From: an uncultured Aquimarina sp.
GTDB taxonomy: Bacteria > Bacteroidota > Bacteroidia > Flavobacteriales > Flavobacteriaceae
Assembly: GCF_947500065.1 (NCBI RefSeq)
Contig: NZ_CANMQT010000002.1
Span: 248,001 to 312,000, forward strand
DNA: 64,000 bases
Direction of reading: 5' to 3'
This document shows, piece by piece, positions 1 to 64,000 of this stretch. Position 1 is the first letter of the stretch; each line of letters opens with the position of its first letter. The notes below the pieces were generated by a model that was not told the origin of the DNA, did not search any database, and was given only the letters and a program-made list of their open reading frames with translations. The position numbers and the translations under genes were made by a program.

Positions 1-367
1 GAAGTTGCATGTCCACCTGCTTACAAACTCTATAAAAATGAGCCATAATACCCATTTGAAATGCGGAAGCTATCATTGAGATTATAATCACCAATACCAC
101 AAACAAAATAGTCATACCTATAGACAACTCTTCTTGATGATATCCATAATCTCCGTAATTACTTTCTAAACCCGCCATTCCAGCAATCGCAAATATTGGT
201 ATATACATCACAAAAATTAACGGAATAATAATCACCATAGAAATCAGCAAATGAATAAACCCCTGCAACCAGATTTTCTTGAAAAGCTCAATACTTTTAT
301 TAAAAATATTTCCAAAATCTATAGGATTACTATTTTCTATTTTTTCGAAGAGTTGATTAGCATTCAT
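1..367 (-). CDS. Multi-pass membrane protein, N-terminal part (runs off window)
   Basis: An open frame reads leftward from an ATG at 367 and stays open to base 1, giving about 122 residues, so the C-terminus lies outside the window. After roughly 30 polar residues (starting MNANQLFEKIENSNPIDFG) come two long hydrophobic segments, about residues 37-60 and 92-115, which look like transmembrane helices. The layout suggests a small integral membrane protein of the uncharacterised kind common in Flavobacteria. I recognise no catalytic motif. It is divergent from miaB, with about 140 bases between them that hold the miaB promoter. The coding call rests on the uninterrupted frame and the clear membrane pattern; function is unknown. 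Confidence 0.65.
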   Translation of the reverse strand, partial: MNANQLFEKIENSNPIDFGNIFNKSIELFKKIWLQGFIHLLISMVIIIPLIFVMYIPIFAIAGMAGLESNYGDYGYHQEELSIGMTILFVVLVIIISMIASAFQMGIMAHFYRVCKQVDMQL

Positions 368-435
368 ACACAGGATTGATTTAGTTGATTAGTTTTCTCA
401 AATATAAATATTTAAACAAATATAACTCTGCCACT

Positions 436-466
436 TTGTCATATATGTTTTTAAAGAGTATCTTTG
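436..466 (+). promoter_or_regulatory. Flavobacterial promoter of miaB
   Basis: TTG at 436-438 and TATCTTTG at 459-466 are separated by 20 bases. This matches the Bacteroidota primary sigma consensus (TTG at -33, TAnnTTTG at -7). The miaB ATG lies 40 bases downstream. Confidence 0.65.
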
Positions 467-505
467 CACACTATTTGAGTTGAATAGGCTAGGATATTAT
501 TATAC

Positions 506-1951
506 ATGGAGAAGATTATTGACGAAAACATTCAGGGACAATCACTGTCTCTAGATAAAAAAGAAGGAAACACTCGAAAGCTTTTTATCGAAAGTTACGG
601 ATGTCAAATGAATTTTAGCGACAGTGAAATTGTAGCTTCAATTTTAGCTAAAGAAGGATTTAATACTACTCAAAAACTTGAAGATGCGGATCTCGTTTTA
701 GTAAATACATGTTCTATTCGTGAAAAAGCAGAATTAACCGTAAGAAAACGTCTTGAAAAATATAATGCCGTAAAAAGAATCAATCCTAAAATGAAAGTCG
801 GTGTTCTTGGTTGCATGGCAGAACGCTTAAAAAGTAAATTTCTAGAAGAAGAGAAAATCGTAGATCTTGTGGTAGGACCAGATGCCTATAAAGATCTTCC
901 TAATTTGATAGAAGAGGTTGATGCAGGACGTAATGCTGTAAATGTAGTTTTATCCAAAGAAGAAACCTATGGAGATATCTCTCCAGTTCGTCTACAGAGT
1001 AATGGAGTCTCTGCTTTTGTTTCTATCACAAGAGGTTGTGATAATATGTGTACTTTTTGTGTAGTACCCTTTACTAGAGGAAGAGAACGAAGTCGTGACC
1101 CGCAAAGTATTATACAAGAAATAGACGATCTGGTAAAAAATAATTTCAAAGAAATTACACTACTCGGTCAAAATGTAGATAGCTATCTATGGTATGGTGG
1201 CGGTCTAAAAAAAGATTTTGACAAGGCCAGTGATTTACAAAAAGCTACTGCCACTGATTTTTCAAAGCTTTTGGACTTAGTAGCAGATAAATATCCTAAG
1301 CTACGTATACGTTTCTCCACATCAAACCCTCAGGATATGACACTAGATGTGATTGAGGTAATGGCCAGACATAAAAACATTTGCAAACACATTCACTTAC
1401 CTATACAAAGTGGTAGTGATCGTATTCTTAAAGAAATGAATCGCTTACATACCCGTCAGGAATACATTGAATTGGTGGACAACATCAAACGTATCATTCC
1501 GGATTGCTCCATTACTCAGGATATGATTATTGGATTCCCAACTGAAACAGAAGAAGACCATCAGGATACATTGTCTTTATTAGAACGCATAAAATACGAG
1601 CATGGCTATATGTATGCTTATTCTGAAAGACCTGGAACGCTGGCTGAAAGAAAACTAGAAGATGATGTTCCGGAAGAAGTTAAAAAAAGAAGGCTTGCCG
1701 AAGTAATTGCATTACAACGTAAACATTGTGCGTACAGACATGAATCCTATATTGGGCAAACTTTTGAAGTTTTAATTGAAAAAGAATCTAAGAAATCTGA
1801 TCAGCATTGGAGCGGAAGAACGACAAAAAACATAGTTGCCATTTTTCCAAAAAGAAACTATAAAATAGGAGATTTTGTCAGGGTACGGATCGATGAATGC
1901 ACAAGTGCCACTCTACTAGGAGAAGCCGTTGGATATTCTGACAATAATTAA
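506..1951 (+). CDS. miaB: tRNA-2-methylthio-N6-dimethylallyladenosine synthase MiaB
   Basis: Radical-SAM methylthiotransferase that adds the 2-methylthio group to i6A37 in tRNAs reading UNN codons. The 481 residues follow the family order. An N-terminal MTTase domain carries the cluster cysteines C33 (YGCQMN), C69 (NTCSIRE) and C103 (LGCMAER). The radical-SAM domain has the CxxxCxxC motif at C178, C182 and C185 (RGCDNMCTFC). A C-terminal TRAM-like segment occupies roughly the last 70 residues. All six cluster ligands are present, so it should be active. The length is slightly above the E. coli enzyme because of a short N-terminal extension and an insertion near residues 230-255. A good promoter precedes it, and the sigma-54-type regulator follows after 36 bases, so the two may be cotranscribed. 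Confidence 0.96.
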   Translation: MEKIIDENIQGQSLSLDKKEGNTRKLFIESYGCQMNFSDSEIVASILAKEGFNTTQKLEDADLVLVNTCSIREKAELTVRKRLEKYNAVKRINPKMKVGVLGCMAERLKSKFLEEEKIVDLVVGPDAYKDLPNLIEEVDAGRNAVNVVLSKEETYGDISPVRLQSNGVSAFVSITRGCDNMCTFCVVPFTRGRERSRDPQSIIQEIDDLVKNNFKEITLLGQNVDSYLWYGGGLKKDFDKASDLQKATATDFSKLLDLVADKYPKLRIRFSTSNPQDMTLDVIEVMARHKNICKHIHLPIQSGSDRILKEMNRLHTRQEYIELVDNIKRIIPDCSITQDMIIGFPTETEEDHQDTLSLLERIKYEHGYMYAYSERPGTLAERKLEDDVPEEVKKRRLAEVIALQRKHCAYRHESYIGQTFEVLIEKESKKSDQHWSGRTTKNIVAIFPKRNYKIGDFVRVRIDECTSATLLGEAVGYSDNN

Positions 1952-1987
1952 TTCAACATAGAAAACAGATTAATACAGCTCTATTAA

Positions 1988-3250
1988 ATGGAATCAGTTC
2001 AAGCCACAAAACAAAGATTCGGAATTATAGGAAATGATCCTAAACTAAACCGTTCTATAGAAAAAGCTATTCAGGTAGCTCCTACAGATATCTCAGTTCT
2101 GGTTACCGGAGAAAGTGGTGTCGGAAAGGAAAGTATTCCTAAAATTATTCATTCGTTATCACATCGTAAACACGGTAAATACATTGCGGTGAATTGCGGA
2201 GCTATACCAGAAGGAACTATAGATAGTGAATTATTTGGTCACGAAAAAGGAGCGTTTACTGGTGCTACCTCCACAAGAAGTGGATATTTTGAAGTAGCTG
2301 ATGGCGGAACGATATTTCTTGATGAAGTAGGAGAATTGCCTTTAACAACACAGGTTAGACTTCTAAGAGTTTTGGAAAATGGAGAATTTATTAAAGTAGG
2401 ATCTTCAAAAGTGCAAAAAACAGATGTGCGCATTGTAGCTGCAACCAACGTTAACCTGTTTGAAGCTATCAAAAAAGAAAAATTTAGAGAAGATCTCTAC
2501 TACCGTCTAAGCACTGTAGAAATTCTACTACCGCCATTACGGGATCGCAAACAAGACATACACTTGTTATTCAGAAAGTTTGCTTCCGACTTTGCTATAA
2601 AATATAAAATGCCAACTATTAGATTAGAAGAAGATGCCACTCATTTATTAGAAAAATATCGTTGGAGTGGTAATATCAGGCAATTACGCAACATTGCTGA
2701 ACAAATATCAGTCCTTGAACAAAACAGAACCATATCAGCTAATACCTTAAGAGGATATTTACCTAATATAGGTAGTAATTTACCAGCTGTAATTTCTTCT
2801 GATAAAAAAGATAGTGATTTTAGCAATGAGAGAGAGATTTTATACAAAGTGCTTTTTGATATGAAAAATGATCTTAATGATCTCAAAAAGTTGACAATGG
2901 AATTGATGCAGAGCGGAAACTCGCAGCAAGTGCAGAAAGAAAACGAGGGGTTAATCAGAAAGATCTACAGTGATGACAAAGAGGAAGAAGAAATTCCTTT
3001 TGAAGAGCCTTCTGCTCCAGCAACTGAAGTGTTACAAATAGCTTCTCCTGAAATATCTAAAAAAGAGGATGACAAGTATCATTTTGCTGAAGAAATTGAA
3101 GAAGAAGAAACATTATCATTACACGATAAAGAACTAGAATTAATAAAAAAATCTTTGGAACGTCATCGCGGTAAAAGAAAAGCTGCAGCAGAAGAATTAG
3201 GAATTAGTGAACGAACTTTATATAGGAAAATTAAACAATACGATCTCTAA
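1988..3250 (+). CDS. Sigma-54-type transcriptional activator without receiver domain
   Basis: AAA+ enhancer-binding activator of 420 residues. Walker A is GESGVGKE (41-48), the sigma-54 contact loop GAFTGA is at 88-93, and Walker B is TIFLDE (108-113). A Fis-type helix-turn-helix closes the protein (about 390-420, ending ISERTLYRKIKQYDL). No response-regulator receiver or other sensory domain precedes the ATPase, which starts almost at residue 12. Instead a long acidic, probably disordered linker (about 270-385) separates ATPase and DNA-binding parts. Its activity must therefore be set by expression or a partner protein. It lies between miaB and lptE, an arrangement I believe is usual in Flavobacteria. 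The target genes cannot be told from this window. Confidence 0.93.
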   Translation: MESVQATKQRFGIIGNDPKLNRSIEKAIQVAPTDISVLVTGESGVGKESIPKIIHSLSHRKHGKYIAVNCGAIPEGTIDSELFGHEKGAFTGATSTRSGYFEVADGGTIFLDEVGELPLTTQVRLLRVLENGEFIKVGSSKVQKTDVRIVAATNVNLFEAIKKEKFREDLYYRLSTVEILLPPLRDRKQDIHLLFRKFASDFAIKYKMPTIRLEEDATHLLEKYRWSGNIRQLRNIAEQISVLEQNRTISANTLRGYLPNIGSNLPAVISSDKKDSDFSNEREILYKVLFDMKNDLNDLKKLTMELMQSGNSQQVQKENEGLIRKIYSDDKEEEEIPFEEPSAPATEVLQIASPEISKKEDDKYHFAEEIEEEETLSLHDKELELIKKSLERHRGKRKAAAEELGISERTLYRKIKQYDL

Positions 3251-3340
3251 ATAGATTTGAGCATTAAGAAAAATATTATATTAATTTGAATTATTGGATA
3301 TTTATTGTAATTATTCAGTAAGAATTAAAAAACAGAGAAA

Positions 3341-3844
3341 TTGATAGTTAAAGTAAAATACGCTATAATAGCAATCATTGGTTTATTAGTGCTTCAAGGA
3401 TGTGGCGCATATTCTTTTAGTGGTATCAACACTACTGCTACAACATTTCAGGTAGGCTTTTTTCAGAATCAAGCTTCGATTATTATTCCTGGAATTGATC
3501 AAGATTTCACCAATCAACTGCAAGACTTAATTCTAAATCAAACCAATCTGGATCTTGTTACATCTAATGGAGATATTGTATATGAAGGAGAAATTGTTCA
3601 GTACCTAGTAGTACCTACTAACGCAACATCTGCGAATACTGCTGCACAAAACCGAATGACTATTGCGGTAAATGTTCGTTTTTATGACACTAAGAATCCT
3701 AAGGAGGATTTAGAACAACGTTTTTCTTTCTTTTTTGATTTCCCTGCAGCGCAATCAGAAATCTCAATAAGAGATCAAGCAGTAGCGGTAATTTATGAAC
3801 GTATTACTCAAGATATTCTTAACGCCACTCTGGCTAAATGGTAA
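3341..3844 (+). CDS. lptE: LPS-assembly lipoprotein LptE
   Basis: Outer-membrane lipoprotein that plugs LptD and helps insert lipopolysaccharide. The start is a TTG codon, since no ATG fits the signal peptide. The leader LIVKVKYAIIAIIGLLVLQ is followed by the lipobox cysteine at residue 21 (LQGCGAYSFSG). The GCGxYSFSG start of the mature protein and the 167-residue length fit the Bacteroidota LptE family. A TPR-like gene follows after 14 bases and then secG after 9, suggesting one transcript. The lptC gene lies far away at 54.2-54.8 kb. Confidence 0.87.
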   Translation: MIVKVKYAIIAIIGLLVLQGCGAYSFSGINTTATTFQVGFFQNQASIIIPGIDQDFTNQLQDLILNQTNLDLVTSNGDIVYEGEIVQYLVVPTNATSANTAAQNRMTIAVNVRFYDTKNPKEDLEQRFSFFFDFPAAQSEISIRDQAVAVIYERITQDILNATLAKW

Positions 3845-3858
3845 TTTAACCAATTATT

Positions 3859-4785
3859 TTGAACACAAAAGAGCTCACATATTTATTTCAAAATCCTTCT
3901 TTAATTAATAAGGAACAAACAGAGAATCTGGAAAAAATCATTCAGGAGTTTCCTTATTTTCAATCCGTAAGATCTTTAGTTTTAAAAGGTTTGAAAGAAG
4001 ATGAAAACTTCAGATATAATCAAGAGCTGAAAACTACAGCAGCATACACAACGGATAGAGCTGTTTTGTTTGATTTTATAACCTCTAAACTTTTTGACAA
4101 AAATAGCGAGCAACACGATATCGAAAAGAAAAAAAAGATAGATATTGATGTAATCGATGCTCAGGAAATAAAAGTGCTTTCGAGAATTTCGATGGATGAT
4201 GCAGTATCCATGAAAATAGAAGAAGCTGAAGAAGTACTTGACCCTTCTTTATTTTCATCTAAAGAAGAAAACACACCCAGCAATATTATCATTGCAGAAG
4301 CTATAATTGAGCAATCTGAAAAAAGTATTGAAAAAGAGCTAGGGATTGACAAACCTCTTGATTTTAACAAAAAAGAGTCTCATTCTTTTACTGAATGGTT
4401 AAAACTTTCATCCATACACCCCATTAATAGAGATACCGATGAAATCATTAGTGTTCAGGATAAAACTGAAGAAAGTAATAACGAAGATCAGGCAAAGAAT
4501 CAATCAAATCAAAAACATAAATTTAATTTGATTGATGAATTTATAGCCAATAACCCAAAGATTAAGCCTGCCGAGAAAAATGCTCCTTCGCGCAATCTAG
4601 CCAACGAACATACGGTTACTCCAGATGAGTTAATGACGGAGACTTTGGCCAGAGTATACCTAGCTCAAAAAAAGTATAAAAAGGCAATTCAAGCTTATAA
4701 AATATTAATTTTGAAAAATCCCGAAAAAAGTGGTTTCTTTGCAGACCAAATTCGAGCAATAAAAAAATTACAAGAAAATAAATAA
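3859..4785 (+). CDS. TPR-like protein between lptE and secG, function unknown
   Basis: A 308-residue cytoplasmic protein starting at TTG (reads LNTKELTYLFQNPSLINKEQ). It has no signal peptide. The N-terminal ~70 residues are helical and tetratricopeptide-like, the middle (about 85-235) is rich in Glu, Lys and Ser and probably disordered, and the C-terminal ~50 residues hold one clear TPR-type helix pair (ARVYLAQKKYKKAIQAYKIL). The gene is tightly packed between lptE and secG, hinting at envelope biogenesis or secretion, but no motif fixes a function. The TTG start agrees with the 14-base spacing to lptE; a later start would lose conserved-looking N-terminal sequence. Confidence 0.85.
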   Translation: MNTKELTYLFQNPSLINKEQTENLEKIIQEFPYFQSVRSLVLKGLKEDENFRYNQELKTTAAYTTDRAVLFDFITSKLFDKNSEQHDIEKKKKIDIDVIDAQEIKVLSRISMDDAVSMKIEEAEEVLDPSLFSSKEENTPSNIIIAEAIIEQSEKSIEKELGIDKPLDFNKKESHSFTEWLKLSSIHPINRDTDEIISVQDKTEESNNEDQAKNQSNQKHKFNLIDEFIANNPKIKPAEKNAPSRNLANEHTVTPDELMTETLARVYLAQKKYKKAIQAYKILILKNPEKSGFFADQIRAIKKLQENK

Positions 4786-4794
4786 CAATATATA

Positions 4795-5130
4795 ATGACA
4801 ACGTTTTCAATCTTTTTAATACTAATCGTAATCGTATCATTTTTACTAGTTGTAGTAATTATGGTTCAGAATCCTAAAGGAGGAGGTCTTTCATCTTCTT
4901 TTGGTGGCGGTGGAACACAGCAATTAGGCGGTGTGAAAAAAACTACAGATTTCTTAGATAAAAGTACATGGGCACTAGCTACTTTACTACTAGCACTTAT
5001 TCTTTTATCTAATGTTGATCTTATGGACGCAACAACAAATCAAGATCCTACAGTGGATACCAATGATGTGGAAGTAATTGACACACCGGTAGTACCTGCT
5101 CCGACGACAGATGACACTCCACAAGATTAA
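4795..5130 (+). CDS. secG: Preprotein translocase subunit SecG
   Basis: Small inner-membrane subunit of the SecYEG channel, 111 residues. Two hydrophobic helices (about 4-23 and 55-76) flank a Gly-rich loop containing NPKGGGLSSSFGGGG, the signature of SecG. The acidic, Pro/Thr-rich tail (VDTNDVEVIDTPVVPAP) is typical of flavobacterial versions. It starts 9 bases after the TPR-like gene and is followed by a strong terminator, so it is the last gene of the lptE transcript. Confidence 0.95.
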   Translation: MTTFSIFLILIVIVSFLLVVVIMVQNPKGGGLSSSFGGGGTQQLGGVKKTTDFLDKSTWALATLLLALILLSNVDLMDATTNQDPTVDTNDVEVIDTPVVPAPTTDDTPQD

Positions 5131-5150
5131 CTCTTGATAAAACTAAAATA

Positions 5151-5183
5151 AAATGCCGACTTGTCATACAGTCGGCATTTTTT
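5151..5183 (+). terminator. Rho-independent terminator after secG
   Basis: A perfect 11-bp stem (5151-5161 with 5170-5180, core TGCCGACT/AGTCGGCA), an 8-base loop and a T run. It separates the lptE-secG transcript from groES. Confidence 0.9.
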
Positions 5184-5276
5184 GTTTCAATTTGTCAGTA
5201 TCCAGCCACTGGCATAATTTCTGAAATGCATAGCATCAAATAATTCATTTTAATTTAAAACATAAAACTAATCATA

Positions 5277-5552
5277 ATGGGAGTAAATATTAAACCTCTT
5301 TCGGATCGTGTGGTTGTTGAACCACTTCCAGCGGAAACGCAAACGGCATCAGGATTGTACATCCCTGATTCAGCACAAGAAAAACAACAAAAAGGTAAGG
5401 TTGTTGCTGTTGGTGGCGGAAAAAAAGACCACGAAATGACAGTTAAAGTTGGCGATACTGTTCTTTACGCAAAATACGGACCGGACGAACTTAGATTAGA
5501 TGGTAAAGACTATCTAATTATGCGTGAGGACACCATCCTTGCAATTGTTTAA
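5277..5552 (+). CDS. groS: Co-chaperonin GroES
   Basis: Heptameric lid of the GroEL chamber, 91 residues, full length. It opens MGVNIKPLSDRVVVEPLPAE and carries the mobile loop (about 17-33, ETQTASGLYIPDSAQEK) and the roof and base strands ending DTILAIV. groEL follows 88 bases later in the same direction. No CIRCE-type inverted repeat is visible upstream; the only promoter-like signal is a poor TTG (5192) plus TAATTTCT (5215) pair, so how heat shock controls the pair cannot be read from the sequence. Confidence 0.97.
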   Translation: MGVNIKPLSDRVVVEPLPAETQTASGLYIPDSAQEKQQKGKVVAVGGGKKDHEMTVKVGDTVLYAKYGPDELRLDGKDYLIMREDTILAIV

Positions 5553-5616
5553 AAACTGAATCAAAACACAAATCAAAACGTACAACAATGCTGATTGTAA
5601 TTATCAAAAGTGTTGA

Positions 5617-7278
<1,662 letters not shown>

Positions 7279-7420
7279 CAGTAAGTCACCGCAGGTTATT
7301 TATTTAGCTTGTTTGTGGGTTGCACGACTACAGCGAAATTATATAGCTGGTTTGTAAAAATACCAACTATGATATAATTACTTAGAAAGCTTGTTATTAT
7401 TACTAGTTTCTAAAAATATA

Positions 7421-7456
7421 AAACCCCGTTTCAAGATTTTGAAACGGGGTTTATTT
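7421..7456. terminator. Strong hairpin terminator after groEL
   Basis: A perfect 14-bp stem (7421-7434 with 7439-7452, core AAACCCCGTTTCAA) with a GATT loop. A-rich and T-rich flanks would let it work in both directions. Confidence 0.88.
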
Positions 7457-7504
7457 TAATATCACCATCATATTCTGTAATATGGAATCCCTTTCAAAAA
7501 ACAG

Positions 7505-7512
7505 TATCTTTG
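7505..7512 (+). promoter_or_regulatory. Probable -7 element for the gene at 7559
   Basis: TATCTTTG matches TAnnTTTG, 46 bases before the ATG. No convincing TTG lies at the -33 position, so this is a partial match. Confidence 0.4.
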
Positions 7513-7558
7513 AATTAATAATCAAAACACTAAACCAACTTTAACCTTTAATAGTAGT

Positions 7559-8329
7559 ATGCCTAGTTTATATGATGATTTGTTTGAAGATGATGGAGCA
7601 AAAAACGAGCTTACTAATCGTAAACGGAAATCTCTAGATGTAGACGATCATCTTTTTCCTGAGAATCAAAAAGAATCTCTGGATGAGATATTATTATTGA
7701 TTAAACAATTTAATGTCCAGGCAGAACCATTTTCTCAGTTACTAAGTCATACCAGAGCTGTAGACCACGAAGTAGAAAAAGGAATACTCGATTTTTTCTT
7801 AATCACAAAAGACAAATACAATCAAGGAACTTTAGTAAAAGAACGCAAGTATTATGAAATATTACAATCCAAATTTACTTCAATTATAGCACCTATGAAG
7901 GATTTGGCACACATACACCTGCAAACTATTAAACAGTTTAATAGTGATATTGACAAAGATTATTATTCTGTAGAAAAAACAGATAAACAAGTAAAATCTG
8001 AAAAAGAAGCAGCAATTAATCATATTAACATACAGCGAAAGATTCTTGCAGATGCAGCAACGAGTTTATCGATTTTAGAAGAAGCTTTAGCTAATACAGA
8101 AGATCGACTCCGAACTTATATTAACGCAGGAGGAATTAATAACATCTCCAGTTCTGAATGTGAAATCTTAACGCAAAAACGAATCTCTTTAACCAATGGG
8201 CAACTGAATCAATTTGACTTTTCATTTTTCAAAATTAACCTGTTAGATAAAACTGCCATAGCAATGGGAATGTATTTAAAAGAAACTACATCACAATATC
8301 TAGGCAAGCTAAACAAAGTGTTTAATTAA
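7559..8329 (+). CDS. Conserved flavobacterial cytoplasmic protein, unknown function
   Basis: A 256-residue soluble protein with no signal peptide or membrane helix. The first ~40 residues are charged and probably flexible (MPSLYDDLFEDDGAKN). The rest is mostly helical, with coiled-coil-prone stretches around 60-130 and 140-195 (for example VEKTDKQVKSEKEAAINHIN). No cysteine cluster, nucleotide-binding loop or catalytic motif is seen. It has its own probable promoter and stands alone after the groEL terminator. I do not recognise the family. Confidence 0.8.
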   Translation: MPSLYDDLFEDDGAKNELTNRKRKSLDVDDHLFPENQKESLDEILLLIKQFNVQAEPFSQLLSHTRAVDHEVEKGILDFFLITKDKYNQGTLVKERKYYEILQSKFTSIIAPMKDLAHIHLQTIKQFNSDIDKDYYSVEKTDKQVKSEKEAAINHINIQRKILADAATSLSILEEALANTEDRLRTYINAGGINNISSSECEILTQKRISLTNGQLNQFDFSFFKINLLDKTAIAMGMYLKETTSQYLGKLNKVFN

Positions 8330-8374
8330 CACTTAAAAATAACCACACACTACAAATACCTCCTTACCAGATTC

Positions 8375-8403
8375 AACTACTAATTTCTTAAGTAGTTTAT
8401 TTT
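8375..8403 (+). terminator. Weak hairpin, possible terminator
   Basis: AACTACT (8375-8381) pairs with AGTAGTT (8391-8397), followed by TATTTTT. The stem is short and AT-rich, so this is only a candidate for ending the preceding gene. Confidence 0.35.
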
Positions 8404-8408
8404 TCCAA

Positions 8409-8525
8409 CCTCACAAACAACACTACCTTTTACCTTTAACATCTTAGAATCATTAACAACATTGCTCTTTTTTTTGTCCTGAGCAGAAGACCAATTATGA
8501 TAAATCACTGTTAATATTTAAAAAA
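8409..8525 (-). pseudogene. Possible decayed fragment resembling the 3' end of the regulator gene at 10950
   Basis: On the minus strand this stretch can be read ...SSAQDKKKSN-VVNDSKMLKVKG-SVVCEV..., which lines up by eye with the C-terminal part of the nearby regulator (SSALEKKIS-FVNDSKIPKVKV-GVTCES). At DNA level 16 bases are identical (8444-8459 and 11101-11116), with further matches on the 8409-8443 side after one gap. The frame is short, has no start codon of its own and stops soon after the shared CE. It could be a leftover of a partial duplication; chance similarity in AT-rich DNA is not excluded. Confidence 0.35.
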
Positions 8526-8562
8526 TGGTTTTTGTTTTTTAGTATATTAAAAAAAAATCATC

Positions 8563-10953
8563 GTGCACAGATCAAAAAACATTCTAGTATTCTTCTTTTG
8601 TTTTTATACTATCATTAGTGTTGCACAGGTAAAATTAGACTCCATCGAACAAGTATTGGTTCAAAAAAAGGAATACTTTGATCTACAACGTGAGATTATT
8701 CACCTACACACCAATAAAACTCTTTATATAACCGATGAGGCTATTTGGTTCAAAGCATATATCGTAGATAATCTAGATCATAAACCTTTTACTGTTACCA
8801 AAAACTTATACGTAACCCTTTATAATGAGCTTGGTGATAAAATCAGTCATAAACTATATCTTGCCAAAGATGGCTTTGCGGATGGAGCGTTTAGCATACC
8901 TAAAAACCTCGATTCAGGAAATTATATATTAATGGCATCGACTGCGCATCAAGATAATTTCAGAGAAGACGAACGTTATTATCAACAAATTACAATTCAG
9001 AACTTATCACAGCCAACAATTACAGAAAAAACCAATGAATTACAGAAATCTTATGACGTCCAAATACTTCCAGAAGGAGGAAATCTACTAGCAGGAATTA
9101 TTAATACCTGTGGAATAAAAGTAATTGACCAACAAGGTGTAGGTGTACAAGAAGTAACTTCGAAATTATTTTCGCAGAATTCTAAAGAACCTATCTCAGA
9201 GTTTAAACTTAATCAATTCGGAATGGGTAAATTTTCGTTTAACCCATCACCAAATGAAACGTATTTTATTACTTCTACTATAGGAAATACTGAAATAAAA
9301 ACAGAAATACCCAAACAACAAAGTAGAGGTGTTTTAATTAAATCTTCTTTTCATCCTACCAAACCAGTATTAGTTGTAGAACTAAGCACTAATCAAGTAA
9401 CGCTCCCAACTATAAAGAATAAAAAATTTCACATACTTATTCATCAGTATCAAAAAACAAAAGGATTATCCGCTTCTTTTACCAAAGGAACCAATGTTAT
9501 AAAACTGGCAATACCTTTAAAAGATCTTCCTTATGGTGTCAATACAATTTCTCTTTTTGACGAAAAATACAATCCAATATCAGAGAGACTTGTTTTTAAT
9601 GACACACCAAATAAACGAATAACTTCTGAAAGAATTAAAAGCACTGTTAAGGAGGATAGTATCGTAACTTCTTTTAGACTGAAATCTAAAGATCTTATTG
9701 TAGATAACGCATCTCTAAGCATTTCTGTACTGCCTGTAGAAACAATCTCTAACACCAACAATCAATCGATTATTAACTCCATATATCTTCAGCCGTTTAT
9801 AAATAGTCACGTAGAAAATCCTACCTATTATTTTCAAAACGTGACGAAAAGAAAAAAATACAATCTTGATATATTATTATTAACCCAAGGATGGAGTAAA
9901 TACGATTGGAAAACCATTTTCAGAAAAGATACACCGGCTCAATTTGATCATGAACAAGGAATAACATTAAAGGGAAGTATTAATAAAATAATGACCCCTA
10001 ACACAAACCTGCTGATTACTTCTCAGGAAAATCAATTTACGGATATTCTATCACCAGAAAAAGATAAGCCGCTAAGATATTTTGTTCTCAACAATTTAAC
10101 ACTAAGAGACTCTACCAAAATACAATTTGTTATTAATGACAAAAAAAATCAAACTACGGATGCAAATGTAAAAGCAAATCTGGTATCGTTTAAACCCTCT
10201 AACCATAATGAAAGAGCATTTAAACTAGCTTCCAAAGCTATTAAAAATTACAGCAGTGAAACAAGTAATAATTTTAACCCAGATTATCACCAACAATTCT
10301 TTAAATCAGGAGAACAACTTGAAAAGGTAGTTATTACGGCTAAAGCCTCTAAAAGGTCAGGATCATACTGGGCAACTCCATATGAAGCCTATATCCCAGA
10401 GGACATGAAAAAATCAAAAAGTGTTTTAAACTATTTAAATCTAAGAAGAATCAGAATCGCTAGAACTTCATCCAGTTTTGGTGTTAAGAACTCTTTACCT
10501 GGTATTTATGATGTCGCATTTCAAAAACGAGCTTTTGGCGAAACTACATCTTTTGCTTTTTATGTAAACGGAGCCCCTGCACATCCCTCAATGGCAAGCG
10601 CAATGAATTTAGAGGATGTAAACAATATCTATCTTTATAAATCTGCCATAGTTGTGTCTTGGTCACCTTCTTTAGAAAAGAAAAAACCATTAAATTCTTT
10701 CATAGTGACTGATGGCTATCAAGTTAAACGAAGTTTTTACACTCCAAAATACCAATCCTATGACAGCCTGTTTTTTAATCAATATGGTGTCTTAGGGTGG
10801 ACACCTACTATAAAAAGAAATACAAATAATGAATATGAATTTTCATTCATAAACACTTTAGCGCAAGAAGCAAAAATATTTATAGAAGGTGTAGATCAAC
10901 AAGGGAATCTTATATCAGAAATTAAGATCATTCAAATACCCAAAAACCCTTAA
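8563..10953 (+). CDS. Large secreted protein with MG2-like and TonB-plug-like parts
   Basis: A 796-residue protein read from a GTG start (no ATG fits the signal peptide). Residues 1-22 form a Sec signal (NILVFFFCFYTIISVAQ). Residues about 35-130 resemble the MG2 beta-sandwich of alpha-2-macroglobulin-like proteins (IHLHTNKTLYITDEAIWFKAYIVD). Near residue 590 the stretch LEKVVITAKASKR recalls the start of a TonB-receptor plug, followed by roughly 100 residues of plug-like sequence, but there is no 22-strand barrel. Such barrel-less proteins occur in many Flavobacteria with unknown roles. Its stop overlaps the end of the convergent regulator gene by 4 bases. The gene upstream is too far away (about 230 bases) to imply an operon. 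Confidence 0.82.
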   Translation: MHRSKNILVFFFCFYTIISVAQVKLDSIEQVLVQKKEYFDLQREIIHLHTNKTLYITDEAIWFKAYIVDNLDHKPFTVTKNLYVTLYNELGDKISHKLYLAKDGFADGAFSIPKNLDSGNYILMASTAHQDNFREDERYYQQITIQNLSQPTITEKTNELQKSYDVQILPEGGNLLAGIINTCGIKVIDQQGVGVQEVTSKLFSQNSKEPISEFKLNQFGMGKFSFNPSPNETYFITSTIGNTEIKTEIPKQQSRGVLIKSSFHPTKPVLVVELSTNQVTLPTIKNKKFHILIHQYQKTKGLSASFTKGTNVIKLAIPLKDLPYGVNTISLFDEKYNPISERLVFNDTPNKRITSERIKSTVKEDSIVTSFRLKSKDLIVDNASLSISVLPVETISNTNNQSIINSIYLQPFINSHVENPTYYFQNVTKRKKYNLDILLLTQGWSKYDWKTIFRKDTPAQFDHEQGITLKGSINKIMTPNTNLLITSQENQFTDILSPEKDKPLRYFVLNNLTLRDSTKIQFVINDKKNQTTDANVKANLVSFKPSNHNERAFKLASKAIKNYSSETSNNFNPDYHQQFFKSGEQLEKVVITAKASKRSGSYWATPYEAYIPEDMKKSKSVLNYLNLRRIRIARTSSSFGVKNSLPGIYDVAFQKRAFGETTSFAFYVNGAPAHPSMASAMNLEDVNNIYLYKSAIVVSWSPSLEKKKPLNSFIVTDGYQVKRSFYTPKYQSYDSLFFNQYGVLGWTPTIKRNTNNEYEFSFINTLAQEAKIFIEGVDQQGNLISEIKIIQIPKNP

Positions 10954-12431
10954 GAATGTTCTTTCACAATATTTGCCACCAACTCTGAAGTTCGTTTAAA
11001 TTTTTCTTTTGCCAATAATCGTTTTGGTGGTGCTTTTCTAACATCGCAATCCATAATAGAACAAGATTCGCAAGTGACTCCTACTTTTACTTTTGGTATT
11101 TTAGAATCATTAACAAAGCTAATCTTTTTCTCTAAAGCTGATGAAATCAAAAACCCAATACCAATACTACGATAATAATCTTTTCTAAATGGATCTTTAG
11201 TTGCCGATGTAAACACTAAATATTGTTGATCCGTATCTGTGTAATCTGATATTTGTATATCAAAAGAATATGATAAATCATCCGTAGCAGTGCGCTGTAA
11301 TGTTTTTATAGCCATCCATCGTCGGCAATAGTGCTCATTTATTTCATTAGCATGCGGTTGTTGCTGGTGGGTAATATGCAACTCCTTTACTAAGTTAAAT
11401 CTCTCTACTCCTTTTTTATGTGTAAATCTTAAAAAAAACACATTCTGCATTCCAAAATCTTTGGGCAAAACATTAGTAAGTCGCTGATAAAAAGACTCAG
11501 GAGAAGCATTATATAACTTCATGATTTTATGAAAAGCTTTCTCAGAAAATCGTTTCGCTGCAAAAAGATCTTTAAGATGCTCCTTTAAGTGATTTCTTGG
11601 GATAATTAAAGCTCCTGCAAAATAAGATGCATAAAAATTATGTAATACTTCTTCAAAATTATCATAGCGTATCCAAGTAAAAGTATAAGGTCTCTGTTTA
11701 GTTTCCATATACTGATACCCTAACTCTTTAGCATAAATAAAGGTTTTCTGAGGTTCATCTACTCTATCTGATAACAACAGTGTTTTTGTAGATGGAACAA
11801 ACACAGATCTTAAATTATCCAACTCCTCATGGTTCGGTATACCTTCTGTATTAATAATGTATCCATATTCTTCTCTTAAAATCTCCTCTAATTCCCCAGA
11901 AGTTATTTTACCAGTTAAATCCAATTGATACGAGTTCGCAAAACGTACAGCAGTATCCTCAAGATCTTTAAAGAAGTTATTATGTGCTTCTTGATAAGAC
12001 CGCAATGAAGCTAGATAAAATCCCTCCCTGCTCATATTATAATGTTGAGCAATCTCTATAATAGTACTTATAAACGCATTCACCTTAGAAGGTGCATTAG
12101 CAATAATATCTATAAGATCACTTTGCTGTATCCCAAACAGCTCAAGTGGAATTTCATCAAGGATTCCTGATTGTAAAATCTCACCTATTGGAGCAAGGTT
12201 TTTGTCTAATTTTAAGGACACTAAACTATCATAAGGAACCTCTAGAGTATCCGCAAGCTTAATAATTTTATCTGTTTTCGGATATTTTTTTCCTTTCTCT
12301 ATCTCGTTTAAATAAGACTTAGACAACCCACTTAACTTGGATAAACCAAAAAGAGACAAGTCCTTATCTGTTCGTATCTGCTTGATTTTCAGTCCAAAAA
12401 TTAATCTAATATATTCTTCTGCTATCGCCAT
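10950..12431 (-). CDS. XRE-family short-chain acyl-CoA regulator (ScfR/RamB-like)
   Basis: Transcription regulator of 493 residues. An XRE helix-turn-helix sits at about 10-65 (LSLFGLSKLSGLSKSYLNEI), a middle region resembles the ImmA/IrrE-like domain of this family, and the C-terminal DUF2083-type region has clustered cysteines (CESCSIMDC). Relatives control glyoxylate-shunt and short-chain acyl-CoA genes, and here the divergent neighbour is malate synthase, supporting that role. I chose the ATG at 12431. A TTG six codons upstream (12449) is in frame, but a -7-like TACTTTTG (12444 to 12437 on this strand) lies in that extension. A 14-bp palindrome between the two genes is the likely operator. 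A partial C-terminal look-alike lies at 8409-8525. Confidence 0.88.
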   Translation of the reverse strand: MAIAEEYIRLIFGLKIKQIRTDKDLSLFGLSKLSGLSKSYLNEIEKGKKYPKTDKIIKLADTLEVPYDSLVSLKLDKNLAPIGEILQSGILDEIPLELFGIQQSDLIDIIANAPSKVNAFISTIIEIAQHYNMSREGFYLASLRSYQEAHNNFFKDLEDTAVRFANSYQLDLTGKITSGELEEILREEYGYIINTEGIPNHEELDNLRSVFVPSTKTLLLSDRVDEPQKTFIYAKELGYQYMETKQRPYTFTWIRYDNFEEVLHNFYASYFAGALIIPRNHLKEHLKDLFAAKRFSEKAFHKIMKLYNASPESFYQRLTNVLPKDFGMQNVFFLRFTHKKGVERFNLVKELHITHQQQPHANEINEHYCRRWMAIKTLQRTATDDLSYSFDIQISDYTDTDQQYLVFTSATKDPFRKDYYRSIGIGFLISSALEKKISFVNDSKIPKVKVGVTCESCSIMDCDVRKAPPKRLLAKEKFKRTSELVANIVKEHS

Positions 12432-12436
12432 AAAGT

Positions 12437-12444
12437 CAAAAGTA
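12437..12444 (-). promoter_or_regulatory. Possible -7 element of the regulator gene
   Basis: On the minus strand it reads TACTTTTG (TAnnTTTG), ending 5 bases before the chosen ATG, which implies a nearly leaderless mRNA. No good TTG is seen at -33. Confidence 0.35.
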
Positions 12445-12487
12445 ATCAATTTTGCGTAATTCCTAAAAAAATAAAATATTCACATTT

Positions 12488-12501
12488 AGCGAACGTTCGC
12501 T
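12488..12501. promoter_or_regulatory. Perfect 14-bp palindrome, candidate operator of the aceB regulator
   Basis: AGCGAACGTTCGCT is fully self-complementary and GC-rich in an AT-rich intergenic space. It ends on the first T of the aceB -33 TTG and faces the regulator gene on the other side. That position suits a dimer-binding site acting on aceB and possibly on the regulator itself. Confidence 0.6.
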
Positions 12502-12531
12502 TGTTTTATAAAAAACTTTTTTTTAATATTG
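12501..12531 (+). promoter_or_regulatory. Promoter of malate synthase
   Basis: TTG (12501-12503), a 20-base spacer and TAATATTG (12524-12531, one mismatch to TAnnTTTG), then about 20 bases to the ATG at 12552. It argues against starting translation at the in-frame TTG at 12501. Confidence 0.55.
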
Positions 12532-12551
12532 TTCACTCAAACGATATAGTT

Positions 12552-14150
12552 ATGGAAACTCAAACAAACCTAAGTCAGAAAATTAGCTTTACTAAAGAGG
12601 TGAAAAATTATCATCCAGAGATTCTTACGGATGGAGCTTTAGCTTTTCTAGAGGCTTTACACAATCGTTTTGACGCAAGACGATTAACACTTTTAAGAAA
12701 CAGAGAACAACAGCAACAGTTGTTTGATCTGGAGACCTATCCTGCGTTTCCGGAGAACACAAAAGAGATTCGCAATAGCGAATGGTCAGCTGCTCCAATT
12801 CCTGCGGATCTTCAGGATCGCAGAGTGGAGATTACCGGTCCTGTCGACAGAAAAATGGTCATCAACGCATTAAATTCTGGTGCGAAAACTTTTATGGCGG
12901 ATTTTGAAGACAGTAACGCTCCTTTATGGGAAAACTGTTTGCAAGGGCAGAAAAATCTTATGGATGCCGTCAATAAAACTATTTCGTTCTACAATCCTAA
13001 GAAAGACAAAACATACCAACTTAATGAAGAAGTGGCGACATTAATTGTACGTCCTAGAGGACTACATCTTAATGAAAAGCATTTATTAATAGAAAATAAA
13101 GAGATTAGTGCTTCTCTATTTGATTTTGCATTGTATGTATTCCACAATAACGAACAATTAAAGGAAAATGGAACCGCTCCTTATTACTATATACCAAAAC
13201 TAGAACATTTCACGGAAGCTATTTGGTGGAATGATGTGATCGATTTCTCTGAAGAATATTTAGGAATGGAACATGCAACAATAAAGGTTACCGTACTGGT
13301 AGAAACCATAACCGCTAGTTTTCAATTAGATGAAATCATCTATGCATTAAAAGAGCATATTGTTGGATTGAACTGCGGAAGATGGGATTATATATTTAGT
13401 TATATCAAAAAACTAAGAAACCATAAAGGTTTTGTAGTTCCAGATCGTGATCAGGTAACAATGACAAGTCCTTTTATGGATGCCTATAGTAAGCGTGTTA
13501 TACAACGATGTCATAAAAGAAATATCCTTGCTATTGGTGGAATGGCCGCTCAGATTCCGATTAAAGGAGATGAAGAACGTAATAAAATTGCCTTTGCAAA
13601 AGTAAAGGCGGATAAAGAACGTGAGGTAAAAAATGGCCACGATGGTACTTGGGTAGCGCACCCAGGTTTAGTACCACTTGCGATGCGTGTTTTTGATATG
13701 CACATGCAAGAATCTAATCAATTGCACGTAAAAAGAGAAGATGTTGTGGTAACTGAAGAAGACCTTCTTGAAGTTCCTAAAGGAACTGTTACCGAAGAAG
13801 GAATCAGAAAAAACATAAATGTTGGAATCCATTACATAGCAACTTGGTTAGGAGGAAATGGAGCAGTTGCTTTATATGATCTTATGGAAGATGCAGCTAC
13901 AGCAGAAATCAGTAGAACTCAGATTTGGCAATGCCTTAAAAATGAAGTAAAACTAGAAAATGGTTTAAGACTAAATAGTAATATGTTTCATATGCTTTTT
14001 GAAGATGAATTAAAAACTATCGAGAAACAAGCAGGAAAAGCTCTTTTCGAGAGTAAAAATTATCAGAATGCAATTCAAATTTTCCACGGCCTAGTTACTT
14101 CTGAAGAGTTTGAAGAATTTTTAACAACAAAAGCATATAAATACTTATAA
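12552..14150 (+). CDS. aceB: Malate synthase A
   Basis: Condenses glyoxylate with acetyl-CoA to malate, the second step of the glyoxylate shunt, in the cytoplasm. The 532 residues from the ATG at 12552 match the usual length of the A isoform. Family stretches seen include the acidic FMADFEDSNAPLWEN, the active-site arginine region VRPRGLHLNE, the glyoxylate and Mg site LNCGRWDYIFSYIKKLRNH, and GGMAAQIPI with GTWVAHPGLV later. A 17-codon extension to a TTG at 12501 is possible but overlaps the promoter. Isocitrate lyase, often next door, is not found in the window. Control is probably by the divergent ScfR-like regulator. Confidence 0.96.
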   Translation: METQTNLSQKISFTKEVKNYHPEILTDGALAFLEALHNRFDARRLTLLRNREQQQQLFDLETYPAFPENTKEIRNSEWSAAPIPADLQDRRVEITGPVDRKMVINALNSGAKTFMADFEDSNAPLWENCLQGQKNLMDAVNKTISFYNPKKDKTYQLNEEVATLIVRPRGLHLNEKHLLIENKEISASLFDFALYVFHNNEQLKENGTAPYYYIPKLEHFTEAIWWNDVIDFSEEYLGMEHATIKVTVLVETITASFQLDEIIYALKEHIVGLNCGRWDYIFSYIKKLRNHKGFVVPDRDQVTMTSPFMDAYSKRVIQRCHKRNILAIGGMAAQIPIKGDEERNKIAFAKVKADKEREVKNGHDGTWVAHPGLVPLAMRVFDMHMQESNQLHVKREDVVVTEEDLLEVPKGTVTEEGIRKNINVGIHYIATWLGGNGAVALYDLMEDAATAEISRTQIWQCLKNEVKLENGLRLNSNMFHMLFEDELKTIEKQAGKALFESKNYQNAIQIFHGLVTSEEFEEFLTTKAYKYL

Positions 14151-14519
14151 GTAAGTTCAGGAGCAATTGATAAAGGAAACAAGACAAACAAACACAACAT
14201 AACACCGTCTTGTTTCCTGAATCCTGAATCAAATAAAATTTGCATTACAAAAAGATCGATTCCGCGCTGAGAAACATTAAGGAGTCGTAAGTACTACTTA
14301 TTCCCTAGCAACACAAAAGACTGTTATTGCTAGTGAATTTTTTACTAAAGCCAGGTAACGTAGTACTGAAATTGAACAATTTTAATTTTTTCCGATTTTA
14401 TAATTGTGCTCTTACAGCATCCGCTACTTGCGGATGCTGTTTTTTTGATATGACTATTATTTGTAACATTTGTGTGCACTTGTAGTCTTATAAAAGTATT
14501 ACAACAAACCATCAATCAA
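14151..14519. other. 369-base gap after aceB without a gene
   Basis: I see no coding frame here. Just after aceB a 12-bp inverted repeat (AGGAAACAAGAC at 14174-14185, GTCTTGTTTCCT at 14207-14218) is flanked by TTCAGGA and TCCTGAA, forming a longer imperfect hairpin without a T run. The tandem TCCTGAATCCTGAA lies beside it. A true terminator follows at 14414. The 190 bases between hold nothing I can name. Confidence 0.5.
14414..14446 (+). terminator. Rho-independent terminator downstream of aceB
   Basis: A perfect 11-bp stem, ACAGCATCCGC (14414-14424) with GCGGATGCTGT (14430-14440), a 5-base loop and seven T residues. It lies more than 260 bases after the aceB stop, so the aceB mRNA has a long 3' tail or another transcript ends here. 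Confidence 0.85.
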
Positions 14520-15818
14520 ATGTCTGTCACACAAGATATCAGTACTCAAACTAATTGGAGACTAGCAACGAAAATTTTATTTAGATTCTTTTTCGTTTAT
14601 CTCTTTCTAAACATTTTTCCTTTTCCTTTCTACTACATTGGTTTAATTCCTGGATTAGGAAATACTTTTTCTTTCTATTATGAGGGACTCGATCAATTAT
14701 GTATTTGGGTTGGAAAATACATTCTAAATATACCTTATGAGTTGCCGATGGTCCCTACAGGTAGTGGAGACACTACTACTGATTATGTGTTTCAGTTTGT
14801 TATCCTATTGATTACATTTATTACAACTATTATTTGGAGCGTTATCGATTTTAAAAGATCTAACTATGACAAATTATTGCTTTACACAAGAACTCTGGTA
14901 AGATATTACCTAATCGCAACTATGTTTTCTTATGGGTTCTCTAAAGCATTTACACTTCAATTTTCAGAGTTAAGAAATATTGATCTTATTAAACCTTTTG
15001 GTAACCAATCTCCAATGGGCTTGATGTGGAATTTTATGGAATATAGTGATACATACACTCGATTTTCTGGTTATGCAGAAATTATAGCAGGAATATTACT
15101 AATATTTAGAAAAACAACGCTTTTAGGAGCATTAATGGTTGTCGGAGTAATGTTCAACGTATTTATGATGAATATGAGTTATGACATTCCTGTAAAATTA
15201 TACAGTGCCTTATTAACAATAATGGGGGTATTCATATTAGCGCCAGATATTAAAAACATCTTAAATTTCTTTGTTTTAAACAAAGAAGTTAAACCCAAGA
15301 AAATCCCACAATACTTCACCAAAAAGAAACTAAAAATAGCCGCTATAGTAATAAAGACCTTAGTGATCGGGTATCTGTTTTACACAAATATTGAAGGCTC
15401 TCTTGAAGGCGAAAAACAATGGGGAAAAAAGGCGCCAAAATCTGCTTTATTTGGTATATATGAAGTAAAAGAATTTATTAAAAATAACGATACTTTACCT
15501 CCACTAACAACAGACACTATTCGCTGGAAACGTTTAATTGTAGATAAACGATATAGTAATATTCAAACTATGGATGAAACGTTCATACGGCTTAAAGAAA
15601 AAACAGATTCAACATCACAAAAGTTAAATCTAATTTCATATAGTGACAGTACAGATGTAAGAAATTTCTCCTACAAAATAAAAGATAGCATCTATATTTT
15701 TGAAGGAACTTACAAATGCGACCATCTCCAAATAGTTACTAAAAAGAAGGAACGAGAAGAATTTTTATTAATTAACAGAGGATTTCGTTGGATCAACGAA
15801 AAGCCATTTAATCGATAA
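14520..15818 (+). CDS. DoxX-like multi-pass membrane protein
   Basis: A 432-residue integral membrane protein, read from the ATG at 14520 (a GTG at 14472 would add 16 unlikely residues). About eight hydrophobic segments fill the first ~300 residues, beginning FRFFFVYLFLNIFPFPFYYIG. The pattern around residues 140-250 (YSFGFSKAF-like helix, YAEIIAGILLIFRKTTLLGALM) resembles the DoxX four-helix bundle. The last ~130 residues are soluble and contain short beta-type strands. The biochemical role is unknown. The S41 peptidase gene starts 93 bases after it and may be read from the same transcript. Confidence 0.8.
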   Translation: MSVTQDISTQTNWRLATKILFRFFFVYLFLNIFPFPFYYIGLIPGLGNTFSFYYEGLDQLCIWVGKYILNIPYELPMVPTGSGDTTTDYVFQFVILLITFITTIIWSVIDFKRSNYDKLLLYTRTLVRYYLIATMFSYGFSKAFTLQFSELRNIDLIKPFGNQSPMGLMWNFMEYSDTYTRFSGYAEIIAGILLIFRKTTLLGALMVVGVMFNVFMMNMSYDIPVKLYSALLTIMGVFILAPDIKNILNFFVLNKEVKPKKIPQYFTKKKLKIAAIVIKTLVIGYLFYTNIEGSLEGEKQWGKKAPKSALFGIYEVKEFIKNNDTLPPLTTDTIRWKRLIVDKRYSNIQTMDETFIRLKEKTDSTSQKLNLISYSDSTDVRNFSYKIKDSIYIFEGTYKCDHLQIVTKKKEREEFLLINRGFRWINEKPFNR

Positions 15819-15911
15819 ATCATTAAAAAAAAAATACTCTGAATCGCTTTTTAAATTATAAAGCAAGACGAAAAAATATTTCTATCCATACAAACAAAGA
15901 ACACTGTTACC

Positions 15912-18110
15912 ATGAAAAAAATAATTCCAATTCTATTTATTCTTATTTCCATTAATTTTCAAGCACAGGAAAAGGAACTTAATCTTAGTTTTGAAAAAAC
16001 AGAAAATAAAAGACCATTAGATTGGAAAGACTTTGGTAGCTCGGAATATACTATCTCAGTTGATTCTACGATATATCATTCTGGCAAAAAATCAGCGGTT
16101 ATAGAGTCTAATGGAGAAGCGTCAGATTTTAAAGCTTGGGCCTATTCTATACCTGCAAAATACCAAGGAAAAAAAATTAAACTTACTGGATATATCAAAA
16201 CTGAAAATGTAACCGATGGCTATGCAGGGTTATGGATGAGAATTGATCCCAGTGTTGGATTTGACAACATGAATGATAGAGGAATTAAAGGAACTACAGA
16301 TTGGAAACAATATGAAATAACTCTTGATTTAAACCCCCAAAACGCACAGAAAATTGTAATAGGTGGATTGCTGGTAGGCAAAGGAAAAATGTGGATTGAC
16401 AACCTCAATGTTACCATCGATGGCAAAACACTGGATAAGGTACCTGCCAGAGAATTGCCACCTGCAGAAAAAGACAAGGAATTTGACAAAGGTTCTAAAA
16501 TAGTTATTAATGAACTTAATGAGCAACGACTTACTAATCTTGAATTACTTGGCAAAGTATGGGGTTTTCTAAAATATCATCACCCAGCAGTTGCTGAAGG
16601 GAAACATAACTGGGACTATGAATTATTTAGAGTTTTACCTGAGTATTTAAATGCTTCAAAGGATAATAGAGATGCGATTCTTATAAAATGGATAGACGCT
16701 CTTGGTAGTATTAAAGATTGTAAATCTTGCAAAGAAACTGATCCGGACGCATTCTTGAAACCAGATATTAAATGGATCACAGAAGGTAATATCTCTTTAG
16801 AACTAAAAGAAAAATTACTTTATATCAAACAAAACCGACATCAAGGAGCTCATTATTATGTTGCCATGTATCCTCGTGTGGGCAATCCAGAATTTAAGCA
16901 CGAAAAATATTACGAAAATATGCCTTATCCAGATCAAGGTTTTAGATTATTGACACTATATAAATATTGGAATATGATCCACTATTTTTTTCCAAACAAA
17001 CATCTTACAGATAAAGATTGGAATACTGTATTAAAATCGCACATTTCAAGTTTCATGAATGCGAAAAATGAATTGGAATATGAATTAGCAGCCGTAAAAT
17101 TAATTGGAGAAATACAAGATACACATGCTAATCTTTGGGGAGGAAATAACGAAATTGAAAAATGGAAAGGCGAGTTTTACCCTCCAGTAAATGTTAGGTT
17201 CATAGAAGACCTATTAGTTATTGACGATTTTTTTAACTCTGAACACAGAGAAACTACTGGGCTGAAGGAAGGTGACATAATTACAACCATCAATGGCAAA
17301 AAAATTGCAGATATTATAAAAGAAGTACAACCATATTACCCAGCCTCTAATTATCCAACACAGCTTAGAGATATCGCTGAAGATATTTTGCGATCCAACT
17401 CAAAAACTATTCAATTAACATATATCAGAGATACCAAGGAATTGAACAAAGAACTAACACTTTATGATAAAAATGACCTCGATATGTACCGCTGGTATCG
17501 TAAGGATGAAAACGGAAAGAGTTTCAAAATGCTAGATGGCAATATTGGCTATGTAACACTAAAAAACATTAAAGATGAAGATGTAAAAAAGATAAGAGAA
17601 CAATTTAAAGACACCAAAGGAATTATTATTGATATCCGTAATTACCCTTCTGCATTTGTTCCTTTTTCACTAGGGTCTTTTTTCACTTCGAAAGATGTTT
17701 CATTTGTGAAATTTTCTAACGGAAATATTAATAATCCTGGTGAATTCACTTTAACAAAACCATTAAATATTTCGGGCACTAATAAAAGCTACAAAGGAAA
17801 ACTTGTCATACTTTTAAATGAATACACACAAAGTTCCGCTGAATATCAAAGTATGGCCTTTCGTGCAGGCGAAAACACAACAATAATAGGCAGCACCACA
17901 GCAGGAGCTGATGGAAATATTTCGGCGATACAATTACCTGGTAGGCTAAGAACTATGATCTCGGGTATTGGAGTTTATTATCCAAATGGTGATGAAACGC
18001 AAAGAGTAGGCATTATTCCAGATATAGAATGTAAACCCACCATAAAAGGGATTAAAGATGGTAAAGATGAACTACTAGAAAAAGCGATACAACATATCAA
18101 TCAAAAATAA
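15912..18110 (+). CDS. Secreted S41-family (tail-specific-like) peptidase
   Basis: A 732-residue exported serine peptidase. A signal peptide (KKIIPILFILISINFQAQE) is followed by a beta-sandwich resembling a carbohydrate- or ligand-binding module (about 25-170, including YQGKKIKLTGYIKTENV). A linker and helical region precede a PDZ-like segment (about 440-500, GLKEGDIITTINGKKI). The S41 catalytic domain shows the nucleophile region TQSSAEYQSMAFR (Ser 642 in SAE) and GSTTAGADGNIS. It probably acts in the periplasm or on the cell surface. No substrate can be assigned. Confidence 0.88.
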   Translation: MKKIIPILFILISINFQAQEKELNLSFEKTENKRPLDWKDFGSSEYTISVDSTIYHSGKKSAVIESNGEASDFKAWAYSIPAKYQGKKIKLTGYIKTENVTDGYAGLWMRIDPSVGFDNMNDRGIKGTTDWKQYEITLDLNPQNAQKIVIGGLLVGKGKMWIDNLNVTIDGKTLDKVPARELPPAEKDKEFDKGSKIVINELNEQRLTNLELLGKVWGFLKYHHPAVAEGKHNWDYELFRVLPEYLNASKDNRDAILIKWIDALGSIKDCKSCKETDPDAFLKPDIKWITEGNISLELKEKLLYIKQNRHQGAHYYVAMYPRVGNPEFKHEKYYENMPYPDQGFRLLTLYKYWNMIHYFFPNKHLTDKDWNTVLKSHISSFMNAKNELEYELAAVKLIGEIQDTHANLWGGNNEIEKWKGEFYPPVNVRFIEDLLVIDDFFNSEHRETTGLKEGDIITTINGKKIADIIKEVQPYYPASNYPTQLRDIAEDILRSNSKTIQLTYIRDTKELNKELTLYDKNDLDMYRWYRKDENGKSFKMLDGNIGYVTLKNIKDEDVKKIREQFKDTKGIIIDIRNYPSAFVPFSLGSFFTSKDVSFVKFSNGNINNPGEFTLTKPLNISGTNKSYKGKLVILLNEYTQSSAEYQSMAFRAGENTTIIGSTTAGADGNISAIQLPGRLRTMISGIGVYYPNGDETQRVGIIPDIECKPTIKGIKDGKDELLEKAIQHINQK

Positions 18111-18194
18111 TTTAACTCTAGACATGCATTAGACGATCAAGATCAAGCACGTTAAAATTATGAGACAGATAAAAATTATGATCAAACAATTATG

Positions 18195-18956
18195 TTAAGT
18201 ACATTTCCATCTAAAATCTGAGATCTTAAATTTTGTATCACTTTTGAAATTATAATGCCACCATTCTGTTCTTATAATAGAAAAACCATGTTTTTCCATA
18301 ATACTTCTCAATAACTTGCGGTTAGCAATAACCTCATCTGATAATTCTTTATAGGCGTGATGTGCTTCTTTTCCAAAGTGATCAAAAGTAGTACCCATAT
18401 CTAATTGATTTCCTTGTAGATCTGTTAGTGTAATATCTACAGCAGCACCTTTATTATGAATTGATCCTCCCTTCGGATCAGCAACATAACCAGGATTAGG
18501 AAATATTTTCCACATTTTTTTCTGCACGCTATAAGGGCGATAACAATCAAATAATTTTATCCTGTACCCTTTCTTCATAAAATCTTTATTCGCATTAATT
18601 AATGCTTTTGCTACCACTCCTCTCACATAACATTTCGCACAAGAATACACCGCTTTTTTCAAAAAGTTATCTTCTGTAGCATATTTCATGTCTAAAACGA
18701 AATAGTTTGATAACTTTTCTATATCCACAAAATCATTATCATCTATTGCGTTTTGGGCAGCCTGTTTATCACCAAAACGATCTAATGAATCCTGCCATTC
18801 CCGCATGTGTTTTTCCACCTTTTCTGCACGTAACTGAATAGCTTTAGACTTCTCTAATAATGCCAAAGTTCTAGTGCTTGTCTCTGTAGCTACTGAAGTT
18901 TCCTTACAAGAAAAAAGTAAGATTAAAAATGTAATAAATAGTAATTTTTTTACCAT
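18195..18956 (-). CDS. D-alanyl-D-alanine dipeptidase, lipoprotein (VanX/DdpX-like, M15)
   Basis: Zinc peptidase of family M15D that cleaves D-Ala-D-Ala. It has 253 residues from the ATG at 18956; an ATG seven codons upstream is less likely because the lipoprotein signal MVKKLLFITFLILLFSC starts exactly here. Zinc and catalytic motifs are SIHNKGAAVDITL (His and Asp ligands) and EWWHYNF (Glu base and His ligand). Being membrane-anchored, it probably recycles or trims cell-wall peptides rather than giving vancomycin resistance; no vanA or vanH-like partner is nearby. It stands alone between longer non-coding stretches. Confidence 0.9.
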   Translation of the reverse strand: MVKKLLFITFLILLFSCKETSVATETSTRTLALLEKSKAIQLRAEKVEKHMREWQDSLDRFGDKQAAQNAIDDNDFVDIEKLSNYFVLDMKYATEDNFLKKAVYSCAKCYVRGVVAKALINANKDFMKKGYRIKLFDCYRPYSVQKKMWKIFPNPGYVADPKGGSIHNKGAAVDITLTDLQGNQLDMGTTFDHFGKEAHHAYKELSDEVIANRKLLRSIMEKHGFSIIRTEWWHYNFKSDTKFKISDFRWKCT

Positions 18957-19185
18957 ATCCCTTTCGTTTTTGATCACATTTAACAGCTTAAAAATTGCAT
19001 ACTAAAATAGCTATACGATTGATACATTTTGTAAAAAATATACCGTATAGCACTAACAATTGTAATCTATTAAAAAACGTAATCCAATATTTCCCTAATT
19101 TAAAGATACGTTGTTTTGACTTACAATTTAAAAAAAAACGTTAATTTTTAACAATTATAAAGCTAAATACATTTTCAAACAAACT

Positions 19186-20916
19186 TCAATTTTTCTTCAA
19201 AGTATTAATTACACTACCACAGGTGAGCATTTCATCTCCAAAGTAAGGGTTTCTGATTTCTTCTTCTTTGCTTAACCAAATTGCTCCTTTATTGTTATCT
19301 GCCATCGGACATTCCTGAATATAAATTGTATTTGAAAGATTATCAAAATTTTTAATTAATGCTTCTAGACTTTTATTTAGCATCACAAAATGCTCCCGTT
19401 GATCTTTTAAATCTTCTTTATTGGCTATTCCTTCTAACTTTTGGATAATTATATGAATATAATCCAATTCCGTCTTTTGTAATTCAGAAGTATGTATAGC
19501 TTTTAATCCTCTTAGCATCTGTTCCGAAAATATAGTAGCATCCGTAGCGTTACTTGCCACTAAAGCATTTTTTAAAAGAAAGTATGCTGATAAATTTGTA
19601 ACGAACTCTTTTTGAAAACTACCAGGTACATGCGTTTTCTCTCTTTTCTCCGTATTCTTAGGCTTATCTATTATCTTGTTACGTTTCATCATAGACTTTT
19701 TTCCTTGTAGTTGTGCGGCCGCATCTACTGTAAAAGTACCATCAGTAACAATTTCTTCACCATTTTCGAGACCATTCAGAATCTGATACGTATCATTATT
19801 CGCATTACCAAGAGTTACTTCTCTCATCTCAAAAACTGGCATTTCTGACTGAGCTTTTACATAAACCACTGATCGTTTCCCAGTCCAAAGCACAGCACTT
19901 TTAGGAATTGCAATACTATTATTTGGTTTGTTATTAGTCGCTGAAACAACTCCTTCTATAAACATTCCTGGTTTAAAAATTGAATTATTATTTTCCAAAA
20001 CTGCACGAACTGTAACAGTTCTCGTGGTGGTATTCAAAACTGGATCTATAAATGAAATTGCCGCATCAAAATCCTTATCAGGATATGCATTTGTTTTGAT
20101 CTTAATCTTCTGACCCTTCTTTAATAAAGAAATTTGATTTTCATAGGCATCAAAAGATGCCCAAACAGTACTAAGATTGGTGATTTTAAATAGTATTTCT
20201 CCTCTATTTATATGATTCCCTTCCTCCACCATTTTTTCCGAAACAACTCCTGATACCTGTGCATGCAGAGGAAAAGTTTCTTTGGTTTCACCTGAGGATT
20301 CTATCTGATTGATTTGATCATCTGAAAGTTTTCTTAGTTTTAGCTTGTTTCGAACTGCTTTATATAAAGCGGGCTGCGTTTTTTTAAGTCCCGCAGCTGT
20401 CAATAACTCTTGCTGTGCTGCAACCAATTCCGGAGAATAGATAATTGCAATCTTTTGTCCTTTATACACCTTTTCTCCTACTGAGTTTACTAAAAGTTTT
20501 TCGATACGTCCCGAAAAATGAGTTACTTGAACCGCACTTGTATTTTTATTTTCTTTAATCTTACCTGATAGTTTCAACTCTTGAGAATCAACATCTGTTC
20601 TGCCCACAATTGATGTTTGAATATTAGCTAACGCCAAAGCATTTTCGGTCATCCTAAACTGATCTGTACTTAGCCCTTGTTCGTTAGTTTCAGTAGGTAT
20701 TAAATCCATACCACATATTGGGCAATCTCCTGGTTCTGACTGCATAATATGTGGATGCATCGAACACGTCCATATTTGATTAGAAACTTCCTCAGTATGA
20801 TCGTGTGCAACTGAAGATTCTTTGCTAGTGTTTCCTCCAAAAATAAAATATCCTATAAGCAATCCTGTCAATAATGCTACTCCGGTATAAACAACGTTCT
20901 TCTTCATCTTACTCAT
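19186..20916 (-). CDS. cusB: CusB-type RND efflux adaptor with metal-binding ends
   Basis: Periplasmic adaptor joining the CusA-like pump to the TolC-like channel for copper or silver export. It has 576 residues. An N-terminal anchor helix (about 8-28) is followed by a heavy-metal-binding motif (CSMHPHIMQSEPGDCPICGM, about 51-70), then barrel-sandwich and beta-barrel domains (about 110-400). A C-terminal DUF3347 domain (about 430-576) carries CPMADNNKGAIWLS and NPYFGDEMLTCG, a Cys/Met-rich putative copper site. The same domain exists as a separate lipoprotein three genes upstream. It is the last gene of the operon, with its start overlapping the PepSY gene end by 4 bases. Confidence 0.92.
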   Translation of the reverse strand: MSKMKKNVVYTGVALLTGLLIGYFIFGGNTSKESSVAHDHTEEVSNQIWTCSMHPHIMQSEPGDCPICGMDLIPTETNEQGLSTDQFRMTENALALANIQTSIVGRTDVDSQELKLSGKIKENKNTSAVQVTHFSGRIEKLLVNSVGEKVYKGQKIAIIYSPELVAAQQELLTAAGLKKTQPALYKAVRNKLKLRKLSDDQINQIESSGETKETFPLHAQVSGVVSEKMVEEGNHINRGEILFKITNLSTVWASFDAYENQISLLKKGQKIKIKTNAYPDKDFDAAISFIDPVLNTTTRTVTVRAVLENNNSIFKPGMFIEGVVSATNNKPNNSIAIPKSAVLWTGKRSVVYVKAQSEMPVFEMREVTLGNANNDTYQILNGLENGEEIVTDGTFTVDAAAQLQGKKSMMKRNKIIDKPKNTEKREKTHVPGSFQKEFVTNLSAYFLLKNALVASNATDATIFSEQMLRGLKAIHTSELQKTELDYIHIIIQKLEGIANKEDLKDQREHFVMLNKSLEALIKNFDNLSNTIYIQECPMADNNKGAIWLSKEEEIRNPYFGDEMLTCGSVINTLKKN

Positions 20917-21611
20917 CTTTTGAAAATTTTTCTAAGTGTTGGTGAGGAGATATACCAAAGTACAAAACCACTAAGCACTGTTATTAATCCTAGCAAGGAG
21001 AAAACTCTTAATACAATCGTATTAAAGTTATCCCTTCCTTCATAATCCATAGTATGCGTCATCCATAGAAAATCAAACCATCTCCAAGATTGATGACGTA
21101 CTCTCTGAAATGATCCATCTAATGCTGAAACATATGCCTTTATATTTTCTGGATGATCATAACTAATTACATAAGCAGGCAAAGGTCTTCCCCTATATTC
21201 ATGATGCTTTCCTACTTCGGTTATAAAATCTATCGACTTTACTTTTAGACTTCCTATGAGATATTCCGAAGCTACTTTCAATGCATCTTCTTTAGATATC
21301 TTCTCTTTTATATTTCCCAATTGCGCATGTATTAGCACACTGTCATTAATCCAATAGTAAGGTTCGCTAGCTATAGTTTTCAATTCTAATGATGAAATAG
21401 GATATTCATATGAAAAAGCATCTAACTTCAATAAATTATTATGACTTATTGGTTGTACTTCTTTCTTAAATTGATCTCCATGTATTTCATCAATATCAGT
21501 CCAACTAAAATATAATCCGCTAATAGTCCACATCAAAAATTGTATTCCTAAAAAAATACCAAGATATCGATGTGATTTTCTAATAATTATTGCGGTTTTT
21601 CTTTTAACCAT
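20913..21611 (-). CDS. PepSY-domain inner-membrane protein of the copper operon
   Basis: A 232-residue protein with one N-terminal helix (about 15-33, YLGIFLGIQFLMWTISGLYFSW) and one near the C-terminus (about 198-220), flanking a periplasmic PepSY-like region (YPISSLELKTIASEPYYWIN and IDFITEVGKHHEYRGRPLPAYV). PepSY membrane proteins are frequent beside metal-uptake and redox genes in Bacteroidota. Here the position between the HMA-MauE gene and cusB suggests a role in copper handling or membrane electron transfer. The stop overlaps the cusB start by 4 bases, so translation is probably coupled. Confidence 0.85.
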   Translation of the reverse strand: MVKRKTAIIIRKSHRYLGIFLGIQFLMWTISGLYFSWTDIDEIHGDQFKKEVQPISHNNLLKLDAFSYEYPISSLELKTIASEPYYWINDSVLIHAQLGNIKEKISKEDALKVASEYLIGSLKVKSIDFITEVGKHHEYRGRPLPAYVISYDHPENIKAYVSALDGSFQRVRHQSWRWFDFLWMTHTMDYEGRDNFNTIVLRVFSLLGLITVLSGFVLWYISSPTLRKIFKR

Positions 21612-21626
21612 TATCGTATATTTTTC

Positions 21627-22355
21627 TTAAGAATATATCTTCATTAACATCCATATCGCCATTACTAACATGATTGTATTCTCTATAAAAGTAGCCTTGG
21701 TCATTGGTAATTTTAAGGCTGTCCCTAAACAAGCACATTGAATACTTTTTTTATCAACTAGTACTTTGGTTACACCAATGGTTGTTATCCCTAAAACAAT
21801 AATAGTTACACCCAAAGCAATGGTAATCTTAAATCGCATTAAAAACATAAGCCCTAATCCTACTTCAATAAAAGGATACGTCCAACCATAAATTGGCAAT
21901 ACTTTTGCCAAAGGATCATACATCCTGAAAGATTGGGAAAAACCTTGCAGGTCGAGAAGTTTGAAAAAGCTAAATACTACATAAAATAACCCCATAAAAT
22001 CCAACATAAAGTCATCAATTCGCCAAGGGTTATGATTAAGCAAAACCGTAGCGATCGTTATATATCCAAAAATCAGGAAAAGTGGAAACAATTGCTGTAA
22101 CTCACTTTTCTCTTTTGTGAAATTATCATTAACTGCAGAGAGTGTACTATCATCTTTTTCTGTAATAGTATATTTATCTGGTACTGCTTTTTTGAAAACA
22201 TCAATATCCAACTGTTTTTTAAGCGTAATGACAGCCTCTTTGTTTTCAAGATTTACTTCAGCTTTTATAACTTCAGGAATTGCATTCAGTATATTTTCTA
22301 CACCAGATCTGCATCCTTCGCAAGTCATTCCTTCTATATAATATTTCTTTTTCAT
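21627..22355 (-). CDS. Heavy-metal-associated domain fused to MauE/DoxX-like membrane domain
   Basis: A 242-residue fusion. Residues 1-65 form a ferredoxin-like HMA domain with the metal motif GMTCEGC (Cys 11 and Cys 14). Residues about 95-240 make four or five transmembrane helices of the MauE/DoxX type, including a CACLG motif near residue 210. A soluble copper-chaperone domain tethered to a membrane thiol protein could deliver or reduce metal at the inner membrane; this role is inference. The start overlaps the DUF3347 lipoprotein stop by 4 bases and PepSY follows after 15 bases. Confidence 0.87.
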   Translation of the reverse strand: MKKKYYIEGMTCEGCRSGVENILNAIPEVIKAEVNLENKEAVITLKKQLDIDVFKKAVPDKYTITEKDDSTLSAVNDNFTKEKSELQQLFPLFLIFGYITIATVLLNHNPWRIDDFMLDFMGLFYVVFSFFKLLDLQGFSQSFRMYDPLAKVLPIYGWTYPFIEVGLGLMFLMRFKITIALGVTIIVLGITTIGVTKVLVDKKSIQCACLGTALKLPMTKATFIENTIMLVMAIWMLMKIYS

Positions 22356-22915
22356 TTTATTGTTTGATTCACACTACCGCATTTCAACATTTTATCTCCA
22401 TAGTATGGATTACGGACTTCTTTAGAATCAGATAACCAATATCCTCCATTACCATCAAAAGCCATTGGACAGAATTGTTTATATACTTCTCCAGAAGTAA
22501 TATCGGCAGTACTAATTAGTTTTTCGGTTTCTGCAGTAAGCGTTACAAAAAAGTCTCTTTGCTTTTTAACTTCTTTTGTAAGTGAAATTAATTTTGCTGT
22601 AGCCTTTAATTGTTTATTTTCCTGTGAGTCTATAAGTAAATCATCCAATTTTTTTGCCTCCTGTCGTACTACTTCATAATTCGAATTTACAAGACCTCTT
22701 TTTACCATTAGATATTGATTATATATTTTATCAATAGTTTCATCTGTAAAAACGACTTCACTTCTAGAATCTGTAACATTAAGGTCAACATCACTGGCAA
22801 TAATTACCTCTTCCTTAACAGGAACTTTCTTTACTGGTTCTTTTTTATCTTTCCCGCAAGATAGTATTGACAAGGTTACTATGGCAACGATAATTTTTAA
22901 AGCTATTTTATTCAT
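22352..22915 (-). CDS. DUF3347 lipoprotein, putative copper-binding protein
   Basis: A 187-residue lipoprotein with signal and lipobox MNKIALKIIVAIVTLSILSC. The mature part is a DUF3347 domain ending in CPMAFDGNGGYWLSDSK and NPYYGDKMLKCGSV, nearly the same Cys/Met/Tyr pattern as the CusB tail. Two DUF3347 copies in one operon suggest that one acts as a soluble or membrane-tethered periplasmic metal carrier and the other as the pump's docking copy. It starts 40 bases after the TolC-like gene. Confidence 0.87.
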   Translation of the reverse strand: MNKIALKIIVAIVTLSILSCGKDKKEPVKKVPVKEEVIIASDVDLNVTDSRSEVVFTDETIDKIYNQYLMVKRGLVNSNYEVVRQEAKKLDDLLIDSQENKQLKATAKLISLTKEVKKQRDFFVTLTAETEKLISTADITSGEVYKQFCPMAFDGNGGYWLSDSKEVRNPYYGDKMLKCGSVNQTIK

Positions 22916-22955
22916 TTTTCTTTATTTTTTAAGGAATTATACTTTTCAATATTTA

Positions 22956-24185
22956 TTAACGCAAATAATTAAGAACAGCAGTTTGCTTAAAATACATGGC
23001 AATTGCTTCAATTTTTTTATTCTCAAAAGCTAATAACATTTGTTGAATATCTAAAATATCTTCAAAATTCAACTGAGCCGTTTGATAACCAGATAATAGT
23101 ATCTTTTCTGCTTGTTTTGCTTGTTCTATATTTTTTTGTTGTGTATTATAATTAATTCGAGCTGTAATTCTATTATTTATTGCTTCCTCCATAAGGTTTT
23201 CTAGGTTATTCTGCGATGCTTCTCTTTTCTGAAACATTTCTTCTTTTTGCAATTCATATTGCTTAGAACGAGATTTATATTTTTTAGAAAAAAGAGGAAT
23301 TGAAAGAGAAACCATTGGCATAATGATATCTTTACCATTATCCGAAAAACTAATGTTTGGACGTTCTTGAACAATTACATAATCTAACCCCACACCTATT
23401 GAAGGTAATGCCTCTTTTGCATTAGTTTTTTCCTTTTTTTCTATAAGGTCGTTTAGCGTATCATATGTAATTAGTTCTGGATGATAAATAATCTCATCTA
23501 ACATCATGGTTGGCTCTTCTTCCGGAATAAATAAATTATCCGGAACAACCAAAGGATCGAAGCCATCTCTATGTAATAACTGATTTAAAGCAGTTTCTGT
23601 GGTAAGAATTTCACCTTTTAGAATTTCTTTTTGATTTTGAAGATTGTTTTTTGCAATATTCAATTTTAAAACATCTACTGCAGAAGCTCTATTATTTTCT
23701 ACTTCTTTAAGTGCAATTTCAGTATACGTATCAAGCAACTTGTCTTGTTCAGATAATACATTCTGTGCCGCTTTAAGCTCGTATAATTTATAATAGGTTT
23801 GTTCAACTTGTAGCGTGATTTTTCTTCTCGCGATCTCTAATTTATTCTTATACACTTCACTCTCTGTAGAAGCGGTTTCTTTTCTTGCTTTGATCGTTCC
23901 AAACCACGGAATATCCTGTTGGGCTGTAAACTTAGCTTTTTGTGCACCGGTTCTAGTTTCAGGTTCACTAATGAAATATCCCGTTGCGATTTTAGTATTG
24001 GGTAAACTTCCGGTTTCGTTTACTTTTTCTAAGCTTACATCAAAAGCATTTTGATACGCTTTAAGCTCTGGATTGTTTTCATTTGCTTCCTTTATATATT
24101 CCTGCAGTGTTTGTCCGTTTGAAAAAAAAGAAAAGAAAAAAAGAATAAAGAATAAGTTCTTTCTTATTCCTGATTGTAACTTCAT
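22956..24185 (-). CDS. TolC-family outer-membrane efflux channel (CusC-like)
   Basis: Outer-membrane channel of the tripartite heavy-metal pump, about 409 residues from the ATG at 24185. ATGs at 24206 and 24218 are also in frame, but the one at 24185 directly precedes a normal signal peptide (GIRKNLFFILFFFSFFSNGQ). The mature protein shows the internal twofold repeat of long coiled-coil helices typical of the family (YKNKLEIARRKITLQVEQTY in the first half, NRITARINYNTQQKNIEQAK in the second). It follows the CusA gene directly; starting at 24218 would leave only one base between them. Confidence 0.9.
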   Translation of the reverse strand: MKLQSGIRKNLFFILFFFSFFSNGQTLQEYIKEANENNPELKAYQNAFDVSLEKVNETGSLPNTKIATGYFISEPETRTGAQKAKFTAQQDIPWFGTIKARKETASTESEVYKNKLEIARRKITLQVEQTYYKLYELKAAQNVLSEQDKLLDTYTEIALKEVENNRASAVDVLKLNIAKNNLQNQKEILKGEILTTETALNQLLHRDGFDPLVVPDNLFIPEEEPTMMLDEIIYHPELITYDTLNDLIEKKEKTNAKEALPSIGVGLDYVIVQERPNISFSDNGKDIIMPMVSLSIPLFSKKYKSRSKQYELQKEEMFQKREASQNNLENLMEEAINNRITARINYNTQQKNIEQAKQAEKILLSGYQTAQLNFEDILDIQQMLLAFENKKIEAIAMYFKQTAVLNYLR

Positions 24186-24219
24186 AAAATTTTCAAACCA
24201 AATCATACTTCTTTCCATA

Positions 24220-27200
24220 TTACAGTATATTTTCTTTATAATTTTCTGCCTTCTTTTTTAATAAAATCTCTTCTCTCCAACTAAATAATACAGGTACCAC
24301 AAATAGGGTTATTAAAGCAATCAACATCCCTCCAAAACTAGGTATTGCCATTGGTATCATAATATCGCTTCCTCTTCCTGTTGATGTTAATATAGGTAAT
24401 AATGCCAGAATGGTAGTTGCAGTAGTCATTAGACAAGGACGTATTCTTTTTACACCTGCTTCTACTACAGAAGTTCTGATATCTCTTAATGTTTTTGGTT
24501 TATTTCTTTTAAAACTTTGTGTCAAATAGGTTGCCATAACGACTCCATCATCTGTAGCTATTCCGAATAAGGCTATGAACCCTACCCAAACGGCTACACT
24601 TAAGTTAATAGTATCCATTTGGAATAAACCTCTCAAATTCTCACCAAAGAAATCAATATTTAAAAACCAATCTTGACCATACAACCAAATCATTAAAAAC
24701 CCTCCACTAAAAGCTATTGCAATTCCTGTAAAAACCATAAGTGATGTTGTCACAGATTTAAACTGAAAATACAATATCAAAAAGATACTAAGTAGGGCCA
24801 AAGGTATCACAAAAGAGAGTGTTTTCTCTGCTCGTACCTGATTTTCATAAGTTCCAGTAAATTGATAATTAATTCCTTTTGGGACCATTAATTCTCCGCT
24901 ATCTATTTTCTGTTTTATTAACTTCTGCGCATCTTCAATCACATTCACTTCGGCATATTTGTCTAATTTATCAAACAATACATACCCTATAAGAAATGTA
25001 TCCTCGCTTTTTATCACTTGCGGCCCTTGCTCATATCTGATAGTTACCAACTCGCTTAGAGGAATTGGGTTTCCTTTTGCAACGGGAATATAAATATTCT
25101 TTATAGCATCTGGGTTAGAACGTAATTCTCGAGGGTATCGCACTCTAATACCATAACGCTCTCTTCCTTTTACCGTTTCTGTTAACATCATCCCTCCTAA
25201 AGCAACCTCTAATACCTGTTGAACTTTTTCGATAGAAACTCCATAACGCGCGATTCGCTCACGATCTATATCAATAAGTAAATATGGTTTACCTACAATT
25301 CTATCTGCAAAAACAGCTTCAGTTTTAACTCCATCCACTTGTTTTAAAATATCTTCTAATTGAATTCCGAAAGCTTCAATAGATTTTAGGTCTTGCCCTT
25401 TTACTTTAATCCCCATCGGTGCTCGCATTCCAGTTTGAAGCATAATTAGCCTAGTTTCGATAGGTTGTAATTTTGGAGCAGATGTCACTCCTGGAAGTTT
25501 AGTCACCTTTATAATTTCATTCCAGATATCATCCGGAGATTTAATGTGTGGTCGCCAGTTTCTATAATATTCTCCATCCTTATCAGGAATTAGCTCTTTT
25601 GCTGTCACATCAGGTCTCATCATAATGTTTTCACTTAACAATCCTTCATCTTTCCTAACTTCGCTTGAACTATCCTTATTGTTACGATTAGATACGAAAC
25701 TTCCATTCTTAAGTTCAAATAAACCTTTGTCATTTACTCTGAAACGTTGACGTTCGCCTTTGTCATTTAAAACATATTCTGACTTATAAAGTATTATATT
25801 TTCATACATAGATAATGGAGCAGGATCCAATGCTGATTCTGTTCTTCCAGCTTTACCCACCACAGTTTCTACTTCCGGAATTGTTGCAACGGCCATATCT
25901 AACTGTTGCAGCACACGTTTATTTTCCTCCACTCCAGCATGCGGCAATGAGGTAGGCATTAATAGGAATGAACCTTCATTAAGAGATGGCATAAATTCTT
26001 TTCCTATGTTTTTAAAAATAAATACCCCGCAAATTACCATACCAATTGGTAATGACATAAATAACAATTTATGATCAAGTGTCCAATTCAGTATCCTCAC
26101 ATAGTAGCTTTGGAACAAAGAAAACACTCCTAACAACCCAAAACATATACCTCCAACAAAGATCAAGTTCCAAAAAACACTTTTATCCATACCCAAAGGT
26201 CTCCAATACTCTGCGAGCAGAAAAACAATGGTTATAGTAGAAATAATAACACGAACCAGATTAGCCTTCTTCTCTACGAGCTTATCCATAAGTTGTAAAA
26301 TTCTGACAACACCAAATGCTATAAGAATAAGGCCTAATAAAGTACCATAAAAAATTGCTATTGCCCCAGCTATTATGAGAGCTACATTAATCGCATAACT
26401 TATTGTTTTTTTGATAGATCGTTTTCTAAACAAATATGCTGCAAAAGGAGGAATCAAAAACAGTGCTATAATTATGGATGCAGTAAGTGCCATAGTTTTT
26501 GTAAATGCCAATGGACGAAAAAGCTTTCCTTCTGCTCCTATCATCGTAAAAACTGGAATAAAACTTATGATGGTCGTTAAAACTGCTGTTAATATGGCTC
26601 CTGAAACTTCAGTAGTAGCATTATAAACAACCGTATTTACCGGCAAACCTTCTTTATCTTCATCAAGATGTCGTATGATGTTTTCTGAAAGTATGACACC
26701 TACATCTACCATTGTACCGATAGCGATGGCAATCCCTGATAATGCAACTATATTAGCTTCTACATTAAAAATTTTCATTGCAATAAAAACCATTAAAACT
26801 GCTACTGGTAACAAACCAGAAATTAAAACAGAAGCTCTAAGGTTAAAAACCATCATAATAATTACTAAAACAGTAATTAATATCTCTAAAGTCAATGCTT
26901 CTTTTAGCGTCCCTAAAGTTTCCTGAATTAACTCAGTCCTATCATAAAAAGGGACAATAGTCAACTGAGAAACACGTCCGTCTTTAAGCACTTTAGAAGG
27001 TAATCCTGAACTTAATTCTTGTATCTTATCTTTTACATTATTAATAACTTCCAAAGGGTTTGCTCCATATCGAGATACCACAACACCGCCTACAACCTCT
27101 GCTCCTTCCTTATCCAAAATCCCGCGCCTGGCAGACGGCCCCAAAGAAACTTTGGCTATATCTTTTATTCTAATTGCAGTATAATTCTCAGCACTTACGA

Positions 27201-27993
27201 CAGCATTTTCTATATCCGCAATTGATGCAACATATCCCAAACCACGAACCAGATATTCTGCCTGATTAATCTCCAAAGTTTGAGCTCCAATATCACGATT
27301 GCTTTCTTTTACCGCCTTCACAACCTGATGCAATCCAATATTATATTGCTTCATTAATTCAGGATTCACATCCACCTGATATTCCTGAACATATCCTCCT
27401 ATAGATGCTACCTCAGAAACTCCATTAGCCGCTGACAATCCGTATTTAACATAGTAGTCCTGAATTCTTCTTAATTCCTGCAAGTCCCAACCACCTGTTA
27501 CATTTCCGCTATTATCACGCCCTTCTAATGTATACCAAAATATTTGCCCTAATCCTGTAGCATCAGGACCTAAAGATGGACTCACTCCATTAGGTAACAA
27601 TCCATCAGACAAAGAATTTAGCTTTTCTAAAATTCGGCTACGACTCCAATAAAACTCTATACCTTCTTCGAATATAATGTAGATACTAGAAAATCCAAAC
27701 ATGGAAGAACTACGAATAGTTTTCACACCTGGCACTCCTAATAAAGAAGTAGTTAAAGGGTACGTAATTTGATCTTCTATATCCTGAGGAGATTTTCCTG
27801 CCCATTTTGTAAAAACAATCTGCTGGTTCTCTCCAATATCAGGAATTGCGTCTACAGCCACTGGATCACTAGGTAAGAAACCTACCGCTGATTGAAAAGG
27901 CGAATGAATCAGACCCCAGCCAACTAAAATTAATAACAGTAAGACTGCTATAAGTTTATTTTCTATTAAAAATTTAATGCTTTTATTTAGCAT
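24220..27993 (-). CDS. cusA: CusA/CzcA-family heavy-metal RND efflux pump
   Basis: Proton-driven inner-membrane pump, 1257 residues from the ATG at 27993 (LNKSIKFLIENKLIAVLLLL). An ATG 15 codons upstream at 28038 is an alternative. RND hallmarks are the first helix, PDIGENQQIV, the helix-4 stretch GIAIAIGTMVDVGVILSENI with its proton-relay acids, and the C-terminal FGIATDDGVVMATYL. It is about 200 residues longer than E. coli CusA. The extra length is in a membrane-inserted block near 520-650 and a polar insertion near 755-830, which I believe is usual for Bacteroidota. With TolC, CusB and metal-binding partners around it, copper or silver is the likely substrate. Confidence 0.94.
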   Translation of the reverse strand: MLNKSIKFLIENKLIAVLLLLILVGWGLIHSPFQSAVGFLPSDPVAVDAIPDIGENQQIVFTKWAGKSPQDIEDQITYPLTTSLLGVPGVKTIRSSSMFGFSSIYIIFEEGIEFYWSRSRILEKLNSLSDGLLPNGVSPSLGPDATGLGQIFWYTLEGRDNSGNVTGGWDLQELRRIQDYYVKYGLSAANGVSEVASIGGYVQEYQVDVNPELMKQYNIGLHQVVKAVKESNRDIGAQTLEINQAEYLVRGLGYVASIADIENAVVSAENYTAIRIKDIAKVSLGPSARRGILDKEGAEVVGGVVVSRYGANPLEVINNVKDKIQELSSGLPSKVLKDGRVSQLTIVPFYDRTELIQETLGTLKEALTLEILITVLVIIMMVFNLRASVLISGLLPVAVLMVFIAMKIFNVEANIVALSGIAIAIGTMVDVGVILSENIIRHLDEDKEGLPVNTVVYNATTEVSGAILTAVLTTIISFIPVFTMIGAEGKLFRPLAFTKTMALTASIIIALFLIPPFAAYLFRKRSIKKTISYAINVALIIAGAIAIFYGTLLGLILIAFGVVRILQLMDKLVEKKANLVRVIISTITIVFLLAEYWRPLGMDKSVFWNLIFVGGICFGLLGVFSLFQSYYVRILNWTLDHKLLFMSLPIGMVICGVFIFKNIGKEFMPSLNEGSFLLMPTSLPHAGVEENKRVLQQLDMAVATIPEVETVVGKAGRTESALDPAPLSMYENIILYKSEYVLNDKGERQRFRVNDKGLFELKNGSFVSNRNNKDSSSEVRKDEGLLSENIMMRPDVTAKELIPDKDGEYYRNWRPHIKSPDDIWNEIIKVTKLPGVTSAPKLQPIETRLIMLQTGMRAPMGIKVKGQDLKSIEAFGIQLEDILKQVDGVKTEAVFADRIVGKPYLLIDIDRERIARYGVSIEKVQQVLEVALGGMMLTETVKGRERYGIRVRYPRELRSNPDAIKNIYIPVAKGNPIPLSELVTIRYEQGPQVIKSEDTFLIGYVLFDKLDKYAEVNVIEDAQKLIKQKIDSGELMVPKGINYQFTGTYENQVRAEKTLSFVIPLALLSIFLILYFQFKSVTTSLMVFTGIAIAFSGGFLMIWLYGQDWFLNIDFFGENLRGLFQMDTINLSVAVWVGFIALFGIATDDGVVMATYLTQSFKRNKPKTLRDIRTSVVEAGVKRIRPCLMTTATTILALLPILTSTGRGSDIMIPMAIPSFGGMLIALITLFVVPVLFSWREEILLKKKAENYKENIL

Positions 27994-28112
27994 AGATATA
28001 TTATTTAGCCTATTATTAATTAAAGTCAATAGATTCATAATAACAAAACCTATGACTATTTTGACAACAATAGCTTAGCACTACTTTTGTCAAACAATAA
28101 CAATAGTCTAAA

Positions 28113-28529
28113 TCAAATCAGGAAAGTCTCATGTAGAATGAGCATATCTGTAACCCGTTCGGGTGGAGAATACTCCTCATATATCAAATACTTTTCTTTT
28201 GGTAAAGAAAAAAGCTCTGTGTAAGCATGTAAAAATGATATTAAAAATATTTTCTGAGGAAAATCTATTTGTTCAAAAGAAATTTTAAGCTCATCCTGTC
28301 CTTCCAGGACAATAATCTCATCTTTACAACAAGATTTTCTTTTCATTTCTATGTTTTGATCATCAGAATGATCCATCATTTCCATTCCACAATCCTTGGC
28401 TTTAGAAAACACTGCTACATCTACTAAAAAGCGGCCACAATAATGCTTTTCTACTGTAAAGGAAAAAGTAGATAGCAATACCAGACAAACTAATATTAGA
28501 GATGTAATTTTCTGAAAACCTTTTTTCAT
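28113..28529 (-). CDS. HYC_CC_PP-family small exported protein of the copper operon
   Basis: A 138-residue protein with a Sec signal (about 1-25, ITSLILVCLVLLSTFSFTV). It shows the HYC (residues 29-31), CC (SCCKD, about 71) and PP (YSPPERV, about 124) motifs that name this Bacteroidota family, together with a Met/His-rich stretch CGMEMMDHSDD. Members often precede heavy-metal efflux genes. The conserved cysteines and Met/His cluster suggest periplasmic metal binding or sensing, which is inference. It is the first gene of the operon, with cusA about 75-120 bases downstream depending on its start. Confidence 0.85.
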   Translation of the reverse strand: MKKGFQKITSLILVCLVLLSTFSFTVEKHYCGRFLVDVAVFSKAKDCGMEMMDHSDDQNIEMKRKSCCKDEIIVLEGQDELKISFEQIDFPQKIFLISFLHAYTELFSLPKEKYLIYEEYSPPERVTDMLILHETFLI

Positions 28530-28537
28530 GTTATGAA

Positions 28538-28545
28538 CAAAAATA
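28538..28545 (-). promoter_or_regulatory. Probable -7 element of the copper operon
   Basis: On the minus strand it reads TATTTTTG (TAnnTTTG), 8 bases before the HYC_CC_PP ATG, implying a very short leader. The -33 region has no clear TTG, which would fit a promoter needing an activator. Confidence 0.4.
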
Positions 28546-28643
28546 CATAATATTTAAAGAATCGCTATTTTTTTGCATTTCTATTAGAAATTTTTAACAA
28601 AACAATACCATTATAAAAATCCGACAATTTTAAATATTTTAAA

Positions 28644-28651
28644 TACTTTTG
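28644..28651 (+). promoter_or_regulatory. Probable -7 element of the GAF gene
   Basis: TACTTTTG matches TAnnTTTG and lies 17 bases before the ATG at 28669. No clear TTG at -33. Confidence 0.4.
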
Positions 28652-28668
28652 CCGAAAAATTGTAAGGA

Positions 28669-29124
28669 ATGCTATTTGAAGAATTAAAACCAAAGGTTAT
28701 TAACATACTTGAAAATGAAAGTAATGCAGTAACCGATAGACTACATGAAATCTGTCAATTACTAAATAAGACTATTGAATACTATGATTGGGTTGGTTTT
28801 TATTTTAAAAATGGTGATAAAGAAGAATTAAAACTAAGAACTTACGTTGGTGAGGAGACTGATCATACCATTATACCTTTTGGTAAAGGAATCTGTGGTC
28901 AGGTAGCAATATCTAATGAGAACTTTATAGTTCCAGATGTTCAAGCTCAAGATAATTATATTGCTTGCAGTTTTAAAGTGAAATCCGAGATAGTTGTTCC
29001 ACTCTTTAAAGACGGAGAGAACATAGGACAAATAGATGTCGATTCTGAAACTTCAGACCCTTTCTCAGAAAAGGATGAAAGGTTTCTTGAATTTGTAAAT
29101 CAGGAAGTGGCTAAAGTTTTATAA
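28669..29124 (+). CDS. GAF-domain protein, free methionine-R-sulfoxide reductase-like
   Basis: A single GAF domain of 151 residues, cytoplasmic. The order DWVGFYF, GKGICGQVA, VPDVQAQDNYIAC, KSEIVVPLF, GQIDVDSE follows the fRMsr family (E. coli YebR/MsrC), which reduces free methionine-R-sulfoxide. Two of the usual catalytic-region cysteines are visible (GKGICG and YIAC). The third, between them in E. coli, seems absent (VQAQDNYIA), so the resolving chemistry may differ or the protein may bind another small ligand. It is divergent from the copper operon and convergent with galT. Confidence 0.85.
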   Translation: MLFEELKPKVINILENESNAVTDRLHEICQLLNKTIEYYDWVGFYFKNGDKEELKLRTYVGEETDHTIIPFGKGICGQVAISNENFIVPDVQAQDNYIACSFKVKSEIVVPLFKDGENIGQIDVDSETSDPFSEKDERFLEFVNQEVAKVL

Positions 29125-29137
29125 TTAACTACTATAC

Positions 29138-30178
29138 TTATAGTTGTAAAGAGTAATGCTCTAAAGGTTGCTCTATTATTATTTTTGCCGCCTGCTCCGC
29201 TGTAATATCGCGCTGTGGATTAGCAAACATTTCATAACCTACCATAAATTTTTTTACCGTAGCTGATCTCAATAGTGGTGGGTAAAAAGACATATGCATA
29301 TGCCATTCTTCATGAGCGGATCCATCCGTCGGAGCTTGATGTATTCCTGCAGAGTAGGGAAATGAAGTTTTAAAAATATTATCGTATTTAGTTGTCAGTG
29401 ATTTTATAATCTCTGCAAAACTTACTAATTCCTCTTTGGTTAATTGATCTATACTTTTCCTATTTCTTCTTGGGATAATCATGGTTTCATAAGGCCAAAT
29501 AGCCCAATACGGAACCAAAGCTACAAAATGATCATTCTCTATCAACACTCTTTTTTTAAGTTCTAATTCTTGTTTCAAGTATGATCCGAGCAATGATTTT
29601 TTATGCACTTCCCAATACTTTTTTTGTTCTTTCGTTTTCTTTTTAATTTCCTCAGGAATAGAGCCTTGAGCCCATATTTGTCCATGTGGATGTGGATTAC
29701 TACAGCCCATTATTGCTCCCTTATTTTCAAAGATCTGGATGTAATTAATATCTTTCATATTACCCAAATTGATATACTCTTCCTGCCATAACTGAATCAC
29801 AGAAGTAATCTCTTCAACTTTCATTATAGGTAATGTAAGTGAATGATTCGGTGAAAAACAAACCACTTTACAAATTCCTATCTCAGCATCTGCCTTCAAC
29901 AAATTATCTCGATATTTTGTCTTAGGAATGTCTTCTAATAAAGCAGAAAAATCATTAGTAAATGAAAAAGGCTTATCATAATCTGGGTTTATAGCTCCAC
30001 TTGCCCTAAGATTTCCTGGACACAGGTAACAACTTTCTTCATAAGGAACTTCAGAAAACTTGCTTGGTTCTTCATTTTTTCCTTGCCATGGCCTTTTAGT
30101 TCTATGTGGCGACACTAATACCCATTCACCTGTTAGAATATTAAATCTTCTATGTGGATTGTCATTAAAATCTTGCAT
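29138..30178 (-). CDS. galT: Galactose-1-phosphate uridylyltransferase
   Basis: Leloir enzyme exchanging UMP between UDP-glucose and galactose-1-phosphate, cytoplasmic, 346 residues. The class I signature is complete: zinc cysteines in CYLCPGN (about 52-55), the nucleophile motif NPHPHGQIWA (about 160-169), and the later metal-site stretch HEEWHMHMSFYPPLLRS. It ends 13 bases from the GAF gene end and begins 2 bases after the galK stop, so galK-galT form an operon read leftward. It supplies UDP-galactose for GalE, encoded at the other end of the island. Confidence 0.96.
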   Translation of the reverse strand: MQDFNDNPHRRFNILTGEWVLVSPHRTKRPWQGKNEEPSKFSEVPYEESCYLCPGNLRASGAINPDYDKPFSFTNDFSALLEDIPKTKYRDNLLKADAEIGICKVVCFSPNHSLTLPIMKVEEITSVIQLWQEEYINLGNMKDINYIQIFENKGAIMGCSNPHPHGQIWAQGSIPEEIKKKTKEQKKYWEVHKKSLLGSYLKQELELKKRVLIENDHFVALVPYWAIWPYETMIIPRRNRKSIDQLTKEELVSFAEIIKSLTTKYDNIFKTSFPYSAGIHQAPTDGSAHEEWHMHMSFYPPLLRSATVKKFMVGYEMFANPQRDITAEQAAKIIIEQPLEHYSLQL

Positions 30179-30180
30179 AC

Positions 30181-31323
30181 TTATGACTGTATTAAAGTTC
30201 CTGGACTTGGAACCGTGATAAAAGAGGTTAAATCAATTTCGAATTGTTTTTTATACGCTTTTTTGACATTTAGAATGTAATCACTAACACTATCAGCATG
30301 TACTAAATTTATGGTACATCCTCCAAAACCACCACCCATCATTCTACAACCAATAACTCGCTCATAATCTTCAGAAAAATCAACCAAAAAATCTAATTCA
30401 GGGCAACTCACTTCATACTTATGTTGTAACCCTCTATGAGACTGATACATTAATTCTCCAAAACTTTCTAAATCTCCTTTTTCTAATAATTCTGAAGCCC
30501 GAAGCACTCGATTATTTTCTTCAATTATATAATAAGCTCTCTGATAAAGAACATCAGTAAGATCATCTCTAAATTCATCTAACATACTTTTAGTTACGTC
30601 TCTAAGAGATTTGACTTTGTTATATGTTTTAGAAATAATTTCTATTACCCTCTCACATTCTTCTCGACGTGTATTATATTCACTAGATGCTAGATTATGT
30701 GAGACGTTGGTATTGAGTAATAAAACCTTGTAGGGTTCAAAATTAGCATCAATTAATCGATAATGTTTTGATTTACAATCCAGAAGAATTACTTTCTTAT
30801 CCTCACTCATCACAGATGCAAATTGATCCATGATCCCACACTTTGTGCCAACATAGTTATGTTCTGCACGTTGTGAAAGCTCAACAAGTTCTATTTTAGA
30901 AAGATTAAGATTAAAAAGTTCGTTAAGTCCATATGCTAACCCACATTCCAAAGCGGCAGAAGAACTAATTCCTGCACCAATGGGTAATTGACTATCAATA
31001 ATACAATCAAACCCTTTTACTCTATCAGAAATTTTAGAGATTTCACTAAGCACTCCTACTATATAATTTTCCCATTCTTCAGTACTTGGTTTTAGTCTGT
31101 TTAAATTAATTGTAAGAATTTTATCATAGGTTGAACTGTACACCTTACACAGATGATTGGAATCATTTTTCTGTAATGAGAATATGATTTTTTTATCTAT
31201 TGCAGTAGGCATCACAAACCCATTATTATAATCGGTATGCTCACCAATAAAATTAATTCTTCCTGGAGAGTGAACAACCAACTCTGACTTAAAACCTTTT
31301 ACAAAACTCTTATTTATTGCCAT
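30181..31323 (-). CDS. galK: Galactokinase
   Basis: Phosphorylates alpha-D-galactose to galactose-1-phosphate, 380 residues, standard length. GHMP-kinase motifs are all present: the galactokinase signature GRINFIGEHTDYNNGFVMP (about 21-39), the ATP loop PIGAGISSSAALE (about 113-125) and the C-terminal GGGFGGCTINLV (about 333-344). First gene of the galKT transcript. Its -7 element and an inverted repeat lie upstream in the region shared with the Nudix-type regulator. No mutarotase (galM) is found in the island, which is tolerable because a retaining alpha-galactosidase yields the alpha anomer. Confidence 0.97.
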   Translation of the reverse strand: MAINKSFVKGFKSELVVHSPGRINFIGEHTDYNNGFVMPTAIDKKIIFSLQKNDSNHLCKVYSSTYDKILTINLNRLKPSTEEWENYIVGVLSEISKISDRVKGFDCIIDSQLPIGAGISSSAALECGLAYGLNELFNLNLSKIELVELSQRAEHNYVGTKCGIMDQFASVMSEDKKVILLDCKSKHYRLIDANFEPYKVLLLNTNVSHNLASSEYNTRREECERVIEIISKTYNKVKSLRDVTKSMLDEFRDDLTDVLYQRAYYIIEENNRVLRASELLEKGDLESFGELMYQSHRGLQHKYEVSCPELDFLVDFSEDYERVIGCRMMGGGFGGCTINLVHADSVSDYILNVKKAYKKQFEIDLTSFITVPSPGTLIQS

Positions 31324-31385
31324 TTTTCAATCTAATTTGATAAATAGGATCCAGACAAACACCCATTTTTATTCTGAAAATCAAA

Positions 31386-31393
31386 CAAATATA
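31386..31393 (-). promoter_or_regulatory. -7 element of the galKT promoter
   Basis: On the minus strand it reads TATATTTG, an exact TAnnTTTG, 62 bases before the galK ATG. The -33 side lacks TTG and is occupied by the adjoining inverted repeat. Confidence 0.55.
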
Positions 31394-31417
31394 ATAAATG
31401 TATTTTTTACATTTATT
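31393..31417. promoter_or_regulatory. Inverted repeat, candidate operator between galK and its regulator
   Basis: AATAAATGTA (31393-31402) and TACATTTATT (31408-31417) are perfect 10-bp arms around five T residues. The repeat abuts the galK -7 element and covers its -33 region, and lies 70 bases upstream of the divergent regulator. Related sequence (ATAAATG..TT.ACAT) occurs near the susC promoter and upstream of the glpK-glpD fusion. Confidence 0.5.
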
Positions 31418-31487
31418 GTTAATGCTGTATTTTTTACTAATTTGCGTCTAAATATATTTCGGATAATAACACCTGTTAACTAATAGC

Positions 31488-32174
31488 ATGAACTCATACC
31501 AAGAAAAAGATAAATTTTATGTTGCTGTTGATTGTATCATTTTTGGGTTTGAAGACGGAAAACTAAAGTTGTTAGTTTTTAATCGAAAAATAAATCCTTT
31601 CAAAGATTCATTATCCTTAATTGGCAGTTTTGTGAAAATTGGAGAAAGTGTTTCTGACGCCTCAAAAAGAATTCTTGAAGAATTTACAGGTCTAAGAAAT
31701 GTATATATGAAAGAACTAAAAACATATAGCTCGGTGGACAGAGATCCAGGATATCGTTGTATATCTGTAGCGCAATATGCATTAATCCGGATTCATAAAA
31801 GTATAAAAAAAATAGTAGAACAAAACGAAGCACAGTGGTTCGAAGTACAGGAACTCCCCGCGTTAATACTGGATCATAATCAAATGACAACGGATGCTTT
31901 ACGAAGAATTGAAGAACTTGCGAGGTATCGGCCTATCGGTTTTGAGCTTTTACCAGAGAAATTTACCATCCCTCAACTACAAGCACTTTATGAAGCAATT
32001 TATAGAAGAACATTAGACCCCAGAAATTTCAGAAAAAAAATACTCTCTTTTGATGTAATTATCAAGCTAGATGAAAAAGATAAAACTAGCTCTAAAAAAG
32101 GAGCCTTTTTATATAAGTTTGACCGTGATAAATACCAAAAACTACAAGAATCCGGATATAATTTTGAAATCTAG
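31488..32174 (+). CDS. NrtR/AraR-type transcription regulator with degenerate Nudix domain
   Basis: A 228-residue regulator built of an N-terminal Nudix fold (about 8-145) and a C-terminal winged helix (about 150-225, PEKFTIPQLQALYEAIYRR). The Nudix box GSFVKIGESVSDASKRILEEF lacks the second residue of the REUxEE core (Ile for Glu) and its last Glu (Phe), so pyrophosphatase activity is unlikely and the domain probably senses a ligand. Bacteroidota relatives such as AraR respond to sugars. Divergent from galK, with a palindromic site between, it is the prime candidate for controlling the galactose genes. Confidence 0.88.
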   Translation: MNSYQEKDKFYVAVDCIIFGFEDGKLKLLVFNRKINPFKDSLSLIGSFVKIGESVSDASKRILEEFTGLRNVYMKELKTYSSVDRDPGYRCISVAQYALIRIHKSIKKIVEQNEAQWFEVQELPALILDHNQMTTDALRRIEELARYRPIGFELLPEKFTIPQLQALYEAIYRRTLDPRNFRKKILSFDVIIKLDEKDKTSSKKGAFLYKFDRDKYQKLQESGYNFEI

Positions 32175-32219
32175 TATTTAAGCTTAATTTTATGCCAACC
32201 AGAATACACAATTATTAAT

Positions 32220-33236
32220 ATGTCACCGCTACTGCAAAAAATATATGATCTACAGGATATAAACACTATATCCAAACATGAACAAATTGTGCATGGTATC
32301 ATAGGAGCAATTGATTCTGGAATTCTGAAAGTCGGTGATAAGCTTCCTTCTATTAATGAAATGGTAGCAGAAGTCGGATATGCTAGAAAAACATTTGTAA
32401 AAGCATATACGGAATTAAAAGAACGGGGACTTGTAGAGTCTAAAAACCTTAAAGGCTATTATATCATTAGCGAAGAAACAAATGTCACCTTAAAAGTTGC
32501 ATTAATTCTATTTGCCTTCCATAGTTTCCAAGAAGATTTTTATAATACTTTTAGAAAAGAACTTGGTAAAAGATATCATATTGATATCTTTTTTCATCAT
32601 AATAACCTTTCACTATTTAAGACAATACTGGATAACATCTCCCGCAAATACGGAATGTATGTGGTCGCACCTATACAGCAAAAGGAAGTGCCTTCTTTGT
32701 TAAAGCAGATTTCTTCAAACCGGTTGTTAATTGTAGACCGTTATTTAAAAATGCCTAAAGATTATTCTTTTATTTCTCAGGAGTTTGAAGAAGTTACTTA
32801 TCAAAAACTGGTAGAACTCACTCCACAGATAAAAAAATACAATAGATTCGTATTATTTTTTAAAGAAAACTCAGATTTCCCTCCAGAAATTTTACTTGCA
32901 TTTAATCGATTTGTTAAAGATTATGATATTAATGGGGAAGTTGTTGAAAGTTACGATGCTACTACTTTACTGAAGAATACAGTGTACTTTTTTATTAGCG
33001 ATAATCAGCTATGGAAAGTACTAAAAGATGCTCGAAAAATGGAATACCGAATTGGATCTGATATTGGTATCCTCGCACACAATGATAACATTGTAAAAGA
33101 AATTGCTTTTGGGGGAATAACGACAATTTCTACGGATTTTACACAGATTGCAAAAAAAGCAGCAGTTTTTGTAAAAGAAGGAAATCCTATTCAGGAAATA
33201 GTTCCCACATACTTAAGACAACGTAATTCTCTTTAA
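32220..33236 (+). CDS. GntR-family transcription regulator with sugar-binding-like domain
   Basis: A 338-residue regulator. Residues about 10-80 are a GntR winged helix (EQIVHGIIGAIDSGILKVGD, then KLPSINEMVAEVGYARKTFV). The remainder (about 90-335) resembles the periplasmic-binding-protein/LacI fold, for example the segments VALILFAFHSFQEDFYNTF and IGSDIGILAHNDNIVKEIAF. Such proteins sense a sugar or derivative and control the adjacent SusCD locus. It follows the Nudix-type regulator by 45 bases and precedes susC by 309, so the two regulators are probably cotranscribed. Which ligand each reads is not visible. Confidence 0.9.
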   Translation: MSPLLQKIYDLQDINTISKHEQIVHGIIGAIDSGILKVGDKLPSINEMVAEVGYARKTFVKAYTELKERGLVESKNLKGYYIISEETNVTLKVALILFAFHSFQEDFYNTFRKELGKRYHIDIFFHHNNLSLFKTILDNISRKYGMYVVAPIQQKEVPSLLKQISSNRLLIVDRYLKMPKDYSFISQEFEEVTYQKLVELTPQIKKYNRFVLFFKENSDFPPEILLAFNRFVKDYDINGEVVESYDATTLLKNTVYFFISDNQLWKVLKDARKMEYRIGSDIGILAHNDNIVKEIAFGGITTISTDFTQIAKKAAVFVKEGNPIQEIVPTYLRQRNSL

Positions 33237-33428
33237 CCTTATCCACAACTCCGAGGTTTTAACATATTTCTATAAAAACCGATTCTTCAATACACCATAA
33301 TTCTGTGTGTTATATACTACAAAGTTTTCATCTTGAGAATTTCACAACACCTGCATTCTTTACCTGTCATATTTTCATATTTTAAACTATTTAATTAACT
33401 ATTATATAAAAAATTATGATTTTAAGTT

Positions 33429-33457
33429 TTGATATAAAAATAAATGCTTTACATTTG
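33429..33457 (+). promoter_or_regulatory. Promoter of the susCD island with overlapping repeat
   Basis: TTG (33429-33431), an 18-base spacer and TACATTTG (33450-33457) match the Bacteroidota promoter. The -7 box is also the right arm of an inverted pair AAATG-CTTTA-CATTT (33442-33456), so a protein bound there would cover the polymerase site. Confidence 0.6.
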
Positions 33458-33468
33458 CATAGTAGCAT

Positions 33469-33496
33469 AGAGTATCATAGCACAATAAAATACTCT
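33469..33496. promoter_or_regulatory. Inverted repeat in the susC leader
   Basis: AGAGTAT and ATACTCT with 14 bases between, centres 21 bp apart (two helical turns), just downstream of the predicted start of transcription. Possible operator for the GntR regulator; short enough to be chance. Confidence 0.3.
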
Positions 33497-33545
33497 GATC
33501 TAACTTTCAACTCAGAAAAGAACTATTAACAAACACACAAATCAT

Positions 33546-36500
33546 ATGAAGCGAAAAGTATTCAATCGGATTATGATGTTACTCATTGGACTTACAACCA
33601 CCTGTATTAGTGCTCAGCAAACTATCACAGGAACAGTAAGTGAACCTAACGGTCCATTACCAGGAGTAAACATTTTAGTAAAAGGCACTGATAATGGTAC
33701 AACTACAGATTTTGACGGTAAATACACCCTAAACAATGTAGTCGATGATGCCATTTTAATATTTAGTTATGTAGGTTTTATTACTACAGAAGTACCTGTA
33801 AATGGTCAAACTACAATAGACATTACACTTCAAGAAGATGCTGCAGCTCTTGATGAAATAGTAATTGTTGGATATGGTTCACAATCTAAAAGAGATGTTA
33901 CCGGTGCTATCTCCCAGATCAAGTCTGAAGATATTGCACAGGTTGTTACGGCAAACCCTACTTCAGCCTTACAAGGTAAGCTTGCAGGAGTTCAGGTAGA
34001 AACAGCAGGTGGAGCACCTGGAAGTCCCGCCAATGTTTTTGTGCGTGGGGTAAGTTCTTTAACTAACTCCTTTCCCCTATATGTAGTTGACGGTGCCATT
34101 TCTGATAATATAAATTTCTTAAATGCAAAAGACATTGTAAATCTTCAAGTGTTAAAAGACGCAACATCCGCAGCAATATATGGTTCCCGTGCTGCAAATG
34201 GAGTGATTATAGTTACTACCAATAGAGGTAAACAAAACTCTTCTCCTACTGTAAATATTGATATACGAAGTGGAGTTAACACACAACCCAAAAAACTTGA
34301 TTTACTTAATGGCTCCGAGTATATCACCTTTCTTAACCAACGTAGAATTAACGATGGTCTTGCTGGGAACATTCCTGATCCAGGAATCGATACAGATTTT
34401 CAAGATTTGAGCATCAACTCAGGTACAATTCAAGATTTTGGATTTAATATATCTGGTGGAGGTGAAAACTCAAAATACTTTTTTAGTGCTAATTATTACG
34501 ATGAAGAAGGATTATTAATCAGTGAAGAATTTAACCGTAAAAACGTACGTCTAAATAGTGAATTTAAAATAGGAAGGCTTAAAATTCAAGAATCTTTCGG
34601 GTTTTCAGAAAATCGATTTACCCGTAATAATGCTTTTGGAAATCAAGGAGGTACTGTTCCTATTATTCGTCCTTTCGCTCCTGAAAATGAAGGTGGATTT
34701 GAGGCTATTAATGATCCTATTTTTGGAATTGGAGGGACTAATAAATTTGCAAACGCACAATTAGTTAATGATCAAAATACAGAACGTAATTTTCTAGGAA
34801 ATATGAATTTTTCCTATGAAATCATAGAAGGACTTACTGCTAAACTCAATGTGGGGACTGAATACACTAATTTTTACAGAAATACATTTCAACCCACATT
34901 CTTTCAGAGTAATATAGATAGTGAGACAAATGCGAATCCCCTCAATGACCTTACTGAAGTAAGAGGAGAACGCTATGCTACAAATGTCGAGCCTACTCTT
35001 AATTATAAAAAAAGTCTTGGAGAACATAATTTTGATGTTCTCATAGGAGGTGCTCGCCAAGACATTACTACAAATACACTTGCTGTTTATGCCGAAGGGC
35101 TTCCTAGTAATAATATCACTAATATATCTCAGTTTACTGATAATATTATAAATTCAGGTGGAGGGCGTTTTGATAATAAACTTTTCTCAACTTTTGGACG
35201 TGTAAACTATAATTACAAGCAAAAATATCTGTTTACCGCTATAGTACGTCGTGATAAAACTTCTCTTTTTGCGGATGGATTTAATACAGGTACATTCCCT
35301 TCTTTCTCCGTCGGATGGGTCATTAGTGACGAAGGCTTCTTTAATCAAGACGGACTCATTAATTCGCTCAAATTTAGAGCTGGATATGGAGAATTAGGAT
35401 CTCAAAATGTGGATCCTTTTTCAAATCAATCCGTAGTAGAACCAAATTCTCCGATCACGGTTGGAGGTTCTTCAGGTCAAATTCCTGGATTTGCTATTAC
35501 AAGTTTAGTAGACCCTACCTTAAGTTTTGAAACATCAAAAACTATTAATTTTGGTGTAGACACTTCATTATTAGACAATAACTTAAAACTAAGTTTAGAT
35601 TATTTTAATAGAGATAATGAAGATGTGATCCAAGCTGTCGCGATTCCAGATTCTAATGGATCCGTAAACCCTGTATTTCAAAATGCTTCATCTATTAATA
35701 ATAAAGGTTTTGAATTTGAAGCAGCTTACAGCCATGATAAAGGCGGTGATTTCACCTTCAATGTAGGTTTCAATATCTCTGCAATCCAAAACGAATTAAC
35801 AGACTCCCCAAACCCAATTGTAGGTCCTTCATATAATGAAGAAGGATTAAGAGCCAATCGTTTTGAGGTTGGACAACCTTTGGGATTTTTCTTTGGGTTT
35901 AGGACAGATGGAATCTATAATGACCAAGCAGAAATAGACAACGATCCTTTTCTCGCTAATGATCCAGATCGAAGAGCATTGCTGCAACCAGGGGATTTTA
36001 GAAGAGTAGATATTAATAATGATGGTAGAATAAATGATGAAGATCAGACTTCTTTGGGTGATCCGACACCAGATTTCACGTATGGTATTAACCTGTCTGT
36101 AAATTATAAAAACTGGGATGTCGGAGCCTTTTTTAATGGAGTTCAGGGAAACGAAATTTATAATGTTACCAAATTCTTTGGGTACTTTTTCCTGGATGAT
36201 AACAAATTTGGAATTGTAAGGGATGCGTATACTCCTGAGAACCCAAATACAAATCTTCCTCGGGTAACAACACAAGATACTGCTGGAAATCAGCTTCCAT
36301 CAGATTTCTTTGTAGAAGATGGTTCTTTTTTCCGCCTGAAAACACTTGAAATAGGATACAACTTTAATGATTTTATAGGAAAAGAATGGGTCTCTAATGC
36401 TAGAGTATTTGCAAATGTTCAGAATGTATTTACTATTACAAATTATTCCGGATATGACCCCGAAATAGGATCCAACAATAGTGGATTAGGAACTAATCGT

Positions 36501-36617
36501 GGTTTCTTTGGTTTTACACCATTAACCAGTGCTGATTCTGTTTTTGACAGAGGACTTGACGTAAGGGCGCAACCTAGGCCTCGTACCTTTACAATTGGGA
36601 TACAAATGTCATTTTAA
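33546..36617 (+). CDS. SusC/RagA-type TonB-linked outer-membrane transporter
   Basis: TonB-dependent channel that imports the island's glycan or glycoside across the outer membrane together with the SusD lipoprotein. It has 1023 residues, normal for the family. A signal peptide (about 1-24, ending CISAQQ) precedes a carboxypeptidase-like beta domain (about 26-100, ITGTVSEPNGPLPGVNILVK). The SusC TonB-box region and plug follow (IVIVGYGSQSKRDVTGAI, about 106-123; GVIIVTTNRGK). A beta-barrel fills the rest and ends in Phe (IGIQMSF). susD follows after 21 bases. Neighbouring galactose and glycerol enzymes point to an alpha-galactoside cargo. Confidence 0.96.
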   Translation: MKRKVFNRIMMLLIGLTTTCISAQQTITGTVSEPNGPLPGVNILVKGTDNGTTTDFDGKYTLNNVVDDAILIFSYVGFITTEVPVNGQTTIDITLQEDAAALDEIVIVGYGSQSKRDVTGAISQIKSEDIAQVVTANPTSALQGKLAGVQVETAGGAPGSPANVFVRGVSSLTNSFPLYVVDGAISDNINFLNAKDIVNLQVLKDATSAAIYGSRAANGVIIVTTNRGKQNSSPTVNIDIRSGVNTQPKKLDLLNGSEYITFLNQRRINDGLAGNIPDPGIDTDFQDLSINSGTIQDFGFNISGGGENSKYFFSANYYDEEGLLISEEFNRKNVRLNSEFKIGRLKIQESFGFSENRFTRNNAFGNQGGTVPIIRPFAPENEGGFEAINDPIFGIGGTNKFANAQLVNDQNTERNFLGNMNFSYEIIEGLTAKLNVGTEYTNFYRNTFQPTFFQSNIDSETNANPLNDLTEVRGERYATNVEPTLNYKKSLGEHNFDVLIGGARQDITTNTLAVYAEGLPSNNITNISQFTDNIINSGGGRFDNKLFSTFGRVNYNYKQKYLFTAIVRRDKTSLFADGFNTGTFPSFSVGWVISDEGFFNQDGLINSLKFRAGYGELGSQNVDPFSNQSVVEPNSPITVGGSSGQIPGFAITSLVDPTLSFETSKTINFGVDTSLLDNNLKLSLDYFNRDNEDVIQAVAIPDSNGSVNPVFQNASSINNKGFEFEAAYSHDKGGDFTFNVGFNISAIQNELTDSPNPIVGPSYNEEGLRANRFEVGQPLGFFFGFRTDGIYNDQAEIDNDPFLANDPDRRALLQPGDFRRVDINNDGRINDEDQTSLGDPTPDFTYGINLSVNYKNWDVGAFFNGVQGNEIYNVTKFFGYFFLDDNKFGIVRDAYTPENPNTNLPRVTTQDTAGNQLPSDFFVEDGSFFRLKTLEIGYNFNDFIGKEWVSNARVFANVQNVFTITNYSGYDPEIGSNNSGLGTNRGFFGFTPLTSADSVFDRGLDVRAQPRPRTFTIGIQMSF

Positions 36618-36638
36618 AAACACACAAAAGAATACGAT

Positions 36639-38228
36639 ATGAAAACAATTAAAAAACTATTTCCTTTTATAACGCTATTACTTTTTGTAGTAATGTATTA
36701 TAGCTGTAACGAAGAAGACCTTAACATTTCAAATCCCAATAATGTAGCAGAACCCGAGTTCTTCCAAACGGAAAATGACTTTAGACTAGCTGTAAACGGT
36801 ATGTATCATCCTATAACCGCTGTTTTATTTTGGGGACGAGTTATCCATACAGGTGCTATGTTACGATCAGATGCCTATAACGTAATCCCATTCCAACAAA
36901 ACACGACTATGTCTACATTAGAAGGTCAGCCTGGCATCTCTAGATGGGCGGTAGACTTATATCCTCAATTATATCAATCTATCGCTAGAGCTAATAGAAT
37001 TATTGAAGAAGATGCAGAAAATGGTGTGCTATCAGGAGAAGTTCAAAACGAAATTTTAGGGCAAGCACATTTTCAACGTGCATTCTGTAATTGGTATTTA
37101 TTAAATCTTTTTGGAACTGCTCCACTTGTTATGCAAACACCTGACACGCAAAACCCAGAAGAATTCTTTCCTTCTAACGCAACACCAGCAATGTTTAATG
37201 AAGCAATCATCGCGGACCTTACTGAAGCAGTGAACAGGCTTCCGCAATCTTGGGGAACAAATGATGTAGGACGTCCTACCAGAGGAGCAGCACTCGCATT
37301 ACGAGGAAAAACCTATTTATACATGGAAGATTGGACAAATGCAGTTACGGACTTTACCGAAGTGACTACACTAGGATATTCTTTACTTCCTTCTGAGAAT
37401 TATAGGAATAATTTTTCGTCTAACTCTTCTGTAGAAAATAATTCAGAATCTGTATACGAACTTCAATATGTAGAACAAGACAATTTTGTTTGGGGAGCAG
37501 ATTCACCACTTACAGGATCTCAATCCAATTGGTACATTGATTACTCTCCTCCACATGTAAGTTTAGATCAAGGACATGTGATAAATCCACATATTCTTCA
37601 AATTTTTGAAGATAATGGAGATATGGTAAGAAGAAATGCAACCATCGCCTTTGATTATCCCGGAGCTACTGGATATGGAGGAGCTCCGTTTATAGAAGAT
37701 TTTGCTCCAAGCATCGAAATTGCAGAAAATCTAGGAGTTCCAGCTCTATTTTCAAGGAAATACGCAGGTTTAGATGAAGGTTTATCTAGCGCAGAAATTC
37801 CTGGTTTTGGACATACATTAGGAACTAACTGGAGAATCATACGGTATGCTGATGTATTATTAATGCTTGCCGAAGCTCTTAATGAAAATGGTGCCACACC
37901 AAATGCCATACCATTTATCAATCAAGTTAGAGAACGCGCACAGATTACTCTATTACCTAATACATTATCCAAAGAAGAAGTAGAACAAGCTATTATAGAT
38001 GAACGGGTTATGGAATTAACCGGCGAAGGACATCGCTTTTTCGATTTAGTACGTTGGGAATTAGCGGATGATATATTAGGTCCTGGTTCTACTGTAGCAG
38101 GAGGTCGTCATCCTAAATCTCTTGCAGGATCAGCAGCTGTATTTACTACTGGACAAGATGAACTTTTATGGATTCCATTACCAGAATTACAAGCCAATCC
38201 TAACTTGGATCAAAATGATGGATACTAA
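36639..38228 (+). CDS. SusD/RagB-type substrate-binding lipoprotein
   Basis: Surface lipoprotein that caps the SusC channel and binds the substrate, 529 residues. The lipobox cysteine is Cys 23 (FVVMYYSCNEED). The family's TPR-like helical scaffold is seen in GQAHFQRAFCNWYLLNLFG and AALALRGKTYLYMEDWTNAV, and the SusD C-terminal part in VMELTGEGHRFFDLVRW and LLWIPLPELQANPNL. Paired with the SusC gene in the normal order. A modest hairpin downstream may reduce read-through into the enzyme genes. Confidence 0.96.
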   Translation: MKTIKKLFPFITLLLFVVMYYSCNEEDLNISNPNNVAEPEFFQTENDFRLAVNGMYHPITAVLFWGRVIHTGAMLRSDAYNVIPFQQNTTMSTLEGQPGISRWAVDLYPQLYQSIARANRIIEEDAENGVLSGEVQNEILGQAHFQRAFCNWYLLNLFGTAPLVMQTPDTQNPEEFFPSNATPAMFNEAIIADLTEAVNRLPQSWGTNDVGRPTRGAALALRGKTYLYMEDWTNAVTDFTEVTTLGYSLLPSENYRNNFSSNSSVENNSESVYELQYVEQDNFVWGADSPLTGSQSNWYIDYSPPHVSLDQGHVINPHILQIFEDNGDMVRRNATIAFDYPGATGYGGAPFIEDFAPSIEIAENLGVPALFSRKYAGLDEGLSSAEIPGFGHTLGTNWRIIRYADVLLMLAEALNENGATPNAIPFINQVRERAQITLLPNTLSKEEVEQAIIDERVMELTGEGHRFFDLVRWELADDILGPGSTVAGGRHPKSLAGSAAVFTTGQDELLWIPLPELQANPNLDQNDGY

Positions 38229-38279
38229 ACGATAGTATAAGTAATTGTTTGATTGTAATGTTTTTATTGTTTTAGTCAG

Positions 38280-38313
38280 CCAAGCAAACTTTTCCCTGGG
38301 TTTGCTTGGTTTT
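38280..38313 (+). terminator. Hairpin between susD and the FG-GAP gene
   Basis: A perfect 10-bp stem, CCAAGCAAAC (38280-38289) with GTTTGCTTGG (38300-38309), a 10-base loop and only four T residues. Probably a partial terminator that sets susCD mRNA above that of the genes behind it. Confidence 0.6.
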
Positions 38314-38338
38314 GAAAATTTTCTAAATCTATCTTTTT

Positions 38339-41300
38339 TTGAAAAAAACTCTTATATATATAACGCTAATTCTTTTGTTATCTAATTGTAAAAATCAGGT
38401 AGGAGAAAATCACCTCTTTACATTTATACCACAATCGCACTCCAACATTAGTTTTGAAAATACGATTACAGAAAATGATCAAATTAATGTCATCGATTTT
38501 CAATATTGTTATAATGGAGGAGGAGTTGGCATAGGTGATTTTAATAATGACGGCTTACCTGATATTATTTTTACAGGAAATCAGGTATCCAGTAAATTAT
38601 ATCTAAATCAAGGAAATTTAAAATTTAAAGATGTCTCGGTTACATCCAATTTTGAAACAAACACGTGGATTACTGGGGTGAGCATTATTGATATCAACAC
38701 AGACGGGTTAGATGACATCTATCTTAATGTTGGTGGCGCAAACTGTAATAATGATTGTAATAATTTATTATTTATAAATAAAGGAGTTAATGATGAAGGC
38801 ATCCCTTCTTTTGAAGAAGAAGCTTCAACTTATGGATTAGATGATGGAAATTACAGTCAACAAACCTTATTTTTTGATTATGATACCGATGGTGACCTTG
38901 ATGCCTATATTGTACATAATGGCAATACTAAAAGAGACAGAAACGCACCTATTCCTAAAAAATACCTTCCAGTACATCTATCAGATTATTTATTAGAAAA
39001 CAAAACCATAGAGAGTACCAATCAAATATACTTCTCTAATGTTTCCGATAGTTTAGGTATTATTCATAAAGGATTCGGGTTAGGTGTAGCTATAAATGAT
39101 TTTAATAATGACAATTTACCTGATATCTATGTAAGTAATGATTTTATAACTAATGACTTATTATACCTTAACAAAGGTATTGATGCTAATGGACTGCATC
39201 TCGGTTTTGATGAAATCAATCAACAAATTCTATCAAAACAAACCTATAATGCCATGGGCGTTGACATAGCAGATATCAATAATGATATTTTACCCGATAT
39301 TCTGGTAGTAGATATGCTTCCGAAAGATTATGAACGCCAAAAGAAAATGTTAGGTTCCAATAATTATGATAAATATTTATTGTCTCAGAGAAATGGGTAC
39401 ACTCCTCAATATATTCATAACACCTTACAACTGCACAATGGTTTTATTAATGACCAAATAATACCCGCATCAGAAATTGGATTTGCCTCAGGTATTGCCA
39501 GTACAGATTGGAGTTGGGCTCCACTTATAGCGGATTATGATAATGATGGAAACAAAGATATTTATATCACTAATGGTTATGTAAAAGACATTACGGATTT
39601 AGATTTTGTCAATTACTCCCAACAGAATAACATCTTTGGAACCCCAAAAGCTCGAAATGAAAAATTCAAAAACTTGGTCGAAAAACTTCCAGGGATACAT
39701 CTTCCAAATGTAATGTTTCAGAATAGTGGAAATATTCAATTTGAAGATGTTTCCTCTCAATGGATTAAAAATCTAAATTCATACTCTAATGGTTCTGCTT
39801 ATGCTGATTTAGATATGGATGGCGACCTGGATCTCATCGTAAATAATATTAATAGTCCAGCTTTTATTTTAGAAAATCACACTTCTGATACTGGCAAAAA
39901 CTTTTTGAGAGTACAATTAGGAGGTACTCTTAAAAACAAAAATGGAATAGGTGCAAAAATCACCTTATGGGAAAACGGCATCAAACAAATACAATATCAG
40001 TCAATTGTTAAAGGATATTTATCATCCGTTGAACCTATTATTCATTTTGGAATACACTCAAAAAAAGCGGATTCATTACTAGTAACTTGGCCAGATGGCA
40101 ACATCTCAAAATTGAAAAATGTCTCTTCCAACCAAGTTCTCACTATCAATCATCAGAAATCTTCAATAAAGAAATCGAAAAAAAACAATAGTTTCCTTTT
40201 TGAAAAAGGGAAAAACATCTTCTCATACTCACATCAAGAAAATCATCTAAATGACTATGCCATACAATCTTTGTTAAGTCATCAATTTAATGCTTCGGGG
40301 CCTTGCATTACATCGAGCAATCTTGATAATATGGAAGGTGATGAGATTTTTATTGGAGGTAGTAAAGGCAAGCCTGGTTTCCTTTTTACTGAAGCTGATA
40401 ACGGAACTTACCAACCTAGTCAAGAATTTGATGCTATGTACGAAGACACCGCTTCTTTATTTATTGACTTAGATAATGATGGTGATAAAGATTTATATGT
40501 TGGAAGTGGAGGAACAGATGCAGGACGCAACGAAGAATTACTTCAGGATAGAATATATCGTAACAATGGAAAAGGATTGTTTTCTAAAATTGAAAACAAT
40601 AACATTTCCAAAATTAAAACAAATACAAGCTGTGTAGTCGCCAATGATATAGATTCTAATGGATATCAAGATATTTTTATTGGTGGTGGTGTATCACCAG
40701 GTAAATATCCTCTTTCTACTCCAAGTTATATAATAACCAATCAACAAGGAAACTTATCCGTAAACGATAAGATCTCATTTTCTATTCCAGGAATCGTAAC
40801 AGATGCGGTTTGGGCAGACATCAACAATAACAATACTAAAGAGCTTATTGTAGTCGGACAATGGATGCCTATTAGTATATATGACATTAAAAAAGACAGT
40901 GCAAAAGAAATCCCAATACATTGGCAGGACGCGGAAGGAAAACCAATAAACATGTCTGGTTGGTGGAATAATATTACCATGGCAGATTTTGATAATGATG
41001 GGGATCAAGATATACTTGCAGGAAATCAAGGAATCAATGGATTCATAAAGCCAATTCCTAATCAACCTGTATATATCTACACAAAAGATTTTGACGGTAA
41101 CGGTAGTATTGATCCTGTTTTAGCTCAATATTTTGAAACTTCAGACGGAACTTCTCTAAAACCTATTCATACTAGAGATGATATCATGAAACAATTGGTA
41201 AGCTTAAAAAAGGTATATCCTACCTATGACAAATTCTCTAAAGCTAGTTTTGAAGAATTACTAAATATCAAAAATCTAAAAACTGAAACCCTCAGCGCTC

Positions 41301-41701
41301 ATATATTCCAATCAATTTATGCAGAAAACATAGGTAATAACACTTTTAGAGTTATTCATTTACCTCAAGTTTGTCAGACATCTCCTATCAATGATTTTCT
41401 GGTTGGAGATTGGGATCTTGATGGTTTTAAAGATGTCCTGATTGTAGGTAATAATTATTCTGCCGAAGCCAATTATGGAAGACATGATGCAATGGTTGGA
41501 ATCTATTTAAAAGGAACAAAAAATGGATTCATTCCTATAAAAAATAGCGAAAGTGGCTTTTTAGTACCAAAACAATCGAATCACATTGTCTCAGTCGAAA
41601 ATAAGCACAATGAAAAATTAATTATTGCAACACAAAACAATGATAGTATCATCGTACACAAGATAAACGATAAAAAAAGCCATGTTTTGGCAAACAATTG
41701 A
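38339..41701 (+). CDS. FG-GAP/VCBS-repeat lipoprotein with ASPIC/UnbV domain
   Basis: A 1120-residue lipoprotein from a TTG start, with signal and lipobox LKKTLIYITLILLLSNC (Cys 17). It contains many beta-propeller blades of the FG-GAP type with Ca-binding DxDxDG-like loops (DYDTDGDLDAY, DYDNDGNKDIY, DLDMDGDLDL, DLDNDGDKDLY, DFDNDGDQDIL, DWDLDGFKDVL). An ASPIC/UnbV segment lies mid-protein (FLRVQLGGTLKNKNGIGAKI, about 521-540). Two propellers flank that segment. Such proteins are common beside SusCD in marine Bacteroidota, probably surface-exposed, and their exact job is unknown; binding the substrate or algal matrix is a guess. It runs into the alpha-galactosidase gene. Confidence 0.9.
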   Translation: MKKTLIYITLILLLSNCKNQVGENHLFTFIPQSHSNISFENTITENDQINVIDFQYCYNGGGVGIGDFNNDGLPDIIFTGNQVSSKLYLNQGNLKFKDVSVTSNFETNTWITGVSIIDINTDGLDDIYLNVGGANCNNDCNNLLFINKGVNDEGIPSFEEEASTYGLDDGNYSQQTLFFDYDTDGDLDAYIVHNGNTKRDRNAPIPKKYLPVHLSDYLLENKTIESTNQIYFSNVSDSLGIIHKGFGLGVAINDFNNDNLPDIYVSNDFITNDLLYLNKGIDANGLHLGFDEINQQILSKQTYNAMGVDIADINNDILPDILVVDMLPKDYERQKKMLGSNNYDKYLLSQRNGYTPQYIHNTLQLHNGFINDQIIPASEIGFASGIASTDWSWAPLIADYDNDGNKDIYITNGYVKDITDLDFVNYSQQNNIFGTPKARNEKFKNLVEKLPGIHLPNVMFQNSGNIQFEDVSSQWIKNLNSYSNGSAYADLDMDGDLDLIVNNINSPAFILENHTSDTGKNFLRVQLGGTLKNKNGIGAKITLWENGIKQIQYQSIVKGYLSSVEPIIHFGIHSKKADSLLVTWPDGNISKLKNVSSNQVLTINHQKSSIKKSKKNNSFLFEKGKNIFSYSHQENHLNDYAIQSLLSHQFNASGPCITSSNLDNMEGDEIFIGGSKGKPGFLFTEADNGTYQPSQEFDAMYEDTASLFIDLDNDGDKDLYVGSGGTDAGRNEELLQDRIYRNNGKGLFSKIENNNISKIKTNTSCVVANDIDSNGYQDIFIGGGVSPGKYPLSTPSYIITNQQGNLSVNDKISFSIPGIVTDAVWADINNNNTKELIVVGQWMPISIYDIKKDSAKEIPIHWQDAEGKPINMSGWWNNITMADFDNDGDQDILAGNQGINGFIKPIPNQPVYIYTKDFDGNGSIDPVLAQYFETSDGTSLKPIHTRDDIMKQLVSLKKVYPTYDKFSKASFEELLNIKNLKTETLSAHIFQSIYAENIGNNTFRVIHLPQVCQTSPINDFLVGDWDLDGFKDVLIVGNNYSAEANYGRHDAMVGIYLKGTKNGFIPIKNSESGFLVPKQSNHIVSVENKHNEKLIIATQNNDSIIVHKINDKKSHVLANN

Positions 41702-41732
41702 TTTTGCCAAAATATCAAAGAATAAAAAACGC

Positions 41733-43499
41733 ATGAAAGAAGCAATTACTTGCAATATAGAGGTGCTAAAGGAATCAGAGGATTTTCAGGTTGACATCTC
41801 TTTGCTCGAAGAACATAACGGAGTTTCCATTTACAATATTAATTTTTCTTCAGACTTAGAATTCCAACCTCAAAAAGTCACTTTTAAATGGAAAATTCCT
41901 GCAGTTAATGTAAAAGGTGTTTGGAAACCGACCACAGATTTTGCAAAAAGAATCATGGATGACTGGGAATTAGATCATATGGAATCTCGAATTTCTGTAG
42001 ATTCTCCTGTGATTTCATTGTTTGGTCATGATGATAGTAATATAATAACCTTTGCTTGTTCGGATGCTATAAACACAAAAAAGCTAAACGCCTTATATAG
42101 AGAAGAAGATAATTGTATTTATTGCCACATTTCTTTTTTTACGGAAAGACATCATTCCATAACAAATTATAACGCTCAATTAAGGATTGATCAAAGGGAT
42201 CAGCATTTCTCAGAATCTCTTAAAAATGTAGGGAAATGGTGGGAAAACTTTGAAAACCTCACTCCTGCTATTGTTCCAGATTTAGCAAAAGTACCTGTAT
42301 ATTCTACTTGGTATCAATTTCATCAAAAACTGGATATTAAAGACCTCCTTGAAGAATGCAAAATCGCTTCTACATTAGGATACGAATTGATCATTCTTGA
42401 TGATGGTTGGCAAACAAAAGATGAAAACAGAGGGTACGATTACACTGGAGATTGGTATCCCGAAAGAATTCCTGATATGGAAGGCTTCGTTAATGAAGTT
42501 CATAAAACCGGCATGAAATTAGCGTTATGGTATTCTGTTCCTTTTTGCGGAAAAAAATCCAAAGCTTACAAGAAATTTAAGGACAAGTTTCTTACTGAAG
42601 AACATCGTTGGGCTCCAGTATTTGATCCAAGATATCCGGAAGTACGATCCTACCTTATCAGTTTATACGTAACCGCATTAACCACATGGAAAATTGATGG
42701 GTTCAAACTTGATTTTATAGACGAATTTAAAGTGTATCCCAGTACTAAACTAACAAAAGAAGACGGAAGGGATTACTCCTCAGTAAATCTGGCAGTAGAT
42801 CGTTTAATGACCGACATAATTAGCTCATTACACGCCATTAAACCTAATGTTGTAATTGAATTTCGTCAGAAATATACTGGTCCTGCCATGCGTAAATATG
42901 GCAATATGTTTAGAGCGTTTGATTGTCCTGGAGATTCTGCCATGAATCGAGTACGCATTGCTGATATCAAAATGCTTTGTGGAAATACTGCTGTTCATAG
43001 TGATATGTTCACCTACCATAGAGAAGAGCCTCTAGAGATAAAAGCATTACAATTAGTGAACACCTTGTTCGGAGTTCCACAACTTTCCATTTTACTACAA
43101 AAAGCAACAGAAGATGAGTTATCTATGATTCGCTTTTACACACTCTATTGGAGAAATCACGCTAATGTTTTTTTAAATGGAAAGTTTACTCCTCATAAAC
43201 CTTTGGCTAATTACCCTATCCTTAAATCCTCTTCAGAAGAGCTCACAATTATAGGATTGTATGATAATTATGTAATCAATTTTGAAGAAAAAACACATCA
43301 AATAGATATTATCAACGGACAATCGGATGCTAAAATTATAGTAAGTAGTACTAAAAATTATGGAGCATACCATTCTACTACTTATGATTGTACCGGAAAA
43401 AAGGTGACAGAATGTAACTTAATGATTCTCATCGGGGTTGTTCAAATAAAAGTCCCTCCTTGTGGATTAATTAGGTTAGAAAAAAATACAGGAACTTGA
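41733..43499 (+). CDS. GH36-type alpha-galactosidase, cytoplasmic
   Basis: Retaining alpha-galactosidase, 588 residues from the ATG at 41733. An ATG at 41682 would overlap the previous gene and add 17 unusual residues. There is no signal peptide, so it acts in the cytoplasm on an imported substrate. GH36/melibiase motifs are ILDDGWQ (Asp 223-Asp 224), the nucleophile region DGFKLDFID (Asp 327), and CPGDSAMNRVR with Asp 401 as probable acid/base. An N-terminal beta-sandwich (about 1-160) precedes the TIM barrel. Set among galK, galT, galE and the glycerol-processing fusion, it most plausibly splits galactosyl-glycerol; raffinose-type sugars are the alternative. Start 31 bases after the FG-GAP gene. 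Confidence 0.88.
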   Translation: MKEAITCNIEVLKESEDFQVDISLLEEHNGVSIYNINFSSDLEFQPQKVTFKWKIPAVNVKGVWKPTTDFAKRIMDDWELDHMESRISVDSPVISLFGHDDSNIITFACSDAINTKKLNALYREEDNCIYCHISFFTERHHSITNYNAQLRIDQRDQHFSESLKNVGKWWENFENLTPAIVPDLAKVPVYSTWYQFHQKLDIKDLLEECKIASTLGYELIILDDGWQTKDENRGYDYTGDWYPERIPDMEGFVNEVHKTGMKLALWYSVPFCGKKSKAYKKFKDKFLTEEHRWAPVFDPRYPEVRSYLISLYVTALTTWKIDGFKLDFIDEFKVYPSTKLTKEDGRDYSSVNLAVDRLMTDIISSLHAIKPNVVIEFRQKYTGPAMRKYGNMFRAFDCPGDSAMNRVRIADIKMLCGNTAVHSDMFTYHREEPLEIKALQLVNTLFGVPQLSILLQKATEDELSMIRFYTLYWRNHANVFLNGKFTPHKPLANYPILKSSSEELTIIGLYDNYVINFEEKTHQIDIINGQSDAKIIVSSTKNYGAYHSTTYDCTGKKVTECNLMILIGVVQIKVPPCGLIRLEKNTGT

Positions 43500-43618
43500 A
43501 TTCTTTTCTAAAAACAATAAAAATGATCACCAAGCACATAAAAAAATAATACAAACGATTACATTTTTTTTAATTAGTAATTATTTTTTCTATTGCTTTA
43601 ATAATTTAGATATTTATA

Positions 43619-43637
43619 AATAAATGGTTGACATCTT
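43619..43637 (+). promoter_or_regulatory. Possible operator-like site upstream of the glpK-glpD fusion
   Basis: ATAAATGGTTGACATCT (43620-43636) matches ATAAATGCTTTACATTT at the susC promoter at 14 of 17 positions and shares its two ends with the galK inverted repeat. It lies about 70 bases before the fusion gene. Suggestive, not proven. Confidence 0.35.
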
Positions 43638-43703
43638 ACAAAACATCTTCTTTTTTAAGATAATTACGAAAAAATATCTAGCAATAAAGCTTAACACCTT
43701 CTA

Positions 43704-46700
43704 ATGAGTAAAAAATATATTATAGCATTTGATCAAGGCACGACGAGTACCAGAGCTATCATTTTTGATAATAGAGGTATCATTTGTGGCATTTCTCAAA
43801 AAGAATTAACCCAACATTACCCTAAATCGGGATGGGTAGAGCACGATCCTCTTGAGATTTTTAAACATCAACAGGAAGTCTTTGAAGAAGTATTATCCAC
43901 ATCTAAGATATCCATTGATGAAATTGCCGGAATTGGCATAACTAACCAAAGAGAAACGACTGTAGTTTGGGATAAAAACACAGGAGAACCCATACACAAT
44001 GCAATTGTCTGGTTAGACAAGAGAACCTCGAAAATTTGTGAAAACCTTAAAGCAGCCGGACTCGAAGATTATGTCACTAAAAATACCGGACTCGTAATAG
44101 ACTCTTACTTTTCAGGAACAAAATTAAAATGGATATTAGACAATGTAGCGGGTGCCAGAGAAAAAGCTGAAAAAGGAGCGTTATTATTTGGTACCATCGA
44201 TACTTGGCTCATCTGGAAATTTACAAATGGGACTAAACACCTTACAGATCATTCTAATGCCTCTAGAACGATGCTGTATAACATTATACAACTAGAATGG
44301 GATAAGACAATGTTAACAGCATTAAACATCCCTGAGGCAATGCTTCCAGAGGTTCAACATTCCTCGTCGGATTTTGGAAGTATTTTATATCAAGGGAATG
44401 AAATTCCGATATATGGAGTAGCTGGTGATCAGCAAGCTTCATTATTTGGTCAAGGAGGATATAAGTCGGGAATCGCTAAAAACACATACGGAACAGGTTG
44501 TTTTTTATTATTAAATACTGGAAAAAAAGCGTATCAGTCAAAGAATGGTTTATTAACTACTTTATGTTGCAGTCTCCCTAATGATAAAATCAAATACGCT
44601 CTAGAAGGCAGTGTTTTTGTTGGAGGTGCTTCAGTACAATGGTTACGAGATAAATTACAAGTAATATCAAAAGCTTCTGAAACAGAAGAAATTTGTACAT
44701 CTACTCCTTCTTCTGAAGGTTTATATGTAGTTCCTGCATTTGCAGGTTTAGGTGCACCACATTGGGACATGAATGCTAAAGGAGCCATATATGGACTAAC
44801 ATTAGATTCTGGAAAAAACGAAATCATAAAAGCTACTGTCGATGCCCTAGCCTATCAAACCCGTGATGTACTTGATGCAATGGTAGAAGATAGCGGTAAA
44901 CTTATGAAAGAACTCAAAGTAGATGGCGGAGCATCTGCTAATAACTATTTAATGCAATTTCAGGCAGATATTCTTAATGTAGAAGTTGATCGACCTAAAA
45001 TGTTAGAAGTAACAGCACTTGGTGCTGCATTCCTGGCAGGAATAAAAGCTGGGGTTTGGACCAAAAAGGATATCTCAAAAATTAGAATTGTTGATACCAG
45101 ATTCAAACCCAAAATTACAGAGCATCAACGAAATCGAAAATATAGCGGATGGCAGGAAGCTGTAGAGCGCACAAAAACGGCCAACGCAACTATGCTCTCC
45201 GTAAAAGAAGAAGGGCCAATTCGTTTCTCGATACTCGATCGTGACAGACAATTACAACGGGCTCAAACAACCAAATATGATTTAATCATTATTGGAGGCG
45301 GGGTAACCGGAGCTGGTATTGCATTAGATGCTGCTTCCAGAGGACTAAAAGTATGTCTTGTTGAGAAAAATGATTTCGCATCAGGAACGAGTAATAAATC
45401 CACAAAACTTATTCACGGCGGATTACGTTATCTAAAACAAATGGAAATCGCTTTGGTAAAAGAATCCGGAAGTGAACGGGCAATGGTTCATAAACTCGCT
45501 CCTCATCTGGTAGTTCCAGAAAAGATGTTACTACCTCTCATAGAAGGAGGAACATATGGCAAAATGATGACTGCTATTGGGCTAAAAGTATATGATTTTC
45601 TTGCGAATGTAGAAGGAGATGATAAACGAAAAATGTTAAGCGTAGAAGAAACAATCGCCAAAGAACCTTTATTAAATAAAAGCAAACTTACTGGGGGAGG
45701 ATATTATGCAGAATATCGTACAGATGATGCCAGACTTACTGTAGAACTTTTGAAAAAAGCAGCTTCTTATGGAGCTAATATTATCAACTATTGTGAGATG
45801 ACCACTTTTAATTATGATGATGAGGGAAAAATTAAAAGTCTAGAATGCCTAGATCACAATTCTCAAAAAAGATTTATTATAAAATCTCGAAACTATGTTT
45901 CTGCTGCAGGTCCTTGGGTGGATCTATTGCGTGAAAAGGATCATTCTATGAGCAGTAAGCACCTACACCTTACAAAAGGCGTACATATTGTGTTCTCCAG
46001 AGAACGTTTTCCACTTACACAATCTATCTATTTTGATGTTCCTGATGGAAGAATGATTTTTGCAATTCCGAGAGGACGCGCTACCTATGTCGGCACAACA
46101 GACACCAATTATAGTTCTAATTTAAATCGTGTGGTCGCCACAAAAGAAGATTCAAAATACTTGCTAGATGCTGTAAATAACATGTTTCCTACTGTAAATC
46201 TTACTCCAGATGATATTGAATCTAATTGGGCTGGTTTAAGGCCATTAATCCATGAGGATGGCAAAGATCCTTCAGAATTATCTAGAAAAGATGAGATTTT
46301 TGTTTCTAAAACTGGATTGATCTCTATAGCTGGAGGGAAACTTACAGGGTATCGCAAAATGGCACAAAGAGTTATTGATGCTGTTTTAAAAACAATGAGT
46401 GATAAGAAAAGAGAGCAATTTTCAAAATCATATACTCAAAATATACCGCTAACAAGTGATCCTTTAAAAGATACTCAAGAAGTCGATCAATATTTAGAAG
46501 AAGTTAATCAACAACTTAGAGATATCGGGATACAAGATGAATATTATGGTTGGTATTTGGCCACCACGTATGGCAAACAAGCAGATACCATTATCAATAA
46601 AGCAAGTTATTTCTTAAACGATTCTATCGAAGAAAAACTGATACGATCAGAAGTCTGGTATGGAGTACATCATGAGATGATCAATGGTTTAGCTGATTTT

Positions 46701-46883
46701 TTTGTACGAAGAACAGGAAGATTATATTTTGACATTGCCAGTGTTCGACACTATCGTTCTATGGTTCAAGAAGATCTAATAAAATATTTAGGATGGGATG
46801 AACATCGTTTGGAAAATGAAAACAAATACCTTGATTTGTTATTACAAGACGCTTCTACCTATTACGAACATGAAATTGCTTAA
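43704..46883 (+). CDS. Bifunctional glycerol kinase-glycerol-3-phosphate dehydrogenase fusion
   Basis: One uninterrupted frame of 1059 residues joins two normally separate enzymes. Residues 1 to about 495 are a complete GlpK (FDQGTTSTRAIIFD at the start, VDGGASANNYLMQFQADI near 412-429, ending RKYSGWQEAVERTK). After a linker of about 15-20 residues, residues about 512-1059 are a complete FAD-dependent GlpD (Rossmann motif GGGVTGAGIALDAASRG from 531, then GTSNKSTKLIHGGLRYLKQ). Together they convert glycerol to dihydroxyacetone phosphate, with electrons going to quinone. The linker contains an in-frame ATG (45192, residue 497) from which a separate GlpD could also be made. No glpF is nearby; an SSS symporter follows after 45 bases. 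I know of no standard family with this fusion. Confidence 0.93.
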   Translation: MSKKYIIAFDQGTTSTRAIIFDNRGIICGISQKELTQHYPKSGWVEHDPLEIFKHQQEVFEEVLSTSKISIDEIAGIGITNQRETTVVWDKNTGEPIHNAIVWLDKRTSKICENLKAAGLEDYVTKNTGLVIDSYFSGTKLKWILDNVAGAREKAEKGALLFGTIDTWLIWKFTNGTKHLTDHSNASRTMLYNIIQLEWDKTMLTALNIPEAMLPEVQHSSSDFGSILYQGNEIPIYGVAGDQQASLFGQGGYKSGIAKNTYGTGCFLLLNTGKKAYQSKNGLLTTLCCSLPNDKIKYALEGSVFVGGASVQWLRDKLQVISKASETEEICTSTPSSEGLYVVPAFAGLGAPHWDMNAKGAIYGLTLDSGKNEIIKATVDALAYQTRDVLDAMVEDSGKLMKELKVDGGASANNYLMQFQADILNVEVDRPKMLEVTALGAAFLAGIKAGVWTKKDISKIRIVDTRFKPKITEHQRNRKYSGWQEAVERTKTANATMLSVKEEGPIRFSILDRDRQLQRAQTTKYDLIIIGGGVTGAGIALDAASRGLKVCLVEKNDFASGTSNKSTKLIHGGLRYLKQMEIALVKESGSERAMVHKLAPHLVVPEKMLLPLIEGGTYGKMMTAIGLKVYDFLANVEGDDKRKMLSVEETIAKEPLLNKSKLTGGGYYAEYRTDDARLTVELLKKAASYGANIINYCEMTTFNYDDEGKIKSLECLDHNSQKRFIIKSRNYVSAAGPWVDLLREKDHSMSSKHLHLTKGVHIVFSRERFPLTQSIYFDVPDGRMIFAIPRGRATYVGTTDTNYSSNLNRVVATKEDSKYLLDAVNNMFPTVNLTPDDIESNWAGLRPLIHEDGKDPSELSRKDEIFVSKTGLISIAGGKLTGYRKMAQRVIDAVLKTMSDKKREQFSKSYTQNIPLTSDPLKDTQEVDQYLEEVNQQLRDIGIQDEYYGWYLATTYGKQADTIINKASYFLNDSIEEKLIRSEVWYGVHHEMINGLADFFVRRTGRLYFDIASVRHYRSMVQEDLIKYLGWDEHRLENENKYLDLLLQDASTYYEHEIA

Positions 46884-46928
46884 AAATAAAAACTTTTTGG
46901 GGCGCTATTAATAAAAAACTTTACAACT

Positions 46929-48575
46929 ATGGGAATAATTTCATTTATTGGGTTCACACTATTAGTAGCAATATATGCCTGGTGGAAGACAAAAGATACT
47001 GATGAAAAGTCTGCTGATGGGTACTATCTAGGAGGAAGGAGTCTTGGTGCAATTACCATCGCAGGTTCATTGCTTCTTACCAATTTATCTGCAGAACAAA
47101 TAGTAGGACTAAATGGACAAGCATTTACGGAAGGAATTCTTGTAATGGCGTGGGAAACATTAGCAGCTATTGCCATGGTATTTACGGCTATATGGTTACT
47201 TCCTAAATATATGAAAGGAGGTATAACTACAATTCCTGAGTTTATAGAAAAACGTTTTGACGAAAATACGAAAGCGATCTTATCTGTGTTATTTTTAATT
47301 GCATTTAGCATTGTATTGCTACCTACAATTCTCTATTCCGGATCCTTAGCTTTTAGTACTATGTTTGATTTACCATCTTTATTAGGTTGGTCTAAATCCG
47401 CTACCATTTGGCTTTGCGTATGGAGCATTGGATTGATAGGGATTATATATGCCATTTTTGGAGGCCTAAAAGCTGTAGCTGTATCAGATCTTATAAATGC
47501 TATAGGATTATTAATAGGTGGATTATTAATTCCATATTTTGGATTAAAGTTAATTGGTGATGGGAGTATGATGCATGGTATTAACACCCTATGGACAGAA
47601 AATCAAGATAAGTTTAATGTCACTGGAGGAGTTACTTCATCTATACCACTAGGAACTATTTTTACGGGAATGATGATAGCACAAATGTATTATTGGGGAA
47701 CGAATCAATCTATATTACAACGTGTTTTTGGTGCAAAAAGTTTAAAAGAAGGGCAAAAAGGAATGATGCTGGCTGCCTTTGTGAAATTCTTAATTCCTGT
47801 AATCGTTGTACTACCTGGTATTATCGCCTGGAATGTATTTAATGGCGACCTAAGTTCAGCAGATCAAGCATATCCAGAACTCGTGCGCAAAGTACTCCCT
47901 CCTGCATTGCTTGGTTTTTTTGCCGCTGTGCTTTTTGGAGCAGTTTTAAGTTCATTCAATAGTTTATTGAATAGTAGTGCAACACTTTTTGGGTTTGATC
48001 TTTATAAGAAATTTTTTAAGCCTGATGCGAATGAACTTCAGACCGTAAAAGCTGGGAAATTATTTGGATTGGTTATCGCTATAATTTCTATGACCATTGC
48101 GCCATTTATCGCTAATGCCCCAGAAGGATTATTTTCTTATATACAGCAAGCATTAGGAAGTCTAAGTGTCCCGATTCTGGCAGTAGTAGTTATTGGTATT
48201 TTAACAAAGAAAGTACCTGCCATTGGAGCCAAGATAGTTTTAATTGCTGGAGTTCTTATGTACTTGATAAGCCTACTTGTTTTAGGTCCTCATTTTACTA
48301 GTGAAGCATTATCTGAAGCCATTAGCACAGGCATTACGGATCCCGATCAACTAGCCATTATTAAAGCTGAGGCGTACCCGCATTTCTTGCATATTATGGG
48401 AATTTTATTCGTAATTAATGTGGTTATTATGCTTATCATAGGAATGATAAAACCAAAAACAGATATATATGTTCCTATCACGACGGAAGCGATAGATACA
48501 ACTCCTTGGAAATATGCCTTAATAACCGGAACACTCATTACTATTTTGGTAATCAGTACGTATTTAATATTCTGA
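46929..48575 (+). CDS. SSS-family sodium:solute symporter
   Basis: Inner-membrane sodium-coupled transporter of the SLC5-like family, 548 residues with about 14 hydrophobic segments. Signatures include GYYLGGRSLGAITIAGSLLLTNLSAEQIVGL (split across residues 32-62, the helix-1 sodium site), GGLKAVAVSDLINA, and ALSSFNSLLNSSATLF-like sequence near 340. The pattern resembles the SGLT/galactose branch. In this island it is the only inner-membrane carrier, so it should bring galactose or the intact galactosyl-glycerol from the periplasm. The intact form is favoured because the alpha-galactosidase is cytoplasmic. It lies 45 bases after the fusion gene. Confidence 0.92.
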   Translation: MGIISFIGFTLLVAIYAWWKTKDTDEKSADGYYLGGRSLGAITIAGSLLLTNLSAEQIVGLNGQAFTEGILVMAWETLAAIAMVFTAIWLLPKYMKGGITTIPEFIEKRFDENTKAILSVLFLIAFSIVLLPTILYSGSLAFSTMFDLPSLLGWSKSATIWLCVWSIGLIGIIYAIFGGLKAVAVSDLINAIGLLIGGLLIPYFGLKLIGDGSMMHGINTLWTENQDKFNVTGGVTSSIPLGTIFTGMMIAQMYYWGTNQSILQRVFGAKSLKEGQKGMMLAAFVKFLIPVIVVLPGIIAWNVFNGDLSSADQAYPELVRKVLPPALLGFFAAVLFGAVLSSFNSLLNSSATLFGFDLYKKFFKPDANELQTVKAGKLFGLVIAIISMTIAPFIANAPEGLFSYIQQALGSLSVPILAVVVIGILTKKVPAIGAKIVLIAGVLMYLISLLVLGPHFTSEALSEAISTGITDPDQLAIIKAEAYPHFLHIMGILFVINVVIMLIIGMIKPKTDIYVPITTEAIDTTPWKYALITGTLITILVISTYLIF

Positions 48576-48673
48576 TAATTACTATGGGTATGTTTTTATC
48601 TGTTTTTAGTTAAGTTATACCAGGGATTATTAACTTTACAACTTCACATCAAAAAACTCTTAAAAAGTAAAAA

Positions 48674-49690
48674 ATGAAAATATTGGTAACTGGTGGTTTG
48701 GGGTTTATAGGATCACATACAGTAGTAGAATTACAAAATGTAGGATATGAAGTTGTTATTATTGATAACTGCTCTAACTCTTCTGTAGATGTATTAAAAG
48801 GCATTAGTACAATTACAGGAAAAGAACCTATTTTCGAGAAATTTGATCTTAGGGAAAAAAGTAAGGTTCAAGATTTTTTTACTCGTCATGCTGATATTAA
48901 TGGTGTAATTCATTTTGCAGCATCAAAAGCTGTTGGTGAAAGTGTAGAAAATCCATTATTGTACTATGAAAATAATATCAATGTACTCATATATATTCTG
49001 CAAGAGTTACAGAAAAAAGATAAAACCAATTTTATATTCAGTTCTTCGTGTACCGTTTATGGTCAGGCAGATGAACTACCAATTACTGAAAATGCACCGG
49101 TAAAAGCTGCAGAATCTCCGTATGGAAATACCAAACAAATTGGAGAAGAAATCATACGTGATACGTGTAAAGTAAAATCAAACTTACATGCTATTGCTCT
49201 ACGTTATTTCAACCCCGTTGGAGCACATCCTTCTGCAGAAATTGGTGAACTCCCTATAGGAGTTCCTCAAAATTTAATTCCATTCATTACCCAGACAGGT
49301 ATTGGACTTCGAGAACAACTTTCTGTTTTTGGTGACGATTACCCTACAGAAGATGGAACTTGTATTCGGGATTACATACACGTAGTTGATTTGGCAAAAG
49401 CTCATGTAGTTGCGTTACAACGTCTTTTAAATAGTAAAAACACAACTAACTACGAAGTATTTAATGTTGGAACGGGAACTGGAAGTTCTGTATTAGAAGT
49501 GATAAAATCTTTTGAAAAAGTATCTAAACAAAAATTGAACTACAAAATTGTAGATAGAAGAGAGGGTGATATCACAGCTGCTTATGCCAATACTGACAAA
49601 GCCAATAATGAACTAGGCTGGAAATCTCAAAGAAATCTAGATGAAGCATTATCCTCTGCTTGGAAATGGGAGCAAAAGGTGAGAGGTTAG
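48674..49690 (+). CDS. galE: UDP-glucose 4-epimerase
   Basis: Interconverts UDP-galactose and UDP-glucose with bound NAD, closing the Leloir cycle, 338 residues. It shows the Rossmann loop GGLGFIGSHT (7-16), the Ser/Tyr/Lys catalytic set FSSSCTVYG and SPYGNTK (Tyr about 152), and substrate residues ALRYFNPVGAHPSAEIGE. It ends the galactoside island, 98 bases after the symporter, and is followed by a strong bidirectional terminator. galK and galT lie at the other end, 17 kb away. Confidence 0.97.
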   Translation: MKILVTGGLGFIGSHTVVELQNVGYEVVIIDNCSNSSVDVLKGISTITGKEPIFEKFDLREKSKVQDFFTRHADINGVIHFAASKAVGESVENPLLYYENNINVLIYILQELQKKDKTNFIFSSSCTVYGQADELPITENAPVKAAESPYGNTKQIGEEIIRDTCKVKSNLHAIALRYFNPVGAHPSAEIGELPIGVPQNLIPFITQTGIGLREQLSVFGDDYPTEDGTCIRDYIHVVDLAKAHVVALQRLLNSKNTTNYEVFNVGTGTGSSVLEVIKSFEKVSKQKLNYKIVDRREGDITAAYANTDKANNELGWKSQRNLDEALSSAWKWEQKVRG

Positions 49691-49715
49691 CATTAAAAAG
49701 TAATATTTATAAATA

Positions 49716-49749
49716 AAAAAATCCTGAAGACACATCTTCAGGATTTTTT
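49716..49749. terminator. Bidirectional terminator between galE and ppiD
   Basis: A 10-bp GC-containing stem, ATCCTGAAGA (49721-49730) with TCTTCAGGAT (49735-49744), flanked by A and T runs that extend it to 15 bp. It serves both converging genes. Confidence 0.9.
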
Positions 49750-49770
49750 ATATCTAACTCTTCTAGTTTA

Positions 49771-51846
49771 TTAATAGAAATTAGCTCTTTTATCTTCTAT
49801 TTCAGCCGCTTCTTTTAGTGCATTAAACACTTTAGAATTAACTGCATTAGCCTGCGTCTTCGATTCTTGTGATGCATAACTCATATATGTATCTAAACCA
49901 CTAGCTGGTGTTTTCTTAGTTACTTCTACTACATATACTCCATTACTACCCACAATTGGCCCAGAAATTTCACCAATTTCTAAAGCAAAGGCAGCTCCAA
50001 CCACTTTAGGCTCTGTTCCAGCTCCACTTATAGTAGGAGTTTTCATACTCAAAGCAGATGCAGTTTTCACTGTTTGAGATTGATTTTTAGCAATATCTGC
50101 CAAGGTACTTCCTGAAACTTTCTTTTTAAGAATTTCTGCTTTTTTCTCTTTAATAAGAATAGGCTTTACAGAAGCGCTAGCATCCGCTACTTTTTGTACT
50201 CCTTTAGAAGCTTTTGCTGTCAACTGCACAACCGCATATCCATCAGTAACATCAAAACGTTTTACATCACCAACCTTAGTTTCCTCCTTAAATGCCCACT
50301 GCACTAAAGTTCTTTGAGAACCAAGTCCAGGAACATTTTCTGCTAATTCACTGATCTTATTTACAGGACGAATAGTATATTCATTTTCTTTAGCTTTCTC
50401 TGCAAAATCAGCATCTTTTGTAGCGATCTGGAATTTTGTAGTTTCCGTAAATATAGCATTTATCGTTTTTTCACTAGCTTCAATTTCTCTAGCTATAGTA
50501 CCAACCTTTATCGCTTTCTGTTCATTCTTTTTATCCTCGACAGTTATAATATGGTATCCAAAAGCAGTTTCTACTATTCCCATATCTCCAACATTATTAT
50601 CAACAATATAGTCATTGAAAGCAGGCACCATTGCTCCAGGAGCAAAATAACCTAAATCTCCTCCTTTATCTTTATTAGAAGTATCTGCAGAAAAATCTTT
50701 TGCCAATGTTAAAAACTGAGCTTTATCAGTTTTAACAACAGATAATAAGCTATCAGCTAATACTTTAGCTTCTTCTTTTGTTCGTTGAGTATCTCCTGCT
50801 GTACCTAAACCTTTCCAAGAGACAAGAATATGACTCGCTTTCAATGAATCGTGAAGTTGTTTCTGAGCAACAATCTTAGATATCTTTATGTATTTTCCAT
50901 CTTTATAAGGTCCAAAAACTTCTCCTACAGGAAGATTATATAATGTATCTGCTACAGATGCTGGTAAATTTTTCTTAAATACAAAACGGTCGTTATATTT
51001 TAGTGCAGAACCTTTATCCAGGTTTATAAATTCTTCAATATTTTCAGCAACTTTTAATGCTTGTACATCTTTAGCTACTTCTGCAGTTAACTCATCTTCA
51101 TCTTCTTGGCTTGGTTCTTCTTTGAAGAACACATATCTCATACTTCTTGAAGCTTCAGCCTTGTACAATTCTGAATGTTTATCCACATACGCCTGAATTT
51201 CAGCATCCGAAACATTAACTTCTGAATCTTCTATTCCAGAAAACGGAAGTTGAACATATTTAATATCCACTACATCATTTTCCATTTTATATGCTAATTC
51301 ACCTTCCTTAAGTGTAACACCAACTCCAGCTTTGATCATATTAAGGTATGTTTGCTCTAAAGCACCTTTACCTAAAGAAATTTTATAATCTCTCCATTGT
51401 TGATATGCTACAGGATTCTCTTTGATACTAGCAACATATTCTTGCATTTTTGCTTTATCAAACACACCTGCATCATTCTGAAAAGTTGGATTATTAGCCA
51501 ATCCTTCTTCTAGTAATTGATTCACTTGATCAGCACCAGCTCTAATTCCTAGTTCTTCAAACTGTCCGTCAAAAACTATTTGTCTAACTTCCTGATTCCA
51601 AACATAGTTTACTGTCTGTAGATTAGATCCATTGGATCCAAAATTCCTAGATGCTGCTTCAACTTTTTTTGCAAAATCAGTTCTATCAATTTCTTTCCCG
51701 TTTATTGTAGCAATTGTATTTGCCGCTTTTTGAGAAATAGCTCCTCCATTTCGAATCAAATCCGCTAATACAAATGAGAAAAGCGCTAATGCGATAATCA
51801 CAATTAAGAAAACGGAACGTTGTCTGATTTTATTTAAAACTGCCAT
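49771..51846 (-). CDS. PpiD-type periplasmic chaperone/peptidyl-prolyl isomerase
   Basis: Inner-membrane-anchored folding helper at the exit of the Sec channel, 691 residues. One N-terminal helix (about 12-30, FLIVIIALALFSFVLADLI) is followed by a SurA-N-like region (about 37-240) and a parvulin PPIC domain (about 340-450, KASHILVSWKGLGTAG, GDLGYFAPGAMVPAF, FGYHIITVEDKK). A second, degenerate parvulin-like segment follows. It is the first gene here of a long minus-strand envelope block, with its own promoter. Confidence 0.92.
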   Translation of the reverse strand: MAVLNKIRQRSVFLIVIIALALFSFVLADLIRNGGAISQKAANTIATINGKEIDRTDFAKKVEAASRNFGSNGSNLQTVNYVWNQEVRQIVFDGQFEELGIRAGADQVNQLLEEGLANNPTFQNDAGVFDKAKMQEYVASIKENPVAYQQWRDYKISLGKGALEQTYLNMIKAGVGVTLKEGELAYKMENDVVDIKYVQLPFSGIEDSEVNVSDAEIQAYVDKHSELYKAEASRSMRYVFFKEEPSQEDEDELTAEVAKDVQALKVAENIEEFINLDKGSALKYNDRFVFKKNLPASVADTLYNLPVGEVFGPYKDGKYIKISKIVAQKQLHDSLKASHILVSWKGLGTAGDTQRTKEEAKVLADSLLSVVKTDKAQFLTLAKDFSADTSNKDKGGDLGYFAPGAMVPAFNDYIVDNNVGDMGIVETAFGYHIITVEDKKNEQKAIKVGTIAREIEASEKTINAIFTETTKFQIATKDADFAEKAKENEYTIRPVNKISELAENVPGLGSQRTLVQWAFKEETKVGDVKRFDVTDGYAVVQLTAKASKGVQKVADASASVKPILIKEKKAEILKKKVSGSTLADIAKNQSQTVKTASALSMKTPTISGAGTEPKVVGAAFALEIGEISGPIVGSNGVYVVEVTKKTPASGLDTYMSYASQESKTQANAVNSKVFNALKEAAEIEDKRANFY

Positions 51847-51876
51847 TATAAGTTTAATTTATTGAAATATAGTGGG

Positions 51877-51907
51877 CGAAAATACCATTTTATTAGAATA
51901 TTACCAA
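51877..51907 (-). promoter_or_regulatory. Promoter of the PpiD gene
   Basis: On the minus strand TTG (51907-51905), 20 bases, then TATTTTCG (51884-51877), one mismatch from TAnnTTTG; about 30 bases before the ATG. Confidence 0.45.
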
Positions 51908-51995
51908 TTAAAGACAGAAAGTCTTTACAACTTTTTTCGGTTTTTATTTTTGAAGAAATTTCAGATCTTATTATCTAAGGCTTCAGAATCAAAAT

Positions 51996-52688
51996 TTAAC
52001 CTCTATCTTCCTGATTTAAAACACCGTATACAATTAAGAATTGTGCAATTGCATAGGTAGACATTATAAGAATATTTCCCAGAAATAATGACGTATGAAA
52101 CATATTGATTGCCAAAAGGCTATCTGAAAGCATAAAAAAAAGCGATCCTATAAAAACTAAACCATAACTTATATGTGGCACCATACCTTTTCGTAAGTAT
52201 GCCATATTTGACATCGTTAAAATTATAATCATATATACAGCAACTGGCATCAGTAATGCTGCTAAACCTTCTTGAATAACACAAAACAAAACAGCCCCAT
52301 AAACCAACGTAAAAATTAAGAATACTGTTCCTTTCCTCTTTTTATTTCTCTTTTTTGCAAAAACCAATACATAGAAAATGTGAGCCATTAAAAAAGAAGC
52401 CAAACCACCTATAAAAAACAATGAATGCATTTTATCAAACAACAAAAACACATCTCCAATTAAAGAAAAGATGATAGCTAATAGCATATATCTGCGTACT
52501 CCTTTTGTTAACATGGAGTTGTTTTTAATAAAAAAAACTAGTAAAGCTATTAGAATTGAAGGTTTCGTAAAATACCTAAAAACTTCAAAACCCTCTAGAC
52601 TGCCACATATCAAATCAAGTATCACTATGAAAGCATAGCACCAAGCAAAACGAATAGTATTAGTTTTTGAGATAACTTTTTCACTCAT
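51996..52688 (-). CDS. Lysoplasmalogenase-like (YhhN/TMEM86) membrane protein
   Basis: A 230-residue integral membrane protein with seven or eight hydrophobic helices and little soluble sequence. The stretches SLIGDVFLLFD, FLMAHIFYVLVF and GSLFFMLSDSLLAIN carry the spaced Asp and His residues of the YhhN family, whose animal members hydrolyse lysoplasmalogens. The bacterial substrate is uncertain. The next gene upstream (CNNM/CBS) ends about 70 bases before it, so it may belong to the same minus-strand block. Confidence 0.83.
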   Translation of the reverse strand: MSEKVISKTNTIRFAWCYAFIVILDLICGSLEGFEVFRYFTKPSILIALLVFFIKNNSMLTKGVRRYMLLAIIFSLIGDVFLLFDKMHSLFFIGGLASFLMAHIFYVLVFAKKRNKKRKGTVFLIFTLVYGAVLFCVIQEGLAALLMPVAVYMIIILTMSNMAYLRKGMVPHISYGLVFIGSLFFMLSDSLLAINMFHTSLFLGNILIMSTYAIAQFLIVYGVLNQEDRG

Positions 52689-52761
52689 TGTTCTTCATTT
52701 TTTCTGATTAAAAGAACAAGATAGGAACTATTTTTTTTTTAATAAGGTGTAAGAAACAATA

Positions 52762-54030
52762 TCAATCCTCTGATAGGATTTTTAGCTCTACTATTTCAAT
52801 TTTGGTGTTGGAAGTCTCAATAATATTGATTGTTACTGACTCAATATTTACAACATCTCCTTGTTCTGGAATTTCTTCAGTGTGATTAACAATCATCCCA
52901 CCCAGTGTTTCGTAGTATTCACTTTCTGGCAGATTTAATTTATAGGTTTCATTAATGTAATCCACTTCCATTCTCGCAGAAAAACGATAATGATTTTCTT
53001 CTAGTTTCTCTTCAATAAGATCTATAGAATCATGCTCGTCTTCGATCTCACCAAAGAGCTCTTCTACAATGTCTTCTACCGTAATAATTCCACTTGTACC
53101 ACCATACTCATCAATAACGACTGCAATACTTTTATGCTTCTTAGTTAAAAGATTAAGCACATCTTTTACATACATCGTTTCAGGAACGAAAACCACCGGA
53201 AGCAATATGGAACTTATAGATTTAGGCTTTCTGAACAATTCAAAAGAATGCACATACCCTATAAGATCATCAATCGTTCCTCTATAAACCAATACTTTAG
53301 ACAAGCCAGTATCAATAAAAAGCTGACTAACCTCTTCTAGAGATTGAGATTTTTCTACAGCTATAATCTCAGTACGAGGAATCATAACCTCACGTGATTT
53401 TACATCCGAAAAATCAAGAGCATTCTGAAAAATTTGAATCTCACTATCAATTTCATCATGTTCTTCTACCGTTTCCATTTGTTCGTTAATATAATCTCCT
53501 AATTCAGTCTTACTAAACGCAAGTTGAACCTCATCTCCATCTGTCTTAAAAAATTTCTTTAGGACTAAATCAGATATCCAGATAACAAAAGAAGATATAA
53601 ACCAAAATAATAAATAAAAGAAATAAGCGGGTAGCGCAAAGATCTTCAATAAAGTATTTGCATAAATTTGAAAAAACACTTTAGGAAGAAATTCTGCGGT
53701 AAGCAATATGACTAGAGTAGATATGATAGTTTGTAGCAACAAGTTAATGCTTCCAGCCATATCTGGATAATACCCTTGAATAACATCCATTAACAACTCG
53801 CCCATATAAAACCCATAAACTACTAAGGCTATATTATTACCCACTAACATGGTAGCAATAAATTTTGAAGGTTTTTTTGTTAATCGAGATAGTATGTTAG
53901 CAAGAAATCCATCTTGCTTTTTTTCTATTTCGATATGGATTTTATTAGACGATATATAGGCAATCTCCATCCCAGAAAAAAAAGCAGATAGAATAACAGA
54001 AAGTACAATTACTATAATTTGTAGTTCCAT
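52762..54030 (-). CDS. CNNM-domain/CBS-pair protein (hemolysin-C/CorC-like)
   Basis: A 422-residue membrane protein. The DUF21/CNNM region (about 1-190) has three or four helices (IIVIVLSVILSAFFSGMEIAYIS). Two CBS domains follow (about 205-330, EVMIPRTEIIAVE, VIDEYGGTSGIITVEDIVEEL), then a CorC/HlyC domain (about 340-420). Relatives export or sense magnesium; the flavobacterial gliding protein GldE belongs to the same family, but no other gld gene is visible here. Its start ATG overlaps the end of the small membrane-protein gene by one base, implying coupling. Confidence 0.9.
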   Translation of the reverse strand: MELQIIVIVLSVILSAFFSGMEIAYISSNKIHIEIEKKQDGFLANILSRLTKKPSKFIATMLVGNNIALVVYGFYMGELLMDVIQGYYPDMAGSINLLLQTIISTLVILLTAEFLPKVFFQIYANTLLKIFALPAYFFYLLFWFISSFVIWISDLVLKKFFKTDGDEVQLAFSKTELGDYINEQMETVEEHDEIDSEIQIFQNALDFSDVKSREVMIPRTEIIAVEKSQSLEEVSQLFIDTGLSKVLVYRGTIDDLIGYVHSFELFRKPKSISSILLPVVFVPETMYVKDVLNLLTKKHKSIAVVIDEYGGTSGIITVEDIVEELFGEIEDEHDSIDLIEEKLEENHYRFSARMEVDYINETYKLNLPESEYYETLGGMIVNHTEEIPEQGDVVNIESVTINIIETSNTKIEIVELKILSED

Positions 54031-54227
54031 TAATTATTCTTGTTATTGGCATCAAATCTTTTCCGGAAATTTCTTTTGAAAAAAAACATAAAAATTGCTA
54101 CTCCTGCAAAACATAAATACAAAATGCTTCGGCTATCTTCCTTTCCCCATTCTTCATATGCTTGGTATAAGAAAAAACACATTATTGCGAGATAAGCGAA
54201 CTCAAAAAATCTAAAAATTTTCATCAT
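54030..54227 (-). CDS. Small two-helix membrane protein, unknown
   Basis: A 65-residue protein with two hydrophobic segments (about 8-23 and 33-51) and a basic tail (KRNFRKRFDANNKNN). It lies 6 bases after lptC and overlaps the CNNM gene start by one base, so it is very likely translated with them. No known motif. Confidence 0.75.
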   Translation of the reverse strand: MMKIFRFFEFAYLAIMCFFLYQAYEEWGKEDSRSILYLCFAGVAIFMFFFKRNFRKRFDANNKNN

Positions 54228-54233
54228 ATAAGT

Positions 54234-54791
54234 TTATTCTTCGATGAACATTATTCCTTCATTGATGCGAGAATTCAATATAGTAAAATCCTGATTAGCA
54301 TCAAAACCATCAGCTTCATTAACAGTGCCATCTGGAAGATAACTTTTGTATGGCTGATCCGTAAATACCCAATTTATGCTTTGATCCCAATATAGTTGAC
54401 GCGCTATAAGATGTGTGCTATCTGCTGTTTTTATATCTACGTTCCCTCTCATATCAATGAGTCCCGTGTTTTTATAAAAAATAGCATAATCTGATTTAAC
54501 CACACTTACTTTACCATCTTTATCAATGATATCTAAAATAATACCTTCTGGAAACTCCTGGTATCCAAAATTTTTATTTGTATAATCTTTTACTTTGGGG
54601 GTTTTAAGAATTGCAGTAAGTCTACCAGAATCAGTATATTTTAGATTCACCTCATATGCTTCTGCAACTGGAGCATCTTCTGTTATATTATAGTTATTAG
54701 TTTTTGACACATTTGATTGACATGAAAAAAACAATGTCACAGCAAACGCTGTGACAAAGTTTAATAATATATATAAATTCTTTTTTTGCAT
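54234..54791 (-). CDS. lptC: LPS-export periplasmic protein LptC
   Basis: Hands lipopolysaccharide from LptB2FG to LptA, 185 residues. The N-terminus has a lipobox (VTLFFSCQSN), as usual in Bacteroidota, instead of the transmembrane anchor of E. coli. The mature part is a beta-jellyroll (KYTDSGRLTAILKTPKVKDY, YFEFPEG-like strand, VDIKTADSTHLIARQLYWDQ). It overlaps the TPR gene end by one base and precedes the small membrane protein by 6. Confidence 0.88.
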   Translation of the reverse strand: MQKKNLYILLNFVTAFAVTLFFSCQSNVSKTNNYNITEDAPVAEAYEVNLKYTDSGRLTAILKTPKVKDYTNKNFGYQEFPEGIILDIIDKDGKVSVVKSDYAIFYKNTGLIDMRGNVDIKTADSTHLIARQLYWDQSINWVFTDQPYKSYLPDGTVNEADGFDANQDFTILNSRINEGIMFIEE

Positions 54792-56161
54792 TATAGCTTC
54801 GGTACTTTTACCGTTTCACCAATCCAACATCCTATTTTTACTGAAGTAATTCCAGGATTATTAAAGATATCTGTTTTAGAAGGTGCTTTTGCTTTATAAT
54901 TTGCTGCTGCTGCTGCCGAAGTTTTCTTTAAACTAGGATCTACTCTCCCTGCTCTTCTTGCATAATTTTCAGCTAACCAATATACTGCTCTTTTACTAAA
55001 TACATCAGATCCACAGCTATTAGCACTTTTAGCAACCATCGTCGCAATTCTTAAATAAGCAGTACCAAATGAAGGTTTATTAGCTAGGGCTTTCTTGTAG
55101 TAAGATCTAGCTTTACTATAATTACCTTGTTTTTTCACTACTTCTCCAATTCTAAAATACACTTTAGCCTTATCACTTGCTTTTGTTTCTAACTGCGCTG
55201 ATTGGTTAAAGTATTCTAAAGCCTTAGATGTTTTTTTATCTTTAAGAGCTAATATTCCTAAGTAGTATGCTGATTTTGCAGAAGGATCTGCCTTATGCAA
55301 TGCTTCAACTAACTTAAAGAATAACGGATCATCTGTACATTCTTTTGCAGACATTCTACTTGCTGCTCCTTTTAACCAATTAATATCAGTCTTTTTACCT
55401 TCGAATTGTCCGTTATAAAGAGGTATTAAATTTTTACAATCTGCTAATTCTCCTAGCTTTTGATTGATTCCTCCTTTTACTTTACTGTAAGCTCTTAGGT
55501 TTATCCCAGCATTTTTAAGGCTTCTCTTTTCCTTAGAAGTCAACGCTGCACCTGATTCTTCTTTCTCACTAAGCGTAGCTATTGTCTTCGCTTTCTTACT
55601 TTCTTCTTCTTCTATTTTTTCAGTAATATTATCATACAAATTAAATACATCCTGAAGCTCTTTTTTTCCACTAGCCTGCAAATCAACTAACAAAGAAAAA
55701 TACGTGTATAATTTTTTAGGTCTCTTAAAGTTTGTTTTATCTTCAGTATACGCCTTATCAAACTCAGTAAATTGACTTTCAGCAGTACCCATTTTATTAT
55801 TATACATAATCTGACCAATATCAGAATACATATCTCCTACCTTAGTTTTAGCAGGAAAATACTGAAGACGTTCTTTCCACAAAGCAATCATATCATTCGC
55901 AATAGCAGTTTTTTCTGCTCCAGTTGCTTTTTTATATTTACTCTCAAGTAATTTTTTTCCAAACTGAAAAGTAGCAACACTGTGCGTAGGGCATTCTTTT
56001 CTTACTTTCCATAAAGGCTCTTCTGCCGCCTCATAATTTTTCACCTTCGCATGCTCGTAGGCTATAGATGCCGTCGTAGCACAGTCAGTAGCTTGAGCAC
56101 TAACACTTGTAGCACTTAAAACTAATCCTGCTGCTATTGTATATAAAAATTTAGTATTCAT
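54791..56161 (-). CDS. Exported TPR-repeat protein
   Basis: A 456-residue protein with a clean Sec signal (about 1-23, FLYTIAAGLVLSATSVSAQ). The mature part is helical, with TPR motifs most obvious near 295-370 (YYLGILALKDKKTSKALEYF, AKVYFRIGEVVKKQGNYSKA). A Lys/Glu-rich coiled section lies around 190-220. It is probably periplasmic or outer-membrane associated. It sits 16 bases after the outer-membrane protein gene and overlaps lptC, in what looks like a conserved envelope cluster. The binding partner is unknown. Confidence 0.85.
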   Translation of the reverse strand: MNTKFLYTIAAGLVLSATSVSAQATDCATTASIAYEHAKVKNYEAAEEPLWKVRKECPTHSVATFQFGKKLLESKYKKATGAEKTAIANDMIALWKERLQYFPAKTKVGDMYSDIGQIMYNNKMGTAESQFTEFDKAYTEDKTNFKRPKKLYTYFSLLVDLQASGKKELQDVFNLYDNITEKIEEEESKKAKTIATLSEKEESGAALTSKEKRSLKNAGINLRAYSKVKGGINQKLGELADCKNLIPLYNGQFEGKKTDINWLKGAASRMSAKECTDDPLFFKLVEALHKADPSAKSAYYLGILALKDKKTSKALEYFNQSAQLETKASDKAKVYFRIGEVVKKQGNYSKARSYYKKALANKPSFGTAYLRIATMVAKSANSCGSDVFSKRAVYWLAENYARRAGRVDPSLKKTSAAAAANYKAKAPSKTDIFNNPGITSVKIGCWIGETVKVPKL

Positions 56162-56177
56162 AGCTGTATAATTGTAG

Positions 56178-57425
56178 TTAATTAAATTTCACTTTTCTAA
56201 ACCATTTATCATTTAGTGACAAACTTAATGATAAATTAAAAAATTCCTCTTTTACCAGTCCTGCGTTTGTTGTCCCTCTTGTTCCGAACTCAAAACCTAC
56301 ATTGGCGTTAGAGAATAGTCTTCCAACTGGTAACCCTACTCCAAAAGATATGCCAAACTCATTAATTGCTTGTCCATTTATGTTTAAACCCGTTTCTTCA
56401 TACCTGAATCCAGCTCTATAAACAATTCTATTAAGATAGCTGGTCAAAGAGTTATATTTAGGTATGTAGTACCCTCCTAATTTCACTTTCGAAGCATTTT
56501 CATACACTACATTATCTGTTGTAAATGATCTATTATCAAATTTACTAGCATTAAAATATGTATATTCTGCTCCAACAAACCATTTTTTTGATTCTCCAAT
56601 TCCTCCTCCTACTTTTACTTCTGCGGGAAGATCTAAATCTCTGTCAGCGACCTCTATATCTTGTCTTTGCACAACTCTTTCTGCTCCATTAGATGCCACT
56701 TGAACTGTCGCTAACTCTAAAGTGTTTTCAGATGCTAGTTCAAATGATGGAGTAGAAACAATCGACGTTGTCAATTCTAACTTTTCAGTTAACATTCTCT
56801 TATAAACAACACCAAAAGACAAGCTAACCCCAGACAAATCAGAATTATTGATTTCTCTAGTATCAAATTGTAGTTCTGGGCGTCTTAAAAGCGCTTTGTT
56901 TTCAATATTTCCAAAGTTATAATTAATATCCAAACCAACACTTAAATTCTCGTTAACTTTAAAGCCCGCCGCAACGAATACTTTATTAAGACCACCTGTC
57001 CCAAAGAACTGATTCTCAGAACCATCACTATTAAAAGAGTTCGTTTGATATCCAACAGAACTAACTGGAATAACTCCAAAACCAAAACCAAATCTACCCG
57101 CTGGAATACCAATTGCAAGGTAATCCAAAGATGCATTATCCTTATAAGAATCATCTCCTGCGGCATTATCAAGATTCAACGCATTATAATTAGCACCTAA
57201 TGTATAGGTAGTTAATCGTAATTCTCCATAGGATGCTGGATTCTGAAGATTTAAGTGAATACTATCCGTAAGTATACCTAATCCCCCCATCGATCTATTT
57301 TCTACTGTTCCCTTGAACTTCTGTAATCCTACTCCGTAAAAAGAGTATGGAGAGGAAGTTCCTTCCTGAGCATAAGATACACTGGTAACTATTACCAGAA
57401 TTACTAATAAAATCTTCTTTATCAT
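56178..57425 (-). CDS. Outer-membrane beta-barrel protein, function unknown
   Basis: A 415-residue exported protein. A signal peptide (KKILLVILVIVTSVSYAQ) is followed by alternating strands typical of a barrel, such as LGANYNALNL, FGFGFGVIPVSS, GLDINYNFGNIE and FEFGTRGTTNAG, ending LSLNDKWFRKVKFN. The early GVGLQKFKGTVENRSMGGLG resembles the start of FadL/OmpP1-like proteins, but that is only a hint. Its start overlaps the end of coaX by 4 bases. Confidence 0.84.
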   Translation of the reverse strand: MIKKILLVILVIVTSVSYAQEGTSSPYSFYGVGLQKFKGTVENRSMGGLGILTDSIHLNLQNPASYGELRLTTYTLGANYNALNLDNAAGDDSYKDNASLDYLAIGIPAGRFGFGFGVIPVSSVGYQTNSFNSDGSENQFFGTGGLNKVFVAAGFKVNENLSVGLDINYNFGNIENKALLRRPELQFDTREINNSDLSGVSLSFGVVYKRMLTEKLELTTSIVSTPSFELASENTLELATVQVASNGAERVVQRQDIEVADRDLDLPAEVKVGGGIGESKKWFVGAEYTYFNASKFDNRSFTTDNVVYENASKVKLGGYYIPKYNSLTSYLNRIVYRAGFRYEETGLNINGQAINEFGISFGVGLPVGRLFSNANVGFEFGTRGTTNAGLVKEEFFNLSLSLSLNDKWFRKVKFN

Positions 57426-58153
57426 TGACTATTATTAAAAGCTAAAATGTGATTTAGTCCCTCCAACAAAAAATTAGAGGTGGCAAATATGCTATTTTTT
57501 AATCTTTTAGACAAAAAATGTGCATCTCCTCCGGTTAAAATAACTGTTAAATCTGGGTAAGTGTTGCAATATTCATCAATTGTACCTTTAATTTCGTACA
57601 AAACACCATTCACAACTCCAGAATGTATGGCTTGATTTGTTGTATCTCCAATATGATTTTTTGGGGATTCTAAATCTAGCAAAGGTAATTTTGAAGTAAA
57701 ATTATTTAAACTAGTATATCTTAATCTAAGACCTGGTGCTATCGCTCCACCTAAATATTCTCCTTGTTTATTTTTAAAATCATACGTAATGCAGGTTCCT
57801 GCGTCGATTATTAATACATCTTTTCTAGGAAACTGATGAATAGCGGCTGCTACTAGAGCTAACCTATCCACTCCAAGAGTAGTAGGTGTTGCGTATAAGT
57901 TTTTAAAAGGCATATGTATCGTATGATCCAGGATCATTGTGCGAAACAAATCTTTTACAAAACTCACATCTTTCTCTTTAATACTTGCAACCGAAGAAAG
58001 TAAAGCTTGATCGATAAGAGGATAATCGTGATGAATTTTCTTAATAACCTCTAAAAAACTCTCTGGCTCCATTGTTTCTTTATGAACAATCGAATCTCCT
58101 TCAAAAACACCAATCTTTATAGAAGTATTACCAACATCAATAACCAGATTCAT
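57422..58153 (-). CDS. coaX: Type III pantothenate kinase
   Basis: First step of coenzyme A synthesis, ATP plus pantothenate to 4'-phosphopantothenate, in the cytoplasm. The 243 residues show the ASKHA phosphate loops DVGNTSIKIGVF (6-17) and DAGTCITYDF (about 123-132), with GGAIAPGLRLRYTSL following and TGGDAHFL near 211. All family motifs are present. It is the first gene of the overlapping coaX - outer-membrane protein - TPR - lptC - small protein - CNNM run. Confidence 0.94.
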   Translation of the reverse strand: MNLVIDVGNTSIKIGVFEGDSIVHKETMEPESFLEVIKKIHHDYPLIDQALLSSVASIKEKDVSFVKDLFRTMILDHTIHMPFKNLYATPTTLGVDRLALVAAAIHQFPRKDVLIIDAGTCITYDFKNKQGEYLGGAIAPGLRLRYTSLNNFTSKLPLLDLESPKNHIGDTTNQAIHSGVVNGVLYEIKGTIDEYCNTYPDLTVILTGGDAHFLSKRLKNSIFATSNFLLEGLNHILAFNNSQ

Positions 58154-58315
58154 CTATCTATTTTTATTATTTTAATTGATCAGACATCGTTTATCCAAAG
58201 TCTGAAAAAATTTGTGATAATAATTGAGATAATTGCAGCTTCTGTATTACAGCATATTACACTCCTTTATTTACAAGTTGGTAAAAATACAAAACGATTT
58301 TTTTATATTTTTCTT

Positions 58316-58345
58316 TTGAGGATTAAAAAAAGCGTTATATATTTG
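58316..58345 (+). promoter_or_regulatory. Promoter of tRNA-Phe
   Basis: TTG (58316-58318), 19 bases, then TATATTTG (58338-58345): an exact consensus match, 16 bases before the tRNA. Confidence 0.75.
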
Positions 58346-58361
58346 CATCCGCTTACAGCGA

Positions 58362-58434
58362 GGTGCCTTAGCTCAGTTGGTAGAGCAAAGGACTGAAAAT
58401 CCTTGTGTCCCTGGTTCGATTCCTGGAGGCACCA
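58362..58434 (+). tRNA. tRNA-Phe (GAA)
   Basis: Full cloverleaf of 73 bases. The acceptor is GGTGCCT/AGGCACC, the D arm GCTC/GAGC, the anticodon stem AAGGA/TCCTT with loop CTGAAAA (anticodon GAA at 58395-58397), and the T loop TTCGATT with stem CCTGG/CCTGG. The T stem has a central U-U mismatch. CCA is not encoded (CCT follows). Own promoter and terminator. Confidence 0.97.
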
Positions 58435-58439
58435 CCTTA

Positions 58440-58470
58440 AAAACCCGAACGTTTGTTCGGGTTTTTTGTT
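58440..58470 (+). terminator. Terminator after tRNA-Phe
   Basis: An 11-bp stem, AAAACCCGAAC (58440-58450) with GTTCGGGTTTT (58455-58465), a GTTT loop and further T residues. Confidence 0.9.
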
Positions 58471-58557
58471 TTTTCAAAGGATTTTCAATTATGTAATGAA
58501 ATTCGGATCCATCAAAAATCCTTTAATTAAATTTTCTGTCTAAATGCCTAACATCAA

Positions 58558-59769
58558 TTAATTACTTAAAAAAGGATTGCTCCATTTCTCGTTGGCATAT
58601 ACATCATTTCCTGTAAGAGTTTTCATAAAAAATTCTATGGCTTCCATTTCTGTTTCGGTAAGATTCAGTTGCTGACCATTTTGTCCCGGATCACCTCTCA
58701 ATCTTGGATCCAGATTCGTGTTTCCGGTTGCGTCGATTGCGTTATAATGTTCTACAACTTCAATCATAGATGCTTTGCCGGCATCGTGCATTAAATTTCC
58801 ATTGAGCAAACCATTTGGTCCAAAAACATCCCGAAGTGTTGGTGCTCTTGTTACTTTTTCGTCTGTAACTGATATATCTCCAAAAACTCCAATAACGCCA
58901 TTATTTAAACTCCGAGGATCAATATCAAATTCTGGTGCCCTATGACATCCCATACAACCAGCACCTCCCTGATTCGGTGGATCCATAAATAATCGTTTTC
59001 CCTGATTCTCCTGCGTAGTGAAGTTGGGAAAGTTTTGGTTAATATTATTAGTCTGTGAGAGTCCCTGATCAAATCTAGAATCAAAGGATTGTATACTTCT
59101 TATAAATTGCGCTATACTTTCCTGAAGTCGGGTTTCAGTAATTTGCAAATCTCCGTACACGTGTTCAAAAATTACCGGATAGTATTCTGTATCTGCAAGT
59201 TTTGCAAGTAAATCGTTTAGTGACGGATCTCCATCTTGTCCACTAAATCCCATCTCTGCGTGATCCTGTATAGGCTGAGTAGTTTGTTGTTCCAGCGTAG
59301 CCGCTCTTTCATCCCAGAAAAAACGGACCTCATCCGAAAACCGACTGTTAATCAGCCTCATACTATGCCTGCCGGTTGCTCCATTGACTCCCTGGCTTAC
59401 AGCTACCTGATCACCAAAGGCAAAAGCTTGTTGGTGGCAGGATGCACAAGAAATGGTGTTATCCACGGATAGATTTTTATCATAAAATAATATCCTTCCC
59501 AATGTAGCCTTTTCATCAGTTATCACATTGGCTGCCGTATTATCTTTGGTAATATAAGCAGGAATCTCCTGGTTCTCATAATTGGCTAAACCATTAAAAT
59601 CAATGGAATTGCCAAAATAATCTGATATTAATACTGAAAGTTCAGTACTTATCTCTTCATCCTCAGATTCTATAGAAATATATCCATCATCTGATTTACA
59701 AGAGTGCAAAAGGAATTGAAAAAAAATGACAATAAATAGCGTCTTAGAAACATATTTTGGGGCTTTCAT
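58558..59769 (-). CDS. Di-haem cytochrome c peroxidase (MauG/CcpA-like), lipoprotein
   Basis: Periplasmic peroxidase, 403 residues, reducing hydrogen peroxide with electrons from cytochromes. The lipobox is FLLHSCKSDDG (Cys 24). Two haem-binding CxxCH motifs are seen: CASCHQQAF (about 107-111) and CMGCHRAPEF (about 272-276). The stretches GRHSMRLINSRF and DERAATLEQQTTQPIQD belong to the family, and the C-terminal ETEMEAIEFFMKTLTG is typical. It lies alone between tRNA-Phe and a 465-base gap. Confidence 0.92.
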   Translation of the reverse strand: MKAPKYVSKTLFIVIFFQFLLHSCKSDDGYISIESEDEEISTELSVLISDYFGNSIDFNGLANYENQEIPAYITKDNTAANVITDEKATLGRILFYDKNLSVDNTISCASCHQQAFAFGDQVAVSQGVNGATGRHSMRLINSRFSDEVRFFWDERAATLEQQTTQPIQDHAEMGFSGQDGDPSLNDLLAKLADTEYYPVIFEHVYGDLQITETRLQESIAQFIRSIQSFDSRFDQGLSQTNNINQNFPNFTTQENQGKRLFMDPPNQGGAGCMGCHRAPEFDIDPRSLNNGVIGVFGDISVTDEKVTRAPTLRDVFGPNGLLNGNLMHDAGKASMIEVVEHYNAIDATGNTNLDPRLRGDPGQNGQQLNLTETEMEAIEFFMKTLTGNDVYANEKWSNPFLSN

Positions 59770-60234
59770 ATGGGTTAGTTGTTTAAAATTAGTTTATTAT
59801 TATTAGGCTTTGGGACTTCTATTTGGTTTAAAAACTGCCCAGAAAAATCCCAGGCAGTTATCAGCGGTGATCTTGCCAATGTTATTCTGTTACAAAGCCC
59901 CTTATCTCTTTGCAAAATCCCATTGACAACTCACTAGATTATCTAAATCAAGCAAAAGATAATATCATTATGGTATAAAACATAGCTGAGTAAAACAATA
60001 TTAAGGTTATGGATAGTCTATGTTTTGCAATCAATCTTTTCACCATACTATTGTTTTTTAATTTTAGGGATACTTTCAAATCAGCCTTAAGCTATCACAA
60101 TGATTTTCTACATCTGTTTTGGTTTGTTATGCATATGTAAACCGTAACACGTTTTTACCAAAACCTGCATCATTGTTGCTTATATCAAAAATTAATTTCG
60201 TTAATACTAACGTATTATCGAAATCAATGTATTA
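59770..60234. other. 465-base gap without a gene
   Basis: No supported reading frame. The one structured element is AACTGCC (59833-59839) with GGCAGTT (59853-59859); on the minus strand it is followed by a short T run and could be a weak terminator for the T9SS-cargo gene. The rest is AT-rich and unremarkable. Confidence 0.45.
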
Positions 60235-61053
60235 TTACTTCTTGAGAATTTGTTTCACATCAACCCCCTTCTCGGTAAAGATGTGTACCGAGTACATTCC
60301 ATTTGGTAATGAAGCCATTTCGACCTCATTATTAGCGGTTGTCAACACCTTTTGACCTATGGTGTTATATACAACAACCTGTTCTACATTGTTTGTGATG
60401 TAAAGCTTATCTGTTGTTGGATTTGGGTATACATCGATAACCTGGAAAGTAATATCCAGATTGGATAGCAAATTAAACCCGTGGTTATTGTCTCCACTTT
60501 GACCCAAATATCTGTTCTCAAAACTTACACTGCCATCATCATCCGTGTCCACTTGAAAAAAACTATCCAAAGCTCCATTCAATGCAGAAGAACTCGCTGG
60601 AGAACTCTCGTTATCTACAAGACGAACCTCTCCACTGGCAGGATCACCGTTAACCGTAAAAGTCAGTAAGTTAATAGGCTGTGCATCGGTATGTGCTCCG
60701 ATTCCTATACCGGCAATGTCGGTATTGATAAAATAATAGTCAAAGTTGGATACATCTGCATCCACACCAGAAAGACCATTCAAATTTGAACCATCTACAA
60801 AAGTTACTGTTTCTGTAGCTCCAGATGGCAATGCTTCGGTAACCGTAAGGTCTACCCCATCAGGAAGCTCTATAGTGAAACCGTAGCTGTTGGCCAATGG
60901 AGAAAAAGATCCGGAATCAAAGTTGGATACAGCTGCCACCGTATAGCTATAACTTCCATTATCTAATAAGGTAAATGTATAGCCCTGAGCGCTGGTAGTA
61001 AATACACAGCATAATAGGCTTACTATAAGGATATAATAGGTTGTATTTTTCAT
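60235..61053 (-). CDS. Secreted protein with type IX (type A) sorting domain
   Basis: A 272-residue T9SS cargo protein. A signal peptide (YYILIVSLLCCVFTTSAQG) is followed by a beta-rich body of about 180 residues (FTLLDNGSYSYTVAAVSNFD). The last ~75 residues are a type A sorting domain: VYPNPTTDKLYITN, VVVYNTIGQKVL, LPNGMYSVHIFTEKGVDVKQILKK. It should cross the outer membrane and be anchored or released. It starts 41 bases after the leucine-rich-repeat gene, so the two are probably one operon. The body resembles no family I can name. Confidence 0.87.
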   Translation of the reverse strand: MKNTTYYILIVSLLCCVFTTSAQGYTFTLLDNGSYSYTVAAVSNFDSGSFSPLANSYGFTIELPDGVDLTVTEALPSGATETVTFVDGSNLNGLSGVDADVSNFDYYFINTDIAGIGIGAHTDAQPINLLTFTVNGDPASGEVRLVDNESSPASSSALNGALDSFFQVDTDDDGSVSFENRYLGQSGDNNHGFNLLSNLDITFQVIDVYPNPTTDKLYITNNVEQVVVYNTIGQKVLTTANNEVEMASLPNGMYSVHIFTEKGVDVKQILKK

Positions 61054-61094
61054 AATTTGTAAATAGTTATGTTATATCAAAAAGGGGTTAGGAA

Positions 61095-64000
61095 TTATTT
61101 TCTATATTTCTTCTCAAGGTTCTTGCGCTCCTGTAAGGTAGCATCTATAATTTCTGGCAATTGAGCTTCTATAGGCCACGAAGGAAGGCTTAAAAAGTTG
61201 GCCGGATTGGCAAGAACGTTCTGTAAAATGATAGGGACATCTGTATTGGTTCCTGTGTATTGGGAGGTCTGATCTAGATTCAGGTCCGTTTCGGTATACT
61301 CATCAATACTCCACGATGGTAAGCCCAAAAAGTTACTCGAGTGGTTCAACACAAAAGATAAAATGGTCGGTGTCTCCGGGGCACTACCGGAATATTGAAC
61401 AATACCATCGGCATTGGCATCTCCTGCCCACATGGCCACTACGCCATCTGGCATTCCAGAAGTCGTTTGGGCATTCGTACCGTAAGTAATCTCGTTTGTG
61501 GCGTTGGTAAAGTTGACGTTGTGAATAGGACCACTTATTAATGTGACCGGACTTACTGTCATGATACCTAAATGATTTCTGTGTCGTACGCTAATATAGT
61601 AGAGGTCATTATCTAAAGCAATAATTAAATCAGAAATACCATCTGCATCAACAACATCACCATCGCGTTGTAATAGTGCAGATTGCGAGTAGCTTACTGT
61701 AGAAGGATCTGTTGAATCTCTAAATTCAATCAATATCCAATCTACGATGGCATTATTGCCTGTGGTATCGAATACGGACGCATCACAAGTTAATCCATCA
61801 CCATACGGACTTGTGGTTGGTATTAAACCTGCAACACGCAGGTCGTCTCGCATTAGGTTTTCTTCGCCTGTATTTGGATTTAAAGCTGCACCTTGTAAAA
61901 AGACATCAATTGCAATGGTATACTCTAAGGAACAATCCTCACTAAAACTTGTAGAGGTATCAACACTTGTCCAATTTGTTGTACTGTATGATGCATCGTC
62001 AACTTGCATACAGGCTAAATCTGGATTATTATTACTAGCATAAATTGAAATGTTTGTATTGTTGCCGTTTTGAAGGTTCACACTTGTCAATGCATTGTCA
62101 TTTACTAAAAACCATTCTAAAGCAACATTAGTAGAGGCATCTAGTGTGGTAATTGCATTGTTGTAACACACAAATTCTACCAATGCTGTATTACCAGCAA
62201 TATCTATACTAGACAATAGGTTGTCATTAACCCATAATTTTTCGAGTAAGATATTATTAGAAACATCGATAGTTGTTATAGGATTGTTACTAGTATGTAA
62301 CCATAGTAAAGCTGGATGACTAGAAACATCAATGGAAGTAACGCTATTGTTAGAGAAAATTAAATATTCTAAAGCAGTGTTATTGTCTACGTTTAAGCTA
62401 CTCAAATCATTTGATTCTATACTTAGATAAGTAAGGCTTGTATTGCTTGATAAGTCTATGCTTGTTAAAGCATTTTCTCCTATAACGAATGTGGCTAAGT
62501 TTATAGACGATGATATATCTACGGTACTTAAACTGTTATTACTTAATGACAATGAATTAAGAACACTTAAACCGGTGAGATTAACGCTTGTTAATCCATT
62601 GTTGCTACACTGAATTGTTTCTAAATTAGTATTCCCGCTAAAATCCACAGTAGTTAAATTTGGATTATTATTACAAATAAAGGTTACTAAACTACCATTG
62701 GTTGGTAAACTTAATGTAGCAAGGTCATTAGAGTCTAAATCTACCGTTTCTAAAAGCGTATTATTACTAAGGTCTAATGATGTTAAATTATTTACTTCCG
62801 CGTCTAAATCAACAAGTGCGGTAAAATCTTCAATTCCTGTTAAATCACTAATACTTTTGCTACTCACATCTAATGAAGTAACTACTTCAATGAATGCTGT
62901 TGGAACTTGCCCATCTCCAGAAATATCATCATATCCCAACACTTCCAATTCTGTTTCAAAAACAGCATCTGGAATAGCAGTATAAGCGATTTCACAAACG
63001 GTATCACTAAAAGAAGTTTGTGTATCTATAGTAGTCCAATTTGTAGTGCTATAATTAGCGTCATCTACTAGAATACAATTCAAATAATTATTATCAGCTG
63101 TAAAATTAGTAATGTTTGTATTATTTCCATTTTGAACATTTAAAGAAAGCAACGCATTATTATTAACTGTAACTTCTTGTACTGAAGGATTATTAGACAA
63201 ATCAATAGTAGTTAATGAGTTATTATTCACTCTGAATCTTGTTATTAAAGGATTGTTGCTAACATCCAAAGAGATAAGTTGATTGTTGTTGATTTGTAAA
63301 ATCCCCAAATCTGGTTGATTGCTTAGATCTATAGAGGTTAAATTATTATTTTCAATACGTATATCAGTTAATAGCGGGTTGTTTGATATGTCTAAGGTTT
63401 CAAAATTATTTGTTAGCGCCCATAATCTTGCTAAAGACGTTAAATTAGACAAATCAACACTACTTAGCTCATTATCACTAATATAAAGAGACTCTAACCC
63501 TACAAAATCTTCTATACCAGATAAGTTAGTGATAGACAAACTCCTAACATCTAAAGAAGTTAATGCTTCAACTTCTGCTGTTGGTACCTGGCCATCTCCA
63601 GAAACATCGTCATATATTATGGCTTCTAAGGCAGTTTCAAAATTAGCATCAGGAATCAATGTATACCTACAATATTCAGCTTCTGTAAAACTGGCATGAT
63701 CGTCTATTACTACCCAATTTGTGGTACTATAATCGGCATCATCTACTTGAATGCACGTTAGATTATCATTATTATTTACCGTAAATTGTGCAATACCAGT
63801 GTTAGCACCATTTTTTACGCTTAATTTAGATAGGTTAAGGTTGTTTTTTATTTCAAGAGAATCCAAACTTGAGTTTAAACTTAAATCTATAGTAGTAAGA
63901 TTATCCAAATTACTAAGTGTTAGTAATCTTAGCAAGGTATTATTACTTAAATCAATATCTGTAAAACTTTCGTTATCGGTAACGGATAAATCTTCTAAAA
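61095..64000 (-). CDS. Large leucine-rich-repeat surface protein, 5' end outside window
   Basis: The frame is open from the window edge (64000) to the stop at 61095, at least 968 residues; the true start is beyond the window. Most of it is bacterial leucine-rich repeat of about 21 residues (NNLTSIDLSNNTSLxx). Longer modules recur: VDDA-YSTTNW occurs three times, twice followed by DANFET/DAVFET and DDVSGDGQVPTA-type joints. The last ~250 residues switch to a beta-rich region with GDANADGIVQYSG and NLDQTSQYTGTNTDVPII, Ca-loop or dockerin-like units found in flavobacterial secreted proteins. It ends in a basic tail (QERKNLEKKYRK) and has no recognisable T9SS sorting domain. Likely cell-surface adhesion or binding. 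Confidence 0.88.
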   Translation of the reverse strand, partial: LEDLSVTDNESFTDIDLSNNTLLRLLTLSNLDNLTTIDLSLNSSLDSLEIKNNLNLSKLSVKNGANTGIAQFTVNNNDNLTCIQVDDADYSTTNWVVIDDHASFTEAEYCRYTLIPDANFETALEAIIYDDVSGDGQVPTAEVEALTSLDVRSLSITNLSGIEDFVGLESLYISDNELSSVDLSNLTSLARLWALTNNFETLDISNNPLLTDIRIENNNLTSIDLSNQPDLGILQINNNQLISLDVSNNPLITRFRVNNNSLTTIDLSNNPSVQEVTVNNNALLSLNVQNGNNTNITNFTADNNYLNCILVDDANYSTTNWTTIDTQTSFSDTVCEIAYTAIPDAVFETELEVLGYDDISGDGQVPTAFIEVVTSLDVSSKSISDLTGIEDFTALVDLDAEVNNLTSLDLSNNTLLETVDLDSNDLATLSLPTNGSLVTFICNNNPNLTTVDFSGNTNLETIQCSNNGLTSVNLTGLSVLNSLSLSNNSLSTVDISSSINLATFVIGENALTSIDLSSNTSLTYLSIESNDLSSLNVDNNTALEYLIFSNNSVTSIDVSSHPALLWLHTSNNPITTIDVSNNILLEKLWVNDNLLSSIDIAGNTALVEFVCYNNAITTLDASTNVALEWFLVNDNALTSVNLQNGNNTNISIYASNNNPDLACMQVDDASYSTTNWTSVDTSTSFSEDCSLEYTIAIDVFLQGAALNPNTGEENLMRDDLRVAGLIPTTSPYGDGLTCDASVFDTTGNNAIVDWILIEFRDSTDPSTVSYSQSALLQRDGDVVDADGISDLIIALDNDLYYISVRHRNHLGIMTVSPVTLISGPIHNVNFTNATNEITYGTNAQTTSGMPDGVVAMWAGDANADGIVQYSGSAPETPTILSFVLNHSSNFLGLPSWSIDEYTETDLNLDQTSQYTGTNTDVPIILQNVLANPANFLSLPSWPIEAQLPEIIDATLQERKNLEKKYRK

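Follow-up and report, generated by a model that had tools for sequence, protein, structure and literature searches.

The stretch of DNA analyzed here (the window: 64,000 nucleotides from an uncultured Aquimarina sp.) contains a SusC-SusD pair accompanied by enzymes for both galactose and glycerol, an arrangement that raises the question of which compound would make use of all of these proteins. An earlier note, made from the sequence alone, had proposed an alpha-galactosyl-glycerol such as floridoside, which is described in published accounts as a galactosyl-glycerol osmolyte of red algae. Our searches of open-access papers listed no account of a bacterial floridoside locus.

Gene content and a model for the locus

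All eleven genes of 29138..49690 are open frames at the coordinates that the earlier note had given, and its gene list is borne out by the families recovered (Table 1). The terminator it had placed after galE likewise has a counterpart in a terminator-like hairpin, which is scored on the - strand and lies ahead of the convergent gene. As in SusC/SusD utilization loci, adjacent SusC and SusD genes stand together with a catabolic enzyme. A profile search of the locus genes found no secreted or surface glycoside hydrolase that would cleave polymers, and the GH36-like protein has no signal peptide by eye.

Table 1. Features of the locus, with positions counted along the window
Feature	Position	Strand	Basis
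galT, galactose-1-phosphate uridylyltransferase	29138..30178	-	TIGR00209, 473.7 bits
galK, galactokinase	30181..31323	-	TIGR00131, 314.7 bits (cut-off 226.65)
Perfect inverted repeat (10-bp arms, 5-bp spacer) between galK and the gene of the NUDIX regulator	31393..31417	.	occurs once in window (0.04 expected)
NUDIX/NrtR-AraR-like regulator, transcribed away from galK-galT	31488..32174	+	PF21906, PF19368, PF00293
GntR regulator with weak periplasmic-binding-like match	32220..33236	+	profile match
TAnnTTTG promoter box (TACATTTG)	33450..33457	+	pattern match
24-bp operator-like motif, tandem repeat TAGCATAG/TATCATAG	33461..33484	+	shared 10-mers; 0 expected in window
SusC-type TonB-dependent outer-membrane transporter	33546..36617	+	TIGR04056, 782 bits
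SusD-type surface lipoprotein	36639..38228	+	profile match
FG-GAP/ASPIC repeat protein, TTG start, lipoprotein by eye	38339..41701	+	profile match
GH36-like clan GH-D alpha-galactosidase-like protein, no visible signal peptide	41733..43499 (listed ORF begins 41682)	+	PF02065
GlpK-GlpD fusion (glycerol kinase and glycerol-3-phosphate dehydrogenase)	43704..46883	+	sole full match in window genome
SSS sodium/solute symporter, vSGLT-like	46929..48575	+	profile match
galE, UDP-glucose 4-epimerase	48674..49690	+	TIGR01179, 410.5 bits
15-bp hairpin, terminator-like, separating galE from the convergent gene that follows	49716..49749	.	scored on - strand; 0.5 expected

We consider it fairly probable that these genes form a repressor-controlled operon for the uptake and catabolism of an alpha-galactosylglycerol, with floridoside or isofloridoside as the likeliest candidates. 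Gene content, linkage, the shared motif described below and its position at the promoter were computed, and the absence of a signal peptide was judged by eye; in the model that follows we infer the substrate, the enzyme activity, the direction of transport, GntR binding and the inducer. SusC and SusD, along with the FG-GAP/ASPIC lipoprotein, would import the glycoside across the outer membrane, and the vSGLT-like sodium symporter would move it intact across the inner membrane. The GH36-like enzyme would then cut it in the cytoplasm to yield galactose, which GalK, GalT and GalE would route into the Leloir pathway, and glycerol, which the GlpK-GlpD fusion would convert to dihydroxyacetone phosphate. 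The GntR protein would occupy an operator overlapping the promoter and would come off it in the presence of the substrate or a product. One point that weighs against floridoside is that SusCD systems usually import larger glycans.

The GH36-like enzyme and its neighbors across relatives

The GH36-like protein matches the Melibiase barrel profile PF02065 (40.5 bits against a cut-off of 27), and the N- and C-terminal GH36 domains PF16875 and PF16874 gave no match to it at E 0.001, leaving only the barrel. Both domains are matched by the canonical GH36 of a related locus (L010), a protein that has an apparent signal peptide. Translation of the window protein probably starts near 41733 rather than at 41682, because 11 of 15 aligned relatives begin at the former position or within two residues of it; the other four carry unlike extensions. 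The earlier description of this enzyme as lacking a signal peptide agrees with our inspection by eye, but the start it used is likely to need this correction. Judged by that missing signal, the enzyme of ~588 amino acids is probably intracellular, residing in the cytoplasm. A paralogue in the same genome, 43% identical, begins with a lipoprotein-type signal, again by eye.

Residue D344 lines up with the KWD-motif aspartate and is invariant in 16 sequences; for the acid/base role the candidates are D414 and D418, between which profile alignment to canonical GH36 proteins is ambiguous. The structure model has a pLDDT of 73, with segments 75-142 and 410-424 below 50. The first 37 rows of a fold search with this model are GH36 enzymes, a galactosaminidase, GH31 alpha-galactosidases and MYORG; alpha-glucosidases and a sulfoquinovosidase appear further down the same list, which counts against floridoside. 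Identity to the fold matches is 11-16% over the fold alignments. By sequence, the protein is divergent and distant from characterised GH36 proteins, a further point against floridoside, and its alpha-galactosidase role is a predicted one. It belongs to a conserved family of its own, whose members share 54-85% identity with the window protein across the best 80 of 307 loci. According to one report (PMC8509150), a GH36 alpha-galactosidase makes isofloridoside by reverse hydrolysis, and we count this in favor of an alpha-galactosylglycerol.

A search for relatives of the enzyme yielded 307, and our locus counts cover the best 80 of these. Glycerol genes are present in the examined flanks of 39 of these 80 loci, as fused GlpK-GlpD (22), separate neighbors (16) or glpD by itself (1), such that glpK occurs in 38 loci and glpD in 39. 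An SSS symporter at an identity of at least 50% is found in 71/80, galK in 7/80, galT in 3/80 and galE in 17/80. One locus from another genus (L175) has the motif, SusC, SusD, GH36, SSS, galK and galT in a single run. When one genome was taken per genus, glp genes were located within 10 kb of GH36 in 6 of the 13 genera in which a close GH36 relative occurs. The earlier note had offered the co-occurrence of GH36 and GlpK-GlpD genes as a check, and had conceded that homologous loci never linking the two would refute it; linkage in 39 of the best 80 loci and in 6/13 genera is what the comparison returned. Against floridoside, glp genes are absent from the examined flanks of 41 of the best 80 of 307 loci, some of which lie on short contigs, and in one locus (L072) a GH13 alpha-glucosidase is also present.

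A shared motif links SusCD loci and distant glycerol genes

A promoter box and a 24-bp motif occupy positions 33450-33484, a feature that the earlier reading had not listed. The motif was found via shared 10-mers, and a palindrome search before SusC yielded mainly A+T-rich stretches. In 67 of the best 80 of 307 loci it scores above 12 bits ahead of SusC or GH36, and a reversed-sequence control gave no score above 12 bits (best, 11.0). A TAnnTTTG sequence, which we take to be the promoter-box consensus, stands directly ahead of the motif in 73/90 sites (background, 0.8%). Each of two search patterns found one motif site in the window genome, that before SusC. Matches with a single mismatch numbered 34 in 37 genomes of the genus versus 16 for a reversed-pattern control, and a wider regulon drawn from such matches was rejected as too noisy.

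The GntR protein exceeds the cut-off for PF00392 and scores 23.5 bits for PF13377, under its cut-off of 26.5; a GntR helix-turn-helix joined to a LacI-like effector domain is presumably the AraR type of architecture. This protein is likely the repressor of the operon. Of the 13 GH36-bearing genera (one genome per genus), 12 have a GntR relative no more than ~10 kb from GH36, although the gene is also present in 6 of 136 genera without a close GH36, which we count against floridoside. The inverted repeat beside galK is possibly the operator of the NUDIX regulator gene, and a near-identical palindrome occupies the same position in a related locus (L012).

The motif also precedes glycerol genes located elsewhere in the genome, in 15 of 22 GH36-bearing genomes (14 without G016, which is marginal at 12.4 against the cut of 12) and in 1 of 20 selected genomes that lack GH36. 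The 20 control regions were hand-picked from genomes with glp genes in which GH36 gave no match at 1e-60, and they are 2.7-kb upstream stretches, whereas the GH36-bearing comparison loci span 4.2-6.2 kb including the gene body. Fisher's test gives p 2e-5 by genome, with kinship ignored, and p ~0.003 by genus (7/13 vs 1/20), with genera grouped by us and no tree correction. Two genomes with only distant GH36 paralogues (G002, G029), whose glp regions have no site, were excluded from both groups. The 7 of 22 GH36-bearing genomes in which the motif is missing at glp count against floridoside. In a set of 15 genomes searched for unlinked glp genes (L015 and L019 left out), the 1.5-kb flanks of the 11 glpK genes with the motif contain no MIP channel relative, and those of all four glpK genes without it do contain one. 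The absence of these relatives beside motif-bearing glpK suits glycerol that is made inside the cell.

Because the motif is found before SusC or GH36 and also before distant glp genes, uptake across the outer membrane, an alpha-galactosidase-like enzyme that is probably intracellular, and glycerol catabolism seem to belong to one regulon. Galactose and glycerol genes are linked to GH36 or share its motif, with exceptions in 41 of the best 80 of 307 loci and 7/22 genomes, respectively. The alpha-galactosyl-glycerol proposed earlier, itself an inferred molecule, gains support from glp linkage, from the motif at distant glp genes and from the galactose genes of other loci. We lean, by a little, toward a widespread floridoside regulon of marine Flavobacteriaceae, in which one GntR repressor and one tandem-repeat operator would govern uptake by SusCD, a new family of cytoplasmic GH36-like floridosidases and the matching glycerol pathway, with the glp genes, fused or split, moving in and out while the operator is kept. 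In a test of red-algal diet, PF18206 was over its cut-off in 4/13 GH36-bearing genera versus 7/136 others (Fisher p 0.008, uncorrected for the tree), but against floridoside the domain was not found in the window genome.

Rival substrates and comparison with known systems

The locus could instead serve an ordinary alpha-galactoside (of the melibiose or raffinose type, or a red-algal oligosaccharide), with glycerol genes adjoining since both answer algal exudate and glycerol being no product. The loci without flanking glp (41 of the best 80 of 307), the seven of 22 genomes that lack the motif at glp and the canonical, apparently exported GH36 of L010 would fit such a locus. We nevertheless regard it as unlikely, as fused and separate glp genes recur in the operon, many glp genes elsewhere have the motif, and a MIP relative is alongside none of the 11 tested motif-bearing glpK genes. 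Another reading makes GntR a general regulator of glycerol or glycerol-3-phosphate, with SusCD-GH36 part of a wider regulon for several glycerol-bearing compounds, galactosylglycerol among them. This finds some footing in clusters where GntR and the motif accompany SusC and FG-GAP genes with no GH36 in the examined stretch (L170, L173), in two genomes of Aquimarina where an unlinked GlpK-GlpD follows an FG-GAP/PAP2 cluster, and in loci that add a glucosylglycerate/mannosylglycerate-hydrolase-type protein (L078) or the GH13 alpha-glucosidase (L072). The motif in just 1/20 chosen glp regions of GH36-less genomes and the GntR distribution (12/13 genera with a close GH36, 6/136 without) argue against it, and we judge it very improbable.

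Algal membranes offer another candidate source, digalactosyl diacylglycerol, whose deacylated head group (alpha-Gal-1,6-beta-Gal-glycerol) would likewise yield galactose and glycerol, if the GH36-like enzyme removed the alpha-galactose and a beta-galactosidase finished the reaction. The earlier note had dismissed this substrate for want of that second enzyme. Its statement holds for the window locus, where a profile search found no linked or co-regulated beta-galactosidase; with a single motif site in the genome, before SusC, none stands behind the motif. It does not extend to 4 of the best 80 of 307 loci (L060, L068, L075, L076), in which a GH2 LacZ gene is divergent from the GntR gene, and a cut-off GH2 piece lies at a contig end ~10 kb behind GH36 in L077. 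Against the head group, when that GH2 served as the query of a six-frame search, only 5 of these 80 loci contained relatives, and 10 of 74 unidentified ORFs of at least 550 aa, when scanned, had no beta-galactosidase family match. Furthermore, inspection by eye suggests secretion for the GH2 of L075 and not for the GH36-like enzyme; an exo-beta-galactosidase in the periplasm would have to wait until the alpha-galactose is gone. We consider the head group quite unlikely. Two other glycosides were rejected: sulfoquinovosyl-glycerol, as no sulfoglycolysis gene is among the locus family matches and galK, galT and galE are present, and alpha-glucosylglycerol, since genes for galactose recur and galactose-active enzymes head the fold list, L072 and its alpha-glucosidase notwithstanding.

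If an alpha-galactosylglycerol such as floridoside is indeed the substrate, the locus would let bacteria act as a sink for a major osmolyte of red algae. It would also provide a clear example of a SusCD system devoted to a small osmolyte instead of a polymer, and a marker for floridoside turnover in metagenomes. The motif and regulator, defined across many genera, make the question of substrate directly testable.

Like a Bacteroidota polysaccharide utilization locus, the window locus has a SusC-SusD pair, a surface lipoprotein, a glycoside hydrolase, a linked regulator and an inner-membrane transporter. It differs in having no secreted polysaccharide-cleaving enzyme, a probably cytoplasmic hydrolase, and enzymes for galactose and glycerol, and it reads as an uptake system for a small glycoside. 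The GH36-like protein shares the clan GH-D barrel, the KWD aspartate (D344) and its first fold matches with GH36 alpha-galactosidases (AgaA/AgaB and those of L. acidophilus, L. brevis and T. maritima), but its ~588 residues include no detected N- or C-terminal domain, and at 11-16% identity it forms a separate conserved family. The symporter resembles vSGLT-type sodium/galactose symporters (2xq2, E 2.5e-65): among what we take to be the pertinent vSGLT positions, Q69, E88, K294, Q428, Y263 and W264 are kept in the alignment, whereas S91, N260, M73 and Y87 are changed, possibly to suit a glycoside with an aglycone. Finally, the locus shares GlpK and GlpD enzymes with the classical glpF-glpK-glpD operon, but it has no channel gene, and its GlpK and GlpD are fused within an operon that lies behind the GntR gene and the motif.

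Gene content of the island and its GH36-like enzyme

Every gene that the earlier note had assigned to a candidate island for floridoside (alpha-galactosyl-glycerol) uptake and catabolism was borne out by open reading frames and protein family matches. The window derives from a 6.57-Mb genome, with Aquimarina proteins as the nearest matches to those it encodes. GalT and GalK are encoded leftward, and the rightward genes encode, in order, a NUDIX/NrtR-like regulator, a GntR regulator, SusC, SusD, an FG-GAP/ASPIC protein, a GH36-like protein, a GlpK-GlpD fusion, an SSS symporter, and GalE.

The GH36-like protein matches the Melibiase family with 40.5 bits (cut-off 27 bits) but leaves both of the other GH36 domains unmatched. 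Alignment of its barrel with solved GH36 alpha-galactosidase structures places D344 at the position of the KWD aspartate. A fold search with a moderately good structure prediction (pLDDT 73) ranks GH36 alpha-galactosidases, an alpha-galactosaminidase, GH31 alpha-galactosidases, and MYORG first among its 50 listed matches, and alpha-glucosidases and a sulfoquinovosidase lower. No signal peptide was seen by eye in any of the 16 aligned GH36-like sequences, the window's included, and the alignment puts the start shared by most relatives near position 41733. From these features, set against the lipoprotein-like start of a 43%-identical paralogue that the genome also encodes, the window enzyme probably acts in the cytoplasm on a substrate taken up intact.

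Coordinates of features in the window and in compared loci (L-numbers)
Sequence	Coordinates	Feature
Window	19186-28038	Heavy-metal efflux-like cluster, to the left of the gal genes (HlyD/CusB, PepSY-TM, HMA-MauE, DUF3347, OEP, RND transporter)
Window	33461-33484	Tandem-repeat motif; 0 expected in window by shuffling
Window	49716-49749	Terminator-like hairpin after GalE gene
Window	60235-63935	Por-secretion-tail protein and leucine-rich-repeat protein (946 aa, TTG start)
L010 (Aquimarina sp. RZ0)	10725-12959	Canonical GH36 alpha-galactosidase (PF02065, 341.8 bits; signal peptide by eye) between GH36-like gene and GlpK-GlpD
L037	11745-12305	Maltose/galactoside acetyltransferase-like gene
L072	9950-17943	GH36-SSS-GlpD-galK, then GH13 alpha-glucosidase (oligo-1,6-glucosidase-like)
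L078 (Maribacter)	16658-18583	Next gene after GH36-SSS-GlpK-GlpD; lipoprotein-like, matches MGH1-like glycoside hydrolases (PF22422, 160 bits)
L172 (one genus)	8808-18273	46%-identical GntR gene beside SSS, SusC, SusD, and a GH97 enzyme

Linkage of glycerol and galactose genes to GH36

One scan of named genomes returned 307 GH36-like relatives, and the flanks of the best 80 loci were compared with the window proteins. Co-occurrence of GH36 and glycerol genes, which the earlier note had proposed as a check, was found, in that 39 of these best 80 of 307 carry glpD (22 as a fusion, 16 as two genes, and 1 as glpD alone) and 38 carry glpK. Glycerol genes were not found in the searched flanks of the remaining 41, in some cases owing to short contigs. 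Among the same best 80 of 307, an SSS gene with at least 50% identity is present in 71, the GntR gene in 56, galE in 17, galK in 7, and galT in 3. The order GH36-GlpKD-SSS-galE is that of Dokdonia and of most fusion-bearing Aquimarina loci (the exceptions being L025 and L027, which have no galE, and L010, which has extra genes), and GH36-SSS-GlpK-GlpD is the order in other glp-bearing genera.

A close GH36 relative (at least 53% identity) is encoded in 13 of 149 genomes sampled at one per genus. GlpK lies within 10 kb of it in six of these 13 and not in seven, including G104, which has instead the run SusC-SusD-GH36-SSS-galK-galT (L175). Both glycerol and galactokinase genes occur in L023, L024, L063, and L072. 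Thus, catabolic genes for both expected products occur in the cluster, often in different genomes. An acetyltransferase-like gene such as that of L037 follows GH36 in 18 of the best 80 of 307 loci, including Zobellia, and the gene after SSS in four Aquimarina loci (L010, L011, L012, and L026) encodes a HAD-type phosphatase of ~261 aa.

A motif shared with unlinked glycerol genes

Common to the loci is a 24-bp tandem repeat, AGTAGCATAG[TA]GTATCATAGCATA, located between the GntR gene and SusC, and the window copy is the sole genome match with each of two patterns. The motif matrix was derived from 29 distinct sites, wherein the SusC sites form the training set and the GH36 and glp sites are independent of training. 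Sites above 12 bits precede SusC or GH36 in 67 of the best 80 of 307 loci, and a reversed-sequence control over 1.67 Mb yielded none above this score. Two Dokdonia loci also have a weak site next to galK, and L020 has one additional weak site. A TAnnTTTG box, the Bacteroidetes -7 box, is found at most 16 bp ahead of the motif in 73 of 90 sites above 15 bits, versus 0.8% of random stretches. This placement of the motif over the presumed transcription start suggests that the regulator acting there is a repressor. In 12 of the 13 genera with a close GH36, the GntR gene lies no more than ~10 kb away from it (the exception is G046). The GntR gene is also present in 6 of the 136 genera without a close GH36; among these six, G029 has a 44% GH36 relative nearby.

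For a regulon test, we sought the motif upstream of glp genes that are not GH36 neighbours. It was present at glpK, glpD, or the fusion in 12 of 15 genomes reached through the loci (6 of 7 from Aquimarina, all 3 examined from Zobellia, and 3 from elsewhere) and absent in three. Seven further family-sample genomes gave three with the motif (G001, 31.4 bits; G073, at glpD, 21.5 bits; G016, a marginal 12.4 bits) and four without. The total of 15 of 22 GH36-bearing genomes compares with 1 of 20 chosen glp regions from genomes without GH36 (Fisher p = 2e-5 by genome; p ~0.003 by genus in our own grouping, 7/13 versus 1/20; kinship ignored in both), and the exception, G066, also has the GntR gene. 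The 7 of 22 genomes lacking the motif at glp count against the proposed floridoside regulon. Within the 15 genomes reached through loci, a MIP channel gene adjoins all four motif-less glpK genes, and no MIP relative was found in the 1.5-kb flanks of the 11 motif-bearing glpK loci. A single MIP gene occurs in the window genome, and it and glpK lie on different contigs.

Candidate substrates

A role for every enzyme gene is provided by the account in which the substrate would be taken up through the outer membrane by SusCD, imported by sodium coupling, and cleaved in the cytoplasm to galactose and glycerol, which would enter the Leloir pathway and GlpK-GlpD, respectively. Several vSGLT sugar-contact positions are kept in the SSS protein and others are changed, a pattern that would fit transport of a galactoside bearing an aglycone.

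A galactolipid head group would suit the loci that also carry a GH2 enzyme, as a GH2 LacZ gene is divergent from the GntR gene in L060, L068, L075, and L076, and a cut-off GH2 piece lies ~10 kb behind GH36 in L077. However, no beta-galactosidase lies behind the motif in the window genome, and the GH2 enzyme of L075 looks secreted by eye whereas the GH36-like enzyme does not. The regulon may also serve more than one glycerol-bearing substrate, given that two clusters (L170 and L173) have the same GntR gene and motif with no GH36 in the stretch examined, that unlinked GlpK-GlpD in two Aquimarina (L177 and L178) lies behind an FG-GAP/FG-GAP/PAP2/GyrI-like cluster, and that L072 and L078 encode extra hydrolases. 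The motif directly precedes GlpK-GlpD in L177 and L178.

The extra L078 protein is of the glucosylglycerate/mannosylglycerate-hydrolase kind and matches the glucosylglycerate hydrolase model weakly, at 56 bits against a cut-off of 550. Red algae also use mannosylglycerate (digeneaside) as an osmolyte, and a second osmolyte substrate is possible for this operon. In L172, where the motif is weak (16.2 bits), the GH97 enzyme is possibly a different family doing the job of the GH36-like enzyme.

For the window locus, floridoside and isofloridoside are the simplest molecules that fit. PF18206 enzymes, counted as a sign of a red-algal diet, occur in 4 of 13 GH36-bearing genera versus 7 of 136 others, with none in the window genome, and this association is only suggestive as a pointer to red-algal life. 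Floridoside is described as a red-algal osmolyte consisting of galactosyl-glycerol (PMC10972271), and a GH36 enzyme is reported to produce isofloridoside through reverse hydrolysis (PMC8509150). No description of a bacterial floridoside locus was found in the open-access literature, subscription journals and bioRxiv preprints being largely outside the search. All the component families are already known; as far as could be seen in that literature, what is new is their combination, together with the motif and the substrate proposed here.
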